Source: Heliocidaris erythrogramma (Eukaryota; Echinodermata; Echinoidea; Camarodonta; Echinometridae). Taken from it: 64,000 nt of DNA. Location of the stretch: positions 51,663,021 to 51,727,020 of the forward strand of contig CM046853.1 of the NCBI GenBank assembly GCA_025617745.1. Direction: 5' to 3'. Under the pieces are notes generated by a model. The model had not been told where the DNA came from. It saw nothing but the letters and a program-made list of their open reading frames with translations, and ran no database searches. The number at the start of each line of letters is the position of its first letter. The first letter of the stretch is position 1. The position numbers and the translations under genes were made by a program. Below are positions 1 to 64,000 of this stretch, piece after piece.

Positions 1-408
1 ACAACCAGGATCTGAACTCAAACTTTTGGACAATATTTACAATGTTGTTATGCACTAGAAGGAACTACAGGACTACAAGTGGACATTTTCATTGTGAAAA
101 AACAACTTAAATTTGCATCCAGATTGAACTCAGTTATTGGAAAAGAAAAATGGACTTTCGATTTTGGAAAAATCTATAATTTATATGTGAACATATTATT
201 CAAAACAAAGGGGTAAATGTAATGTATCGCATGTTGCAAGAGCGCCCCCACCGGACAACGACACAGAGCTGACACCCCGAATAAACGTTGAATACAAAGT
301 AAGAAAACACTGACTGAATTCGTCATTTGTAAAGTCACTAATCTTGTCACAGAACCCATCAATTACTAGATAGGATCGAGCAAAGATAAAGTTTTCAACC
401 GTTACACA
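1..408. other. Unassigned left flank
   Basis: AT-rich sequence before the first LTR. I see no coding signature, RNA gene or clear repeat. The bases just before the LTR (GTTACA) resemble the LTR's own 3' end, so this flank may be part of an older copy. No function assigned. Confidence 0.4.
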
Positions 409-1106
409 TGCTACCCGTGAGACGAAATGCTAGTTGGAGTGGGAGTCGGGATGTTCATGATATATGCTGGGTGTCTGTGGTTATTGTACGATTGATTGAT
501 TGATGTACACCATACGGCTGATTGATTGATGTACACTGTACAGCTGCTTGGTTGATGTACCCTGTACGGCGGATTGATTGATGTACACTGTACGGGTGAT
601 TGATTGATGTACACTGTACAGCTGATTGATTGATGTACACTGTACAGCTGCTTGAGGTGTACGCTGTACGCGAGTTAGTGATATATTGTACACGTGCGAG
701 CGATTGTTCACTGTACAAGTTCCCTGTACAGTGTACCGTACACTGTACTGTACGCTGTACACGAGAGAGAGAGCTAGGATGATTGATTGTTGAGCTTGGC
801 CAGTAGTGTTTGATTAAATTGATTGATGGAAATAATTAGATGACTCAAATAGTTAACTTACCAATAATGTCTACACTGAATGAGGTGCTGGTTTCATGGT
901 CAGTTGAGAGGGAGCAGTCAGTTGTTCAACGTACCGTGTGTGTGTTGATTTGATGAAGTACTGTGCAGTGTATCAGCTCTGTGTGTGATAATAGTGCAGT
1001 GCGTTGCCACAGTGTACCCCCCCCCCCCCTTTCCCTTAGTTAGATGCCCCTATTAAAGTATGTGGTGGCAGCTTTACCCGTTTGGTTAGGAGGGTCTCAC
1101 GTTACA
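409..1106 (+). mobile_element. LTR1, long terminal repeat (copy 1)
   Basis: A 698-bp unit starting TGCTACCCGTGAGA and ending TCTCACGTTACA, so it has TG...CA ends with an inverted CGTGAGA/TCTCACG. A second copy begins with the same bases at 38907 and ends with the same bases at 44607; between those limits the two copies align apart from large insertions in the second. It is followed directly by a primer-binding-site-like leader, as expected for a 5' LTR. The preceding 5 bp (TTACA) do not match the 5 bp after LTR2 (ATAAC), so the two may not be the ends of one insertion. Which internal region belongs to this LTR is uncertain. Confidence 0.7.
495..660. repeat. Minisatellite inside LTR1 (TGATTGATTGATGTACACTG unit)
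   Basis: About six imperfect units of roughly 26-28 bp, each containing TGATTGATTGATGTACACTG and then a variable GTACAGC-type end. The repeated GTACA/TGTAC blocks are self-complementary. Short frames across it translate to repetitive peptides and are not genes. LTR2 carries fewer units (38990-39103), so the array length differs between the copies. Confidence 0.8.
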
Positions 1107-1190
1107 TTTTCTGGTGAAGCAGCGGTGGGATTATCTCTATTTCAATAATTAACCGGAAACTTACATTTCTGGTAGCAGCAGGAGGATAGA
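1107..1190 (+). promoter_or_regulatory. Retroelement leader with two primer-binding-site-like stretches
   Basis: Directly after LTR1 comes TTTTCTGGTGAAGCAGCGGT, and about 60 bp later TTTCTGGTAGCAGCAGGAGG, again preceded by TTACA. A TGG-initiated stretch just after an LTR ending in CA is the usual position of the tRNA primer site in LTR retrotransposons. Two in a row suggests one element landed next to the remnant of another. The cognate tRNA was not determined. Confidence 0.45.
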
Positions 1191-1211
1191 TTATTAATTT
1201 TGTAAGAGGTA

Positions 1212-2216
1212 CCCATGTTTAAAAAAAAAAAAATAATAATAATAATGAACTACATGTATGCATTCAACACTTGCAATATTTTGTCACTTTCCAATTCTGT
1301 TACAGATGCTCTATTGCATGATTGCAACACTGCTAGAGAACAAGCGAGCGATTTGGAGCTGCATTTAGCTATGGACCACCAATCGACGATGACACTTTCT
1401 TGCAACCAGTGCAGTTTTGAGGCACCAGGGAGGGCAGAGATAGGCCGGCATTATAGCAGGAATCATCAGAGCCATCGTGGAGAGACAAAATACCTGAATT
1501 TTAAGCCAGCATCGAAGGAGTACTTAAGAAGAAGGGAAGAGGACCAGAAAAGGAAAAGGGACAGAAAGGAGGGTGAGAAGAGGAGGAAGGATGAAGAAGA
1601 GTGACAGAAGGAGAAGCAGCGTAAAAGAGAAGAACAGCTGAAGAAGGAGAAGGAAAGGCTAAAAGAAGAATTACAGAGGAAGAAGAAAGAGGAGGGGAAA
1701 AAAAGGAGAGAAAGAAAGAGGAAAAAAAGAAGGAAGGAGAAAGGGAAAAAGTGAGGAAAGAAGATGAAGGGAAGGAAGAGACCATTCCAGTGTTAAAGCT
1801 GCACATGAGTTCTGATGATGAATGGGAGGAAATTACGGGAGAGCCCTCTGAAGAGGAAGACGAGGTGATAGAGAGCATAGAAGTCGAGGAAGAATCAGAA
1901 GAAGAGGTACATGTACATGTAGGAGGACATGGGACTGCCACCCGAAAGACGAGTCTGTCGATAATGCCAGACGACGAGGTGGAAATCACCGTAAAGGTGA
2001 AGAAGCCAGAGGTTGGATTCCTGCAAGTGTCCAAAGTGGAGGTTTTCACCACTACATATATAAACGTTTACGGTAAAAAACGAATTCATGAAGAGAAAAG
2101 ATCAGTCCATTACATTGACGACGATAAGGAATAAACAAGAGCACACTTGTTTTCATGTACAAAATAAAATTAAGGATAAAATGTAGTCAATTATTGTACG
2201 GTATTTAAAAAAAAAA
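1212..2216 (+). pseudogene. Zinc-finger / charged coiled-coil repeat, copy 1 (decayed)
   Basis: A 1-kb unit nearly identical to 31640-32640. It begins in A/TAA-rich sequence and ends in an AATAAA-like site followed by poly(A). Near 1310 there is an acceptor-like pyrimidine tract ending in CAG. Coding starts around 1350 with a C2H2-type finger (CNQCSFEAPGRAEIGRHYSRNH), continues with a Lys/Arg/Glu-rich coiled coil, and in another frame (from 1751) an acidic segment ending DDDKE. This copy has a TGA at about 1602-1604 where copy 2 reads on, so it is broken. Family unknown; it may be a captured gene 3' end or an accessory frame of the retroelement. Confidence 0.6.
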
Positions 2217-2221
2217 AAAAC

Positions 2222-2664
2222 TCTATCAGAGTTGCGTTGTGTCTACGCTTCTCTATGGATCAGAATGCTGGAGGATGACGGAAGCTGATCTTTCTAAACT
2301 TAGATCCTTCCATACCACCTGCCTCCGGCGAATACTGAGGATATTTTGGCCCGAGAAGATCTCCAATGAAGACCTGTTAAAGAGATGCCAACAAGAAGAC
2401 ATGGGAACCATCATCACAAGACGACGATGGAAATGGATAGGCCACACACTCCGTAAAGACCCACAAGAACAGCACTGCACTGGACCCCAGATGGCAAAAG
2501 GAAAAGAGGAAGACCACGAATAACCTGGAGAAGAACAGTCGAAGGGGAGATGAAAACCATGCAGCACTCATGGGGTTCATTGGCTAGGCTGGCCCAGGAT
2601 AGGCAGAGGTGGAGAGACTCTGTTGCTGCCCTACACACCACTGGGTGTAATGGCTGATGATGAT

Positions 2665-2696
<32 letters not shown>

Positions 2697-2698
2697 AA
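2222..2698 (+). mobile_element. 5'-truncated non-LTR retrotransposon 3' end
   Basis: The frame at 2239-2523 encodes the C-terminal part of a LINE reverse transcriptase (LLYGSECWRMT...LRRILRIFWPEKISNEDLLKR), the segment just after the catalytic RT domain in RTE/CR1-type elements. Related coding continues in another frame to about 2650. The 3' end is a short (TGA)n tract followed by about 23 A residues. It abuts the poly(A) of the zinc-finger repeat, consistent with insertion at an A-rich site. No RT catalytic motif is present. Confidence 0.75.
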
Positions 2699-2784
2699 TA
2701 TAACACAAATCTAAAAGTCAATAACAAAAACTTCCTGGTTATTTCTAAATCTTACACTACCAACAAATATAACATAAGATTTGG

Positions 2785-3765
2785 AAGCTTGGAATGGACA
2801 GCGAACAAGAAAATAAGACAGCTGAGGCTACGATGGAGTTTGCAGCTGGTGGTGATCAAGCGGCCTTGCCATCACACTGTGGAGAGAGATGATCCTGAAA
2901 TCCTGAGATGCAGGAGATATGCGGCAGAGCAGTGGACAAGTCTACACACCAAATGGATTTAGAGAAAATCCCCATTACATCTCTAGTGCTAAAACAACTG
3001 AAGTGAGGCAAGGTGGTTCTGGATACAAGAAGGACGTGCTACCAGAAAAGTTTGGCGGGAAGACTCCGTGGGGTGACTACAAGCGACATTTTGAGGCCTG
3101 CATACAATTGAATGGATGGTCTTATTTTGAACCTGGGCAGTTTCTGGCAACAAGACTGCAAGGTCCTGCTCTGAGGATTCTCAGCAATTTCCCAGTTAGA
3201 TAACGCATTTCGTACCGTGAGCTGGTATTGCATTTGGAGAGCAGATTTGGCCCTGGTGAGCAAGCGGAAAATTTCCTCTTGGAATTATGCATGAGACGTC
3301 GACACAAGGATGAATCACTTCAAGAACTTGGGCAGGCGATTCGTGACCTCACTTGCTTGGCATATCCGGAATTAAGTGGTGATGCTAGACAGAGACTTGC
3401 AAAGGGGCATTTCTCCGATGCAATCGACGATCCTGAGATACGAGCTGGCATTTTCAGATCCCAACCACAGACGCTGGATGACGCCATCAGAGCTGGATTA
3501 GCTACATAGTCCTTTCTTAGGGCAGAGAGAGCTCGAGAGCGAAACCGAACTTCTCGTCATGTCCGTGCAGTGGACACTTCTTCTATTGCTCAGCCAGTAC
3601 CTATGGATGAGAAGACAAGAAAAGAAATTGAGGAGCTGAAAATGAACATGAAACAGCTCACTACTATGATTGAGAATATGGCTACAAATCAACCCACAAC
3701 AAGGATGAAAGAGCATGTTATAACTGTCAAGAAGTAGGTCACTTTGCAAGAGAGTGCCCTCGAGT
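2785..3765 (+). pseudogene. gag: Ty3/gypsy gag remnant with CCHC zinc knuckle
   Basis: Gag is the structural protein of LTR retrotransposons. A start at about 2790 runs into a stop at 2891. The main block (2919-3509) contains a capsid-like segment (YKRHFEACIQLNGWSYFEPGQFLATRLQG) and has in-frame stops at 3201-3203 and 3507-3509. A CX2CX4HX4C knuckle (CYNCQEVGHFAREC) lies at 3716-3757 in another frame, so at least one frameshift separates it. It precedes the protease, in the usual gag-pro-pol order. Inactive. Confidence 0.8.
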
Positions 3766-4253
3766 GAATACAGGGCAGGGAAACGACAACCGGTCTTTCC
3801 GACGGGCCACGGCCAGGCCGAACTTCAGACAAGGCCCAAGGATGTAAGCCAACAAGCAGAAAAAATATATCCAAACGAAGTCGCACTTGCACTCGAAAAC
3901 GAAGACACATCCAGCAGCGGATCCATGCAATGTAATACACGCACGAATCCCCATACGCGTAACCAACTCGGCGATCTCCCAGGCCGGCCCGGTCCGGGCC
4001 GGCCGCGCGAAGCGATCACTCGCCCGGTGCAGTCATAGAATGCAATGCACGAAGCCACCGCCCGCGCGGTGCATGCTGGGTGATTTTGATAGTCTCTATA
4101 CCAGGCGTTTTATACAAATTGCTCACGTAGCATGATACGAGAATCTATGGTTTTTCATCGCCTCCGAAAGTTACAAAAGCGCGGAAAGAGAATAAAAAAC
4201 GCGAGAAAATGATTTTAAAAACGCGGAAATTCGCGTAAACGCGGAGATTTCAC
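3766..4253. other. Gag-protease linker with a GC-rich insert
   Basis: The first part continues the Gag tail to a stop near 3845. From about 3925 base composition changes sharply to GC-rich, with a perfect 11-bp inverted repeat around one T (GGCCGGCCCGG at 3982-3992 and its complement at 3994-4004). From about 4170 there are repeated GCGGAAA/ACGCG words. The compositional shift suggests a small insertion, but I cannot define its ends. No gene seen. Confidence 0.4.
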
Positions 4254-4684
4254 ATGCCTGAACATGGGAAACCTTCACTTCAACAAGATACAATTATTTG
4301 TACTATCACCAAGACTGATCAGAGTATGTTCATAACAGGAGTGGTTGAGAATCAGAGATTGCAGTTACTGATAGATACTGGGTCAACAATTACCATACTA
4401 TCCAATACAGTACACAACAGAATGAAAGAGTCAATCAAACTGAATGAAACAAATGTTAAGTTGTTACAAGCTGATGGTACACCAATCAAAGTTTTTGGAA
4501 GGGCATACATTGTGATGAGAATGGGAACATCACTTCACCTAGTAGAGACCGTGATAGCAGATATCGAACATGACGGCATACTGGGAATGGATTTTCTGCA
4601 AGAGAGAAATGCAAGCATCAACTGCAATCAAAAGTATGTCAGAATCAACGACAAAATTATCTCATGTACAGATCAGAATGGTAA
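4254..4684 (+). pseudogene. Ty3/gypsy aspartic protease, cut by the giant element
   Basis: A retropepsin-like domain. The catalytic LLIDTGST motif lies near 4370 and GILGMDF near 4580, in the order and spacing of gypsy proteases; this enzyme cleaves Gag-Pol. The frame is open from 4254 to the TAA at 4682-4684, where the 23.9 kb element begins. The apparent reading on to 4940 is element sequence. On the far side of the insertion (28584) the gypsy pol frame resumes in phase. Confidence 0.85.
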
Positions 4685-4729
4685 GGGAAGCCGTCAATAT
4701 TTGCCTGTAGGTCGCAACTGCATTGCGAC
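4685..4729 (+). repeat. Left terminal inverted repeat of the giant element
   Basis: 45 bp matching the complement of 28536-28580 with one mismatch (C/G in the palindrome loop). The inner 19 bp form a hairpin: GTCGCAA, a 5-base loop, TTGCGAC. The same GTCGC/GCGAC word recurs just inside (for example 4768-4795), suggesting subterminal binding sites. Confidence 0.9.
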
Positions 4730-5560
4730 GCAGTCACTGACAATCAGACAAAAGGAGTGTCGCTTCCCGTCGCCCCTCGTCGGGAAGCGTTGTTGGAACG
4801 ATAGCGGATGCATTGCCTACCTCATTATCTTTTTGCGGTCCTCATTATTATCGATTTTCTGGACGCTCACCGACGGCGCATTTATCGATTTTCCGGACGC
4901 TGCGTTTCGCAGCGGCCCGCTAGCTTCTCACTTATCATGACACGTTGCACGCGAAGATCACATGGTGCCTCGACTTGCCTTTTTTTTGCGCACGTGGCCA
5001 AATTGGTTTGTGAATGAGTCGTTATTACAATTGTTTTGACGACATAATTATCACGATAATGATGATATAATGATTATGAGTTTATAATGACGATATGAAG
5101 ATGATCATGTCACGGATCGGCAATATTTTTTATCAAGACAGTAGAGTCTACATGTCGATATTATTCTTGACGTCTGACGTACTAGTAAGTTAGGATCATC
5201 GCTATAATACTGCTAAAAAATATACTTCGTTTGCGTTTCGTTGACGATCATGTCTGATCATGGCTATAAAAAAGAGAGACGAATAACTGCTATTATTAAA
5301 AAAAAAATACTTTAGTTTTGCGTTTCGCAGCGGCCCGCGTAGCTTCTCACTTGTCATGACATGTTGCACGCGAAGATCACATGGTGCCTCGACTTGCCTT
5401 TTTTTTTTTGCGCACGTGGCCAAATTGGTTTGTGAATGCGTCGTTTATTACAATTATTGTTTTGACATGATTATCATCACGATAATGATGATATAATGAT
5501 TATGAGTTAATGACGATATGAACATGATCATGTCATTCATGTGTGTTAAAGGATAAAGTT
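4730..5560. repeat. Left subterminal region with a duplicated ~210-bp block
   Basis: 4899-5110 and 5318-5530 are near-identical direct copies starting TGCGTTTCGCAGCGGCCCGC and running through AGATCACATGGTGCCTCGAC and GCGCACGTGGCCAAATTGG to a GATGAT-rich tail. A small hairpin GGGAAGCG/CGCTTCCC lies at about 4766-4796. No gene. Duplicated subterminal sequence is common in large TIR elements. Confidence 0.75.
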
Positions 5561-5980
5561 ACGGTCGGGCAAGGAAGAAAATTTGGCTTTGAATGATGAG
5601 TTTGATGATGATGATTGTCGATGTGATTATCAAGATAATGATGAAAAGATGATGAATATGAATAAGCGCATAAAGACATGCTCCGCAAAGTGTTATGCAC
5701 TAGCACAAGAATTGTAAAATATTAGTTTGATTATGATTATGATGCTATGATGATGTCATGATATAATTATGATGATCATGATGAATTGATTTGAATTATG
5801 ACTTAATGCCGGGACTTAATGACCATAATGATGATAATCATGTGCGTTAAAGGATGAAGTTACGGTCGGACAGGGAAGAAAATGTTGGCTTTGATATTTT
5901 TTGATGAATGATGAGTTTGATGAAGATGATATTGATGACGATAATTGTTTTGACGACATGATTATCAAGATGATCATGAC
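5541..5980. repeat. ATGATG-rich tract with second duplicated block
   Basis: Simple-sequence ATGATG DNA with two copies of a ~50-bp segment beginning GTTAAAGGATAAAGTTACGG (5545 region and 5847 region, the second with a few changes). No coding signature. Confidence 0.65.
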
Positions 5981-6151
5981 AGGCGCGAATCCAGGGGGTG
6001 GCGCAAGGGGCATGCACTCCCCACCCCCCCCCCCGTTTTGTCTGACAAATTATGCCCCCCGGACCCCCTAGATGGCCGTTTGGCTTTGTCAAACGGAGGG
6101 TTCCTCAGTGTGCGCGCCCCTCCCTTTCTGAAAATCCTGTATCCGCCCCTG
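5981..6151. mobile_element. Short MITE-like element (CAGG...CGCCCCTG ends)
   Basis: The ends CAGGCGCGAATCCAGG and CCTGTATCCGCCCCTG are imperfect inverted repeats. The interior segment from CTAGATGGCCGTTTGGC to the right end is shared with 53905-53987. CAGG(GG)CGGATCCAGG-type ends are typical of hAT-like miniature elements. No clear target-site duplication seen. Confidence 0.6.
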
Positions 6152-7562
6152 GAAGATATAATGATTATATGAGTTAATGACGTTATGATGATCATGTCAT
6201 TCATGTCATTGCTGTTTAACTTTTCGGGTTCCCGAATTGAAAAAGTACCCGAAACTTTATTTTCCCACAATCTCACTTTAGGAATCCCGCTCGTCTTAAT
6301 TTTCCGGTCTTGCTCATAATGTAGAGACACCAATCTTTCTTTTTTTCTTACCCCCACTCCTTTATTTAAATTCGGGTAAATACATGTATATTTGTGACAT
6401 TTATATTGGGAGCTGTATTTCTCACAAAGAGCTTCAAGGCCAGTTTCTTTTTTACTATCTGAATTAAAATGCTTACAAGAACATTTTGCTGTCTTCATCT
6501 TTTCGTTTGTTCTGTTCTTCCAGTCTTGCTCTAAAAATGACATTATTTCTTTTGTCACCCCCACCCTTTCCCGTATTCGCTTTGTTTCGATTTCTAATCC
6601 GTCTCCTTAATATCGGCCAGCCGAACGACGTTCGGTATTAACAGTAAGGATACAATGAATCATGCTCTCTAATGTTTGTCGATAATTACATTTCTGTTAT
6701 TCACAAGAAATATATCTTTTCTTGTGCCTTTTTTATCTGAAGGGGCTATGTGGGGACTTTACCATGGACCGTTTCCCTTTGTTTCGTCATTTGCTATTTA
6801 TTTCTTCATTTGTTTGTCCCAACATGGGGCCGCTTTAACCGGTCTCTCAACACCGATGTTACTCTTCATCAAGCATTCATCCCATTCTCCTTTTATCCTA
6901 AATGATCATTCCACATGTTTTTTTTTAATCTCTGAGAGATAAAAAAACAAGGTGAATGATCATTTAGAGACTCCCTTTCTTTCTCATATATCAACCATAT
7001 GTTCAATAGATCGAGTAAGAAGAAGAAGAAGACGAAAATGACAGAGAGACCGGAGGTATTGAAAATAGTATTAGAAAGGAGATACAAAAGAGGAAGGAAA
7101 AATTAGAAAAAGAACGAAAGAGAGAGAAGGAAGAGAGTGTCGACAATATACTTTTTTTTCCTAATGCTAATTCCCCTGTTTTTCTATATCCCTCTCCTAT
7201 GAACAGAATCCCCCTTTCATTTTTTCTTCGTCTTTCTCTTTTTACACTCATTCTCTCACTCTCCCTTTTCTAACTTAATCCTCATTTGTACACCTATCTT
7301 CCTCACCTCAGCCATATGTTCATTTTCTCAATAAGGAGAAGAAGAAGAAGAAAGACAGTTAAGAATAGAGAACACTATAAAATGAAAAATAAAAGGGGCA
7401 AAAACAAAAACAAAAATGAAAAAGCAAAGCAATAATTTGAAATAACTTGAAACAGTTTATTGTTAAAAACCAAAACTAATTTCCAAATTCAAATAAAAAA
7501 AAGAATTTCATGAAATGGAAGCACATTAATTACATAAATATTGCACGATGGGTATTGTTGTC
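6152..7562. other. No recognised gene; purine-rich DNA
   Basis: A minus-strand open frame covers 6564-5974, but its C-terminal third is the MITE and the rest (to about 6564) has no recognised motif. Around 6899-6966 there is an inverted AAATGATCATT pair. 7010-7140 and 7330-7350 are GA-rich simple sequence. At 7456-7461 TTTATT (AATAAA on the minus strand) is a plausible polyadenylation signal about 100 bp beyond the stop of the transposase gene. Confidence 0.45.
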
Positions 7563-9846
7563 CTAGTGGATCCGCAGCCGGTGCTCTTGCTTGTCCTTCT
7601 TACTGGCGAAAACGTACCTACATCCGGCTGCCGGGCATCTTCCTAGACCCTTCTCCCGGTAAAGGGGAAGGTGTTGGCAGGGCGCCTCTCTCGGGAGCAT
7701 TAGTGACTCCATGAAAGTTACATAGTGTCCATTATGAGTTTGCGAGGGAGTCGGAGACGGGAAATTACGAAGAATCTCCATGTCCTCCGTTGCCAACGAT
7801 GGTGGATTGGTAATGCAGTGGTTACAGGAGGGGTCGTCGCTGCACTTTGCGAAGATGATCGTGCCTATCCTTTTGTCCATGTGACGACACGTGAACTTGA
7901 CCTCGTCGCTGAGCTCGCTCTGCCGAAACTGCCGGGAGGAAGCGGCAAGGATGCCCTTATCGTTGTCGTAGGTGGAACCGTATGGCTGGGGTTCGGCGCC
8001 GCTTGGTTCCAACGTTGTGTTGACGCCGTCTCCAAAGTTGACGCCCTTCCAGTAACAGTCCCTGATGCGACGCATGGCTTCATCAAAGACGTCGTGCTCC
8101 TTTGCAACCTTGGCCTCGTGCGACAGCCCGCCCTGCAGCGCTGGTGGTCTGTCTTCTCCAGGTAAAGTCGACGGCAGGTACACCCCAGTCAGAGCCTTGG
8201 TGCATGGAGCCCACAGATGTTCAACTGGATTCAACGCCGAATCGCCTGGGCAGTAAGAGGTGACAATGAGCCCGTCCAACCCGCTGTCTCGGAAGAACCG
8301 CCCATAATATAGTAGGTTGATGCCGTGGTTGACGTTAAAATCGGGGCCCCCGTCGACTAGAAGAACCATAGCGCGTTTTCCCCCACGAACTGCAGCTGGG
8401 ATGTCGACATGATTGTTGAGGTCGTTCAAATGGGCCGCGATGTTCATGGAAGAGTGGGGGCTCCGGAGGACGATTGTAGATCTACTCTTGACGGGCATTC
8501 TGTGATAACGTTAAAAGACAAGAGAAAATACATTTGCAAGCGTCCCCATGATAATTATTGAACATTTTTATTGTTTATTGGTCATGGAATTACAACGATT
8601 CACACATTATAATGGGCATAGATATATCTGAAATCATCGTTCCAAACGATTCTTAATCCTCCCCCCCCCCCCCCCCCCGAAAAAAATACATGTATTTAAA
8701 TTGTTTTGACTTGGAGCTTATTTTAAATGGTAATCAAACATGCCGCCGATTTTTGTTTCAAATGCTATTATAAAAAGGTGAGAACCTTACCCAAATCTTT
8801 CTCTTCCAAGTTCGTCGATGGTCATCGCCTGCGAGGGGTCCATCTGAAGATATCCCGCCGGAGTCAGCAAATAGCCAGGGACCGGAAAATCGTGGTCGTT
8901 GTAGTTAGGGGCATCGTTGCTAGGAAAGAAACGCCCCACCTGCACTCTGCGATCGACGGCCAAGGTGGAGTCCCCCACGCGAACCTTGTTCTTGTTGTCC
9001 GCCGAGAAGACAAGAGCCCTCTCTCCTATCTTTGAAGCCATCTCGAGAGCATATTTCACCCTTGCTGAGTAGAAATGGCTGTTCTGGTTGAGTTTTCGGT
9101 TTGAATTATCCTTGGTTGGGACCTTGGCATCGACGATTCCTTTGTAGTACTTCGACGCTGTGTAGGTCTTGTTCGGGGGCTGCATCAACCTGGCCACTGT
9201 TCGATCACCTGCGAAAACAAATGGAAATATAATGATATTAGTCTTGCATTCATATCATATGCATTTTATGCCCAATAAAAGTTTCTTTAAAACAGAACAA
9301 AACGAAACTTGAGTATTTACTCTTTCTTCGAGATATAATTTTGAGGAAGGAAAACGAGAGAATAATGGTTGCGTAGCTTATATCAAGGTGTGTGTATATA
9401 TACATATCTTAAGATCTTATAACTGGCAAATGAATTTTAACGATTTACAGAGAGAATGACTCCTATATATCTATATATCAAGACATTTAATTTTTTTCAC
9501 TTGCAAATGTGAAGTTTTGTTAACATGGTAAAGGAGTCTTACCAAGATTGGGATGGGACTCGCTAAGGCCTGGAACGGTGTCCATTAAATGTTGGCGCAG
9601 TTCGGGAATGGTAGTGCCGCAGGTGCCAATCTCTTCCCTCCGTCGCTGATGGGCCCTGAAACCGTTGCTCTCAACGAAGGACTTTGCTTTCTCGACCATG
9701 AGGGGAAAATTCTTGCTTATTGATGGACGTCCCCTAGATGCTCGGGTAGTCGACTTAGGCTTCCTCGCCTTACGTTTTCTCGAGTTCTCGACCCAGCTAA
9801 GGTCAACGTGCGGCCTCTGAGCTGAGAGATCCCTTGGAGAGTCCAT
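7563..9846 (-). CDS. Candidate D-D-E transposase of the giant element, three exons
   Basis: Exons 9846-9543, 9208-8791 and 8499-7563 join through canonical sites (G|GTAAGA, GCAG|GTGAT, GG|GTAAG, CACAG|AATG) into 552 codons with no stop. Residues 1-101 are basic with an AT-hook-like RGRP and a helical segment. The core carries candidate catalytic residues: Asp near 172 (FSADNKNKVRVG), Asp near 290 (VLLVDGGPDFN) and Glu near 334 (NPVEHLW), with 43 residues between the last two. S/ALNPVEHLW resembles IS630/Tc1-type transposases. The C-terminus has a CX4CX12HX4H finger ending at the stop. This gene would cut and join the element's ends. A TATAATAA lies near 9989-9982. It is markedly GC-richer than its surroundings. 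The superfamily is not assigned; similar unnamed proteins probably occur in other marine invertebrates, from memory only. Confidence 0.75.
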
Positions 9847-10330
9847 GATAAGTGAAATAAGATATATTGCAGTGAAGATAACGACGTGTTGTGTCTGGAA
9901 AGATCGCGAAACGACTGAATGATTCGTCTTAAAAACAACCGAACTTCACCAGTTTCTAAAAGAGCGCAGCTAAGAACTCTTTTATTATACGCTTCGCCTG
10001 ACGAACAATAAAAGCGATTAGAAACAAAGCAGTTTCAAGGACAATAGATAATCTTCGCATCTTGATCCAAGACCGATAAACGGGGACTACGGTCTTTTGA
10101 CTGTAACGGATCAAAAGGGCGTACGGTGAAACTCTTTACGCCCACGTATGAACGTCTATTGATATAAGAACATACCGGCATGTGTGCTAAAATGTTGGTG
10201 TGTATTAAGCAATCTTCCTTTTATTAATTTTTTTAAAAGATCCATCAAGATCACTATCGTATTTGAAGGGAGGGGAAAACAACTGAACTCGTCTGTGAAT
10301 ATCACTTGTGTTGTTACTAATGATAAGACT
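9847..10330. promoter_or_regulatory. Upstream region of the transposase gene
   Basis: Holds the minus-strand TATA-like TATAATAA (9989-9982), about 140 bp before the ATG. No coding sequence is seen on either strand beyond short frames. Confidence 0.35.
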
Positions 10331-11712
10331 GTAATACATACCATCATTTCAAAATTAAAGTTTACAAAAAAAATCTATACATATTAATAATAATAATAAT
10401 ATTAATAATATTAATAAATGTAACTTATATAGCGCCAATCGTCCCCCCCCCCCCTTTCAGCATCTCCGTATATAAAGAAATGAAATGCTTGCTGCATCAT
10501 CAATTTTTTAACCTTACCCCTTACACCTATTTTCCCTTTCTCCACCTTCCTCATTCTCTCTTTCTGTCTGCTACCCCCCCCCCCCCGACTCCTAGAGGAC
10601 TATTAAACAAAAACAATAAAGTGCAATATAATCTCGTGTCGGATACTGTGCGGGCAATAAGCCACTTCGGAGATGCAATCTGAGCATGAGCAGATAAAGG
10701 TCATCTGTACCAAATTCTAAAACCCACTGACACTAATATTCGATATGTGCTCATGAATGTCATGATATCCAGGTGGAAGTATTCTTTTTAAAGGGGGAAA
10801 CAAAAGCTATTCATGAGGCACCTCTATCACTCCCAGAGTTATTTTTCTGAAGTGCACATAAAGGGACCCTCCATGTCGAAAATATCTGTGGATATTTGGG
10901 GTCATTTGTACCATGCGCTAACCCCGAACTGGCTTATTTCCATGATCGCCTGTCCAGTTTATAAATCCTTCGTTCCACATTAATTAGCACATATAATTAG
11001 AGGCTACGCTAGTATGTAATATATGACGTGGTTGCTATGGTATTGGTCTCAGGTGCATGAATTATTTCCCTTTCTCATCGGTTCTGAAGTTTTGTCTTCA
11101 TACCTATAAATTACTCCGTTTCGCGAGGTCGATTTGCAACCAAACAGATATTTTTAGGGAAATATATACCAGGCAATAATTTCACCATTTTTTTTTTGTA
11201 GGACATTTTTCAATGAGGGGGAGAGAAAATTTATATTTAAAAATGAAAAGAAATGAAAAATGAAAAAGACATGGAATACGTATTTCAAAAGTAAATGTGT
11301 TGTGCAAACATACCATTGTTTATAAATGCACCGCTTCTTGACCTATTAAGGTTCAAATTTGCTTATTATACAATTCATGGTTAATTTTATTCATCTCCCA
11401 ATCACCCCGGCCAAGCATCGTTGAGGTATATCACACTTGACTATCAGCGAATATTGCCTAGTACTATTGTAATGAATAAGTAAAACTTTAACGCATTTTA
11501 TCAGTGCCTAGACAAGCTCATTATATAGGGAATAGACACTGAAGTAAAATCTCATGTCCAGAATCCAGGGTGTAACCGAAATTTTGATCAGCACTTTATA
11601 TTGTGTATGTTATAAATTAAGGTTGCGAACGAACTTTAACTTTGTAAGCTTGGGATACATGAAGATGTATACAAGAATTATGTAAAGGATTTACATACGG
11701 CGTGTATATTAA

Positions 11713-13332
11713 AGGAGAATTACGCTCAAAAATAAAGACGATAGTGTTCAAAGGTGTTATTTATTCCTACTTGTTAGACTATATGGCTTCGCGTCAAAAT
11801 ATACGAGATCAATACGAATTTTTCTGAGCAAAATTTACCATCTGCTAGCAATGTATCGTCTGCTAGCAGCACATGGGGGCTGCCATTTTGTTTATGTGTA
11901 CAAGAAGATTTTCTTAATCCAAATGCTCAATTGCCTTTTTCAAAATTAAAAATATAGAATAGATATGTCAATTTATTTTTAAACTGAAGATTTCCTTACA
12001 TATTTCTGTTGAAAATCGATATTCGCTTAATAGAAATCTATTTTCTCGATACTGGACGTATGGGACGGAGCAAATTAATTCAAATTTTATGGATGCTTCT
12101 TCCCTGAGCATCTATAGCGGTTACTGCGGCAGCCCGAACACGTAGTGTTCGGGCTGCGCTTCGCAGTCCTTTGATCGCATGGATGTCACATAATTACAAG
12201 GTCGTTTGTCAAAATGATAGCCATGAAACATGAAATCAGTTGATTTTAGGCTATTTTAGGTACTTACAATACTTTACGATTGACTGTCGTCTTTCTTTTC
12301 AATGAGGATGATACAAAAAAGGCATATTTATCTCCAAGAGCCTGTAGTAAAAACTTCCGAAGGTCGGTGTTTTGCTTGCAATGCGCATGCGTCAGCAGCT
12401 CCAATTATAATACAGACAAGAAGGGAGGATTATGAATATTCATTAAGACGAGCTTGAGCGAGAGCGCTAGATCTATACGCTAGCGATCGGCGGATTACAG
12501 TGGGTATATGAATATTCATTATGCCATTGACGAAAACATTGTAATAAACATTCATAGGCGCATGCGCAAGTGCCTATTTTCAATTTGGCTTTAACAACAT
12601 GGCGAATGGGACTGGTTTCGAAAATTGAGAGTAAAAAGTGACATTCATCGATTCTACACATTTTTTAGGAAAAGCTGATTTGCGTAAAGTCTGTTTAGGT
12701 AAGTGGCATCGTATATATGATACTTTAATTAAAAAATAATAATTACATGGCCATTTTTTAAATGGTCATTTGAACATTGGTAGATTGTGAGACCCACCGA
12801 ATCGTACTGGTTTCACTCAGGACGCTGCCACTTCGTGGCAGCGTCCCGGGGCTACTATAGCGGCAAACTATGCATTCACCTGCTTCCGGATAATGGACTT
12901 GAAAAGTCAGAATGCATGCTGCATATATTATGTCCTGCTTTGTTTGGCAAACCCAAGAAAATAGATTTTTGTTAAGCAAAACCAAACAATTTAAAAGTAT
13001 CATTATAAAGATTTAATTTTTATAATACATGTAAACACCCACTTTATATTTTCCGTCACATATGGGATTTTAGGTAATGAAGAAAATCAATTTAGGATTT
13101 GGATTCAAAATATCTTCCTGACTGGAACATTTCGCAATGGTTCATGTACAACTCCAAATCAGCAAGAAAATGGCAGCCCCCATGTAAATGAGTAGGAGAC
13201 GATACCGGGTGTTGGAATATCTTTATTTATACCCTTTTCTGATATCTTATTAGAAAATGATTTAGGCCAATAAGTAGGAATATATTACACCTTCCAATAT
13301 AAGTAAATTTGTAATCAGGGCTTAATTCTCCT
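11713..13332. mobile_element. TTAA-flanked MITE-like element H
   Basis: Flanked by TTAA at 11709-11712 and 13333-13336; ends AGGAGAATTA...TAATTCTCCT, with inverted similarity extending over about 80 bp and a second inverted pair near 11870 and 13160. The undisturbed TTAA site is seen in the tandem copy near 16016. TTAA targets and AGG-type ends fit Kolobok or piggyBac non-autonomous elements. It contains element B copy 1. No transposase. Confidence 0.8.
12121..12854. mobile_element. Element B copy 1, hairpin-ended with 9-bp target duplication
   Basis: Starts TTACTGCGGCAGCCCGAACA and ends CGTCCCGGGGCTA. The left end folds as GCAGCCCGAACAC/GTGTTCGGGCTGC and the right end as GACGCTGCCAC/GTGGCAGCGTC. 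Flanked by CTATAGCGG at 12112-12120 and 12855-12863. A second copy at 39560-40283 has its own 9-bp duplication. 9-bp sites recall Mutator-like elements, but the ends are not inverted copies of each other. It contains two ATGAATATTCATTA palindromes. No long frame. Confidence 0.85.
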
Positions 13333-14008
13333 TTAAGCACACTATAATTCTTACAACTGTTTATCATTTCATGTATTTATAAATACCGTCACGCATTTTT
13401 TTTTTCTAACGTAAACCTGCACTAATTCAAGCCTCTGCTTTAAAAAAAGGTTAGCGCTAAAACGCAGCGCTCTCTAGTCGAGATTCACCCTTGCCTTCAC
13501 ACCTTAGTCTATTCACATTTCAGTATTAGCAGGATGTGCATTGTCTCATGTCTGGAGCGGCCCAACAAAAGAGACTTCCATAGGGATGAACAGAAAGTAG
13601 CTTTATTGATTTCACACCAGAATCAATACTAAACGAGTTTTCAAACGTTTCGTCCCTTCGTGGGCGTTTAGAAATCGGAATCTTTATTGCTTAGAGCTGG
13701 GTGTGTATTGTCTAGGACTAGCAACCGGTTTACAATTTCCTCTATATCCCATGTATAGGCATAGACTTGCATTTATAAAAACGAAACAAAACAAGGAAAG
13801 CAACACCAAGCACGATGTGAATGCAAGTTGTGTTGTTTTTGGTCGGATGGAGATTAAGAAAGAGAGAGAGAGAGGGGGGGGGGGGGGTAGTTAAAGATAG
13901 CAATTACTTTTATTTCACAAGTCATGTAATAAATATTACATACCATTATTTCAAAATCAAAGTTTACAAAAAATATCTATACAAATTAATAGTAATAATA
14001 ATATTAAC

Positions 14009-15105
14009 AAAACAAAATACCTTGGTAAAATCAGTATACTGATGATTTCAATATAAGTTATAACAATCAACTCATTTAGAGACAGCCACAGGATTCTGTG
14101 AAGTATTTAGGACTAAATATAGCTAGTGATCTTTCTTGCTCAAGTTTGGTTGACAGTTTTGTCAAAAAAGCTAATGCTCGTCTAAAATTCTTGTATCGTT
14201 ATCAAAATTGCATGAACTTAAAATCAAGACGCATTTTAAGTTTTTCCTTAATACAATGTTTATTTGATTATGTTAATGCGGCATGGTACTGCAGCCTAGG
14301 CAAGGTGGATCAAAACAAGTTAAAACTAATTCAAAATAAGATTGTAAGATTTATCAATCACTTACCGCCAAGAACACACATTGGGAAGAGTGAACTTGAA
14401 ACAGCTGGTCTTCTTCATGTAAACTTTAGATCACAACAACTTTTAATTCACCATGTACATACGATTTTTTACTCTAATGCAGATCACTATATTTCAAATA
14501 ATTTTATTCGCTCTTCAAGTGTTCATGGGCATGACACTAGAAATAGTCAATTTACTTTCGTAGTGCCTAAGCGGAAAGGTAAAATTGGAAATTCCTTTTA
14601 TTTTAACGGTATTCTTTTCTGGAATTCCCTCCAAAATCATGTTAAGAATTTTTTACATTTTAAAAGGGTATTGAAGCATCATCTGAAAAATGTGTCTACT
14701 CCATAACTATATTTCTCCTCTCCTTTTTGTAGCTCAGATGTATTTTTTTCCTATATTATATGACTTATGTAACCAACGTTTATTATCGATAGTTTCATTA
14801 TGATTTTCTGTATATAGTTTTTTTCCGTAGAGTAAGTCTTGTTTTCACATTTATGTAATCTTCGCCTACTTTATAAAAATGTTATGTTTTATTTTGCTAC
14901 TTTAGTACATTCCTATTACTTGTCGTACGTGTACGATAGTCTTGTAGCCGTACTAATGTGTTTTCTTAGTGTATTTTTTAATCAGTTATTTAGGTAAGGA
15001 CCCCATTGGAAATAAGCCATTTCGGCTTTCATGGGCTATCCTGTCATGGTACCTGGTTATGTTTGTATTGCAATATACCTGACGAATAAAATAAAATAAA
15101 ATAAA
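14009..15105 (+). mobile_element. LINE fragment, RT C-terminal part
   Basis: The 202-codon frame at 14098-14706 starts KYLGLNIASDLSCSSLVDSFVKKA and contains LIQNKIVRFI and GHDTRNSQFTFVVP, the thumb/C-terminal region typical of jockey/CR1-type non-LTR reverse transcriptases (KFLG... and H.TR motifs). The catalytic palm is missing (5' truncation). The 3' end is an (AAAAT)n tail at about 15085-15105. It splits the tandem duplication, so it is younger than that event. Confidence 0.8.
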
Positions 15106-16859
15106 ATCATAAATGTAACTTTTATAGCGCCAATCCTCCCCCCCCCCCCCCCTTCAGCATCTCCGTATATGAAGAAATGAAATGCTTGTTGCATCATCAA
15201 TTTTTTTAACCTTACCCCTTCCACCTGTTTTCCCATTCTCCACCTTCCCCATGATCTATTTCTGTCTGCTACCCCCCCCCCCACTCCCGACTCCTAGAGG
15301 AGATATTTATGCCACGGAAAGGATGCTTATGCATGTGCATAAGGCTGTTTTTACTTATCAGCATTTTGACAAATGGAATATAATGATCATCGTTTTGTGG
15401 TACATGCTTGTATATTAACAAAAACAATAAAGTACAATATAATCTCGTATCGGATACTGTGCGGGCAATTTCCATGATCGCCTGTCCAGTTTATAAATCA
15501 TTCGTTCCACATTAATTAGCACATATAATTAGAGGCTACTCTAGTATTGGTTGCTATGGTATTGGTCTCAGGTGCAATAATTATTTCCCTTTCTCATCGG
15601 TTCTGAAGTTTTGTCTTCATACCTATAAATTACTCCGTTTCGCGAGGTCGATTTGCAACCAAAGCTTGCTTATTATACAATTCATGATTAATTTTATTCA
15701 TCTCCCAATCACCCCGGCCAAGCACCGTTGAGGTATATCACACTTGACTATCAGCGAATATTGCCTAGTACTGTTGTAATGAATAAGTAAAACTTTATCG
15801 CATTTTATCAGTGCCTAGACAAGCTCTTTATGTAGGGAATAGACATTTAAGTAAAATCTCATCTCCAGATTCCAGGGTGTAACCGAAATTTTGATCAGCA
15901 CTTTATCTTGTGTATGTTATAAATTAAGGTTGCGACCGAACTTTAACTTTGTAAGGTTGGTGTACATGAAGATGTATACAAGAATTATGTAAAGGATTTA
16001 CAAACGGCGTGTATATTAAACACACTAATTCTTACAACTGTTTATCATTTCTTGTATTTATAAATACCATCACGCATTTTTTCTTCTAACGTAAACCTGC
16101 ACTAATTCAAGCTTCTGCTTTAAAAAAGGGTTAGTGTTAAAATCAATGCTCTCTAGTCGAGATTCACCCTTGCCTTCACACATTAGTCTATACCCATTTC
16201 AGTATTAGCAGGATGTGCATTGTCTCGTGTCTGGAGCGGCCCAACAAAAGAGACTTCCATAGGGATGAACAGAAAGGAGCTTTATTGATTTCAAACCAGA
16301 ATCAATACTAAACGAGTTTTCAAACGTTTCGTCCCTTCGTGGGCGTTTAGAAATCGGAATCTTTATTGCTTAGAGCTGGGTGTGTATTGTCTAGGACTAG
16401 CAACCGGTTTACAATTTCCTCTATATCCCATGTATAGGCATAGACTTGCATTTATAAAAACGAAACAAAACAAGGAAAGCAACACCAAGCACGATGTGAA
16501 TGCAAGTTGTGTTGTTTTGGTCGGATGGAGATTAAGAAAGCGAGAGAGCGAGAGGGGGAGGGGGGGGGGGGTAGTTAAAGATAACAATTATTTTTATTTC
16601 ACAAGTCATGTAATAAATTTACATAAATAAAGCCCTTGTAACTCAATAGAGGGATTAAATTCAATCGAAATCATCACTATTATTGCTTTTCAAACACCGA
16701 AACTAGAGATAGATTCATTTACATTTACATAGTGAAGCTCTGGAATACCCTATACATGTACCTACACTCCCAAATTCTCACATGTTACTGATGAAAACTG
16801 TCTTGACCAAGTTGACGATATAAAACAGGAATATTTTAAAGTGCTATTCAATAATACTC

Positions 16860-17450
16860 ATTTGCCCAAGTAAAGGCATTATTGAAGAATTAGGATACCC
16901 CGAGACAGAATTAATTTATGTTCATCAAGCCAAAGTCTTGGGAATAATTTTACTATCAAACCTAAAGTGGGATAGTCATGTATCCGATCTTATAAAAGGT
17001 GTAATAAGAAGTTGTTTATACTCCGTTGCCTCAAGATGACCTTTTACTGCTATATACATAACATAAGGATACATTCGCCCGATCTTAGATTATGGGGGAT
17101 TTATGGGGTACCGAATTCTAATGGTAATTTAACAAAAACTCATCATGTATCTACTTTAGAACGTATCAGGAAGCGAGCTTGCAAAATCATTTTTGGATTT
17201 CAGTATGAAAGTTATGAAGCAGCATTGGAAACGTGCCATTTACGTTCATTAGAAGCAAGACGTAAGCAATTATGCATAGACTTTGTCAATTCTCTTGCCA
17301 AAAACCCACAATTTAAAGAATGTTTACCTCTTAGACAACAAAGTTCTTATTCTCTAAGATTTCAATCAAAGTTTAAACAACACCACTGTGGCTCACTTCT
17401 ATACTTTATAAATCTTCTCAAAAATTAATGTAACACTAACATATTTTAAT
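16860..17450 (+). pseudogene. Decayed LINE fragment, second type
   Basis: From about 16920 to 17428 reading in changing frames gives AKVLGIILLSNLKWDSHV, then LERIRKRACKIIFGFQYESYEAALETC and LEARRKQLCIDF, the C-terminal region of a different non-LTR reverse transcriptase. At least one frameshift and a stop lie near 17000. No tail recognised. Confidence 0.65.
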
Positions 17451-17669
17451 TGTATTATTCATAAGTTCATGATTGCACCATGACTTGAGAATGACATTTG
17501 ACATTCTCTTTCGTCCCCCTTCTCTCTTTCTATCTCTTCATCTCTCTCTCTCTTCCTCACTCTCCCCCTCTCTCTCTCCTACACATTTCCTCCTCTCTTT
17601 CCTTTTAAAATTTGAATTTGATCACTGAATTTTTATTAAATATTTATATGTTTGATTTTTTTTCTATAT

Positions 17670-18055
17670 AGTACCGAAGTGTGACGTCATCAAATTTTGA
17701 TTTTTGGTATTTCAGTATTGTTATGACCATATTTAGGTAGAGCATGATGGAAAACGTTCACACATCAAATTTGACATGAATCAGTTCATGGTGGCCCAAG
17801 GTATGGCTATATGAATATCTAATTAGCCTAATTAATTAGTGTTAAATTGGCCTGGTTCTAAACTGTTAAGAACCAGGCCAATTTACACTGACTTCAATGG
17901 GGCTAATTCATGCGGCCATATATCTCGAGGCCCAATGAGCCAATTGCCATAAAATTTGGGATCTGGATGTTTTTCACCATGTTCCTTTGAGATATGGTAT
18001 AAAAAATGTCAAAATGAAAAATAATAGCTTTTTGTGACGTCATCATTTCGGTACT
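17670..18055. mobile_element. 386-bp MITE with AGTACCGAAG ends
   Basis: The ends AGTACCGAAGTGTGACGTCATC and GTGACGTCATCATTTCGGTACT are inverted. A perfect internal hairpin, TAAATTGGCCTGGTTCTAAA with its complement, lies at 17844-17886. No coding sequence; no clear target duplication beyond TA-rich flanks. Confidence 0.75.
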
Positions 18056-18077
18056 CTATCTATACATGTATATGTCA

Positions 18078-20370
18078 TATGTGACCCGGCACCACAAAAC
18101 CACCAAAAAGTCGCAATCCGTGATTTTATGTAAACAACTGAAATTGAAATTTGGTTTTTGGAAAATTTTATTTTCGGACTTGTGGTTTTTCTGAAAGATC
18201 GTTCTTTTCTTTTAGCGTCTTTAAGTTTCAGAGAAATATTGGAGATGGATTTTGATGAAAATCAAGCTGTTGTGCCTGATGGGCGGAAACTCACTCAAAT
18301 AAAGTACACAATTGAAACGGGAAAATATACGTTGGATATTGCGTTCTTTACTTCACGTTTCTTAGCGGTCGTCATGTGGGCCATTCTCCGAAAAAGGGCG
18401 CCAAAAGGATATTTTTGTGTCGCCAACATTATCCAGGCTATAAACCACTGGTTTGTTCATCAGGAAACCTATTTTTTAATTTTATTGATACTTAAGAATA
18501 TAAAGAGTAAAATTAGTATCAACCGAGATCACAATACGCCATAAAAATATTATATAAGCGAGAACCATATATATGTTTATTTTACCCATGTCGCCAGCGA
18601 ACTATGTGATTATGTTTCAGGCCTCTGCTCTTTACTGTTATATCAAAATCAAGTATTTTGTTTACCATTTTATAGTTCCTTCGGTGCTTAAAGAAGAAAG
18701 CATATTACTTACCAAAAAAAGATTTGTATATTTTTTGTTGCGATCTTAGCGACGGTGTCTCCAAATCGCGATAAGATACGTTACTTTTTGTATTGACGGC
18801 CTAAAAAAATGAAGACAATGACGTAGTGATCTGGACTTAGGTGTGGCGAATGAAGTCCATCTCAATATTATATAAATACAATAAGTGTGTATTGAATCTC
18901 TATAATAATATATATATTCAGATACACAGTTTTTGAAGGTGTATGTTACGATAAGCAGAAATAAGATACGTTACTGAAACTCTGCTCCATTACAGAAAAA
19001 AGTGCATTATTGACAAAGTTATAATATATTTTGCTTTAAAATAGCATACACTACCTTTCGTCACACATGGGAATTAAGATGGTAAAGGTTTTTTTTTCCG
19101 TCAAAACACAAGGTGGAAACTAAAGGCCATCAAATACGTTTCCGTCAAATAATTACCCTTGGCTCTCTCTGAATGTAAAAATAGACGTGAAAATCTAAAA
19201 TACGTCAATAGTGTAAGATTTAATGTACCAAAATACTTGTTTGGATGATTAATCACATAAATTGTTTAAAGAAAGGAGTTTTAGTTAGATTAAATAAGAT
19301 TTGTGTCAGATACGTTACCACCATTAAAGTATTGTTCCTTAGCTTTTTAAAAATAAAATTCATTTGTAGTATTTTCCTCATCCTCACTTCATCTTTTCTT
19401 TAATTTCTCACTTTCACTTATTGTACAAAGTCATTTTGAGAGGACATTGCCCTTTATACCAGCAGTCACAACCACCCCTATGTTATCACATTTATCTATC
19501 AACAAGTGGTCAGCTGCATGGCCATGCCCATCGCACATTAATGACTCACCTTCAATTCAAGGATTTTCAACAACACTCCCTTTCTTCTTCATCCTGCTAC
19601 ACTAGCAAGGGATAAGAACAAACAACTTTTCATCTCCACCTTTGCTAGATACACTTCTCAAAGTTTTCTCATCGAGTTAACACGATAATTTGAGGATGTC
19701 ATCTCTTCACTTCTGAATTTGTTTCCTGCACTTCAATTGGAGCAATTTCTACAATTCTCTACTTTACATTCTATACTCCATCATCTCACCTGGAGGAATT
19801 TCTATTTCATCATATTATTCTCTGCAATTCACTCAGAGAACAATCCAAAATCTCGCTTGTGCTAGCCAAGTAGTTTTGTGATCATTTCTGTGGTGATACC
19901 TGTGTAAATATATATTTGAATCGGATTGTGCAATATTTGGAAACTTTTGGCATTTTGGAGGATCCATGTCCGGTTAACCCCTGCACGCATAAAGTCGGTA
20001 AGCATGGTAAGTGGTGATTGCTTCTTATTCCCATCTCGCCTTATAAGTAGCGACCAACCGCTACACATTAAAGGACATGTGAAAATACGTTAATACATAT
20101 ACAATGCTTTTGCTATCTATGCAACGTTATTATTTGAGATATTTTATTATTTTTGAAAACTTTTTAGGGGCAGAGCCAATTAAACTAGCCTTGTGAAATT
20201 ACGTTGTATTTATAAAAAAATAAATCGTCAGGAGGACTTATAAGTCTACTAAGCTAAAAGAGATCTCTGGATGGTTATTGTTTGTATGCATGGTTGTAGT
20301 GAGTTCAATTCTGGAAAAACATGGTACATGTAGAATAATGCACATGGATTGCCATGTGGACATAATACAT
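18078..20370. other. No recognised gene; start of a dispersed repeat and AGATACGTTAC motifs
   Basis: Begins with TGTGACCCGGCACCACAAAA, which looks like the end of a dispersed repeat, but no matching inverted end was found here. The frame at 18158-18544 has no recognisable domain. The word AGATACGTTAC occurs near 18774, 18962 and 19310 and again further right. 19380-19850 is pyrimidine-rich. Confidence 0.4.
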
Positions 20371-20379
20371 TTAACGTAT

Positions 20380-21233
20380 GTTACCTTGTATATTTTCTAT
20401 TTGCCTCGGAGGCAATCAATTTAATGATTTTGTTCTATCTGAATAATGTTACATATCTAATCAATGAGTTAATATAGTTTCGGAGACTACGGTGTGCATT
20501 AGATGTCAAGTTTCGTTCATCATACATTTCAAACAGAATTCAAGGCCGTACGCAGAAATTTTTTCCTGGGGGGGCAAGATGATCGCTTTCAAAGGAACCC
20601 ATAAGTTGAAGTCTAAAACCCAATTAAAAAAAAGTATGATTTTGACATTTCTGGGGGGAAACTGCCCCCCCCCCCCCCCGCTGCGTACGGCCTTGACAGA
20701 ATTATATATGTTTTTGCGTTAATTTAAGGCGATTACCCAAGGCTATAAATATGATTGTTATTGGTGGATATAACATTTGGGTGTAAAACAAAATACAAGA
20801 GTGATTTTATCATCATATTGATATATAACTCTTAGTAACAAAATTTTGTAGTAGATGTATGTCAAATACGTTACCATATCTACGTGACCGTATATCTTCT
20901 TTTCACTCGGTGGTAATCGATTTTGATGATTTGTTCTTATCTGAATAATGTTACATTATCTAATGAGTTACATGGACTACATTGTGCATTAGAAATCAAA
21001 AGTTTCGGTCATAAGTTTCAAACAGATATAATTATGTTGTTGTCTTAATTTTGTTCATATGACTTTGCACTTACTGAGCTAGTTTAAGGCGATTATCCAA
21101 GGTTATGAATGTTATTGGTGGATAATACATTTTGATGTAAGATAAAGTGCAAGTGTGAGTTTATCATCATGTTGATATATAACTCACAGTAACGAGGTTT
21201 TGTAGTATAGAGGTCTGTCAGATACGTTACCAT
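20380..21233. repeat. Tandem duplication, two units, ending in (A)GATACGTTACC
   Basis: Unit 1 (about 20380-20876) and unit 2 (about 20877-21233) share TATCTGAATAATGTTACAT, TTTAAGGCGATTA, GTTATTGGTGGATA and TTGATATATAACTC, and each ends with a copy of ATACGTTACC. Unit 1 contains an extra hAT-like MITE; unit 2 shows the uninterrupted site. Confidence 0.7.
20541..20695. mobile_element. 155-bp hAT-like MITE
   Basis: Perfect 15-bp inverted ends CAAGGCCGTACGCAG / CTGCGTACGGCCTTG, flanked by the 8-bp duplication ACAGAATT at 20533-20540 and 20696-20703. 8-bp duplications are typical of hAT transposons. Contains poly(G)/poly(C) runs; no coding. Confidence 0.9.
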
Positions 21234-21880
21234 ATTTTTCTTTCCTGTTAATCCAAAGTGTATGAAGTATTAAGTAAAAAGTACTTGCAATAAGCTTTCT
21301 ATAATAATTTCAAAACTTATGCATAGCAATTAATATCTTTCGCGCTAATATTGACCTACACACTTCAAACATCAGTCTTTTTTGTATCTGGACCAATCAA
21401 AGTTTAGTTACATTTTTATAACCAGGTGTGCATATATTAGTAACGTTTACTTTTAAATAGATATTTACATGAATGATCCATAAATGATACACCCTCAACG
21501 ATTTTCTTGACTGGTAACGTATCTGATCGGTGGTAAATATAATTTATGTCAAACAGGTGTTCGAGTTCGATACTATTTCTTGAAAAATATGGTGCTGTTA
21601 AAAACAACCCACTGACTGTTCTGTGTTATCAAAGTATTCAAGTTTCCGAGTTCAAATGAGTTTTATGAATTTTCTTGTGTTGAATATTTTCAATTTGTAC
21701 AACCCTTTTGGTGCCTTTTTGCGGAGAATGGACCATGGTGTATGATGTATGTAGGGTATGCCATACATGTACAAATATATTGTGCAAATAAACTAAATGC
21801 GCCTAATTATAGGAATATAACACAAGCAAAACAAACATACAAGAAACGATTCAACACGAGAACACAACATAAAGTTGAAT

Positions 21881-21911
<31 letters not shown>

Positions 21912-24178
21912 CCTGGTGAGAGGACAAGATTGAGAGAGCGGTAGGGGTGCATGGTTGGGGTGGGGACCAGCATGATGATGATGGGAGAGGAATATAGAGG
22001 CCTATAGTAACTGTGAGTGAGGCAGATCGTAGATAATTATGTTGAAGACAAGTTTTATCATTTTTATCGATCTCCACAGAAATGCTGCGAGGTTATAGAC
22101 AAACACGATAATAGTATGCAAAAAAAATCAAGACTACATAAACACACGCATCACGTATAAAGTGAACAAGTTAAATCACCCAAGTCATATGTATTGAGTG
22201 GAGGGAAAAGCCTTGACACGAGAATAATACTAATACGTGTACATCAATGGATTACTCAGTCTATTCCTTTCCCTCCCTGAAAGTTCATAACAGTAGCTGA
22301 AGGCAGCTTTCAATTGATAAGATTATGATAATAATTGACATAATTTAATTATGAAAACATAGTTACCACTGTCAGATACATATACTATAGGACTATATCC
22401 TGTAATAATAAAATTGTGAATGGGTTGAAACCTTTCTTCCATTAAAATTACACATCAAAATGTGAGGGTTACAAACATTCCCATACGATCCATGTATTCT
22501 TATTTTTTTCTTATCACACTGGGGAAGAACTATTATGAGAATTCCACCAATTTTATTAGTGCTGGGTCAGATTTTCTGGTTTATTACGTTGACAACAACC
22601 ATTGAGGGTGGAACATGCCGAAGAACAAATAACAGCACACAGCAACACCCTGGCCTGGGCAGCAAGACAATACGCGTTTCTCACCAGCCACCGGTGGACC
22701 AGTGTATACTTGCGTATTACAAAGCGACTCATTCACAGGGGACTAATTCCGCTAATAAAGCAGCACCTCGCCCCTCTCGCCCCTTGCATAACATAACAAA
22801 ACATAACGTGGATTACTGAGAGCGAACAATACGTTTGATGGGCAGACAATAATGCCGTCAAAATCAAATCAACACCAACAAAATATTGTGTCAGTGTTTA
22901 GTCCCAGCACTGTGGGAAATGCATGCTGTTGTTTTTTGTTTTGCTCTTTTAGCCTGCCCACCCCTATTTCACAACATGGGGGGGGGGGGGGGTAGTCCAG
23001 ATGATTTCTGGACATTTTGCAGTGGAAAGCTAAAATATGAACATAATCGTTTTAAGATTTATTTCTCTCTTCGAATCTTGTTGTTTTTAAACAGCAATTA
23101 GGTATATGTTATAATACAACAAATTGAATTTCCCATCCAAAGACATCAGTCCTGTGACGTAGTCGCTACACTTCAACTAAGTTGACATATTATTGTCTTG
23201 TATGCGTTAGTAAATTCATCACCAGATCCGACACACAATGAACACATGAAGTCCCTTTCCCCCATAGTGAATGTATGAATAGGACCTATTCACAATTTAA
23301 TTTCCAGGTGCTCCAGCAAGCAGACTGGAAAAAAAAACTTTTTACAAATTATTTGGGGAGAAAGGCAAATTATAGGATTGTTTGATCTACCCGCGCGCGC
23401 GCGCATACTTTTTATAAATAACCGCATTGATATCAACAAGCTGCCAGACACTGGCTCCCAAGAGTCTCTCAATGTCATTGCCCCAGTTTATGAACTGCTG
23501 TGATTTTGTTTTCATGCTAACCTATATATGCGATATGGGTTGGTCTTTCTAGCAAGTACACTACATGTATACGTATTTAGTCGCATTATGAAGACGGTAC
23601 GGACTATGGGTGAGGGCATTAGCCCGAGCGAGTATCATCGCTGGTGAACTCATATGAGAGGAGTGTATTTCATGCATGATTCATAAGACTAGCCTTATTA
23701 TTCAACCAATCAAATATCATCTCCAAGTTTCGATTTTTCCGTCTATTAAATATTCATAATACGCCACAACGCCCTATTTTGTTGGAGTAGCTTAATATAG
23801 TCTCTATGCAAGTCTGTAATAATTCACTCCCCTGTTGCGGTATCGAAGTATGTACCTATCCGGAATCACATCTTATGTTTAACTAATCATAATAACGAAT
23901 TATTCTAGACTACGGTAGATTCTTCCCAACTGGGTGTTGTTCACGAACAATGGTGTGCCCCTCCAATGCTTTGTCTTCGCGAAACTTTCGGACGCCTCTA
24001 TCGCGGGATCAGGGACGGTGTGTGAAAGGATGTGGGGGCGGGGTAATTAACCAATCGCCCTGCTCGCTTTATCAAAGTAATAACTAGCTTCAAACTAAAC
24101 TAGCCAATCAAGTGAACCAGCATTGCAGGGTGACAATTCTTTGAATATCCTCTTTCTCAGGGGTTGAGGATAAAAATT
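21234..24178. other. No recognised gene; simple repeats
   Basis: Contains one more ATACGTTAC-type word in inverted orientation near 21512, a (GA)n tract at 21886-21911, a poly(G) run at 22979-22992 and a (CG)n tract at 23393-23404. Two overlapping short frames at 22535-22819 have no recognised domain. The segment from 23950 to 24178 lies directly upstream of the BEN gene and probably holds its promoter. Confidence 0.4.
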
Positions 24179-24179
24179 G

Positions 24180-24187
24180 TATAAATA
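24180..24187 (+). promoter_or_regulatory. TATA box of the BEN-domain gene
   Basis: TATAAATA, 88 bp upstream of the ATG at 24275, a suitable distance for a short 5' leader. Supports an own promoter for this cargo gene. Confidence 0.55.
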
Positions 24188-24274
24188 CCGTAGCACAAAC
24201 TATGATATATCATTCGATGAATATATCACTACTGCTGTTATTATACTACTTCTACTATACTACTTCTACTGACT

Positions 24275-26136
24275 ATGGATCAAGTCACCATCAGATGGTT
24301 GAACGCAAAGTGGAGGGGGATGGAGGAGACAGTCGTCAGGAGCCGGGTGAGGAAAACTGGCGTTCTGCAGGAAGGAATGGTCGTCAACGTTACATACAAG
24401 CGATGTCAATACAAGGCCGAGATCGTCTCTCACGGCATGCCGATTAGACGCCGGACTTCAATTTACAGACGGTCGGCAGCTCAGATCCGCCACTTGCCCG
24501 CCAACAACCTGCCTGCCGATGACCCACCTGCCAATGACCTGCCCGCCGATGATACCCCCAACGACCTGCCCGCCGATGATGCCCCCAACGACCTGCCCGC
24601 CGATGATGCCCCTAACGACCTGCCCGCCAATGATGCCGATGACCAACCCGCCAACAACCTGTCTGCCGATGACCCACCTGCCAACGACCTGCCCGCCGAT
24701 GATGCCCCAAACGACCTGCCCGCCGATGATGCCGCCAACGACCTGCCCGCCGATGATGCCGATGACCAACCCGCCAACGATCTGCCCGCTGATGACCCAC
24801 CCGCCGACGATCTGCCCGCTGATGACCCACCCGCCGACGATCTGCCCGCTGATGACCCACCCGCCAACGATCTGCCCGCTGATGACCCACCCGCCAACGA
24901 TCTGCCCGCTGATGACCCACCCACCGACGATCTGCCCGCTGATGACCCACCCACCAACGATCTGCACGCTGATGACCCACCCGCCAACGATCTGCCCGCT
25001 GATGACCCACCCGCCAACGATCTGCCCGCTGATGACCCACCCGCCAACGATCTGCCCGCTGATGACCCACCCGCCAACGATCTGCCCGCTGATGACCCAC
25101 CCGCCAACGATCTGCACGCTGATGACCCACCCGCCGACGATCTGCCCGCTGATGACCCACCCACCGACGATCTGCCCGCTGATGACCCACCCGCCGACGA
25201 CCTGCCCGCCAATGACCCACCCGCCAACGACCTGGCCGACGGTGACCATCTCGTCCAGGCCATCCTGGACGATATGTCTGAGCTCTCATCCAACTCCGCT
25301 ACATCAGAAAATGGTAAGATATCCACCTTCTTAACAAATCATACTCATAATAAATAACTATAATAAAATGTTAAAAAGTTCATAATATTATTCACACATT
25401 TTGCCTTTTCATTTCAAGTACGTAAAACCATTTCTCTGTTAAATTGTGCTGCATAACCAAATAATCAAATACCCATTTATAATTGTACTCACAGAGTATA
25501 TATTTATCTAATTGTCCTGGATAACATCAAATAACCATTTATAATTTTTTTTATGTTCTTGTTGTCATTGTGGGGTATTTTCCTCTTGTTCTTTTCCTTT
25601 CAGCTAGCGATTTGACAATGTCTGCATCGTGGACACCGGACAGCGAGCTGGTCTGCACACTGCTGCGCCAGAACGCTGAGCTACGGAAGGAAAACGAGAA
25701 GCTGCGGACCGAACTTGCTGCAACCAAGGCCGTGCCAAGGAAGAACCTGACACCGAACACCGTCGCAGTAGACGCCGTAACTGTGGTCATCGGCAGCAAC
25801 GAGGCTATCTACACCATGGGGGCAGCAGACTACTACAGTATCTTCAGCCGTGCCACGTCGCCGAAAGATTTCGTGCTTCGTCTCGTCGGTAGCGTCTTCC
25901 CCGAAAACTTCCTGGCCAGTTGCAATTTCTACGGGGGCACCGTCTTCAACGGGAAGGCCAGGTCGCACAAACAGGGACTGTTCGACACGACTGCGTTCAA
26001 GGCCATCTTGGCTCAGACGGAGATTGAATTTCCAGGATGCAACCAGGGAGAAGACTACCAACGCGACGTGAGGTATGCCGTGAACGCCAAGTGTAGGAGG
26101 GCGGACATGAAGCTGCGGCGGGCCATGGAGTTGTAA
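24275..26136 (+). CDS. BEN-domain protein with acidic 10-residue repeat array, two exons
   Basis: Exon 1 24275-25313 (AATG|GTAAGA) joins exon 2 25604-26136 (TTTCAG|CTAGC) in frame, giving 523 codons. Residues 1-70 (QVTIRWLNAKW...VVNVTYKRCQYKAEIV) look like a small beta-rich Tudor/SH3-type fold. Residues about 74-322 are some 24 units of NDLPADDPPA. Residues 361-388 form a heptad coiled coil (LLRQNAELRKENEKLRTEL). From about 420 to the end is a BEN-like domain (VFPENFLASCNFYGG, ending VNAKCRRADMKLRRAM), a DNA/chromatin-binding fold. AATAAA lies at 26217-26222. The likely role is nuclear, perhaps end recognition or chromatin silencing, but this is inference. It is the only other intact gene in the giant element. 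The opposite strand is also open across the repeat; those frames are shadows. Confidence 0.8.
24494..25235 (+). repeat. 30-bp tandem array encoding NDLPADDPPA units
   Basis: A coding minisatellite of 30-bp units such as GATCTGCCCGCTGATGACCC plus ten more bases. The first third is more diverged (24-33 bp units, DAPNDLPADD forms), while 24775-25200 is nearly homogeneous, implying recent expansion by unequal exchange or slippage. All units keep the frame. Confidence 0.9.
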
Positions 26137-28270
26137 ATCAGTTTATTGTACATGTCAGATGCAGTAATCATTGCAACTTGCCTTTAATGTGCATTGTGAA
26201 TTGAATAGTGAATAGTAATAAAATTTGGTATTGAACATTAACTAAATTGTATCTGAGCATAATTTGTCTTCCTTGTTGAAAATATGTGTTCTGATAATGA
26301 ATGAAAAATGAAAGAAAAATAATTGTAAGTATTGTAATGGAGAGAGAGAGAGAAATCAAAGAGATATATGAATAGAATATGACAGGAAGGGATTGTGATA
26401 TAGATGAAGATGAAATACAATCGAGAGAGGAAAAAATCAGTAATATATGGTCAAAATAATGCAAAAACAAAATATGAAAAAGAATAGGACGTAAATGTAT
26501 AAAAGAGAAAGAAATCAAATCTTAATATATTTCAGGGATATGTCAGGGATATGTCTATCTATATATAGATTGACATATGTATATATTCTCTAATTAGATC
26601 TCTCCTTAACAAAAACGTATGGAAGAGAGCAATATGAAATAATATAAAGGCAGTTTGAAGAATAAGAGGAAGTAGTATAAAGGAGAGATATGAGGGGATG
26701 CAACAGGAACCAATTCTGATATAGATATTATGGAGAGAAAAAAAAAATCAAAGTTATACAAATCAGAATATTGCAAGAACGAAATATAAAAGAGAATAGG
26801 ATGACTGCATTACGGTTATAAATCATTTCATGTCCTTCTATATACGCTGCCGGCTGATCGACATGCTTTTAATATGCAAAATGCATTGTTAGTATTCCGA
26901 ATCAGATTTATATACGCACTATACAGCGGTATTTCAATCGTGCTCCAGTTTATTTTACGGAAATACTTTTTATTTTTCGTAGTTCTAGTATCACTTGGCT
27001 TCCTTTAAATCTAAAGGCAACCACTCTGGAGTCGTTTCGTTAAATCAATTGACCTAATGATGAGCAAAGAGGGTGATAGATGGATAACAAAGATGCGAGA
27101 AGGAAAGACGAATGTAAATCTCTTCATCAGTCATGGCCATAGTTACGACGGATATCTTATCAAAGAAAACTCGTCCACAAACGGAGCGATGTGATGAAAC
27201 CTTTTTATACGTAGTGACGATAATAGTTACGTCGGATTTATCTTTTTAAAGAATGCTGGGTCACAAAAAATGCGATGTGAGCATGTAAGTCTAATCATTA
27301 ATATGTCGTATGGTCTAGAAGTGCTCGTAAATCCATGTCAGTAAATCTTGATTCCTCTATTTTTTTTCTTGCATAATCTCCTGAACCATTCGCGGATGTA
27401 TCCAAAATCTTTAAACACCAATGACGCCTATACGTGTGTACCATATTCGCTATCACCGGGCTTGAAACTAGTTCGGGACTGGTTTTGCGACTCCAAATTT
27501 TGCTAGCTGCGGAGACGTCTCCTGAAAATTGCGGAGCCTCCGTGGAGTCACAAGAAATTTTAAACATGTTCAATTTTTGGGGAGGCTTTTTCCAGTCTCC
27601 GAGACATCTCCATCAGTTGCAGAAACGTATCCGTGACTGCTGAGACGTCTCAGCGACGTTTCCGAAAATGTCTGAGGAGACGTCGAAATTATTTGTGAAT
27701 TATACATTGATTTACGATCGTCGTGACTTTTGTATAATAAATGCCATTAGATGTCATCGATTGGACTCTTCATATTGTTGTTCTAAACATAGCTATTTTG
27801 GGGCATTTGTAGATTTTAATCATCAGTATCTCAAGAGAAGCAGTGAATACCGTACATAAACAAGTTCATCAAAGTACATTCTAGTGAGCCTTCCATGAAA
27901 TTAATTTGAACAATCATGGAGAAAATGAACCATAGTATAAAAATGCTGAATGTTCTCACAGAAAGAAATATCCCGTCCATTCGGCACGAATACAAAAAAA
28001 AACATTCATTATGTTTTTACCTAAAATATCACCTAAACATAGCTCATGAAAAATTACAAGTTTCATTTCAAACACATGCGTAAAAACAACACCCGTCTTC
28101 GCGAAATAAACAGCCGCGACTTCGTAACATGGATTCGTAACATAGATTCTCGCTCATGCGCTTTATATTTGTTTGCAATTAGCTGCTATACTCGCAAACG
28201 GCAAATGGGATCCTCGCGAAGTTGATCAATTACTCGGTATTTACGACACAGTCGGACGCTCCAATTAGAA
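26137..28270. other. No recognised gene; GAGA tracts and a GAGACGTCTC cluster
   Basis: 26290-26790 is purine-rich and holds two related segments (GGAGAGAGA... ATATGA, near 26340 and 26730). 27505-27685 contains several copies or variants of the palindrome GAGACGTCTC. No convincing frame on either strand. Confidence 0.4.
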
Positions 28271-28295
28271 TCGCTCGAGAATTAGAAACATCAAA

Positions 28296-28440
28296 AGAAA
28301 ACAACCGACGCTGAGCGACGGTCAACAAAAGAGCGACTCTTTTTGTGATGCATATTAGAGCGAGAATGAGAAAGAAAAACAACCGCCGCTGAGCGACGGT
28401 CAACAAAACAGCGACTCTTTTGTTATGCATTTTGCTCTGT
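28296..28440. repeat. Right subterminal direct repeats of the giant element
   Basis: Two copies of a ~79-bp unit containing CGCTGAGCGACGGTCAACAA and GCGACTCTTTT (about 28300-28378 and 28379-28440). Together with GAGCGTCGGGGAGCGTCGCC at about 28470 they give a high density of GCGAC/GTCGC words next to the TIR, mirroring the left end. Confidence 0.75.
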
Positions 28441-28535
28441 TCATATGCATTTCCGGGTACCGATTGGGTGTGAGCGTCGGGGAGCGTCGCCTTCCGTTTC
28501 TGAGCGTCTCGATTACAATCGGAATTAGGTGGGCC

Positions 28536-28580
28536 GTCGCAATGGAGTTGCGACCTACAGGCAAATATTGACGGCTTCCC
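28536..28580 (-). repeat. Right terminal inverted repeat of the giant element
   Basis: Complement of 4685-4729 with one mismatch. Followed by TAA at 28581-28583, which repeats the TAA before the left end, and then by gypsy pol in frame. Confidence 0.9.
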
Positions 28581-28583
28581 TAA

Positions 28584-30100
28584 GGGTCCTATCACTTCAC
28601 ATCGGGCAGCAGCTATCATCCAACCCACGACTACAGTGCCGGATCATCTACAAGACATCTATAAGAGAACAATAAAGAACATAGGAGAAACTCATGAAAA
28701 TCAAATCGTTGAACTTCTTAACACATATGAAGATGTGTTTTCCAAGGGAGATCATGATATTGGTAGGACAGATAGAGTGCACCACAGCATTCATACGACG
28801 TGTGCAGCACCAATCCGTCAACGTCCGAGACGGCCACCTATGGGTCAAAGAGGGGAAATAGAAAAACAAGTGAGCGACATGCTTGAGAGAGGTATAATTA
28901 CTCCATCGGCCAGCCCATGGTCCTCACCTGTAGTGTTAGCAAACAAGAAGGATGGATCAAAACGATTCTGCATCGACTATAGACTACTAAACAAGCATAC
29001 AGTAAAGGACTCATTTCCACTTCCCCGCATTGATGAATCAATTGATTTTCTGGATGGTGCAAAGTATTTTTGCACTTTGGATCTTGCTGCAGGCTACTGG
29101 CAGGTGCCTCTAGATGAAGAGGCAAAGATGAAGTCTGCATTTGTAGTCCCCGGTGGCTTGTATCAATTTGAAGTTATGCCTTTCGGCCTGTGCAATGCAC
29201 CTTCAACATTTGAGAGGTTGATGGAAGCCGTGCTCTCTGGTGTGCAATGGAAGATACTTCTCATCTACCTGGATGACGTCATAATCTTCGGGTCATCTGT
29301 ACATGAAGTGGTGGAGAGACTGAAAATTGTGTTAGATCGGTTAAGGTCAGCTCACTTGAAACTCAAACCAAAGAAGTGTCACCTATTCCAGAAAGAGGTG
29401 TTATACCTGGGTCATGTTGTGTCTGAAGAAGGGGTTAACACAGATCCAGCAAAGATTGAAGCTGTGTCATGCTGGCCTACACCTACCAACCCAACTGATG
29501 TAAGAGGCTTCCTGGGTCTAGCCTCATACTACAGAAGGTTCATTAACAAGTTTGCAGATATTGCAAAACCTTTGACTGCCCTTACTCAGAAAGATCACCC
29601 TTTCATCTGGACAGAAGAATGTGCATCTGCATTCACTACCCTGAAAGAAAGATTAACTACAGCACCCATACTCTCCTACCCAAGGATAGGGGTTGAATTC
29701 TTGCTGGACACTGATGCAAGCAAGTATGGGATTGGAGCCGTTCTATCACAAGAGAAGCATGACAAGGAAGTAGTGATAGCATATGCAAGTAGAACCCTAA
29801 ACCGTGCAGAACAGAACTACTGTGTGACCAGAAGGGAGTTGCTTGCTATCGTCACATTTCTGAAACATTTCAGACACTATTTGTATGGACAGGATGTAAC
29901 AGTTCATACAGATCATGGAGCTCTCAGGTGGTTAATGGAATTCAGGAACCCAGAAGGTCAACTAGCGAGATGGCTAGAGGTGATTAGCCAGTATAGACTT
30001 ACCTTGATTCACCATGCTGAATGAGTGCACATGAATGCAGATGGGTTGTCGCGTCGTCCCTGCTCCCAGTGTGGTAGACTGGAGGATATGTGCGAATAGA
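28584..30100 (+). pseudogene. pol: Ty3/gypsy reverse transcriptase and RNase H
   Basis: A long open frame, continuous in phase with the protease before the giant element. RT motifs in order: FCIDYRLLN, PFGLCNAPSTFERLM and the catalytic YLDDVIIFG (near 29265), then the connection. RNase H follows with LLDTDASKYGIGAVLSQ, RRELLAIVTF and VHTDHGALRWL. This part would copy RNA to DNA. It is intact to a TGA at about 30022-30024, after which the same frame continues (NADGLSRRPC) to a stop near 30099. Related to the Ty3/gypsy (Metaviridae-type) group. One nonsense change disables the polyprotein. Confidence 0.9.
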
Positions 30101-30173
30101 AATGAAGTAGTAGTTTAAGAATTGTAGTAGAAATATTTCATATATTGTGTTATTGTTTTGATCATTTGTAGAG
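30101..30173 (+). other. Short non-coding gap inside pol
   Basis: About 70 AT-rich bases lie between the RNase H tail and the integrase. They end in TTTGTAG, and GTAGTAG precedes them, so they look superficially like a mini-intron; a small insertion is equally likely. Confidence 0.3.
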
Positions 30174-31602
30174 AAACTGATGGACTAGCTGCACTAGCCA
30201 ATACTATAATGATGGATGCAGAAGCTGAAATAGTGGAACGAGTGCGGGCAATTAGCTTATCACCTAGCATAACTAATGCTGATATAAGGAGAGCACAAAT
30301 TCAGGACACTGATCTAAAACATATCCTCTGGTGGAAGGAAGATGAAGAACAGAAGCCAGAGTGGAAAGATGTGTCAAGCCGGTCTTCCGCCACAAAGTCA
30401 TATTGGGTCAACTGGGAATTACTGACAATAAAGGATGGTATTCTCATGAGGAAGTGGGAATCTAATGATGGAAAAAAGATCAGTTGGAAAGTAGTACTTC
30501 CACACTCACTTCGTCACGCAGTAATAGAGGAACTACATAGCTCCAAAACAGCATGTCAAATAGGTGTAAACAAGCTGATGCACAAAGTACAACAAAGATA
30601 TTACTGGGTAGGATTGGCAGCTGATGTCAGGTCATTCGTTTGGAAATGTGATGTCTGTTCACGACTTAAAAATCCACCCAAGAAAACAAGAGCCCCATTA
30701 CAGCAATATCGAGTAGGTGCCACCCTCGAGAGAGTAACCATGGATATCTTAGGTCCTCTACCTGAAACTGATCGAGGCAATCGATATGTCTTGGTGATAG
30801 GTGATTATTTTACTAAATGAATAGAGTCGTACGCGATTCCTGATCGAGAAGCCAAAACAGTAGCAAGAGTGGTAGTTGAGGAATTATCTGTCGATTTGGC
30901 ATTCCTAAAGAATTACATACGGAAGTGTGCAAGCTGTTAGGAATAAAGAAGACTAGGACATGCCCACTACATCCTAGGAGTGATGGTTACATAGAGAGAT
31001 TTAATAGAACACTAGTTACCATGGTGTCTTCAATCCTGGATCCGGACCGCCATCAGAGAGACTGGGACGAGCAAATTCCATACGCGATGTTGGCTTATAG
31101 GTCAGCAGTCCAAGAATCCACAGGCGAATCTCCCGCGATGATGATGTTGGGCAGAGAGGTAACACTGCCAGTAGATGTCGTTTTCATCCAGCCATCAGCT
31201 GTCGAGAGGGAAAAGGGGAGAGAAGATTACTCTGAGGAGATTCGCGATAGGATTAGAGACGCACATGAGATGGCTAGGGATAAACTGGAGTTAGCTGCTG
31301 AAAAGCAGGCTAAGATGTATGATCGTAATACTTCACTTAGAAGATTTTCTAAGGGTGATTGGGTATGGCTGCATGGTGTACAGCGCAAATGTGGAGTATG
31401 CCCAAAACTGATGTTTAAGTGGAGTGGCCCTTACATGGTTATTGATAGGCTTTCGGATGTTGTGTACCGCATACAGCAATCAGCTAAGTGTAAGCCAAAG
31501 GTTGTCCATCTCGACCGTTTAAAGTGTCACAATGGTCCTGAACCTAAAAACTGGCTGGTGCGTAATCCACTTCCACCTCAGAGAAATCCAGCCAGACTTT
31601 AG
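30158..31602 (+). pseudogene. Ty3/gypsy integrase, broken
   Basis: Integrase would insert the element's cDNA. The N-terminal zinc region has CDVC but reads ACQIG where a histidine is usual. The first catalytic Asp is in VTMDILGPLP. A TGA lies at about 30818-30820. Near 30885-30930 a frameshift and a small deletion remove the block that normally holds the second catalytic Asp. Reading resumes at LLGIKKTRT and HPRSDGYIERFNRTL, with the third acidic residue kept. The C-terminal GPY/F-type module (FKWSGPYMVIDRL) ends at 31602. Not functional. Confidence 0.88.
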
Positions 31603-31639
31603 GGTTGCACCAAATAGATATCGTGATTTAAAAAAAAAA

Positions 31640-32640
31640 AATTAAAAAAAATAAAAAAATTAAAAATAATAATAATGAACTATGCATTCAACACTTGCAA
31701 TATTTTGTCACTTTCCAATTCTGTTACTTTCCAATTCTGTTACAGATGCTCTATTGCATGATTTGCAACACTGAGCACTAGAGAACAAGCGAGCGATTTG
31801 GAGCTGCATTTAGCTATGGACCACCAATCGACGATGACACTTTCTTGCAATCAGTGCAGTTTTGAGGCACCAGGGAGGGCAGAGATAGGCCAGCATTATA
31901 TCAGGGCTCATCAGAGCCATCGTGGAGAGACAAAATACCTGAATTTTAAGCCAGCATCGAAGGAGTACTTAAGAAGAAGGGAAGAGGACCAGAAAAGGAA
32001 AAGGGACAGAAAGGAGGGTGAGAAGAGGAGGAAGGATGAAGAAGAGCGAGAGAAGGAGAAGCAGCGTAAAAGAGAAGAACAGCTGAAGAAGGAGAAGGAA
32101 AGGCTAAAAGAAGAATTACAGAGGAAGAAGATAGAGGAGGGAAAAAAAAGGAAAGAAAGAAGGAAGGAGAAAGGGAAAAAGTGAGGAAAGAAGATGAAGA
32201 GAAGGAAGAGACCATTCCAGTGTTAAAGCTGCACATGAGTTCTGATGATGAATGGGAGGAAATTACGGGAGAGCCCTCTGAAGAGGAAGACGAGGAGATA
32301 GAGAGCATAGAAGTCGAGGAAGAATCAGAAGAAGAGGTACATGTAGGAGGACATGGGACTGCCACCCGAAAGACGAGTCTGTCGATAATGCCAGACGACG
32401 AGGTGGAAATCACCGTAAAGGTGAAGAAGCCAGAGGTTGGATTCCTGCAAGTGTCCAAAGTGGAGGTTTTTCGCCACTACATAAACTTTTACGGTAAAAA
32501 ACGAATTCATGAAGAGAAAAGATCAGTCCATTACACTGACGACGATAAGGAATAAACAAGAGCACACTTGTTTTCATGTACAAAATAAAATTAAGGATAA
32601 AATGTAGTCAATTATTGTACGGTATTTAAAAAAAAAAAAA
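31640..32640 (+). pseudogene. Zinc-finger / charged coiled-coil repeat, copy 2
   Basis: Direct copy of 1212-2216 at the other end of gag-pol. The frame 31798-32184 encodes the finger (CNQCSFEAPGRAEIGQHYIRAH) and a long Lys/Arg/Glu coiled coil, reading through the stop of copy 1. A second frame, 32181-32555, encodes the acidic part (SSDDEWEEITGEPSEEEDEE) and the DDDKE end, so the two halves are out of phase by one base in both copies. Ends with an AATAAA-like site and poly(A). Presence on both sides of one gypsy body is unexplained; origin unknown. Confidence 0.6.
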
Positions 32641-33164
32641 AAAAATGATAGATATCTCAATTCTACTTATCAATATTCTCTTTGATGGACATTGAGCCTG
32701 ATGAGACAGGAGACCTATGGCATTAAGTCGATTGCTCAGTTTGTCTAGCAATTTATTGAGAATGAATACTTGAAAATAAATATTGAAACGAACACGTTCT
32801 GCAGTAAAATGATATGTAAATACTTACCACTGATATTTTCGTCAAGAGAAACTTGATGAGAACCTTGAACTATATACATGCAGAAGATATGGCGTTGACA
32901 AATAAGTAGAGAACTTGTTGCTTTGCTGGTACATGATGATTTTTATTGTTTCTTCTGTGAAGGAAAAAACAGAAAAAAAAAAAAAATTATATTAAGAAAG
33001 TTATGACATACATTTTAATATTGAATATTAAAAGGAGCAGGAGTACTCTCGGTAGTGCAGTAGACAGGTAAGAATTTGCGATAGTTGAGTCTGAATTTAT
33101 TGATAAATATTGTTAATTGTACAATTTACACACTATCGAGTTAAATCGCTGGGACAGCGATTGT
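32641..33164 (+). other. Gypsy 3' untranslated region
   Basis: AT-rich, no frame, between the zinc-finger repeat and the purine tract before the LTR. Consistent with a retroelement 3' leader; nothing else recognised. Confidence 0.4.
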
Positions 33165-33178
33165 GAAGGAGGGGGACA
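33164..33178 (+). promoter_or_regulatory. Polypurine tract
   Basis: GAAGGAGGGGGACAA directly before a TGTGAAG start. A purine run at this place primes plus-strand DNA synthesis in LTR retroelements and marks the start of the 3' LTR. Confidence 0.7.
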
Positions 33179-33899
33179 ATGTGAAGAAAACCCCCTAAAT
33201 TTTTCTTTTATAATTTGTTATTTAGCATTATAATCACTAATCTATTTATTCATGTATATAATATGCAGCCAAAATCGTTACTTAATATACGCTGCTAGAA
33301 GCAGCCGAAGTTGTTTATTTTCATGATGAATGAACGTAGTAAAATCAGCTGTGACTGTTTACTACACAGGTCAATGGGCATAGTAACGCCAGTTGTTGTA
33401 GGCTATTTTTAGAATCACAGCAAGACGCAAGATTCGCTATGTGGGACTGGGGTTAGTCTAGCGTTGTACACAGTGATGTACGAAGGCAGTTTAATTCTTT
33501 AATTTATCACTTACGGTACCTGGTAAATGTTTCCAAAATTAGTTGCTTGGTGCCATATTTTCCCCTTTTATAATAAGGTGATTTCTTTAATGATTGTATT
33601 TTATTCCTTAAAAGTGTATTTTACCTGCCGGAAATGGATTAGCCCGTATTTCAGTCTTCGCGCGTGATAACGTCACAAACTTTTGGCCAATCAGAATTGG
33701 GGAAAGCTGCAGATTTTCTCAGACGACAGGGGCTAGTGGCCCCTGGGAGTATAAAAGGGCAGGGAATCAAATAAATTTTTATTCTGCACCAAATTCTTCA
33801 CTGGGCAACCGAGCAGTAATTTGTTGGCACTCTCCTGCTAATCTTTCATTCATTTACCAGTTTTCCAGAAAATTGTGAGTTTAAAAACACTTCTTACAT
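33179..33899 (+). mobile_element. Probable gypsy 3' LTR
   Basis: Starts TGTGAAGAAAACC after the polypurine tract. It contains TATAAAAG at 33750-33757 and AATAAA at 33770-33775, the expected order for an LTR promoter and polyadenylation site. The right boundary is uncertain; CTTCTTACA at about 33891-33899 would give matching TGTGAAG/CTTCTTACA ends. I found no matching 5' LTR upstream of gag, so the 5' end of this gypsy copy seems lost or replaced. It is unrelated to LTR1/LTR2. Confidence 0.6.
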
Positions 33900-34583
33900 T
33901 CATTTTTAATTCAGTGATTAGGTAACATTATTGCTATTTTATAGGAGGAATTATTTAATTCTCCTGAAAGAATTTTAATGAATCTTCTTGAGGTTTTAAT
34001 GCCTGACTCACTCACTCAGAAATATTGTGTGGATATTTGTCTGATGAAGTAAATCTGTTTATCAAATGTATTCATTCACTTGCACTTGCTGATTTTGAAA
34101 AGTATGCGGTACACAAAGAATTAAAGTAGAGCTTTGTTTTATTTCTTTCCTCTTTAATTTTATTTAGAGTAGGCTAAGTCAAAACAAGAGAGATGAAGCA
34201 CCCTAGAGAAGTGAGGGAAATAGGGGTGACATAGTTATTCAAGGGTACCTCATATCAAATAATGAACTGTATAAATATGTAAATTCTTTATATTCTAATT
34301 TACCAAATCTAATAATTACATTCTTTAAATAATTTTTATATATTCTGTATCAGAACAAATTGAGTTATTGTAGAAGTAGGCCTAGAACCCTACTTGTTCC
34401 TTATTGATAGTCTTTCTACTTCTTACGTTGCAAAGTGATTGTGATGCAAGCAACGGTTATAAATTTTGTCATTAACGTCAAAGGTTAAGTATTGTATTGT
34501 GCACGATGAATTCCCACCCCCCCCCCCCCCAATTCCCTTTCATCTTGGCTTGGCTGTCGTTGAGAACTCTTCAAGTAACAGAA
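33900..34583. other. No recognised feature
   Basis: AT-rich DNA with a poly(C) run at 34517-34530. No coding or repeat structure identified. Confidence 0.4.
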
Positions 34584-34591
34584 CGTTACAG

Positions 34592-35650
34592 GGGCTTTTG
34601 CTAAACAGTCGTTTGCTAACGTCGCGTCGCGTTGGTAGAAATTTTCGAACATTTTTCAGAAAGGTGTCTTCAAGGGGACAAATTAAAAAAGAGTCCATCT
34701 CAGTATGATTTTTCCCGTTTTCAGGCTAAAAACGACAAACAAGGGAATAAAGAAAACAATAGAAGGATAATGCAAAGAAAAACATGAACTATAAAGAGAG
34801 AATTCCCAAAACGAACGCATCTACACTATATACAAATTGTTCTCATATTTTGGGTTAATTAGTAAGCCGACATCTTTGACTCGTGTCTTGAAGATGTCGA
34901 TCGATGGTAGTCAGTAGACGTAAGTAAAGGTAACAAAACTAGATTAAATTAATTGAAGCTACTAACAGACTAATATAATGCTTACCTGTCACCATCTTCC
35001 CCTGACCCTGAGGCTGAGCTTGAACTTGAAGCCATCGTGAGATGATACACCATCCCGGTGGCCTGTACTTTCACGGATGATGTCTGATGATGATGATGAC
35101 GATGATCGTGACACAGTGCAAAGCACTTTACGCATGAAAATATATGCAGCGTAGACCATGTACAGAGCATGACTAGCCAACACGTACCGTACGCGTATAG
35201 GCAGGCTAGGCCTAGTCTGCAAGCACAGACCCTAATTTGACACTTTATCAGAAAATCATTGTGTCTTGACAGAAGCCTAATTCAGCTACATTCTGGTCGG
35301 AAGGAGCAGCTATAGTACATGGCCTATAATAGTCTTACAGTGCAGGCACGACTGACCAGGGTTTGTGCATGCAAACTAGGCTAGGCTAGGCCATGCGCAG
35401 CTCAGCTAGGCCATTCCACGAATCCGGAAAACTTAAACACAGCTAAAATTATTAAAATTATTAAACATCTCTGTGTTTTCAATCCAAAGTTCAATAAAAC
35501 AGTGATGAATTGAATAATTAATTAATCCAACAATCGATTTATTCATGACATAAGAAATCAAATAATTATTTCATGCTGTCATCAGGCTTTTGCTAAAAGG
35601 GAAGATGGTGACAACGCGATGCAACGTTACCCGACTGTTTAGCAAAAGCC
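34592..35650. mobile_element. Element E, hAT-like, with a captured or residual first exon
   Basis: 19-20-bp inverted ends GGGCTTTTGCTAAACAGTCG and CGACTGTTTAGCAAAAGCC, flanked by the 8-bp duplication CGTTACAG at 34584-34591 and 35651-35658. On the minus strand a start at 35035 gives MASSSSSASGSGEDGD followed by a strong donor G|GTAAGC at 34986/34985, resembling the first exon of a gene whose remainder was lost. No transposase. The 8-bp duplication fits hAT. Confidence 0.75.
34986..35035 (-). pseudogene. Isolated first coding exon inside element E
   Basis: 50 nt encoding MASSSSSASGSGEDGD plus two bases, ending at a consensus splice donor. No downstream exon is found before the element's left end. 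Either the residue of the parent transposase gene or a captured host exon; product unknown. Confidence 0.4.
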
Positions 35651-35705
35651 CGTTACAGGGGCCTACACAGATAACAATCTCGAATAGAGAACGTTATGAC
35701 AACCC

Positions 35706-35892
35706 TTGAGAAGAACAACGAACCGCGTACAGTGACAATCTTGCACAAAGAACATCACATTTCAGCACACTGAACTTAGGACAACGAACCGTGTACAGTG
35801 ACAATCTTGCACAAAGAACGTCACATTTCAGCACACTGAACTTAGGACAACGAACCGTGCACAGTGACAATCTTGCACAAAGAACGTCACCC
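35706..35892. repeat. Three tandem ~66-bp units
   Basis: Units begin ACAACGAACCGTGTACAGTG and continue through AATCTTGCACAAAGAACGTC and TTTCAGCACACTGAACTTAG. Copies differ by only a few bases. No coding. Confidence 0.85.
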
Positions 35893-36537
35893 TTGGTCTT
35901 AGGTACACTGTACTTTGAATGACATCAAGGTTTGTTCTTCTTATTCAATCCCGAACAGGGAACGAATGTCTCCGATCAAGAGTTGAAGCCTACAGTATGA
36001 GAGATGACTAGGAACCAGCCTACTCTTCATGACCCCTCAGTGCCCCGTTCTCCTATTTTATTCTCTGCACATATACAATTTTAAGTTACTTTATATTTAG
36101 GAATACATCTTTTGAGAAGACGATTGAAATGATGTGAAATGAAAAGTGTGTCATGGTGTTCTATAAATCAATAAACTTAATAACAAGTCGATAAACAGAA
36201 CAAAATAAAAGCATCACACAAAGAAATATTCAATCCCTTCTCAATTTGTTTGAGGAAAAACTTCAAATAAAATTGTGATCAGTACAAATTTCTCTTCTTT
36301 CAGTCAATATATACAATCATGCATCTGTTTACAAAGAGAATCAAATATTGAATGGATTACACTACAGGTTGGTCTATTTGTAAAGCGAAAGACCGCCGCT
36401 TTGTTTTACCTTACAATCCAAAAAATTAGTTCCGAAAGTCTGTCGCAAGTATCAAAAATCCGGTGGAGAAATGAAATCCAAAGGTAAAAATCGCGAAAGC
36501 TAACCTAAGTGGAGACGCCGAAGAAAACTAGATGTTG

Positions 36538-37240
36538 ATGTTGTTAATGATGCTGAATCGAAATGACGAGGTGGTGTAGGTTGATGACGATGTCGATGAA
36601 AGTTCAATTCGAAATGTCGATGTCGAAGTTGATGGCGATGAAGGTTATGAGCGGAGGACGATGTCACTGGCGAAGAAAATTCAGTTCGTCGGACAATGTC
36701 GATGGCGATGAAAGTTCAATTCGAAATGGCGATGTCGAAGTTGATGGCGATGAAGGTTATGAGCGGAGGAAAACGTCACTGGCGATGAAAAATCAGTTCG
36801 TAATGACAATGTCGATGACGATGGTGATGAAAATTCATGTTGAATGCCACTGTCGATGGCGATGAAAATCCAGTTCGTATGACAAAGTCGATGGCGATGA
36901 AAATTCAGTTATTATGACGTTGTCGATGATTGAAAGTTGATGGTGGTGTCGATGTGAGTTATGTTCGTATGTCGATGTCGATGGCGATGAAAATTCAGTT
37001 CGTAGGACAAAGTCGATGGCGATGAAAATTCAATGTCGAATGCCACTGTCGATGGCGATGAAAATTCAGTTCGTAGGACAATGTCGATGGCGATGAAAAT
37101 TCAGGTCATATGTCGTTGTCGATGAAAGTTCGGATGACGATCATGACGTCGATGATAGTTATGTTCGAAGAACGATGTCCATGTTGATGAAAGTGGGGTT
37201 CGCACGACGAGGTCGATTAACGTTCATTTCGACGATGATG
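36538..37240. repeat. GATGTCGATGG-type minisatellite
   Basis: About 700 bp of interspersed units such as GTCGATGGCGATGAAAATTC with CAGTTCGTANGACAA, in a 33-36-bp higher-order pattern plus a larger ~120-bp duplication (36605-36660 and 36725-36780). The short plus frames across it are repetitive artefacts. Confidence 0.8.
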
Positions 37241-38906
37241 TAATACGACGATAAAGAGAGCTACGGTAGGCCTACTTCTATTTCTGGAGGCCGACAATCC
37301 AAATCCTCGCATTCCGAAGAAACAAAAGAGCGATTTACGAATTAAGACATAGGCCTGATATAAATAGCTCCGCATAAAAATAGTATTAAAATCAAAAGTC
37401 AAACCAATAGATAAATCGATCGTGGGAGTAGCTGAAACCTGACATCCGATCTCCCCATGGTTGTTGTTAGGCGAACTGCTAGAGCGAGATAAAATTAGAA
37501 AAACCAAGCCCAAGTTTCCTAACAAAGCTTGACTTCTAACCAATCACATTGCTCTAAAACACACCAATCAGAACACTAACAATACTGACCAATCACAGCT
37601 AATCCCTTGAGACAAAAGAAATGTCCCAAGGGAAAGAATTGTGCTAAAAAGAGACCAAAAATCTATTTATACAAAAGAAATCGGATTACCACCAATATAT
37701 CTACAAAAAGATTAAGAACAATTAATAAAAATTCTTTATTCCTAATCCGAAAACTTTTCAATGCAATGAAATGATCATTGGATAAAAAGCATAAAATTAT
37801 CGCAAAAAATGACTGAGCACAACCAGGAATGGTTTCGCTAATACAAACACTACAAGCCAATCAAGAGGCACAAAAAGAAAGATTCGCGCAGCCATTATGA
37901 CGCAAGTGGCCATGTAATAAAAAAAGTCAGCTGAATGTGGAGCTGCTACACATCTATTGTAAGAACGGTATGAGGAACGATATAAGCTAAGACAATTGTT
38001 TGTTATGGAAAAGATTGAACATAGAATGTTGCTTTATAAAAGGACTTTGTTTAGTTTAATGACTGGGAGATAGAATCTTGAGGCCAGACATGTATTACAA
38101 TGGCAGGAAAGAGGCCGGGGTGGAGAGTCCTAGGAACATTGAAATGGCGGGATGGGCTGGAAGCAGGATTTGAGAAAGATTTTATAGTTATGGAGGAAGG
38201 GAAGTTATATCTATGCATGCAGGCATAGGATATGTAAGAGGGGAGATGGAAAAGAAACAAAGACACCTTTATATTAGCTTGAAAAGTTGTTCGGAAGACC
38301 GTTGCGTACAAAATAATAGGCCTGCTCGGAGACAGGATATATGGTTGCGATGCTGATAGTTGAAGGTTTAATTTCAATACATTTGAAAACGTCCATTCTT
38401 ACCTCGTTAGGATTTTAACACCATACTCAGTAGAATTACTTGTTATAAGAATACACTGAACTTAGTATATTAAGTGAATGAGGACTTTATTCTGAACAGT
38501 TTGAAGGCCGGTTAATGTTCAGTGAACACTGAGGATATATCCATGTAACCTAGGAAATCATTTTTAAGCATGTACATGTAAATATAGTTGTAAATAGCGA
38601 TCAATTGACGAATATGCCACTTTATTATCTCTGAAGTTTTCTTGTTGTTTTACATTGTTAAAAATTATTCGCCATAATAAAAGTTTTGAATATATAGTTT
38701 CAAAACGAGAAATTACTTAAGTTAAGCCTGGTTTAGGTGCACATATGACTGAATAGTCTGAATGGTGATTAGTGATTGTTGTGTTCTGAGTAATTTACTT
38801 TAGGTAGGATAGGTAAATTATACAACATAACTTTTAAAAATAGAGCATTCGTATATTTTGAACAAACGTTCCCGTCATCGACGCTCGATTTATGATATTC
38901 TTACCA
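37241..38906. other. No recognised feature
   Basis: Contains a cluster of CCAATCA words around 37545-37600 on both strands, which may be promoter-like, but no gene is linked to it. The minus frame at 38051-38377 has no recognised motif. There is no polypurine tract directly before LTR2 at 38907. Confidence 0.4.
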
Positions 38907-39103
38907 TGCTACCCGTGAGACGAAATGCTAGTTGGAGTGGGAGTCAGGATGTTCATGATATATGCTGGGTGTCTGTGGTTAATGGTTATTGTACGATTGA
39001 TTCATGATTGATTATGTACACTGTACAGCTGTTTGGTTGATGTACCCTGTACGGCTGATTGATTGATGTACACTGTACAGCTGATTGATTGATGTACACT
39101 GTA

Positions 39104-40297
39104 TGGCTAGAGTGCCCAAGTCTGCGCAGTGCCCATGTCTGCGCACACGCGTAACTGCGCGATTCTAATAAAACAAAACACGCAACAAACACAAACTTTT
39201 CATCTTTATCATAGCGATAGGTATTCATGCAAAAAACGAGTCAAAATAATGAAAAAGGTCCTATTTCAAACCTGTTATTCACAAGCGTCAAAATGTTGTC
39301 TTTCACGTCTAAACTCCCGAACTGCGTGTAAAATGAATGAGTGCACAGATATGGGCACCATTGTTTTTGCAATGTTGAAATGACACGGCCACCGTTTCTT
39401 ATGAAAATGGCATTGTTCTTGCTCTAATTTTTATGAGATTTTTTGCAGACTCTTTAGATTAATATCAGGAATAATATAAAATTAAGCTTTAGAGGAATAT
39501 TAAAGAAATTCTTGTTCATTTTCAGGTCAAAACATTAGGTGCGCAGACATGGGGCTCCCTTACTGCGGCAGCCCGACAACGTAGTGTTCGGGCTGCGATC
39601 AGCAGTCCTTTGATTGCTTGGATGTCTCTTAATTACAAGGTCGTTTGTCAAAATGATAGCCATGAAACATGACATTATTTGATTTTAGGCTACTTTAGGT
39701 ACTTACAATACTTTACGATTGACTGTCGTCTTTCTTTTCAATGAGGATGATACAAAAAAGGCCTATTTATCTCCAAAAGCCTGTACTAAAAACTTCCGTA
39801 GGTCGGTGTTTTGCTTGCAATGCGCATGCGTCAGACTAGAAGGGAGCATTATGAATATTCATTAAGACGAGTGGCAGGCAGGAGCTCGAGCGAATAGAGA
39901 TCGCCGGATCACAGTGGATATATGAATATTCATTATTCCTGTGACAAAAACTATGCCGTTGTTGTAATAAATATTCATAGGCGCATGCGCAAGTGCCTAT
40001 TTTCGCTTCTGCTTCAACAACATGGCGAATGGGACTGGTTTCGAAAATTGAGAGTAAAAAGTGACATTCATCGATTCAACACATTTTTTAGGAAAACGAA
40101 AAGCTGATTTGCGGAAGGTCTGTTTAGGTAAGTGGCATCGTATTTATGATACTTCAATTTCAAAAAATAACTTATATGGCCATATTTTCAATGGTCATTT
40201 GAACATTGGTAAATTGTGAGACCCACCGAATCGTACTGGTTTCACTCAGGACGCTGCCACGAAGTGGCAGCGTCCCGGGGCTAGGGGCTCCCCATCA
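39104..40297 (+). mobile_element. Element A1, TA-flanked MITE, interrupted by B
   Basis: Inserted at TA (39102-39103 and 40298-40299) in LTR2; LTR1 shows the empty site. Ends TGGCTAGAGTGCCCAAGTCT and GGGGCTCCCCATCA give an imperfect ~25-bp TIR sharing TCTGCGCA. About 461 bp once B and its duplication are removed. TA duplication fits Tc1/mariner-type elements. Same family as A2. Confidence 0.85.
39560..40283. mobile_element. Element B copy 2
   Basis: Same hairpin-ended element as 12121-12854. Flanked by GGGGCTCCC at 39551-39559 and 40284-40292, a 9-bp target duplication inside A1; A2 shows the single uninterrupted copy. It contains ATGGCGAATGGGACTGGTTT and a downstream GTAAGTGG in both copies, possibly a vestigial exon with donor. 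No usable frame. Confidence 0.88.
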
Positions 40298-40550
40298 TAC
40301 AGCTGCTTGAGGTGTACGCTGTACGCGAGTTAGTGTTCGGTGTATGGAAGGCCATCGCTGCCACAATTCGTATTGCTATACGTATACTCAATTTCCTATA
40401 CGTACAGGCATTTTTACTATACGTACAGAAATTGTCCAATCAGAAGGCCTTTTTTTAGTATACGTACACTCTGATAATTCTCGCGCGCAATATGTGGTCG
40501 TCGTTGCGATTCGATTTCTAACTAACAACAAGTAGACCTAACGTTAGATG

Positions 40551-41562
40551 TCATGTTCTAAGTGAGATTACAAGTTGTATCCTATTGGGATTAGACTTAA
40601 CGGTGATAGCATTGAACTCAGAACGTAGTTCTGAATATGAGGTATACGACGACGGGATTTCTAGCAAGGGCCCACAAGTTCTGGCAATTGGGTGCCTCAG
40701 CAATCCACGTCCATCAGAAAATGACACCTGAATTTCTTCAAAACAAATTATGGAAGAGCCTGTCACAAAACGAAGAAACTTTGCCAACATATCAGGTCTC
40801 ATAGCCCTTACAAATTGTTTTAGGTAGGTAAAGGCTGTCCTCTGATCAACTGTTTCAGGGTTTGCCCTCAACAAAGACACAACCCTCTTTGTGCTTGGCT
40901 TAAGTGCTATGAGTGCATCCAGAAAAAGTTGAACAGAGGAAGGAAATGAATTGGTATAGGAAGACAGGATTTCCCTAAAGGCATCTACAATGTATGCTGG
41001 CTTCTGGACGAGTTCCTTTGATGCAGCATCCAGTAACAGTTGGCGGATGTTTTCTCTGTTTGGCATTTTCCTGATGCCAAACCTTGACAGAATATCCATC
41101 AGCTCTTCTTGGTCTTCCTCCTCCTGAGTCCAGGACAAAGCAGCCTTCAGGAGGACCCTTTCTGGCTCGCTGACAAACGAAAACAACGACTCAAGTAGCA
41201 GACCTTGCGATACAGCCTCCAACCCAAACAAGGTAGAAACTAAGAAAACCTTGCTCAGGGACAGAGGCAGTGCCCCCACATCCATGTAACCCTTCACTAA
41301 GATGCGGGCAATGGCCTGCCAGTGGTGGGATGTCATACCAGCCCTAACTAATGGCACCCTTTCCTCCTCTCCATCACAGTACCCTTCAAACTCAACCCAG
41401 AAGGCAGTATACGCCTCCCTGGACACACCTAACCCTACCCCTTTCTCAGCGACTCCGCTTGCATTGATGAAGTCAAATGAGAGCCGTTGATTCATTACAT
41501 CCGAGTCAGAGAAGACATCTACCATATCTTTAAAAACATTTGACCGATGAATCTTCACTCTC
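40551..41562 (-). CDS. HECT-type ubiquitin ligase-like domain, partial, in element C
   Basis: A 337-codon exon opening after a good acceptor (GGTTTCAG|GAGAGTG at 41563/41562). It starts VKIHRSNVFKDMV and has the N-lobe signature LSFDFINASGVAEKGVGLGVSREAY, matching the HECT pattern of an alpha-helical start and a GxD/GGxxREF-like block. The end has RTCGPLLEIPSSYTSYSELRSEF, which fits the HECT catalytic-cysteine motif (TCxxxLxLPxYxSYxxL). Such proteins move ubiquitin from E2 to a substrate; G2E3-like HECT proteins are the nearest in style. Upstream exons were not found. No internal stop, so it may still be or recently was expressed. Confidence 0.65.
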
Positions 41563-42254
41563 CTGAAACCAAATGAGAAATGCACAATTGAAAAAATAGG
41601 AAAGTGAAGCATGGCTATGTCTGCTAAAGGAATGCCTTAAATGTAACAGCACAATTAATTAAAACAAACATGGAAAGTACAGAATGCTGCCCCCTCCCCA
41701 CTCCTCGCCAATTATTAGTGTTCAGTATCAGTGAGTGCTGTAAATTAACTGCCATGTCTGGGTTTGGTTTGGTTCAGTTCAGCAAGGTGTGGGAACTTTT
41801 TTGTCAAACTACGGATCGAAAGAGAAAAGAAGAGAACAATCTATTTGACAATTTGTTTACCTAAATGATGGAAATACTTGCTGCGGACAATTTCACGGTG
41901 GTTTTATTTTTGCTAATTTCATGGAGCTGGAATCACCAAAATTTCCACTTTAAATCTGATTATTTTAACACTATGGGCTGAAAGTGATTTATTCTAGGCC
42001 TAGCACAAATAATTTCTCCTTGTCGTACAAATATCAAGTTTAGAACATGACATCTAACGTTAGGTCTACTTGTTGTTAGTTAGAAATCGAATCGCAACGA
42101 CGACCACATATTGCGCGCGAGAATTATCAGCTAGCTGCGCAGCAGATTGCATGCTATGCATGCTCACAGCTACAGAACTGAAACACGTGTTTTTAGTTCT
42201 AGTAGCTATGCTCCAGGATCACTATGCAAGACGGCAGCTGATTGGCCAATCGTC

Positions 42255-42407
42255 TATACGTACAAGAGTGAAATCGTGTACGTACAAGAGTGAAATCGTG
42301 TACGTACAAGAGTTAATTAGTATACGTACAAGAGTTAACTAGTATACGTACAGAGTTAACTAGTATACGTACAGAGTTAACTAGTATACGTACAGAGTTA
42401 ACTAGTA
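42255..42407. repeat. TATACGTACAAGAGTTAACTA tandem array
   Basis: About seven 22-24-bp units, first GTGTACGTACAAGAGTGAAA and later GTATACGTACAGAGTTAACT. Present only at the right end of C, beside the TIR. The TACGTACA word also recurs in both TIRs, so the array may multiply a transposase-binding site. Confidence 0.8.
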
Positions 42408-42880
42408 TGATGGGGAGCCCCATGTCTGCGCACCTAAGGTTTTGACCTGAAAATGAACAAGAATTTCTTCAATATTCCTCTAAAGCTTAATTTTATATTA
42501 TTCCTGATATTCTAAAGAGTAAGTCTGCAAAAAATCTCATCAAAATTAGAGCAAGATCAATGCCATTTTCACAAGAAACGGTGGCCGTGTCATTTCAACA
42601 TTGCAAAAACAATGGTGCCCATGTCTGCGCACTCATTCATTTTACACGCAGTTCGGGAGTTTTGACGTGAAAGACAACATTTTGAGGCTTGTGAATAAAA
42701 GGTTTGAAATAAGACCCTTTTTCATTATTATGATTCGTTTTTTGCATGAATGGTACTTATAAATTATCGCTATGATAAAGATGAAAAGTTTGTGTTCGTT
42801 GCGTGTTTTGTTTTATTAGAATAGCGCAGTTACGCGTGTGCGCAGACATGGGCACTGCGCAGACTTGGGCACTCTAGCCA
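42408..42880 (-). mobile_element. Element A2, TA-flanked MITE
   Basis: 473 bp, inverted relative to A1, flanked by TA (42406-42407 and 42881-42882). Uninterrupted, so it documents the site into which B jumped in A1. Inserted in the right subterminal repeats of C. Short frames in it are artefacts. Confidence 0.88.
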
Positions 42881-43523
42881 TATACGTACAGAGTGTACGT
42901 ATACTAAAAAAAGGCCTTCTGATTGGACAATTTCTGTACGTATAGTAAAAATGCCTGTACGTATAGGAAATTGAGTATACGTATAGCAATACGAATTGTG
43001 GCAGCGATGGCCTTCCATATTCGGTGTGCCACTTCATCGTGTACCGTACTTATATTGTACACGTGCGATCGAGCGATTGTTCACTTTACAAGTTCCCTGC
43101 ATAGTGTACCGTACACTGTCTGTACTGTACACTGTACACGAGAGAGAGAGCTAGTTCCCTAGGATGATTGATTGTTGAGCTTGGCCAGTAGTGTTTAATT
43201 AAATTGATTGATGGAAATAATTAGATGACTCAAATAGTTAACTTACCAATAATGTCTACACTGAATGAGGTGCTGGTCAAGTGAGAAAGAGATGAAGTTT
43301 CATGGTCAGTTGCGGGGTCAGTTGAGAAGGAGCAGTCAGCTGTTGAACGTACCGTGTGTGTGTTGATTTTATGAAGTACTGTGCATGTGTATCAGGCGTG
43401 TGTGTGATAATAGTGCAGTGCGTTGGCACAGTGTACCCCCCCCCCCCCCCCCCACAGAATCGTCTTTGGGAGTTCTGTGACCCCCCCCCCCCCCCTTCCC
43501 TTAGTTAGATGCCCCCCCCCCCT

Positions 43524-44555
43524 CTTTTTCTTGATAATCACAGAGCGTTGTTTACGTCATGTTAAAATAGAACGTTAATGATTTTAAATATTGGCTTAAT
43601 ACTTATTATTGCATAGATGGCATAAATTAAACAAGGTTATCCAAATTCAACGCTTAATTCGAAACATTTGAAGTAATGATTATTATCAATTATAAAACGG
43701 TAAAATACAGCCCCCGATATAGCAGCTGAAGAGCTCCTCGAACGCTGCTGAGATATGTGACGACACACCCTGGACCAGTCCTGTCTAAGCAGACGATGTC
43801 CCGTAACATCTTACACATTTTTCAGAGCCTATTTTGTCATCTCCTCTTCACTTATTTCTCTTCCTTCAGTCTTAATGTTAGTCTGTTGCCTCACTCTTAA
43901 CTTCGTGTATGGTATTATTTTGATGAAAAATGCAGCGTTAAAAAAAATAAAGGAATCAGTCACTTGTAAACAAAATAAGACGCCATTGTATTTTCAGCTG
44001 CTTGCACCGGGGCATGTTCGACGTTTCAAGAGGGAACGAATACCATCCTGCTATTATTATTCGGAGGGCTTTTTCAATGTGAAAGTGGGGTTTATTTCAT
44101 TGATCATTGACCCTTCTCCTATGTATTTACAATCAAACGGTTTTAGCTATCAGAATCAGTTTCACTTTCCCTTTATAATGGTGTGAAATAAGGTCATGTT
44201 TAAATACACCAAACTCTTTATAATTTAATAAATAATTGCATTGCAATTACGTTCATTCATTATAGGACGTCGTCTGCTTAAGCAGGATCGATCCCGAGTG
44301 TGACGACATCAAAACATCGCTATATTTCTGGCGAATCCTCGGATATTCCAGATGCTGAGAAGAGCTTTTATTTGTGTTGTTTTTATAATCACCAGATACG
44401 CAGTTGACATAAAACTTGTACGATTGCCATCTGTAAGCTTCCCAGTTTCTAGTGATACATTAATTGCCATATTTGTGATTTTCTTTGAATATCTACTTTA
44501 AATTCCTGTGTGGTCGATTTGACTTACCAAATCGGCTGCGAGGACTCATACCCTT
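43524..44555. mobile_element. Insert D in LTR2, unclassified
   Basis: About 1 kb present in LTR2 but absent from LTR1 at a C-rich site. It has an inverted pair CTAAGCAGACGATGTCCC (near 43787) and GGACGTCGTCTGCTTAAG (near 44267). The plus frame at 43875-44186 shows no recognised domain. End sequences and duplication could not be defined because of poly(C) tracts. Confidence 0.5.
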
Positions 44556-44607
44556 AAAAAAGTATGTGGTGGCAGCACCTGTTTGGTTAGGAGGGTCTCA
44601 CGTTACA

Positions 44608-44615
44608 ATAACAAC

Positions 44616-44652
<37 letters not shown>

Positions 44653-44833
44653 TTAATGATAATAATGATAATGATAATATAACAATGCGTTCTTATACTT
44701 GTATTTCATGTCACCATTCTAATGTACTTTTGAAATGCGGCATGAAATTAATAATAATAATAATAATGATAATGATGATAATAATAATGATAATGATGAT
44801 AATAATGATAATGATGATAATGATGATAATGAA
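44608..44833. repeat. (AAT)n / (ATGATA)n microsatellite
   Basis: Two stretches of AATAATAAT and GATAATGATGATAAT separated by about 75 unique bases (44684-44748). The open frames here (poly-Ile, poly-Asn) are artefacts. Confidence 0.9.
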
Positions 44834-44845
44834 AATATCAATTCT

Positions 44846-45006
44846 CCAGGGTGTAGTTGTCCGGGGGGGGGTATCAGGGTAATCGTCATTTTATAGGGGG
44901 TACTTTTTCCTGGGGGATAATTGTCCGGGGGGTAGTTGTCCTGGGGGTAATTGTCCAGGGGGTAGTTGTCCGGGGTGTAGTTGTCCGGGGGTAGTTTTCC
45001 AGGGCG
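44846..45006. repeat. GGGGGTAGTTGTCC minisatellite
   Basis: About nine units of 16-18 bp of the form GGGGGTAGTTGTCCGGG or GGGGGTAATTGTCCTGG, with one diverged stretch. G-runs on one strand could form quadruplex-like structures. Confidence 0.8.
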
Positions 45007-45010
45007 TATA

Positions 45011-45858
45011 GAATCATAAGTTTTATCTGACTCTTGCTAAATATTCCGCCCCGATATATGATGAAGTCTATTATTGCAAAGGTTCAACATTTGAAAGAAA
45101 TCTCAATTTTCGGTCGCCTTGCTGAATTTCTCGACTAACTTTCCAAGGGTTTTCGTTAATTTGCTCCCAAGTTTAATTAGAAGTTAGTGAAAAGAAAACC
45201 GTTTATCTATGTACAAAATTCAAACTATTAATTCTATTTCTAATTGCATGCAGTGGTCAACTGCAAAATTGCCTGGGGAGAATGCACAAGAAATGTTTAG
45301 GATTAAAAATTGAAAATTTGCAGCTCGGTCCGTCGCTTTGCTCCCTCGCTTGTACAATAACGTGGATATGATTTGGGGCTCTCGGACCGGGGGGGGGGGG
45401 GCGCAACTTCATTGTTTGCCCCGGGCGTCATAATCCCTAGACAACAATGAATATGACGCATCAATAGGCCTAGCGCCTATATCAAACAATAATAGCTTAT
45501 AAAACCGAATTGCAACCATGATCCTCATATGCCTATAACTAGTATGATGTCTTTGACCGTAAGCCCATCCACCCCCCCCCCCCCCCCCCCACCATATGGT
45601 ATTGCCCGAGTTTTAAATCGATGATGCACTCGGCACTTTTCCTTGTCCGACATTCTTTTAATTAAAGAATCATTGTAATGTTTATGGAGAAGAAATTTGA
45701 AATATAACCATTCAAAAAAAAAAGCAATCATGGTCTCGAAAAGTGGAGAATGTGCCCATAAGATCACACCCCACTAAATACGCCTCTAATGGCATAGGGT
45801 TTGTAGTGATAACTACTAGTATTGGAAGTTTCACACTGGCTACCGGGACTGGCTACCG
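45011..45858. other. No recognised gene
   Basis: Unique AT-rich DNA with a poly(G) run near 45390 and a poly(C) run at 45573-45590. Just before element F there is a short tandem GGCTACCGGGACT. Confidence 0.45.
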
Positions 45859-46372
45859 GGACTGGTTTAGCCTTTTGACAAGGCCTCGTGACTTGGCTAT
45901 TTTCCTCGTCATGCTGTGCCTGAGATGAGACTAGCCGGCGACGCCAAGAATCAACAAGGCCCGGGTGATCGAACGCGCGATCGAGCGACTTTAGTCGCGA
46001 GGCCTTTTGGAACCTGGGTTTCCATCATCCGATATGAATGATTCACGAGTTGACATTCGTATGCTAACACGCCTACCGAGGATTATCGACCAATCACAAC
46101 GGTATCTGCAGGGCTTGCTTTCCATGATTGATGTAGTAGTAGCATGAGTATAGTAGCTTGCACGGTACGGGCCCAACGTACGGGCCGCGCTAGCTCAAGA
46201 TGAAGGCGAATTTGCATAACAAATGTATGCTGACGTCATGCGAAGATACGTTTGCTGATTGGCTCCTACCTATAAGGTAGCAGATCCTCGCTAGGAACAA
46301 AGGATAACATAAGAAATACAGGCCAGGTTCCAAAAGGCCCTCGGACTCACGTCGCTCGATCTCGCATTCACC

Positions 46373-47366
46373 TAGCCTCTTGTCGAGGCCCTGGCGCTGT
46401 TGAAATCCTTGGCGATATGGAGGCAAAATTTCTGGCGAGCGAAGCGAGCCAGCAAAACCGAGGCGCTTGCGCCGAGGGCCTCTTGACACCCGACCTGAAT
46501 TATATATTCATGAGGCACGATTTCCTACTGAATTATGCATGAAAACTTGAATAGTTAAATAACCGCGGCGATCGCCCAGCAAATTGGCCAATGAAAGCTC
46601 AAGGATTTCTTACTTCAGTCCTGGACTAGTCTATTATTGTTTGGGGGGATTACGTAAATCTATTGCTCAAAATACATTCACAGACAAGCCCATTATGAAG
46701 AATTCGATCTCTAGCTTACAAACCATGGTAATTTGAAATAAGACAAATGTACATATTTCTCAAGAGATCATCATATATTTACAAATAATGAAGAATGGGC
46801 AATAAAAGTCACCGTTCAACAATAGATGCATCTCCATCAATTCTGATGTAACCAAGGAGTTACCAGCAACTTCACTGCCCGGCAAGGCCCCGGGGGATCC
46901 GCCTGGCCTAGGCCCTAGCATAGCTCGCGAATTCAAAGCGGTAATCAGCACAGAGCGGTAGCGCGTGAAAAATAACACTTTTTCCATAGCCAGTAGGCAG
47001 ATTCACAAAAACATCTTGTCCTTTAAGTGCAGATTTGATTGCATCAACTTGCAAATCTTTGAATCTATCAATCTTAAACATTCTAGCGGCATATTCTAAG
47101 CTCTTACAAATATCGTCATCACTCGTCGTGGAAGAAACGTTGAACGCCATTTGGGCTAGCGTGCAGTCGAGTCATGAATATTTAACATTACGTCATGGTA
47201 GCTCGCGCTTATTGGATGATTTTCACCGACCAAAATTTGGTCGGAATATTCGTCAAAACAATGAAATACAAAAGAAATTCAGATCAGGTGTCAAGAGGCC
47301 CTCGGCGCAAGCGCCTCGGTTTGCCGCCAAGGATTTCAACAGCGCCAGGGCCTCGACAAGAGGCTA
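46373..47366. mobile_element. Element F2 inside F, carrying a RecQ-like exon
   Basis: Ends TAGCCTCTTGTCGAGGCC / GGCCTCGACAAGAGGCTA, with inverted similarity over about 85-125 bp (through CCAAGGATTTCAACAGCG and GGCGCAAGCGCC blocks). Flanked by a perfect 9-bp duplication GCATTCACC at 46364-46372 and 47367-47375. Same terminal word and duplication length as F, so F and F2 are one family. Duplicated again at 50345-51340. Confidence 0.85.
46908..47150 (-). pseudogene. RecQ-like helicase N-terminal exon (partial), copy 1
   Basis: 80 codons from ATG at 47150. They show a RecQ-type Q motif (FKIDRFKDLQVDAIKSAL) and a Walker A (NLPTGYGKSVIFHALPL), then diverge into a short tail and a stop. The rest of the helicase (DEAH box, motifs III-VI, RQC) is absent, so this is a first exon or truncated capture without helicase activity. 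It lies wholly inside F2. Repeated unchanged in copy 2. Confidence 0.75.
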
Positions 47367-48384
47367 GCATTCACCGGGCTGGGCGACTAGTTCTTGTTAT
47401 GCAGCCACTACTAGCTTACTTGCCGAGAAAAATAGCCAAGTCACGAGGGCCTTGTCAAAAGGCTAGGACTGGCTACTCTGACCTCTTAGGGCGAACCCAT
47501 ATCGATACTCCGCTATCAAGACCAAGGTTGACCTCCAAGGTCACAGTAAGAATTATACATCTATACAGGCTGCAGCGATAATATTATGTATAACCAGAGA
47601 GTTGGGAAGTGATGATACACTCCCTGATACTATCATATCAAGTTGTCCTCTGAGTAACTCTGAATATTAAAGAATTGGAGACTAGATCGAACTGTAACGA
47701 GTCTCCTTGTACTGTATTGTACTCATTAGTCATTGCATCAATAAGAGAAACAACAAATCTCGACATGGCAGAAACTCCGGGGACTAACATGACGAGTATA
47801 TCTTATGCCAATAATTTTATTATCACCTTTTCAAAACATGGATCCGTGGAGCAATTGCATTTAATATGGATAAAACAGCCATGATTGTGCTACCGGTATT
47901 CGGTTTGTCAGCCCCAGGCTCAGCGTGCTCTAAATCAATGACGGCAAAGCTTTAGCGCTTTGCGCAAGTTTGCGTGGTACAGCATTAATTTCCATGGGCT
48001 ACTCCCCAAGAACCTGTCAAAATGACTGCTATATCGCTGCACTTTTTATTTTTTTCCTTTCTTTTTTTTTTTTTTAATGTTTGATCTGGATCTATTCATG
48101 CCAATCTGTTTTAATTGTTTGTAAAAATATTGTGATTATATTTTCATTGAATAAACAGAAAAAAAAAACATTTTGAACTCTTCGCGAACCGCGCCCCCCC
48201 CCCCCCCCCCGACTCCCCTACTTTAGCTGTTGCCTCTGGCAAGCTTTTGAGTCGTCAAGAGAATCTTTTATGCATGCATAAGATTAGTGAACAGGTCAAT
48301 TTGAATGCGCTTATATGCAGTTAAAAGTCTCGATTGCGATGGGTGTCAGTCGCGGAAGGGGGCATCCAGTGGGATCCAGTGTTG

Positions 48385-48562
48385 CCAGTGAAAAAAATAC
48401 GATTCTGCTTGGGAGTAGGAAAAAATTCCGCCTTTGAAAAGGGGCACAATTTACTTTAAAAAAGGTGCTTTTCATGACAAAATCCTCTGACAAGCAAAAA
48501 AAAAAAAAGAAAGAATGCACATTTTGAGGTACATTTTCCATTAAAAAATTCTCTGACGAGCC

Positions 48563-48593
<31 letters not shown>

Positions 48594-48695
48594 AAAAAAA
48601 AAAATCTGAATTCTTCTAGATTCTGCTAGAATTCTGCCTAGCATAATGCTAAAATGCTAAAGCGGTCAAAATTCTGCCAAAAAAACAGAATTCTG
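48385..48695. repeat. Dispersed repeat G, copy 1
   Basis: A ~310-350 bp unit with GTGTTGCCAG at the left, then ATTCTGCTTGGGAGTAG, GGTGCTTTTCATGACAAAAT, CCTCTGACAAGCAAAAA and GCTAAAGCGGTCAAAATTCT. Other copies are at 52335-52658 (part of the duplication) and 58925-59280 (independent). It may be a MITE with GTTGCCAG/CTGGCAAC ends. Confidence 0.75.
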
Positions 48696-48972
48696 CAACC
48701 TCTGCATGTGTGTAGGCCGCTTTAAAACAACGAGTTTAAAAAGTACCACTTGACTACTCAGCTCGCAATGCGCTCGACTCGTCTCACAGGAAATGAAATG
48801 ACTTCTTGTTTCGGACATCGACAGCTAGCTATGGTAGTATGGCTGGCTAGCTAGCTACTACGATACGGTTACATATACGTATAGCGGCGCGGCGTCAATA
48901 TAGAAAGGTAGGCAGGTGATTGAGCTAGAGCTAGATGCGAGAGACCATCCGGATCATTACTCATTAGGCCCT

Positions 48973-49480
48973 ACCCTATCATGGCCACTGAGAATGATAA
49001 TCTTAACAATCAATTCCTGGTGTCACATAGCAATTTGCTATGCATTTTTTATATGTGGGACTGTACAGAAATATTTATCCCATCCACCAAAAATGCTAAT
49101 CAAATTTGAGAATATTATTACCTGATAATGTAGTGATGAAACAAAGCTTTTTGCTTGTCACTGTTTGTGAACTATTTTAAAGCCAGCTTACATGTATATA
49201 GAACTATTCACTTTTTTATTATTGTAAAAAAAGGGCTTGCTAAGTTGGGATTGTCATTCAAAGTGCATCTTAACCTCATGTATTGTCATTACAACTACAG
49301 TACTGCGCATGAACATGTATATAAAATATCAAAGACCAGATGCTCCAATGCATGCTTATATGCCTTATTAAATACAGCTCGTTCAGTTTTGTTTTAACTT
49401 AACATGGAAAAGTATAAATGTGTATTTTTTCTTCAGTATCTGTGTTTGCAAACGAAATGGAAGGTTTGGAAGGGTTCAAG
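48973..49480. other. Spacer between duplication copies
   Basis: Unique AT-rich sequence, present once. No coding signature recognised. Confidence 0.4.
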
Positions 49481-49494
49481 TTTGTGCCCAAAAG

Positions 49495-50095
49495 GGTCCC
49501 TGTAAGGCGCAAAATTGCACCCTTTTTTATCGGGGTAAAGGGCTTAATGTTGCACCCTGTGAGGTGCAAAACTGCACCTTCTGGAAATGTACAATATTGC
49601 ACCGAAAAATGTGCTGCCAATGTTGCAATAGTTTGCACCCTTTAGGGTGCACAATTGCACCCTTTTTATAGGTTCAATTATGGTGCAACATTGCACCTTT
49701 CTGAAAGGTACAATATTGCACCCTAAAAGGTGCTCCCAGTGTTGCATTTATTTGCACCCTTTAGGGTGCAAAATTGCACCCTTTTTATCGGAAAAAAGGG
49801 TTCAATATTGAACCCTAAATGGTGCAACATTGCACCCTAAAAATGGTGCAAAATTGCACCTTTCTGAAAGGTACAATATTGCACCCAAAAAGGTGCTCCC
49901 AGTGTTGCATTTATTTGCACCCTTTTTATCGGAAAAAAGGGTTCAATATTGAACCCTAAATGGTGCAACATTGCACCCTAAAAATGGTGCAAAATTGCAC
50001 CTTTCTGAAAGGTGCAATATTGCACCCAAAAAGGTGCTCCCAGTGTTGCATTTATTTGCACCCTAAAAGGTGCAACTTTGTACCTTTATTTCTAA
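49495..50095. repeat. GGTGCAA/TTGCACC palindromic minisatellite
   Basis: About 600 bp dominated by GGTGCAA and TTGCACC words arranged as inverted pairs such as GGTGCAAAATTGCACC, with a higher-order repeat of about 127 bp (49796-49922 and 49923-50049). Also GGTTCAATATTGAACC. Many alternative hairpins are possible. Short frames here are artefacts. Confidence 0.88.
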
Positions 50096-50879
50096 GTGTG
50101 TATAGTAGTAGCATGAGTATAGTAGCTTGCACGGTACGGGCCGCGCTAGCTCAAGATGAAGGCGAATTTGCATAACAAATGTATGCTGACGTCATGCGAA
50201 GATACGTTTGCTGATTGGCTCCTACCTATAAGGTAGCAGATCCTCGCTAGGAACAAAGGATAACATAAGAAATACAGGCCAGTGGTTGAACTCAGGTTGT
50301 TCCAAAAGGCCCTCGGACTCACGTCGCTCGATCTCGCATTCACCTAGCCTCTTGTCGAGGCCCTGGCGCTGTTGAAATCCTTGGCGATATGGAGGCAAAA
50401 TTTCTGGCGAGCGAAGCGAGCCAGCAAAACCGAGGCGCTTGCGCCGAGGGCCTCTTGACACCCGACCTGAATTATATATTCATGAGGCACGATTTCCTAC
50501 TGAATTATGCATGAAAACTTGAATAGTTAAATAACCGCGGCGATCGCCCAGCAAATTGGCCAATGAAAGCTCAAGGATTTCTTACTTCAGTTCTGGACTA
50601 GTCTATTATTGTTTGGGGGGGATTACGTAAATCTATTGCTCAAAATACATTCACAGACAAGCCCATTATGAAGAATTCGATCTCTAGCTTACAAACCATG
50701 GTAATTTGAAATAAGACAAATGTACATATTTCTCAAGAGATCATCATATATTTACAAATAATGAAGAATGGGCAATAAAAGTCACCGTTCAACAATAGAT
50801 GCATCTCCATCAATTCTGATGTAACCAAGGAGTTACCAGCAACTTCACTGCCCGGCAAGGCCCCGGGGATCCGCCTGGC

Positions 50880-51122
50880 CTAGGCCCTAGCATAGCTCGC
50901 GAATTCAAAGCGGTAATCAGCACAGAGCGGTAGCGCGTGAAAAATAACACTTTTTCCATAGCCAGTAGGCAGATTCACAAAAACATCTTGTCCTTTAAGT
51001 GCAGATTTGATTGCATCAACTTGCAAATCTTTGAATCTATCAATCTTAAACATTCTAGCGGCATATTCTAAGCTCTTACATATATCGTCATCACTCGTCG
51101 TGGAAGAAACGTTGAACGCCAT
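50880..51122 (-). pseudogene. RecQ-like helicase N-terminal exon, copy 2
   Basis: Same 80-codon product as 46908-47150, with Walker A TGYGKS and identical protein sequence. Its identity reflects the recent segmental duplication rather than selection. Confidence 0.75.
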
Positions 51123-52334
51123 TTTGGGCTAGCGTGCAGTCGAGTCATGAATATTTAACATTACGTCATGGTAGCTCGCGCTTATTGGATGATTTTCACC
51201 GACCAAAATTTGGTCGGAATATTCGTCAAAACAATGAAATACAAAAGAAATTCAGATCAGGTGTCAAGAGGCCCTCGGCGCAAGCGCCTCGGTTTGCCGC
51301 CAAGGATTTCAACAGCGCCAGGGCCTCGACAAGAGGCTAGCATTCACCGGGCTGGGCGACTAGTTCTTGTTATGCAGCCACTACTAGCTTACTTGCCGAG
51401 AAAAATAGCCAAGTCACGAGGGCCTTGTCAAAAGGCTAGGACTGGCTACTCTGACCTCTTAGGGCGAACCCATATCGATACTCCGCTATCAAGACCAAGG
51501 TTGACCTCCAAGGTCACAGTAAGAATTATACATCTATACAGGCTGCAGCGATAATATTATGTATAACCAGAGAGTTGGGAAGTGATACACTCCCTGATAC
51601 TATCATATCAAGTTGTCCTCTGAGTAACTCTGAATATTAAAGAATTGGAGACTAGATCGAACTGTAACGAGTCTCCTTGTACTGTATTGTACTCATTAGT
51701 CATTGCATCAATAAGAGAAACAACAAATCTCGACATGGCAGAAACTCCGGGGACTAACATGACGAGTATATCTTATGCCAATAATTTTATTATCACCTTT
51801 TCAAAACATGGATCCGTGGAGCAATTGCATTTAATATGGATAAAACAGCCATGATTGTGCTACCGGTATTCGGTTTGTCAGCCCCAGGCTCAGCGTGCTC
51901 TAAATCAATGACGGCAAAGCTTTAGCGCTTTGCGCAAGTTTGCGTGGTACAGCATTAATTTCCATGGGCTACTCCCCAAGAACCTGTCAAAATGACTGCT
52001 ATATCGCTGCACTTTTTATTTGTTTTCCTTTCTTTTCTTTTTTTTAATGTTTGATCTGGATCTATTCATGCCAATCTGTTTTAATTGTTTGTAAAAATAT
52101 TGTGATTATATTTTCATTGAATAAACAGAAAAAAAAAACATTTTGAACTCTTCGCGAACCGCGCCCCCCCCCCCCCCCGACTCCCCTACTTTAGCTGTTG
52201 CCTCTGGCAAGCTTTTGAGTCGTCAAGAGAATCTTTTATGCATGCATAAAATTAGTGAACAGGTCAATTTGAATGCGCTTATATGCAGTTAAAAGTCTCG
52301 ACTGCGATGGGTGTCAGTCGCGGAAGGGGGGCAT

Positions 52335-52658
52335 CCAGTGTTGCCAGTGAAAAAAATACGATTCTGCTTGCATGGGAGTAGGAAAAAATTCCGCCTTTGA
52401 AAAGGGGCACAATTTACTTTAAAAAAGGTGCTTTTCATGACAAAATCCTCTGACAAGCAAAAAAAAAAAAAAGAAAGAATGCACATTTTGAGGTACATTT
52501 TCCATTAAAAAATTCTCTGACGAGCACCCCCTCCCCCCCCCCCAAAAAAAAAAAAAAAAAAAAAATCTGAATTCTTCTAGATTCTGCTAGAATTCTGCCT
52601 AGCATAATGCTAAAATGCTAAAGCGGTCAAAATTCTGCCAAAAAAACAGAATTCTGCA
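52335..52658. repeat. Dispersed repeat G, copy 2
   Basis: Copy of 48385-48695 within the duplication; an 11-base stretch beside GTGTTGCCAG is missing compared with copy 1, and the poly(C) run is broken by CTC. Confidence 0.75.
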
Positions 52659-52932
52659 ACCTCTGCATGTGTGTAGGCCGCTTTAAAACAACGAGTTTAA
52701 AAAGTACCACTTGACTACTCAGCTCGCAATGCGCTCGACTCGTCTCACAGGAAATGAAATGACTTCTTGTTTCGGACATCGACAGCTAGCTATGGTAGTA
52801 TGGCTGGCTAGCTAGCTACTACGATACGGTTACATATATAGCGGCGCGGCGTCAATATAGAAAGGTAGGCAGGTGATTGAGCTAGAGCTAGATGCGAGAG
52901 ACCATCCGGATCATTACTCATTAGGCCCTACC

Positions 52933-53417
52933 CCCGTGATGTGAGCTAGTACATGGTTCGTGGTATATTGATGCAGGCCTGTCAATGCTGGTATGGTACT
53001 AAGCACCGATACAACTAAGTACAAGTTTGCAAGGTGGTTTTCAAGATTAGACTGATCAAGGCTTTGCCAGGAAAAACACACTCGATCGTATCCAACTCCA
53101 AGCAGGTGAGTCTTTAACTCCATGGAGCCCCACCGCCACCGCCGCACAGTCAGTGGTCCAGAATCAAACCAAAGTGCACAATTTAGTTTGGTGATTTGTT
53201 TGTAATTTTGATTGTAAATGTAAATGAATCTGCTTATCAAATTTTCATTTTGAGCCAAGGTAATGCCATGGTAATCCCTTTGCCGCAAATGTAAACAAAG
53301 AAAATTTGGTCTCCCAAATAGGCTATCAAAAATGTTGACAGTGTCACAGGTCTCCCAAAACAAATAGGATTAGGAAACAGTTTCCAATATCAGCCCGTGC
53401 GTGCGCCTCTAAGCATT
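52933..53417. other. Unassigned, with one minus-strand frame
   Basis: A 149-codon minus frame (53363-52914) is open here but shows no motif I recognise and crosses the duplication boundary, so it is probably chance. Nothing else seen. Confidence 0.35.
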
Positions 53418-53738
53418 GGCGGATCCGGGGGGGGGCACTTCCGGCCCGTGCCCCTCTTTTGGAAGAAAAGTATGCATTTTGACCATAGATGATCCGCCAT
53501 TTTCTCGATTGTGCCCCCCATTTTTTTGCTTGTCAGAGAATTATGGAGGGAAAGTGGACCCCCATAACCCCCCCCCCCCAATGAGCAAATTTTTTGGAGG
53601 TCTAGCGAAAAAAAAGTTTTGTCACACCCCCCCCCCCCCCCCACTGAGTGACTTTTCGAGAAGCTGGCAAGACCGAAAGTTGACAAACCTGCATTTGTGT
53701 GCCCCCCCCCTATACTAAATCCTGGATCCGCCCCTGGC
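53418..53738. mobile_element. MITE with GGCGGATCC ends
   Basis: Ends GGCGGATCCGGGGG and CTGGATCCGCC are inverted; the interior is C-rich with GTGCCCC runs. Same terminal style as 5981-6151 and 53893-53987, a hAT-like miniature family. No target duplication resolved. Confidence 0.6.
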
Positions 53739-53892
53739 GGCTCCAAGTAACGCGTAGCTACGCGTTGGAGCTTCCTGGAGTTAATTTTTGTGGCATTATG
53801 TCAAAATGTCACTACTTTGGTAAATGCAAGATTTCTACATTTCATGTGGAATGGTTATTCCTAATAAATCATTTAACAATACAAATGCAGGC

Positions 53893-53987
53893 GCGCATCC
53901 CCTAGATGGCCGTTTGGCTTTATCAAACAGAGGGTTCCTCAGTGTGCGCCCCCCCCCTTTCTGAAAATCCTGTATCCGCCCCTGAAA
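53893..53987. mobile_element. Deleted copy of the 5981-6151 MITE
   Basis: Shares CAGGCGCGNATCC, CTAGATGGCCGTTTGGCTTT and CCTGTATCCGCCCCTG with 5981-6151 but lacks about 75 central bases. Confidence 0.7.
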
Positions 53988-54329
53988 TGAGTATTAATTT
54001 GAAAGCTAATTCATATTAACTATATTTTGTGGTAAACCTGCTAAAATGAGTAAAAAATAAGATACAATGGAATGTTAACATTGCTTTAAAAATTATAGAA
54101 CCGAAATTTCCAAGGTCTAACTGAGCTTTCCCTTGATATCAAATTTGACTGCCCATTTCTGCCCATTTTTATAAAGTTAAAGCCAATTTTATACCCCCAT
54201 GTTTACAATTTTTAAGCCTAAAGTGGAGCTACTGTGGAGGTTAAGACGCGCAGTAGTCCTGCAGCTCTGACGACCTTTCTACAGCGCCCTCTACAAGCCA
54301 ATTCGTTTGAATTGCAAGTTTTTGAGTTT
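53988..54329. other. No recognised feature
   Basis: AT-rich unique DNA between two MITEs; nothing identified. Confidence 0.4.
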
Positions 54330-55021
54330 GACCCCATTTACACAGAGACTGAAGTCGACTTTAGTCGAATTTGAACTCGAGTTCATTTGTGTGTAAACAG
54401 GGTAGTCGCAATTAGAACTCGAGTTCAAAACTCGAATTCGAATGACAACCCAGAGCAACTTTTATCGAATTCAAACTCGACTATTATCGAATTTAAATTC
54501 GCTATTTGCAGTGTGAACGGACACGTAATTGAAAGTCGACTAGCAAATATCCAGCCAGTGACCCCGTCATACGTCACTTCCGGTATTGCTAAGCAACGCT
54601 AAGCGTCGCGTCAGTAAAATAAGCGTCATTCAACAAGTGAACCACAATGAACGACGACACATTCACCGAACTGGCTTGATTCAATCCACCACGCGCTCAT
54701 CATATCTGCAAATATTCGTCCATAATTTTGTAATTGTAAATCATACGAAACCAGATCAAAATGGCTGCGCTTACAATACTCGCTACCGCCATTTTGAACT
54801 TACTCGCGGGGTTTTCACAAATTTAACCCGGAAGTTGATTATCACGATGACCCACCAAGCGAGGGCGTAATCAAGTCGAATTCACTTTCCTTCTGAATTC
54901 GAGTTCGTCCAACGCTTGGTGTAAACAGCTAGCCCTCCGAAAAATAATTTATGCTAATCCAAGGTCGCAATTGAATTCGCTGTCGAATTTGAACTCGAGT
55001 TCACTCTGTGTAAACGCGGTC
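54330..55021. mobile_element. 692-bp MITE with TTTACACAGAG arms
   Basis: Left GACCCCATTTACACAGAG and right CTCTGTGTAAACGCGGTC are inverted; both arms then carry many GAATTTGAACTCGAGTTC and GAATTCGA words. The centre has unique sequence. The frames in it are not genes. Confidence 0.75.
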
Positions 55022-55376
55022 TTAATCTATCACTGGGCACCATATAAGCCTAATCAGTGTTAATCAATAATGCATGCCAATGAGTTTATGTATCTCGAAC
55101 AGTTATTATGTTGTACTGTGGCACTGGGTTTGGTACATACAGGTATATTAAGGGTAAATGGGTAAAGCAAATTTTCAAGGAAATTAAGCAGGTAGGGTCT
55201 ATATAGCATAATCTTGCATACTCCTTGCAAAAACTTATGCTCTTATTAAAGTGAAGTAAGGGGAATAGACAAATAAGCAATACAAAATTGTTTATTTATA
55301 TAAAACAATTACTAATTCATGTTTTCTGCAGAAGAATGGATCCCAGACAATTATGAATTATGAATATCGCCCTGAA

Positions 55377-55409
<33 letters not shown>

Positions 55410-55688
55410 GGGGATGAGGCGTTTTCTATTGAAATATTTCGGTTTAGCGTTAAACTTTTATTGTTTAACCACCTAACATTGTTCATTCATTCTATCCGAA
55501 CTACTTTTTTGTCAAATATGTCAGCATGCAGAGGTATAACTTTGAAAATTTTAGTTGGACCGGAGACATGTCATTATGGTTATTTTGGTCTTTATTATAA
55601 CGTTTTCAGCAGCCAATTAGAAATCAGCCATTTCTTGACATCTTATGCGATTTAAAGTATTTCCATTGGATTCTATGGGTCAAATTTA
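55022..55688. other. No recognised gene; long poly(G) tract
   Basis: Contains a run of more than 30 G residues at 55377-55408. The plus frame starting at 55353 passes through it and is an artefact. Confidence 0.45.
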
Positions 55689-56584
55689 AGCCTGAGTCAT
55701 ATCGAATATTTCATAATCCGGGATTCGACGGCTTTGATCCGATCGAATACCGGTGCATCGATAAATGATGGGCAGTGAAAACAGAGTTGCACACAGTTGC
55801 ACGCAGTGCATGCACCATGCACCGGTGACCGGTCCGCTGGCATCGCGGGCATATGTATGGGCTCTCGCTGCCAATGGCTAGTAAAAATCACAGCGGACGA
55901 GCCAAAATCTTAAGTTTCTAGTCAGTATTGGCTAGTCAAAATATCACTCTAGTGTCGCACGAAGCGATGCTCATTGTCGCCACACCCGACAATGATTCAA
56001 ATGCAATGAATTAATAATCTTACTTTGTCTTTGTAGAGCTGAATGGAACATGTTTGTTCGATGCAAAAAAAACCAAACAATACGAAATAAACTTTTCGTC
56101 GCTCATGACTCGACTTCATTCAGCTTCAGATCATTCAGAAGTAATTGCCAATTTGATGAGAGTGTGATATTAGTTATTGCGAATTAAGTAGGAACACTCG
56201 TACTCATGCCCGTATTTATCATGTTCAATTATACAATTGTCAAATTGACAATGCAGAGAGAGTGCAAGAATATTATCGTAAACTTCAGTTCGTAACGACA
56301 AAACGATTTTTCCATAGAGAAAGCACAGGTAAAGCGCGACATCCTCTGCGAGCGAATTAGCGAAAGTTAGCCAACAGTTTGAAGTCGTCTTCACCTTCTC
56401 TGCTAGTATATACGTTATGTACTATGTACGTTACGGAGTTTCTTTTTTATTTGCTTTTTTCATGGTGGCTACGGTAGTCAAAAATCTGGCGGACTACAAA
56501 TCGATACACCGGATATGCCAAAAGGAATTCGGGATTCGATGTCTTCGATCTAACACCGGCTAACCAATCGATTCGACTCAGGCT
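55689..56584. mobile_element. 896-bp TA-flanked TIR element
   Basis: Ends AGCCTGAGTC and GACTCAGGCT, with further inverted similarity (ATTCGACGGCTTTGATC against GATTCGATGTCTTCGATC). TA on both sides (55687-55688, 56585-56586). Tc1/mariner-like target, non-autonomous. No transposase frame found. Confidence 0.65.
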
Positions 56585-56696
56585 TAGTCAAATTACCCTA
56601 AGTTATCTTGTGATCGTTCTAAAATATATCAGATACGAATTTTGGCACACTTTGACTTCATTCTGGCCCACTGTGCGCCGTTATTTATTTTATTAA

Positions 56697-57257
56697 AGGG
56701 AAAGTCCACCCTGATATTACTTTGCTTTTAAAAGAAGTAGAATAATCAAACAAACAGATCAGTGAAAGTTTAAGCAAAATCCAATAAGAAATAAGAAAGT
56801 TATGATTTTTAAAAATTTGTAATCAATCAAACGCAAATTGGCAACTCCGTGACGTATCTCGCGAGCTCATCTCCCATTTGTCCTGTACTGAAAAAAAAAA
56901 TCATAATTTCCATTTTCTTTCTAAAAAATATGTTTTCATACATGCATTCTAGATGTAATGTGATCATTTCACTTATGTTTTTACACATGCCCTGCAGGAT
57001 ACAAAATTTATTCCCAAATCAAATATAAAGGAAATGAAAATTTATGAATTTTGTATATGGAGCAAATCGGAGAGGAGCTCGCAAGATACGTCACGGAGTT
57101 GCCAATTTGTGTTAGATTGATTACAACTTCAAAATTTCATGACTTTCTTATTCCTTATCGGATTTTGCTCTCAAACTTTCTAATATTGATATGTTTCTTT
57201 AATTTTTCTGCTTCTTTCAAAACCAACTTAAAGTTAATATAAGGTTGGACTCCCCCT
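56697..57257. mobile_element. 561-bp Kolobok-like foldback MITE
   Basis: Flanked by TTAA (56693-56696, 57258-57261). Ends AGGGAAAGTCCACCC / GGTTGGACTCCCCCT; the two arms are inverted over about 180 bp (shared CAACTCCGTGACGTATC and GAGCTC). TTAA target and AGGG start fit Kolobok. No coding. Confidence 0.85.
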
Positions 57258-57261
57258 TTAA

Positions 57262-58751
57262 CTGGTAATTGCAAACTGTATGATTTATGGTGTAACTACC
57301 AAGATAGCTCTTGGTAGTTATTATTCCATTTGAAACTATGGAAGACAATCAGTGTCAGTTTGTCACGACAGCCAGTTTTATACATGTAGGGAATTATTAT
57401 CAGGCTATCATGGTATCTTTACAGTTCTAGCTAGTGCACTCATGTAGTGCTAATCAAATCCCACTTGGTTCTTGGCTTCCCTCTTGATAAAGTACATTCT
57501 GCCTTTCCTTCCAATCTTTCAATTCAATTCAAATTTCATGTGGCTAAAAGTATTTTTCCATTCTTTACTACATCAGTCCTATCAGAATAGTAAAATGCAT
57601 GTGATATAGTACTTTTGCTACTTAACAACTCAAAGTCTGAACTTGTGAAAGCCATAATAAACTGAAATTTGCACATTAAGCTGGATGTCAGATTTACTTG
57701 GAGTGAGTTTATGAGATTTCTTTCAATAATCTCTTCCAAATACTGCCTTGAATTCTTAGATTTTTACTTTTTTTAAGGCCCTAAAATCTGTGCGTATCAG
57801 TAATAATTCAGAACACAACAATATTGTGTGTATTGCAGCTGCAATAACAGCATACCTCTTGTAACCCAGATTCAAATACAATAACTTAACAGGTGAATGT
57901 AATATTTTGTTTCCTGGGAAGTGTGTAGAAATTTGACTGTATTACGAAAAATGGTGTATTATAGTCTATACACACAAAGCTACATGTATTGAGGCATTCA
58001 AAAGCTCTGAATTAACAAAAGAATTTTTTTAGAAACATTGCCCAGATTCCCTGAAGCAGAAAGAGTTCTGTTTGACAACCAATTCCCTTCATTGTCTTTT
58101 TATTCTTGTGGTGGTGGATATACACTTACATATACTTCAGTTTCCCAGTGAAGTTTCTAACGTGTGGTTCGATCAGGAAGTTCTTTGCTGCACATAGGAA
58201 GGATCACCAGTGGGAAGAAATTTGAGAATACTTGGGTTTCTAATTCTTTCGCTTGTAATTGTACTTGTTAGCTAGAATCGATAATCATTGTTCTAAGTAG
58301 CTTGATAATATTAGTACACTTTGCATGTGTAATTGAATTGATTGATACATGTATCTACATGTTAAAGATAGCTTTATATAAAAACATACCAGTACTGAAG
58401 CTCAGAGCAGAAAGCCCAAATCAAACAATACTAGGAATTAGAGATTGTTTAATGTTGCCTTTCTGTTCATTCTTGCATTTTAATCTGATGAGTGCAAGAC
58501 AAAATTATCCATTTTAGGTATGTCTCTTTTTTATTATCTATTGTTTGATTTTCTACCATTAATCATATTTTTAAATGATATTATTATTGATAACTTGTCC
58601 TGTGTTTGCTGATCTTTGCTCATATATGAAGAACAAGGAAGTGAATTGACTAGAAGTACTGTAATTGTGATTTTTAACGTGTCTTCTTGCTTTCTGTATA
58701 ATAGGTACCTGGTAGTGCTCAAAAGTAAAGTGCACCACAAAGAACTTTAAG
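57262..58751. other. Upstream region of the DNase I-like gene
   Basis: No coding recognised. A possible splice acceptor (CTGTATAATAG at about 58694-58704) lies about 48 bp before the ATG, so a 5' non-coding exon may lie further upstream. The short minus frames have no motif. Confidence 0.4.
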
Positions 58752-61700
58752 ATGAAGCTGAGTGGTGTCCTCTTGACAGCAACAGTCTTCTTAGCTGTGT
58801 GGAGTGATGCTTCGCAAACAGTGCCACAGGAATTCCGAGTGGGAGCCTTTAATATGAGGATCTTTGGGCAGAGCAAGATTAAAGATTTGGATGCAGTGGG
58901 TACTATTGTCAAGGTAAGATACTCAGTGTTGCCAGCAAAAAAAATATGATTCTGCTTGGGAGTAGCGAAAATTCTGCCGTGGAAAAGGGGCACATTTTCC
59001 TTTAAAAAAGGTGCTTTTCATGACAAAATCCTCTGACAAGCAAAAAAAAAAGGTCATCACCCATTTTCTGGTACATTTTCCTCAAAAAATTCTCTGACAA
59101 GCAATAAAAAAAAAAAATGGTCATCAACTCATCACACATTTTCAGGTACATTTTCCCTAATTCACTGACGAGCAACACCCCCCCCCCAAAAAAAAAATCA
59201 GAATTCTGCTAAAAAAAGCCAAATTTTGCCTAGCATAGTGCTAGATGCTAAAGCGGTCAAAATTCTGCCATCTCTGGCAACATGGAAGCTACTGGTATAC
59301 AGCAGCTGTACAAGCTCCATGGCTTATCAATCTGGTACTAGCCAAGGGAGCTGTACATGAAATTCATATATTGTGTGTGGAGAAGGATATCAACAAAAAA
59401 ATCCAGATCTACATATCACCCATTCCCATGTACTGTGAGCCATGCAAACCACTTTCGGAGTTTGCCAAAAGAGGTTTCCTTCCAGGCTCTACTAAAATTG
59501 AAAAAATTGAATGAATAAAAAAAGGGGGGGGGGGGAATAAGAAATTGACAGTTGCGATCAGGGTTTTCTTACCTTGCACGTGTTACTTGTATATACGGAT
59601 TTAAATCCTCTTTTAGGGTGCTTTTCAGAAAGTCATGGATGCAGAATGCCAGAGGATACTTTGGATTCACCAGCGTTCCGCTGCCGCCTCCGCATCACAT
59701 TCTTGTGTGCGCTCTAGCGGTCACATGCACATTTCTCAACGGATTTCTTTCAAACTTTGTGTGGACGTGTATCTTGGTGAAATCTAGACACCTCTAATTT
59801 CTGGTGATGCTGCCCCCAGTGTTCCGTCTTTTATAGGGTAAAAGGCCTTATTTTAGTGGATATCTTGTGTGCGCTCTGAGGTCACATTTCTTGACAGATT
59901 TCTTTCGAACTTTCTATAGAGATGCAGTATACTCTAATCTACACACATTGTTTTGGTGATGCTGCTCCTACTCCTAGTGTTGACAATAGTCCGGGCCACT
60001 GGCAGCAATCTCTACGCCATCCTTTTGTTTGAGGGAAGGGCAGGGGAGGGGGAGGTTCTTTGTCCCTCCTTCGAATCGCTGCCAGTGCCGGGGGATACAT
60101 TTCGCATTTGGTGCACACATTGGTCTTACTGGGAAGATGTGTACAACATATTTTTTTGATGTGTCGGAAGCTGCGTTGCCATGGAAACGGCATATCTATG
60201 GCAGTAAATCAGGCAAAAATCTTGCGGATCGAACTACTTCCTCAGTTTTCGACCAAAAGTCAAGAAATTTGGTACACACATTGGTCTTGGTGGGAAGATG
60301 TGCAAGACATATTTTTTGGATGTGTCGGAAGCTGCGTTGCCATGGAAATGGCGTATCTATGGCAGTAAATCGGGGAAAAATCTTGCGCGATGCCACTGTC
60401 ATGAATGTCACCAGCTACTTCATCTGGTAGACTGTTCCACACCTCAACTGCAGCATGGATGAATGTTCTGCCGGAAGAAACAGTCCTGGAGCTGGGTATC
60501 GTGAGAGCATGGCTAGGCAAGGAGACACTGTAGCGGGTAGTTCTACGAATAATTTACACACACGCAACTTCCATTCAAATGCATACAGCATGCGCAACTA
60601 CACACAGGCGCTCAAAAATGAATTGGACACACACACACATATTAATGTGCTGAAGCACGCAATTCAACCCGCATAGGAAATCAGGCTAATATTTTCGCGA
60701 GTTCTAGAATTCGCGCTTGCCGAAAATATCGCGAAATCCGCGAAAATTAATGTACCGCAAATATTTCTGCATTTACAGTATATACCTTTCCCAATTGCTT
60801 CAGTTTCTCTCAAATTAATCGGATAACCAGAACTCACCCTTATCCTGAACCCCTTTTATAGAAACAATTGGTAATTTTTTTCATTTTGTCCAGATCATTC
60901 TGCGTTATGACATAATCTTGCTTCAAGAAATCAGAGATATTGAGGGTACAGCAATTGAAACTCTCCTGAAATTGGTGAACATGTGAGTACAGATTCGTTA
61001 TTACTTTGAATAGCTAAAAATAATATATACTGTAAAGTATTTGAATTGAATTGAATTTATTTATTGGTTTCTATATCACATTACATTCCATTCAGATGAA
61101 TCAATACAACATATAATAACATCATACATGAGTAAACAAAAAAAACAACATGAGACTAACATAATACAAAATGAGATATAGAAGGGCTACTGCTTAAGCA
61201 ATAGAGCTTGAAATGCTTGCAGCCCTCGGTTGTAAAATACATGTAATACAAATAAATTAAAAGGGGATCAGAATTTAAACCCCAAAATATGGGGAGTGAC
61301 TTGCAAAGAAAGAGAAAGAGAGAAGAGAGAAAAAGAAAGACGGGGAGGGGCTGGTAGCCTATACGCTATGATAATACACCTTGTTTACAAGTTTATTAAC
61401 ACAAAAGATTAGAGTGCTAGGTCATGGACCATAATAATTGAATGAACAAATAGATGACAGAAGGAGTCTCAGTTGCAGTATTTACACAACAACATGGATC
61501 TGACAGCTGTTTTAAATGCATTTAATGACTTCAGATTTCTGATTTCAGGAGGAAATGAGTTCCAAATATCTGGACCATTAATGTCTGATAGATTTCAAGG
61601 CTAATGCAGTTTTAGGGTTTCTTAGATGGAAATGTTCAGTTTGTCTTGTGGGATAAGAGTGGATGTCTCTATTTAGACTAAACAGTGGAGGGAAATATGG

Positions 61701-63011
61701 GGGTAGCTGCCCGTTTGTTAGCTGGAACATGAAAACCCCAGTTTGTAGAATATTTATATCATCAACTTTCAGAGTTTTAAGTGTCGAGAACAAAAGGGTA
61801 GTATGATCGCGGAACGAAGAATTGGTACACAAACGAACAGCTTTCTTTTGCAGCAGTAGAATAATTTCAATATTATTTTTCGAGTTTGCCCATATGATAT
61901 TACAGTATGAGATATATGGTAATATTAACGAGTTATACAGCATAAACAAAATTTTGGAACATAATATTTCAGTTTAAAAAGTATGCCAACATTGCGTGAA
62001 ATCTTATGAGATATGTGTTTCACGTGGTAATTCCATCTCAAATTTTCATTTATGAAGACACCCAGAAATTTTGTACTCTCAACTCTTTGCAATGATTCGC
62101 CAAAATGAGTCATGTTTTGCTTAAAATGATATCAAATTTGCTGATATTCTAATAAAGGAAAGAGTTGCACTTTTGACATTCAAATTTCAAATTTTTCAGC
62201 TTGTCAATGGAGATTGTGCCATTTTCCCCTAATTTTGGCGAGTAGTTGGTACAATCAATGGCCTGACAAATATCACTGGAGTGTGTTATCAGTGTGTTAT
62301 CAGTTTTCTTCGGACGGTTTCTGAAAGAGATATTTTAACTCTATGTTCATGTAGCAATGATTCTTATTCGTCGAGAGGAAACGGTTGCACTATTAGCATC
62401 CAATCAGGTATAGTTATAACTGGAAGCACTACACACACGCACATTAGCCTGCACGCGTCCCCGGCGCGGCCCGGACTGGCCGCCGGGGTTACACTACTAG
62501 TGTAGAGGAGGACTCTCGGTGCGTGTAGCACTTTTTGCACGTTTTAGGGTTAAACTGTTTCATATGATCGGGGGTGTTTAGGCCTATTTGTGAAATTGTA
62601 GCAATGAAACAAAATAAAGAGAAGTACCAATTTTGAAAAGTGTGTACGTGATTCGTGTCACCAATACATTTCTTTTGTACCAATTCTGTAAATATCTTGA
62701 GATCAGGTTTTTTCTTTGAATAGATGAAAGTATTTCCATTTCTAGTTCTAATCTATGGTAGGCAAATTTTTTGCATAATCAAACAGAACAAAACCTCCAC
62801 ATTCCAGATTTGCATACTGTTGCATTTGGAAATGATATAAATTGAAGAGAGAAGGATACGCTTACTGTACTATTACATGGAATTAGGCCGTTTGTCCTTA
62901 TTTCTAATCTTCTTGCCTTTCCAGCGTGGCCATGGACGATCCTTATGCCATGACGATTAGTGAACGTCTGGGTAGATCAGTGAGCAAGGAGCAGTATGCC
63001 TACATGTACAG
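58752..63011 (+). CDS. DNase I-like secreted endonuclease, exons 1-3 (3' part outside window)
   Basis: Cleaves DNA by the Mg/Ca-dependent DNase I mechanism, probably extracellular or digestive. Exon 1 58752-58913 encodes a signal peptide (MKLSGVLLTATVFLAVWS) and FRVGAFNMRIFG, the conserved metal-site Asn strand. Exon 2 60894-60982 encodes RYDIILLQEIRDIEGTAIETLL, with the catalytic-site Glu of the family's QEVRD motif. Exon 3 62925-63011 encodes DPYAMTISERLGRSVSKEQYAYMYR, matching the family's LGR...KE.Y.F.YR segment. Splice sites are canonical (CAAG|GTAAGA, CCAG|ATC, CAT|GTGAGT, CCAG|CGTG, CAG|GTGAGT), with phases 0, 2, 2. Mammalian DNase I is about 280 residues, so two thirds, including both catalytic His, should lie beyond 64000. 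Introns 1 and 2 hold repeats. The only convincing host gene here. Confidence 0.9.
58925..59280. repeat. Dispersed repeat G, copy 3, in DNase I intron 1
   Basis: Starts 12 bp after the exon 1 donor with GTGTTGCCAGCAAAAAAA and ends GCCATCTCTGGCAACA, so the ends are short inverted repeats TGTTGCCAG/CTGGCAACA. Internally one block (CTCTGACAAGC...ACATTTTCC) is tandemly repeated. Confidence 0.75.
60105..60392. repeat. Tandem ~160-bp duplication in DNase I intron 1
   Basis: Two units share TTGGTCTTACTGGGAAGATG (second with TTGGTGGGAAGATG), GATGTGTCGGAAGCTGCGTT, GCCATGGAAA and TATCTATGGCAGTAAATC. Overlapping frames on both strands are by-products. Confidence 0.8.
61037..62150 (-). mobile_element. 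LINE fragment in DNase I intron 2
   Basis: On the minus strand 62113-61925 and then 61949-61578 encode RVESTKFLGVFINENLRWNY and LPYISYCNIIWANS, KKAVRLCTNS and SYPTRQTEHFHL, the RT C-terminal region of a jockey/CR1-type non-LTR element, with a frameshift near 61940. The 3' tail is (GAATT)n, seen on the plus strand at about 61038-61056. 5' truncated, inactive. Confidence 0.8.
62151..62924. other. Remainder of DNase I intron 2
   Basis: AT-rich, with a small GC-rich palindromic island CCCGGCGCGGCCCGGACTGG at 62460-62485. No gene. Confidence 0.4.
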
Positions 63012-64000
63012 GTGAGTAACATCAGAGAACTGGCCCTGTCTTTGTTAACTCTTTCGAGACAATTAACCACATTTTGTGGTTTAGCTCAATAATTTTGATT
63101 CAGAGGTATTTGGTCATTTTGTGTCCTATTTTGTAAATTACCAATATTGCATGTACAATGTATGGTACTATGAAAAATGGCTATTATAGCTAATATGCCC
63201 AGTAATCCTCAAACTGGCAAGATTCCTACTTAGGATATCAAAAAAACAGCAGAACGGAGGTATAGATAGGATTTGTATGGAGCGGAGGTATAAAGCCTTA
63301 ATAAACTAAGTAGGTAATAGATCTAGTGCAGCAAGATCAGATTCGCTGTCAATTGCTTGTGGTCTAGTGGTAAAGGCGTCTTCTCAGACTTTCAGAGTAT
63401 TCTCTTTCTACACTGCACTCGCGTTTAAGGTCCCAGGTTCGAATCCCGTTCTTTTGTGCTGATAATTTTTTTCAGTTATGAATCGATAACGAGAGCGTTT
63501 ATTCCGTTATAACTGAATTTCAACAATGAAAACCAAGAAACTTGACTAATTATTCACTTGTTCAGGCGGATTTAATGGCGGCTGGGCATAATAACGACTT
63601 TGGCCTGAAAAATGACATCAAAAGTGTCATTTTACTTGAAATGTGGTTAAATCTAAGCTCTGGTAGGACTTGCAAAATTCATGCAACTATCAGAATCTTA
63701 TATGTGCTTGGTATTAACATACAGTGTATGGGATCCATATAATATGTAAATTGGACTTGCCCAAATACTCCCTCATTTTAATGATTATGAAGCTGAAACA
63801 TAAATATGTATTTTCAGCACATAATGCCATTTGGATATGGTTTCATTTTCAGTTAATCACTTCCAATGTTATGAATTTAGTTTTCAAATACTAAAATATT
63901 AGATTTGGTAAAACATATAGGATCCTTATAACTTGGACTGGCCAAATAGTGTGTTACTTCCCTTCACATTTTAATTATTATGTTAGTAAAACATCAACTT
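63012..64000. other. DNase I intron 3, continuing out of the window
   Basis: AT-rich. Apart from the tRNA-like segment no feature is recognised; the next exon is not reached. Confidence 0.45.
63357..63452 (+). tRNA. tRNA-like sequence, probably pseudogene or SINE head
   Basis: TGTGGTCTAGTGGTAAAGGCG resembles a tRNA A box and GGTTCGAATCC is a near-perfect B box about 70 bp later, longer than a standard tRNA spacing without an intron or variable arm. I cannot pair a convincing acceptor stem, so a functional tRNA is unlikely. It lies in intron 3 of the DNase I-like gene. Confidence 0.35.

Follow-up and report, generated by a model that had tools for sequence, protein, structure and literature searches.

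This locus raises the question of whether a 23.9-kb stretch of DNA between inverted repeats is a single mobile element and, if so, to which lineage it belongs and what its second gene does there. The window, a 64,000-nt stretch from Heliocidaris erythrogramma (CM046853.1), holds this unit at positions 4685-28580 (23,896 bp). Its sequence argues strongly for a large cut-and-paste transposon of the Zator (ISAzo13-type) superfamily, a giant variant equipped with two genes. The ends of the unit comprise the following features.

4682..4684, left target-site duplication (TSD) TAA (pol frame restored on removing one TAA together with the unit)
4685..4730, plus strand, left terminal inverted repeat (TIR), 46 bp (inverted-repeat search)
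4731..6632, left subterminal region, parts of which recur at about 84-96% identity in copies A and B (C10)
23937..28556, BEN-like gene to right end, recurring piecewise at about 81-99% identity in copy C (C8)
28255..28508, right subterminal GWCGCTC motifs, seven of the eight in the unit (motif count)
28535..28580, minus strand, right TIR, 46 bp (inverted-repeat search)
28581..28583, right TSD TAA (flank read and pol frame restoration)

The two TIRs are complementary at 45 of 46 bases (97.8%), so that the single mismatch reported in a preliminary description of this DNA holds, while the length given there, 45 bp, has to be extended by one. The inverted-repeat search lists the pair as 47 nt because the A/T of the TSD pairs as well, and it is the only pair bounding the unit among the 25 longest of 125 in the window. 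The TAA seen earlier on both sides is found at the positions listed above and forms a 3-bp TSD (TAA/TAA). When the flanks are joined in silico with one TAA, a continuous Ty3/gypsy pol frame runs through the empty site, and therefore the TIRs bound one insertion, as had been claimed for a single large TIR unit. An older Ty3/gypsy retrotransposon surrounds the unit, which interrupts its pol gene. The motif GWCGCTC, which was picked after inspection, is confined to the ends of the unit (8/8), with the eighth occurrence on the left side near 4862.

Inside these ends, two genes are predicted on opposite strands.

9846-9543, minus strand, transposase exon 1 with start codon (spliced translation)
9208-8791, minus strand, transposase exon 2 with the first catalytic Asp, D172 (spliced translation and alignment)
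8499-7563, minus strand, transposase exon 3 with the second catalytic Asp, D290, and Glu E334 (spliced translation and alignment)
24275..25313, plus strand, BEN-like exon 1: a short domain at the N-terminus followed by about 25 ten-residue units, Pro/Asp-rich (spliced translation)
25604..26136, plus strand, BEN-like exon 2: coiled coil, then BEN-like domain at the C-terminus (translation, profile scan, model)

In agreement with the earlier reading of two intact spliced genes, both translate without stops through predicted GT-AG introns, yielding a transposase of 552 aa from three predicted exons and a BEN-like protein of about 520 aa from two. The transposase resembles P0026 (30% over 91%), P0020 (32% over 93%), P0027 (31% over 78%) and P0025 (34% over 61%) in a protein search of the best 8000 candidates by shared words, among which the nearest named proteins come from Lytechinus, Diadema, Strongylocentrotus and Patiria. 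Against PF07592 (cut-off 26.9), the profile which we take to have defined the Zator superfamily, a relative of bacterial ISAzo13/TP36, P0026 reaches 39.7 bits and P0027 39.5 bits; P0025 (24.9 bits), P0032 (22.5 bits) and P0020 (22.2 bits) stay below this cut-off. The window transposase itself has no direct PF07592 match in the Pfam profile scan, and therefore its family membership runs via these intermediates only. An alignment of 18 proteins has D172 and D290 in every row and E334 in at least 90%. Homology to PF07592-matching proteins together with this triad bears out the earlier statement that the unit has its own transposase. PIF/Harbinger, first suggested by the TAA duplication, was dropped because the transposase matched PF07592 relatives. 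In a tree of 23 rows, built without named Zator references, the window falls with echinoderm proteins into a 15-row clade (support 100/99), while the PF07592-scoring rows fall outside it; the nearest fork of the window transposase is weakly supported (89/85). The closest transposase relative is C21. By eye, a C2H2-like motif can be seen at the C-terminus encoded by exon 3. The preliminary description had left open a new lineage or a greatly expanded member of a known one; with Zator/ISAzo13 as the superfamily, it is the second option that our data favor.

For the second gene, a BEN domain had been claimed. The gene is present, and the domain match is below threshold: PF10523 (cut-off 23.2) reaches 19.4 bits in the window, 19.3 bits in C8 and 15.1 bits in a 149-aa piece of C14, and the longer C14 ORF, C1b and P0034 gave no PF10523 match in the Pfam profile scan. 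An AlphaFold2 model of exon 2 (pLDDT 84, pTM 0.69) predicts five helices and two hairpins after the coiled coil. A search with the single BEN-like sequence gave no match, a profile of three BEN-like sequences found one protein, from L. variegatus (E 0.001), and sequence searches of the PDB returned no useful match. The only match of exon 1 was to plant extensin, at 55.7 bits against a cut-off of 105, and is caused by the Pro-rich repeats. Between the window and copy C, dN/dS is 0.88 for exon 2 and 0.59 for the N-terminal part, and there is little sign in these sequences of recent constraint on the gene.

The search for further copies had a mixed outcome. Three related 40-kb stretches of the window type, A and B on C10 and C on C8, contain BEN DNA linked to the left end (A/B) or to the right end (C), and the transposase is in none of the three. 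Both genes also occur in C14, another unit enclosed by TIRs (22.3 kb), where they are arranged divergently as in the window unit. The C14 TIRs, which differ from those of the window, match each other at all of the first 21 bases and at 36 of the first 39; the flanks are TTA and TAA, an imperfect repeat, and a copy on C3 has TTA/TTA. The C14 BEN-like protein shows the layout seen in the window, with Pro-rich repeats, a coiled coil (by eye) and a BEN-like domain. The motif CATGCCCGCCGC, again picked after inspection, is confined to the C14 ends (7/7, one mismatch allowed). One transposase piece contains a TGA, and therefore C14 may not be intact. Likeness between the two TIR families is about 51-52% for transposase exon 3 and 37-39% for the BEN domain. 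The closest relatives found of the C14 gene pair are in L. variegatus, at 77% and 76%, a like divergence for both genes, and the contigs that encode these two proteins have identical lengths. Among the best 100 of 108 end matches, C14-type ends form at least 38 facing pairs with a median distance of 15.2 kb, 18 of them spaced 13.5-16 kb; four neighboring ends within 60 kb stand back to back, and either gene was matched only inside the pair of C14 itself.

The length of the window unit needs separate consideration, as the DNA between its genes includes the following repeats.

10655..13336, inter-gene repeat DNA, matched elsewhere in pieces (genome search)
14033..15109, plus strand, dispersed repeat, 94-97% in 31 of 39 scored places (genome search, best 39 of 11132 candidates)
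18374..21737, dispersed repeat whose inverted arms lie at 18377-18408 and 21704-21735 (genome search)

The last of these recurs in eight further places (39 scored of 11132), there without 19365-20065 and 20541-20695. The repeat DNA at 10655-13336 contains a nested insertion of 734 bp at 12121-12854, flanked by a 9-bp duplication, which the copy B stretch lacks in its version of this repeat. An ORF at 14080-14706, overlapping the second repeat, resembles, on visual inspection, the terminal part of a non-LTR reverse-transcriptase gene and has no Pfam match; a sub-threshold capsid-like match in the scan of ten ORFs (17.9 vs 25 bits) also overlaps a dispersed repeat. Rfam and tRNA scans were empty. 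Since much of the inter-gene DNA consists of dispersed repeats, the 23.9-kb length is partly secondary, and the element may have jumped at another size. This leads to the most serious competing explanation, a smaller Zator element that was filled with later insertions after landing and never moved at 23.9 kb, for which we see slightly less than an even chance and which agrees with the giant two-gene transposon on everything except size. It fits the repeats across 10655-21737, some of them 94-97% alike, the insertion with its own target duplication and the matched gene stretches of C14, which are only 1.4 kb apart. Against it stand the 22.3 kb of C14 and the distances between facing C14-type ends, from which related elements seem to move at giant size.

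A second explanation accepts the Zator element and regards the BEN-like gene as a passenger, picked up from a host long ago and without a role in transposition. After merging with a 20-kb gap, 54 transposase matches gave 20 loci and 29 BEN-like matches 24 loci. A BEN-like match lies within 20 kb at five of the 20 transposase loci, compared with 0.018 expected, a value that presumes uniform placement while transposons cluster; the remaining 15 have none within this distance. That 19 of the 24 BEN-like loci have no transposase match nearer than 20 kb suits a passenger, and so do the dN/dS of exon 2 and the gene order in C1b and C12, where both genes read in one direction. C9 has fragments only, and C1b showed no convincing TIR pair in the stretches examined. 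However, the pair recurs in two divergent TIR families, C1b shares the odd protein layout of the window and C14, and both C14 genes have diverged alike from L. variegatus; such a recurring pair speaks against a passenger, because long co-retention would not be expected of one. We thus consider the captured gene rather unlikely, and chance cargo is unlikely as well. As a related but separate unit has the same gene pair, the transposase seems to have a lasting partner in the second gene, and the earlier label "cargo" is less likely to apply than "partner gene".

It is very improbable that the TIRs bound a composite in which a transposase and a BEN-like gene of separate origin met by chance. Such a composite could account for the repeat mosaic in the middle of the unit and for the lack of both genes together in copies A, B and C, but not for copies A/B, where the left end is linked to BEN DNA, for copy C, where the right end is, or for the same pair inside other TIRs in C14. 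The excess of paired loci also speaks against it, with the caveat that the expected value presumes uniform placement while transposons cluster. The two separate smaller elements that the preliminary description named as a refuting outcome are not supported: copies A/B, C and C14 speak for a joint unit. A Polinton/Maverick or a Teratorn-like herpesvirus-transposon hybrid shares size and TIRs only and can practically be dismissed, as had been stated earlier for Polintons: of the 54 places in the genome that match PF03175, not one lies in the window or within the 38 C14-type pairs (best 100 of 108 end matches), the TSD is 3 bp instead of 6 bp, and the ten ORFs scanned with Pfam yielded no viral gene.

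For the giant two-gene Zator transposon, the following mechanism can be proposed. The DDE transposase would recognize the 46-bp ends and excise the unit, a catalytic role suggested by its triad, and the excised unit would be joined to a TAA target, here in the older Ty3/gypsy pol, giving the 3-bp duplication. We infer that the move may have taken place at the present size of 23.9 kb. The C-terminal domain of the second protein, predicted to follow the short N-terminal domain, the Pro/Asp-rich repeats and the coiled coil, probably binds DNA. By analogy with the accessory proteins of other transposon superfamilies, this protein most likely has an accessory role, binding the repeated subterminal motifs and/or controlling expression. 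We lean slightly towards the view that both proteins work together. More tentatively, and a little short of an even chance, sea urchins and their relatives may host a giant (14-24 kb) Zator lineage with the BEN-like protein as standing partner that binds subterminal repeats specific to each family; in this picture a C14-like autonomous unit would move dozens of gene-less copies in trans, many near 14.5 kb. This would explain why dozens of ends face each other at about 15 kb with no match to either gene between them.

Cut-and-paste transposons of the group to which Zator belongs are thought of as small. If the proposal is true, the gene-less copies, many of them near 14.5 kb, would rank with the largest cut-and-paste elements known from the Tc1/IS630-related group. 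A giant form with two genes, in which a BEN-like protein is retained time and again, would illustrate how such elements break out of the usual size range, and a testable transposase-partner pair would be at hand. A 3-bp TSD is a trait of Zator/ISAzo13 (PMC10045372), and the units described here share with Zator also the transposase homology via P0020 and P0025-P0027, the DDE triad and the TIRs, and differ by their 22-24 kb and the second, BEN-like gene. As far as the accessible text of a curated bivalve set goes, it includes three Zator elements, and Sola1 and Academ are generally its longest superfamilies, with means near 5.5 kb (PMC10294476). Our text searches of the literature found neither a paper on Zator with a BEN domain nor a BEN-like accessory protein of a transposon.

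Polintons/Mavericks and Teratorn are giant and TIR-bounded, and Polintons make a 6-bp TSD; the window unit is likewise large and TIR-bounded, and departs from them by its 3-bp TSD and in that neither a polymerase B match nor, among the scanned ORFs, a viral gene came up. Animal BEN-domain proteins combine a coiled coil with BEN, an order that recurs in the BEN-like domain behind the coiled coil here, whereas the sub-threshold match and the Pro/Asp-rich repeat stretch set the window protein apart. Parallels are also offered by systems with two proteins. Harbinger elements encode a transposase and a Myb-like protein. Kolobok lineages, in the accessible part of the source, accompany their transposase with KolX, nucleases or helicases as accessory proteins (PMC9587614). 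Like these, the window unit would combine a transposase with a lineage-specific accessory protein, yet in a different superfamily, with a different TSD and with a different accessory domain.

The strongest single result of our analysis is that the DNA between the terminal inverted repeats (TIRs) represents one insertion. Joining the flanks of the 23,896-bp unit with a single TAA yields one open Ty3/gypsy pol frame, and since this frame is restored, the DNA between 4685 and 28580 came in one arrival; further insertions inside the unit after arrival are possible. The preliminary description of a large TIR unit with TAA on both sides is thereby borne out, with the following ends:

Ends and target site of the window unit
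4685-4730, left TIR, 46 bp, one mismatch to its partner
28535-28580, right TIR, 46 bp, one mismatch to its partner
4682-4684 and 28581-28583, TAA target-site duplication, both sides of the unit

The interrupted Ty3/gypsy-type pol gene lies in halves at 4239-4684 and 28584-30024.

The predicted transposase (552 aa, stop-free) derives from three minus-strand exons with GT-AG introns. A Pfam profile scan of its sequence gave no direct match to PF07592, the family which we take to define the Zator superfamily. Scoring the 8000 candidates with most words in common, out of 5.8 billion proteins, returned 33 relatives; those with names are mostly from echinoderms (Lytechinus pictus, L. variegatus, Diadema, Strongylocentrotus, Patiria) and match most or part of the query at 44-58%; one sponge and one fungus are more distant relatives. 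Two relatives (P0026, P0027) pass the PF07592 cut-off and three (P0025, P0032, P0020) miss it. All 18 aligned proteins share D172 and D290, and at least 90% of them have E334. The nearest relative in the own genome lies at C21:20028347-20031870 (76-92% by piece), where non-coding DNA past the stop codon also matches the window.

The BEN-like protein (~520 aa, predicted from two plus-strand exons) consists of i) a short N-terminal domain, ii) ten-residue Pro/Asp-rich repeats, iii) a coiled coil and iv) a BEN-like domain, whose PF10523 score of 19.4 bits is below the cut-off of 23.2. An AlphaFold2 model from four aligned sequences (pLDDT 84, pTM 0.69) shows a long helix followed by five helices and two hairpins.

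The 1.06-Gb own genome (26 contigs) holds few copies of the window family. Left-end DNA matches two C10 places at 93%, 263 kb apart, and in both the left end (to 6632) is fused directly to 25538-25723, a stretch spanning the junction of the BEN intron with exon 2. Because of their common flanks and identical join, they look like one deleted copy duplicated with its surroundings; these copies (C10:17271776 and 17535287) probably reflect segmental duplication. A C8 copy (copy C) extends from the BEN gene as far as the right end, of which the final 24 bp are missing. Each of the two ends is therefore found linked to BEN DNA, in separate copies. The 40 kb around each of these three copies gave no transposase match. 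Between window and copy C, dN and dS are 0.051 and 0.058 in BEN exon 2, and 0.024 and 0.040 in the N-terminal part; the BEN-like gene shows little sign of constraint since their split. The coding minisatellite of exon 1 (~30-bp units, 24497-25250) has fewer units in copy C.

The length of 23.9 kb is probably partly secondary, because dispersed repeats and a nested insertion lie between the genes. Among the 39 places scored out of 11132 candidates, the repeat 14033-15109 (94-97%) occurs in 31 and 18374-21737, with inverted arms, in 8; shorter such stretches are also present. The nested insertion (734 bp, 12121-12854) is flanked by a 9-bp duplication; the stretch of copy B, one of the C10 copies, has the same repeat without this insertion. 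A ~0.73-kb repeat occurs twice in the window (12121-12854 and 39560-40283, 87%), with 9-bp target duplications CTATAGCGG and GGGGCTCCC, respectively. An ORF at 18134-18544, overlapping the start of the 18374-21737 repeat, matches a capsid-protein family at 17.9 bits (cut-off 25), probably by chance. Elsewhere, long inverted repeats (39102-43019; 91-200 nt, 95-100%) flank a 361-aa minus-strand ORF (40551-41636), and 43-47-nt blocks recur in both orientations, ~0.8-5 kb apart, at 46372-51340.

Besides, the gene pair recurs. In the own genome the transposase query gave 54 matches at 20 loci and the BEN query 29 matches at 24 loci; a BEN match lies within 20 kb of the transposase at 5 of the 20 loci, the window counted (0.018 expected under uniform placement), and at none of the other 15. 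A second unit, C14 (22.3 kb), carries its transposase on the minus and its BEN-like gene on the plus strand, the divergent order of the window unit, between its own ends:

Ends of the C14 unit
32628520 and 32650774 (outer bases), TIRs, first 21 bases identical, 36/39 over the first 39

One C14 transposase piece contains a TGA, so this copy may be damaged. By eye, its BEN-like ORF has Pro-rich ten-residue repeats of its own and a coiled coil, a layout similar to that at C1b. Both genes are on one strand at C1b and C12, and the C9 pair consists of two fragments. The C14 transposase is nearest to P0006 (77%, among the best 8000 candidates scored). For the C14 BEN-like domain the closest protein is P0034 (76%). 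P0006 and P0034 are both from L. variegatus, with the longest contig given as 47,823,793 bp for each. In a tree of 23 transposases, window, C14 and C1b occupy separate branches of a 15-row clade (support 100/99), the window's own branch being more weakly supported; in exon 3, window and C14 differ by a dN of 0.46 with dS saturated. Transposase and BEN-like gene look like a lasting association; the function of the pair is putative.

The C14 end sequence (up to 3 mismatches) occurs 108 times, 54 per strand, versus 0 for the reversed pattern. Among 100 of these matches, at least 38 pairs of facing ends lie <60 kb apart (median 15.2 kb; 34/38 of at least 10 kb, 18/38 at 13.5-16 kb), against a mean of 0.12 and a maximum of 1 in 200 random placements. 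A 14.4-kb pair on C3 is flanked by TTA at either side, and its ends resemble those of C14 in pieces spread over ~1 kb each (82% and 82-90%); in the ~8.2 of its 14.4 kb searched in pieces, neither gene was matched significantly and no ORF exceeded 133 aa. Among the 38 pairs, either gene was matched in that of C14 only (1/38), and no Polinton polymerase match was found. These gene-less giant elements may have C14 as their autonomous partner.

The window unit has eight GWCGCTC motifs, each no more than ~330 bp from an end; C14 has seven CATGCCCGCCGC-like motifs (up to one mismatch), each no more than ~290 bp from an end. Both are candidate binding sites of the BEN protein; this clustering is a lead rather than a test, because the motifs were chosen after looking at the sequences.

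We conclude that the window unit is a real, single-insertion, giant two-gene transposon of Zator kind, as a new variant. In the open-licence literature we found no paper combining Zator with a BEN domain and, for BEN domains with transposons, one paper, on lateral transfer in Lepidoptera. Zator is discussed in PMC7386202 and PMC10294476, accessory proteins are described for Kolobok lineages (PMC9587614) and, according to PMC10045372, Zator resembles ISAzo13 and both make 3-bp duplications.
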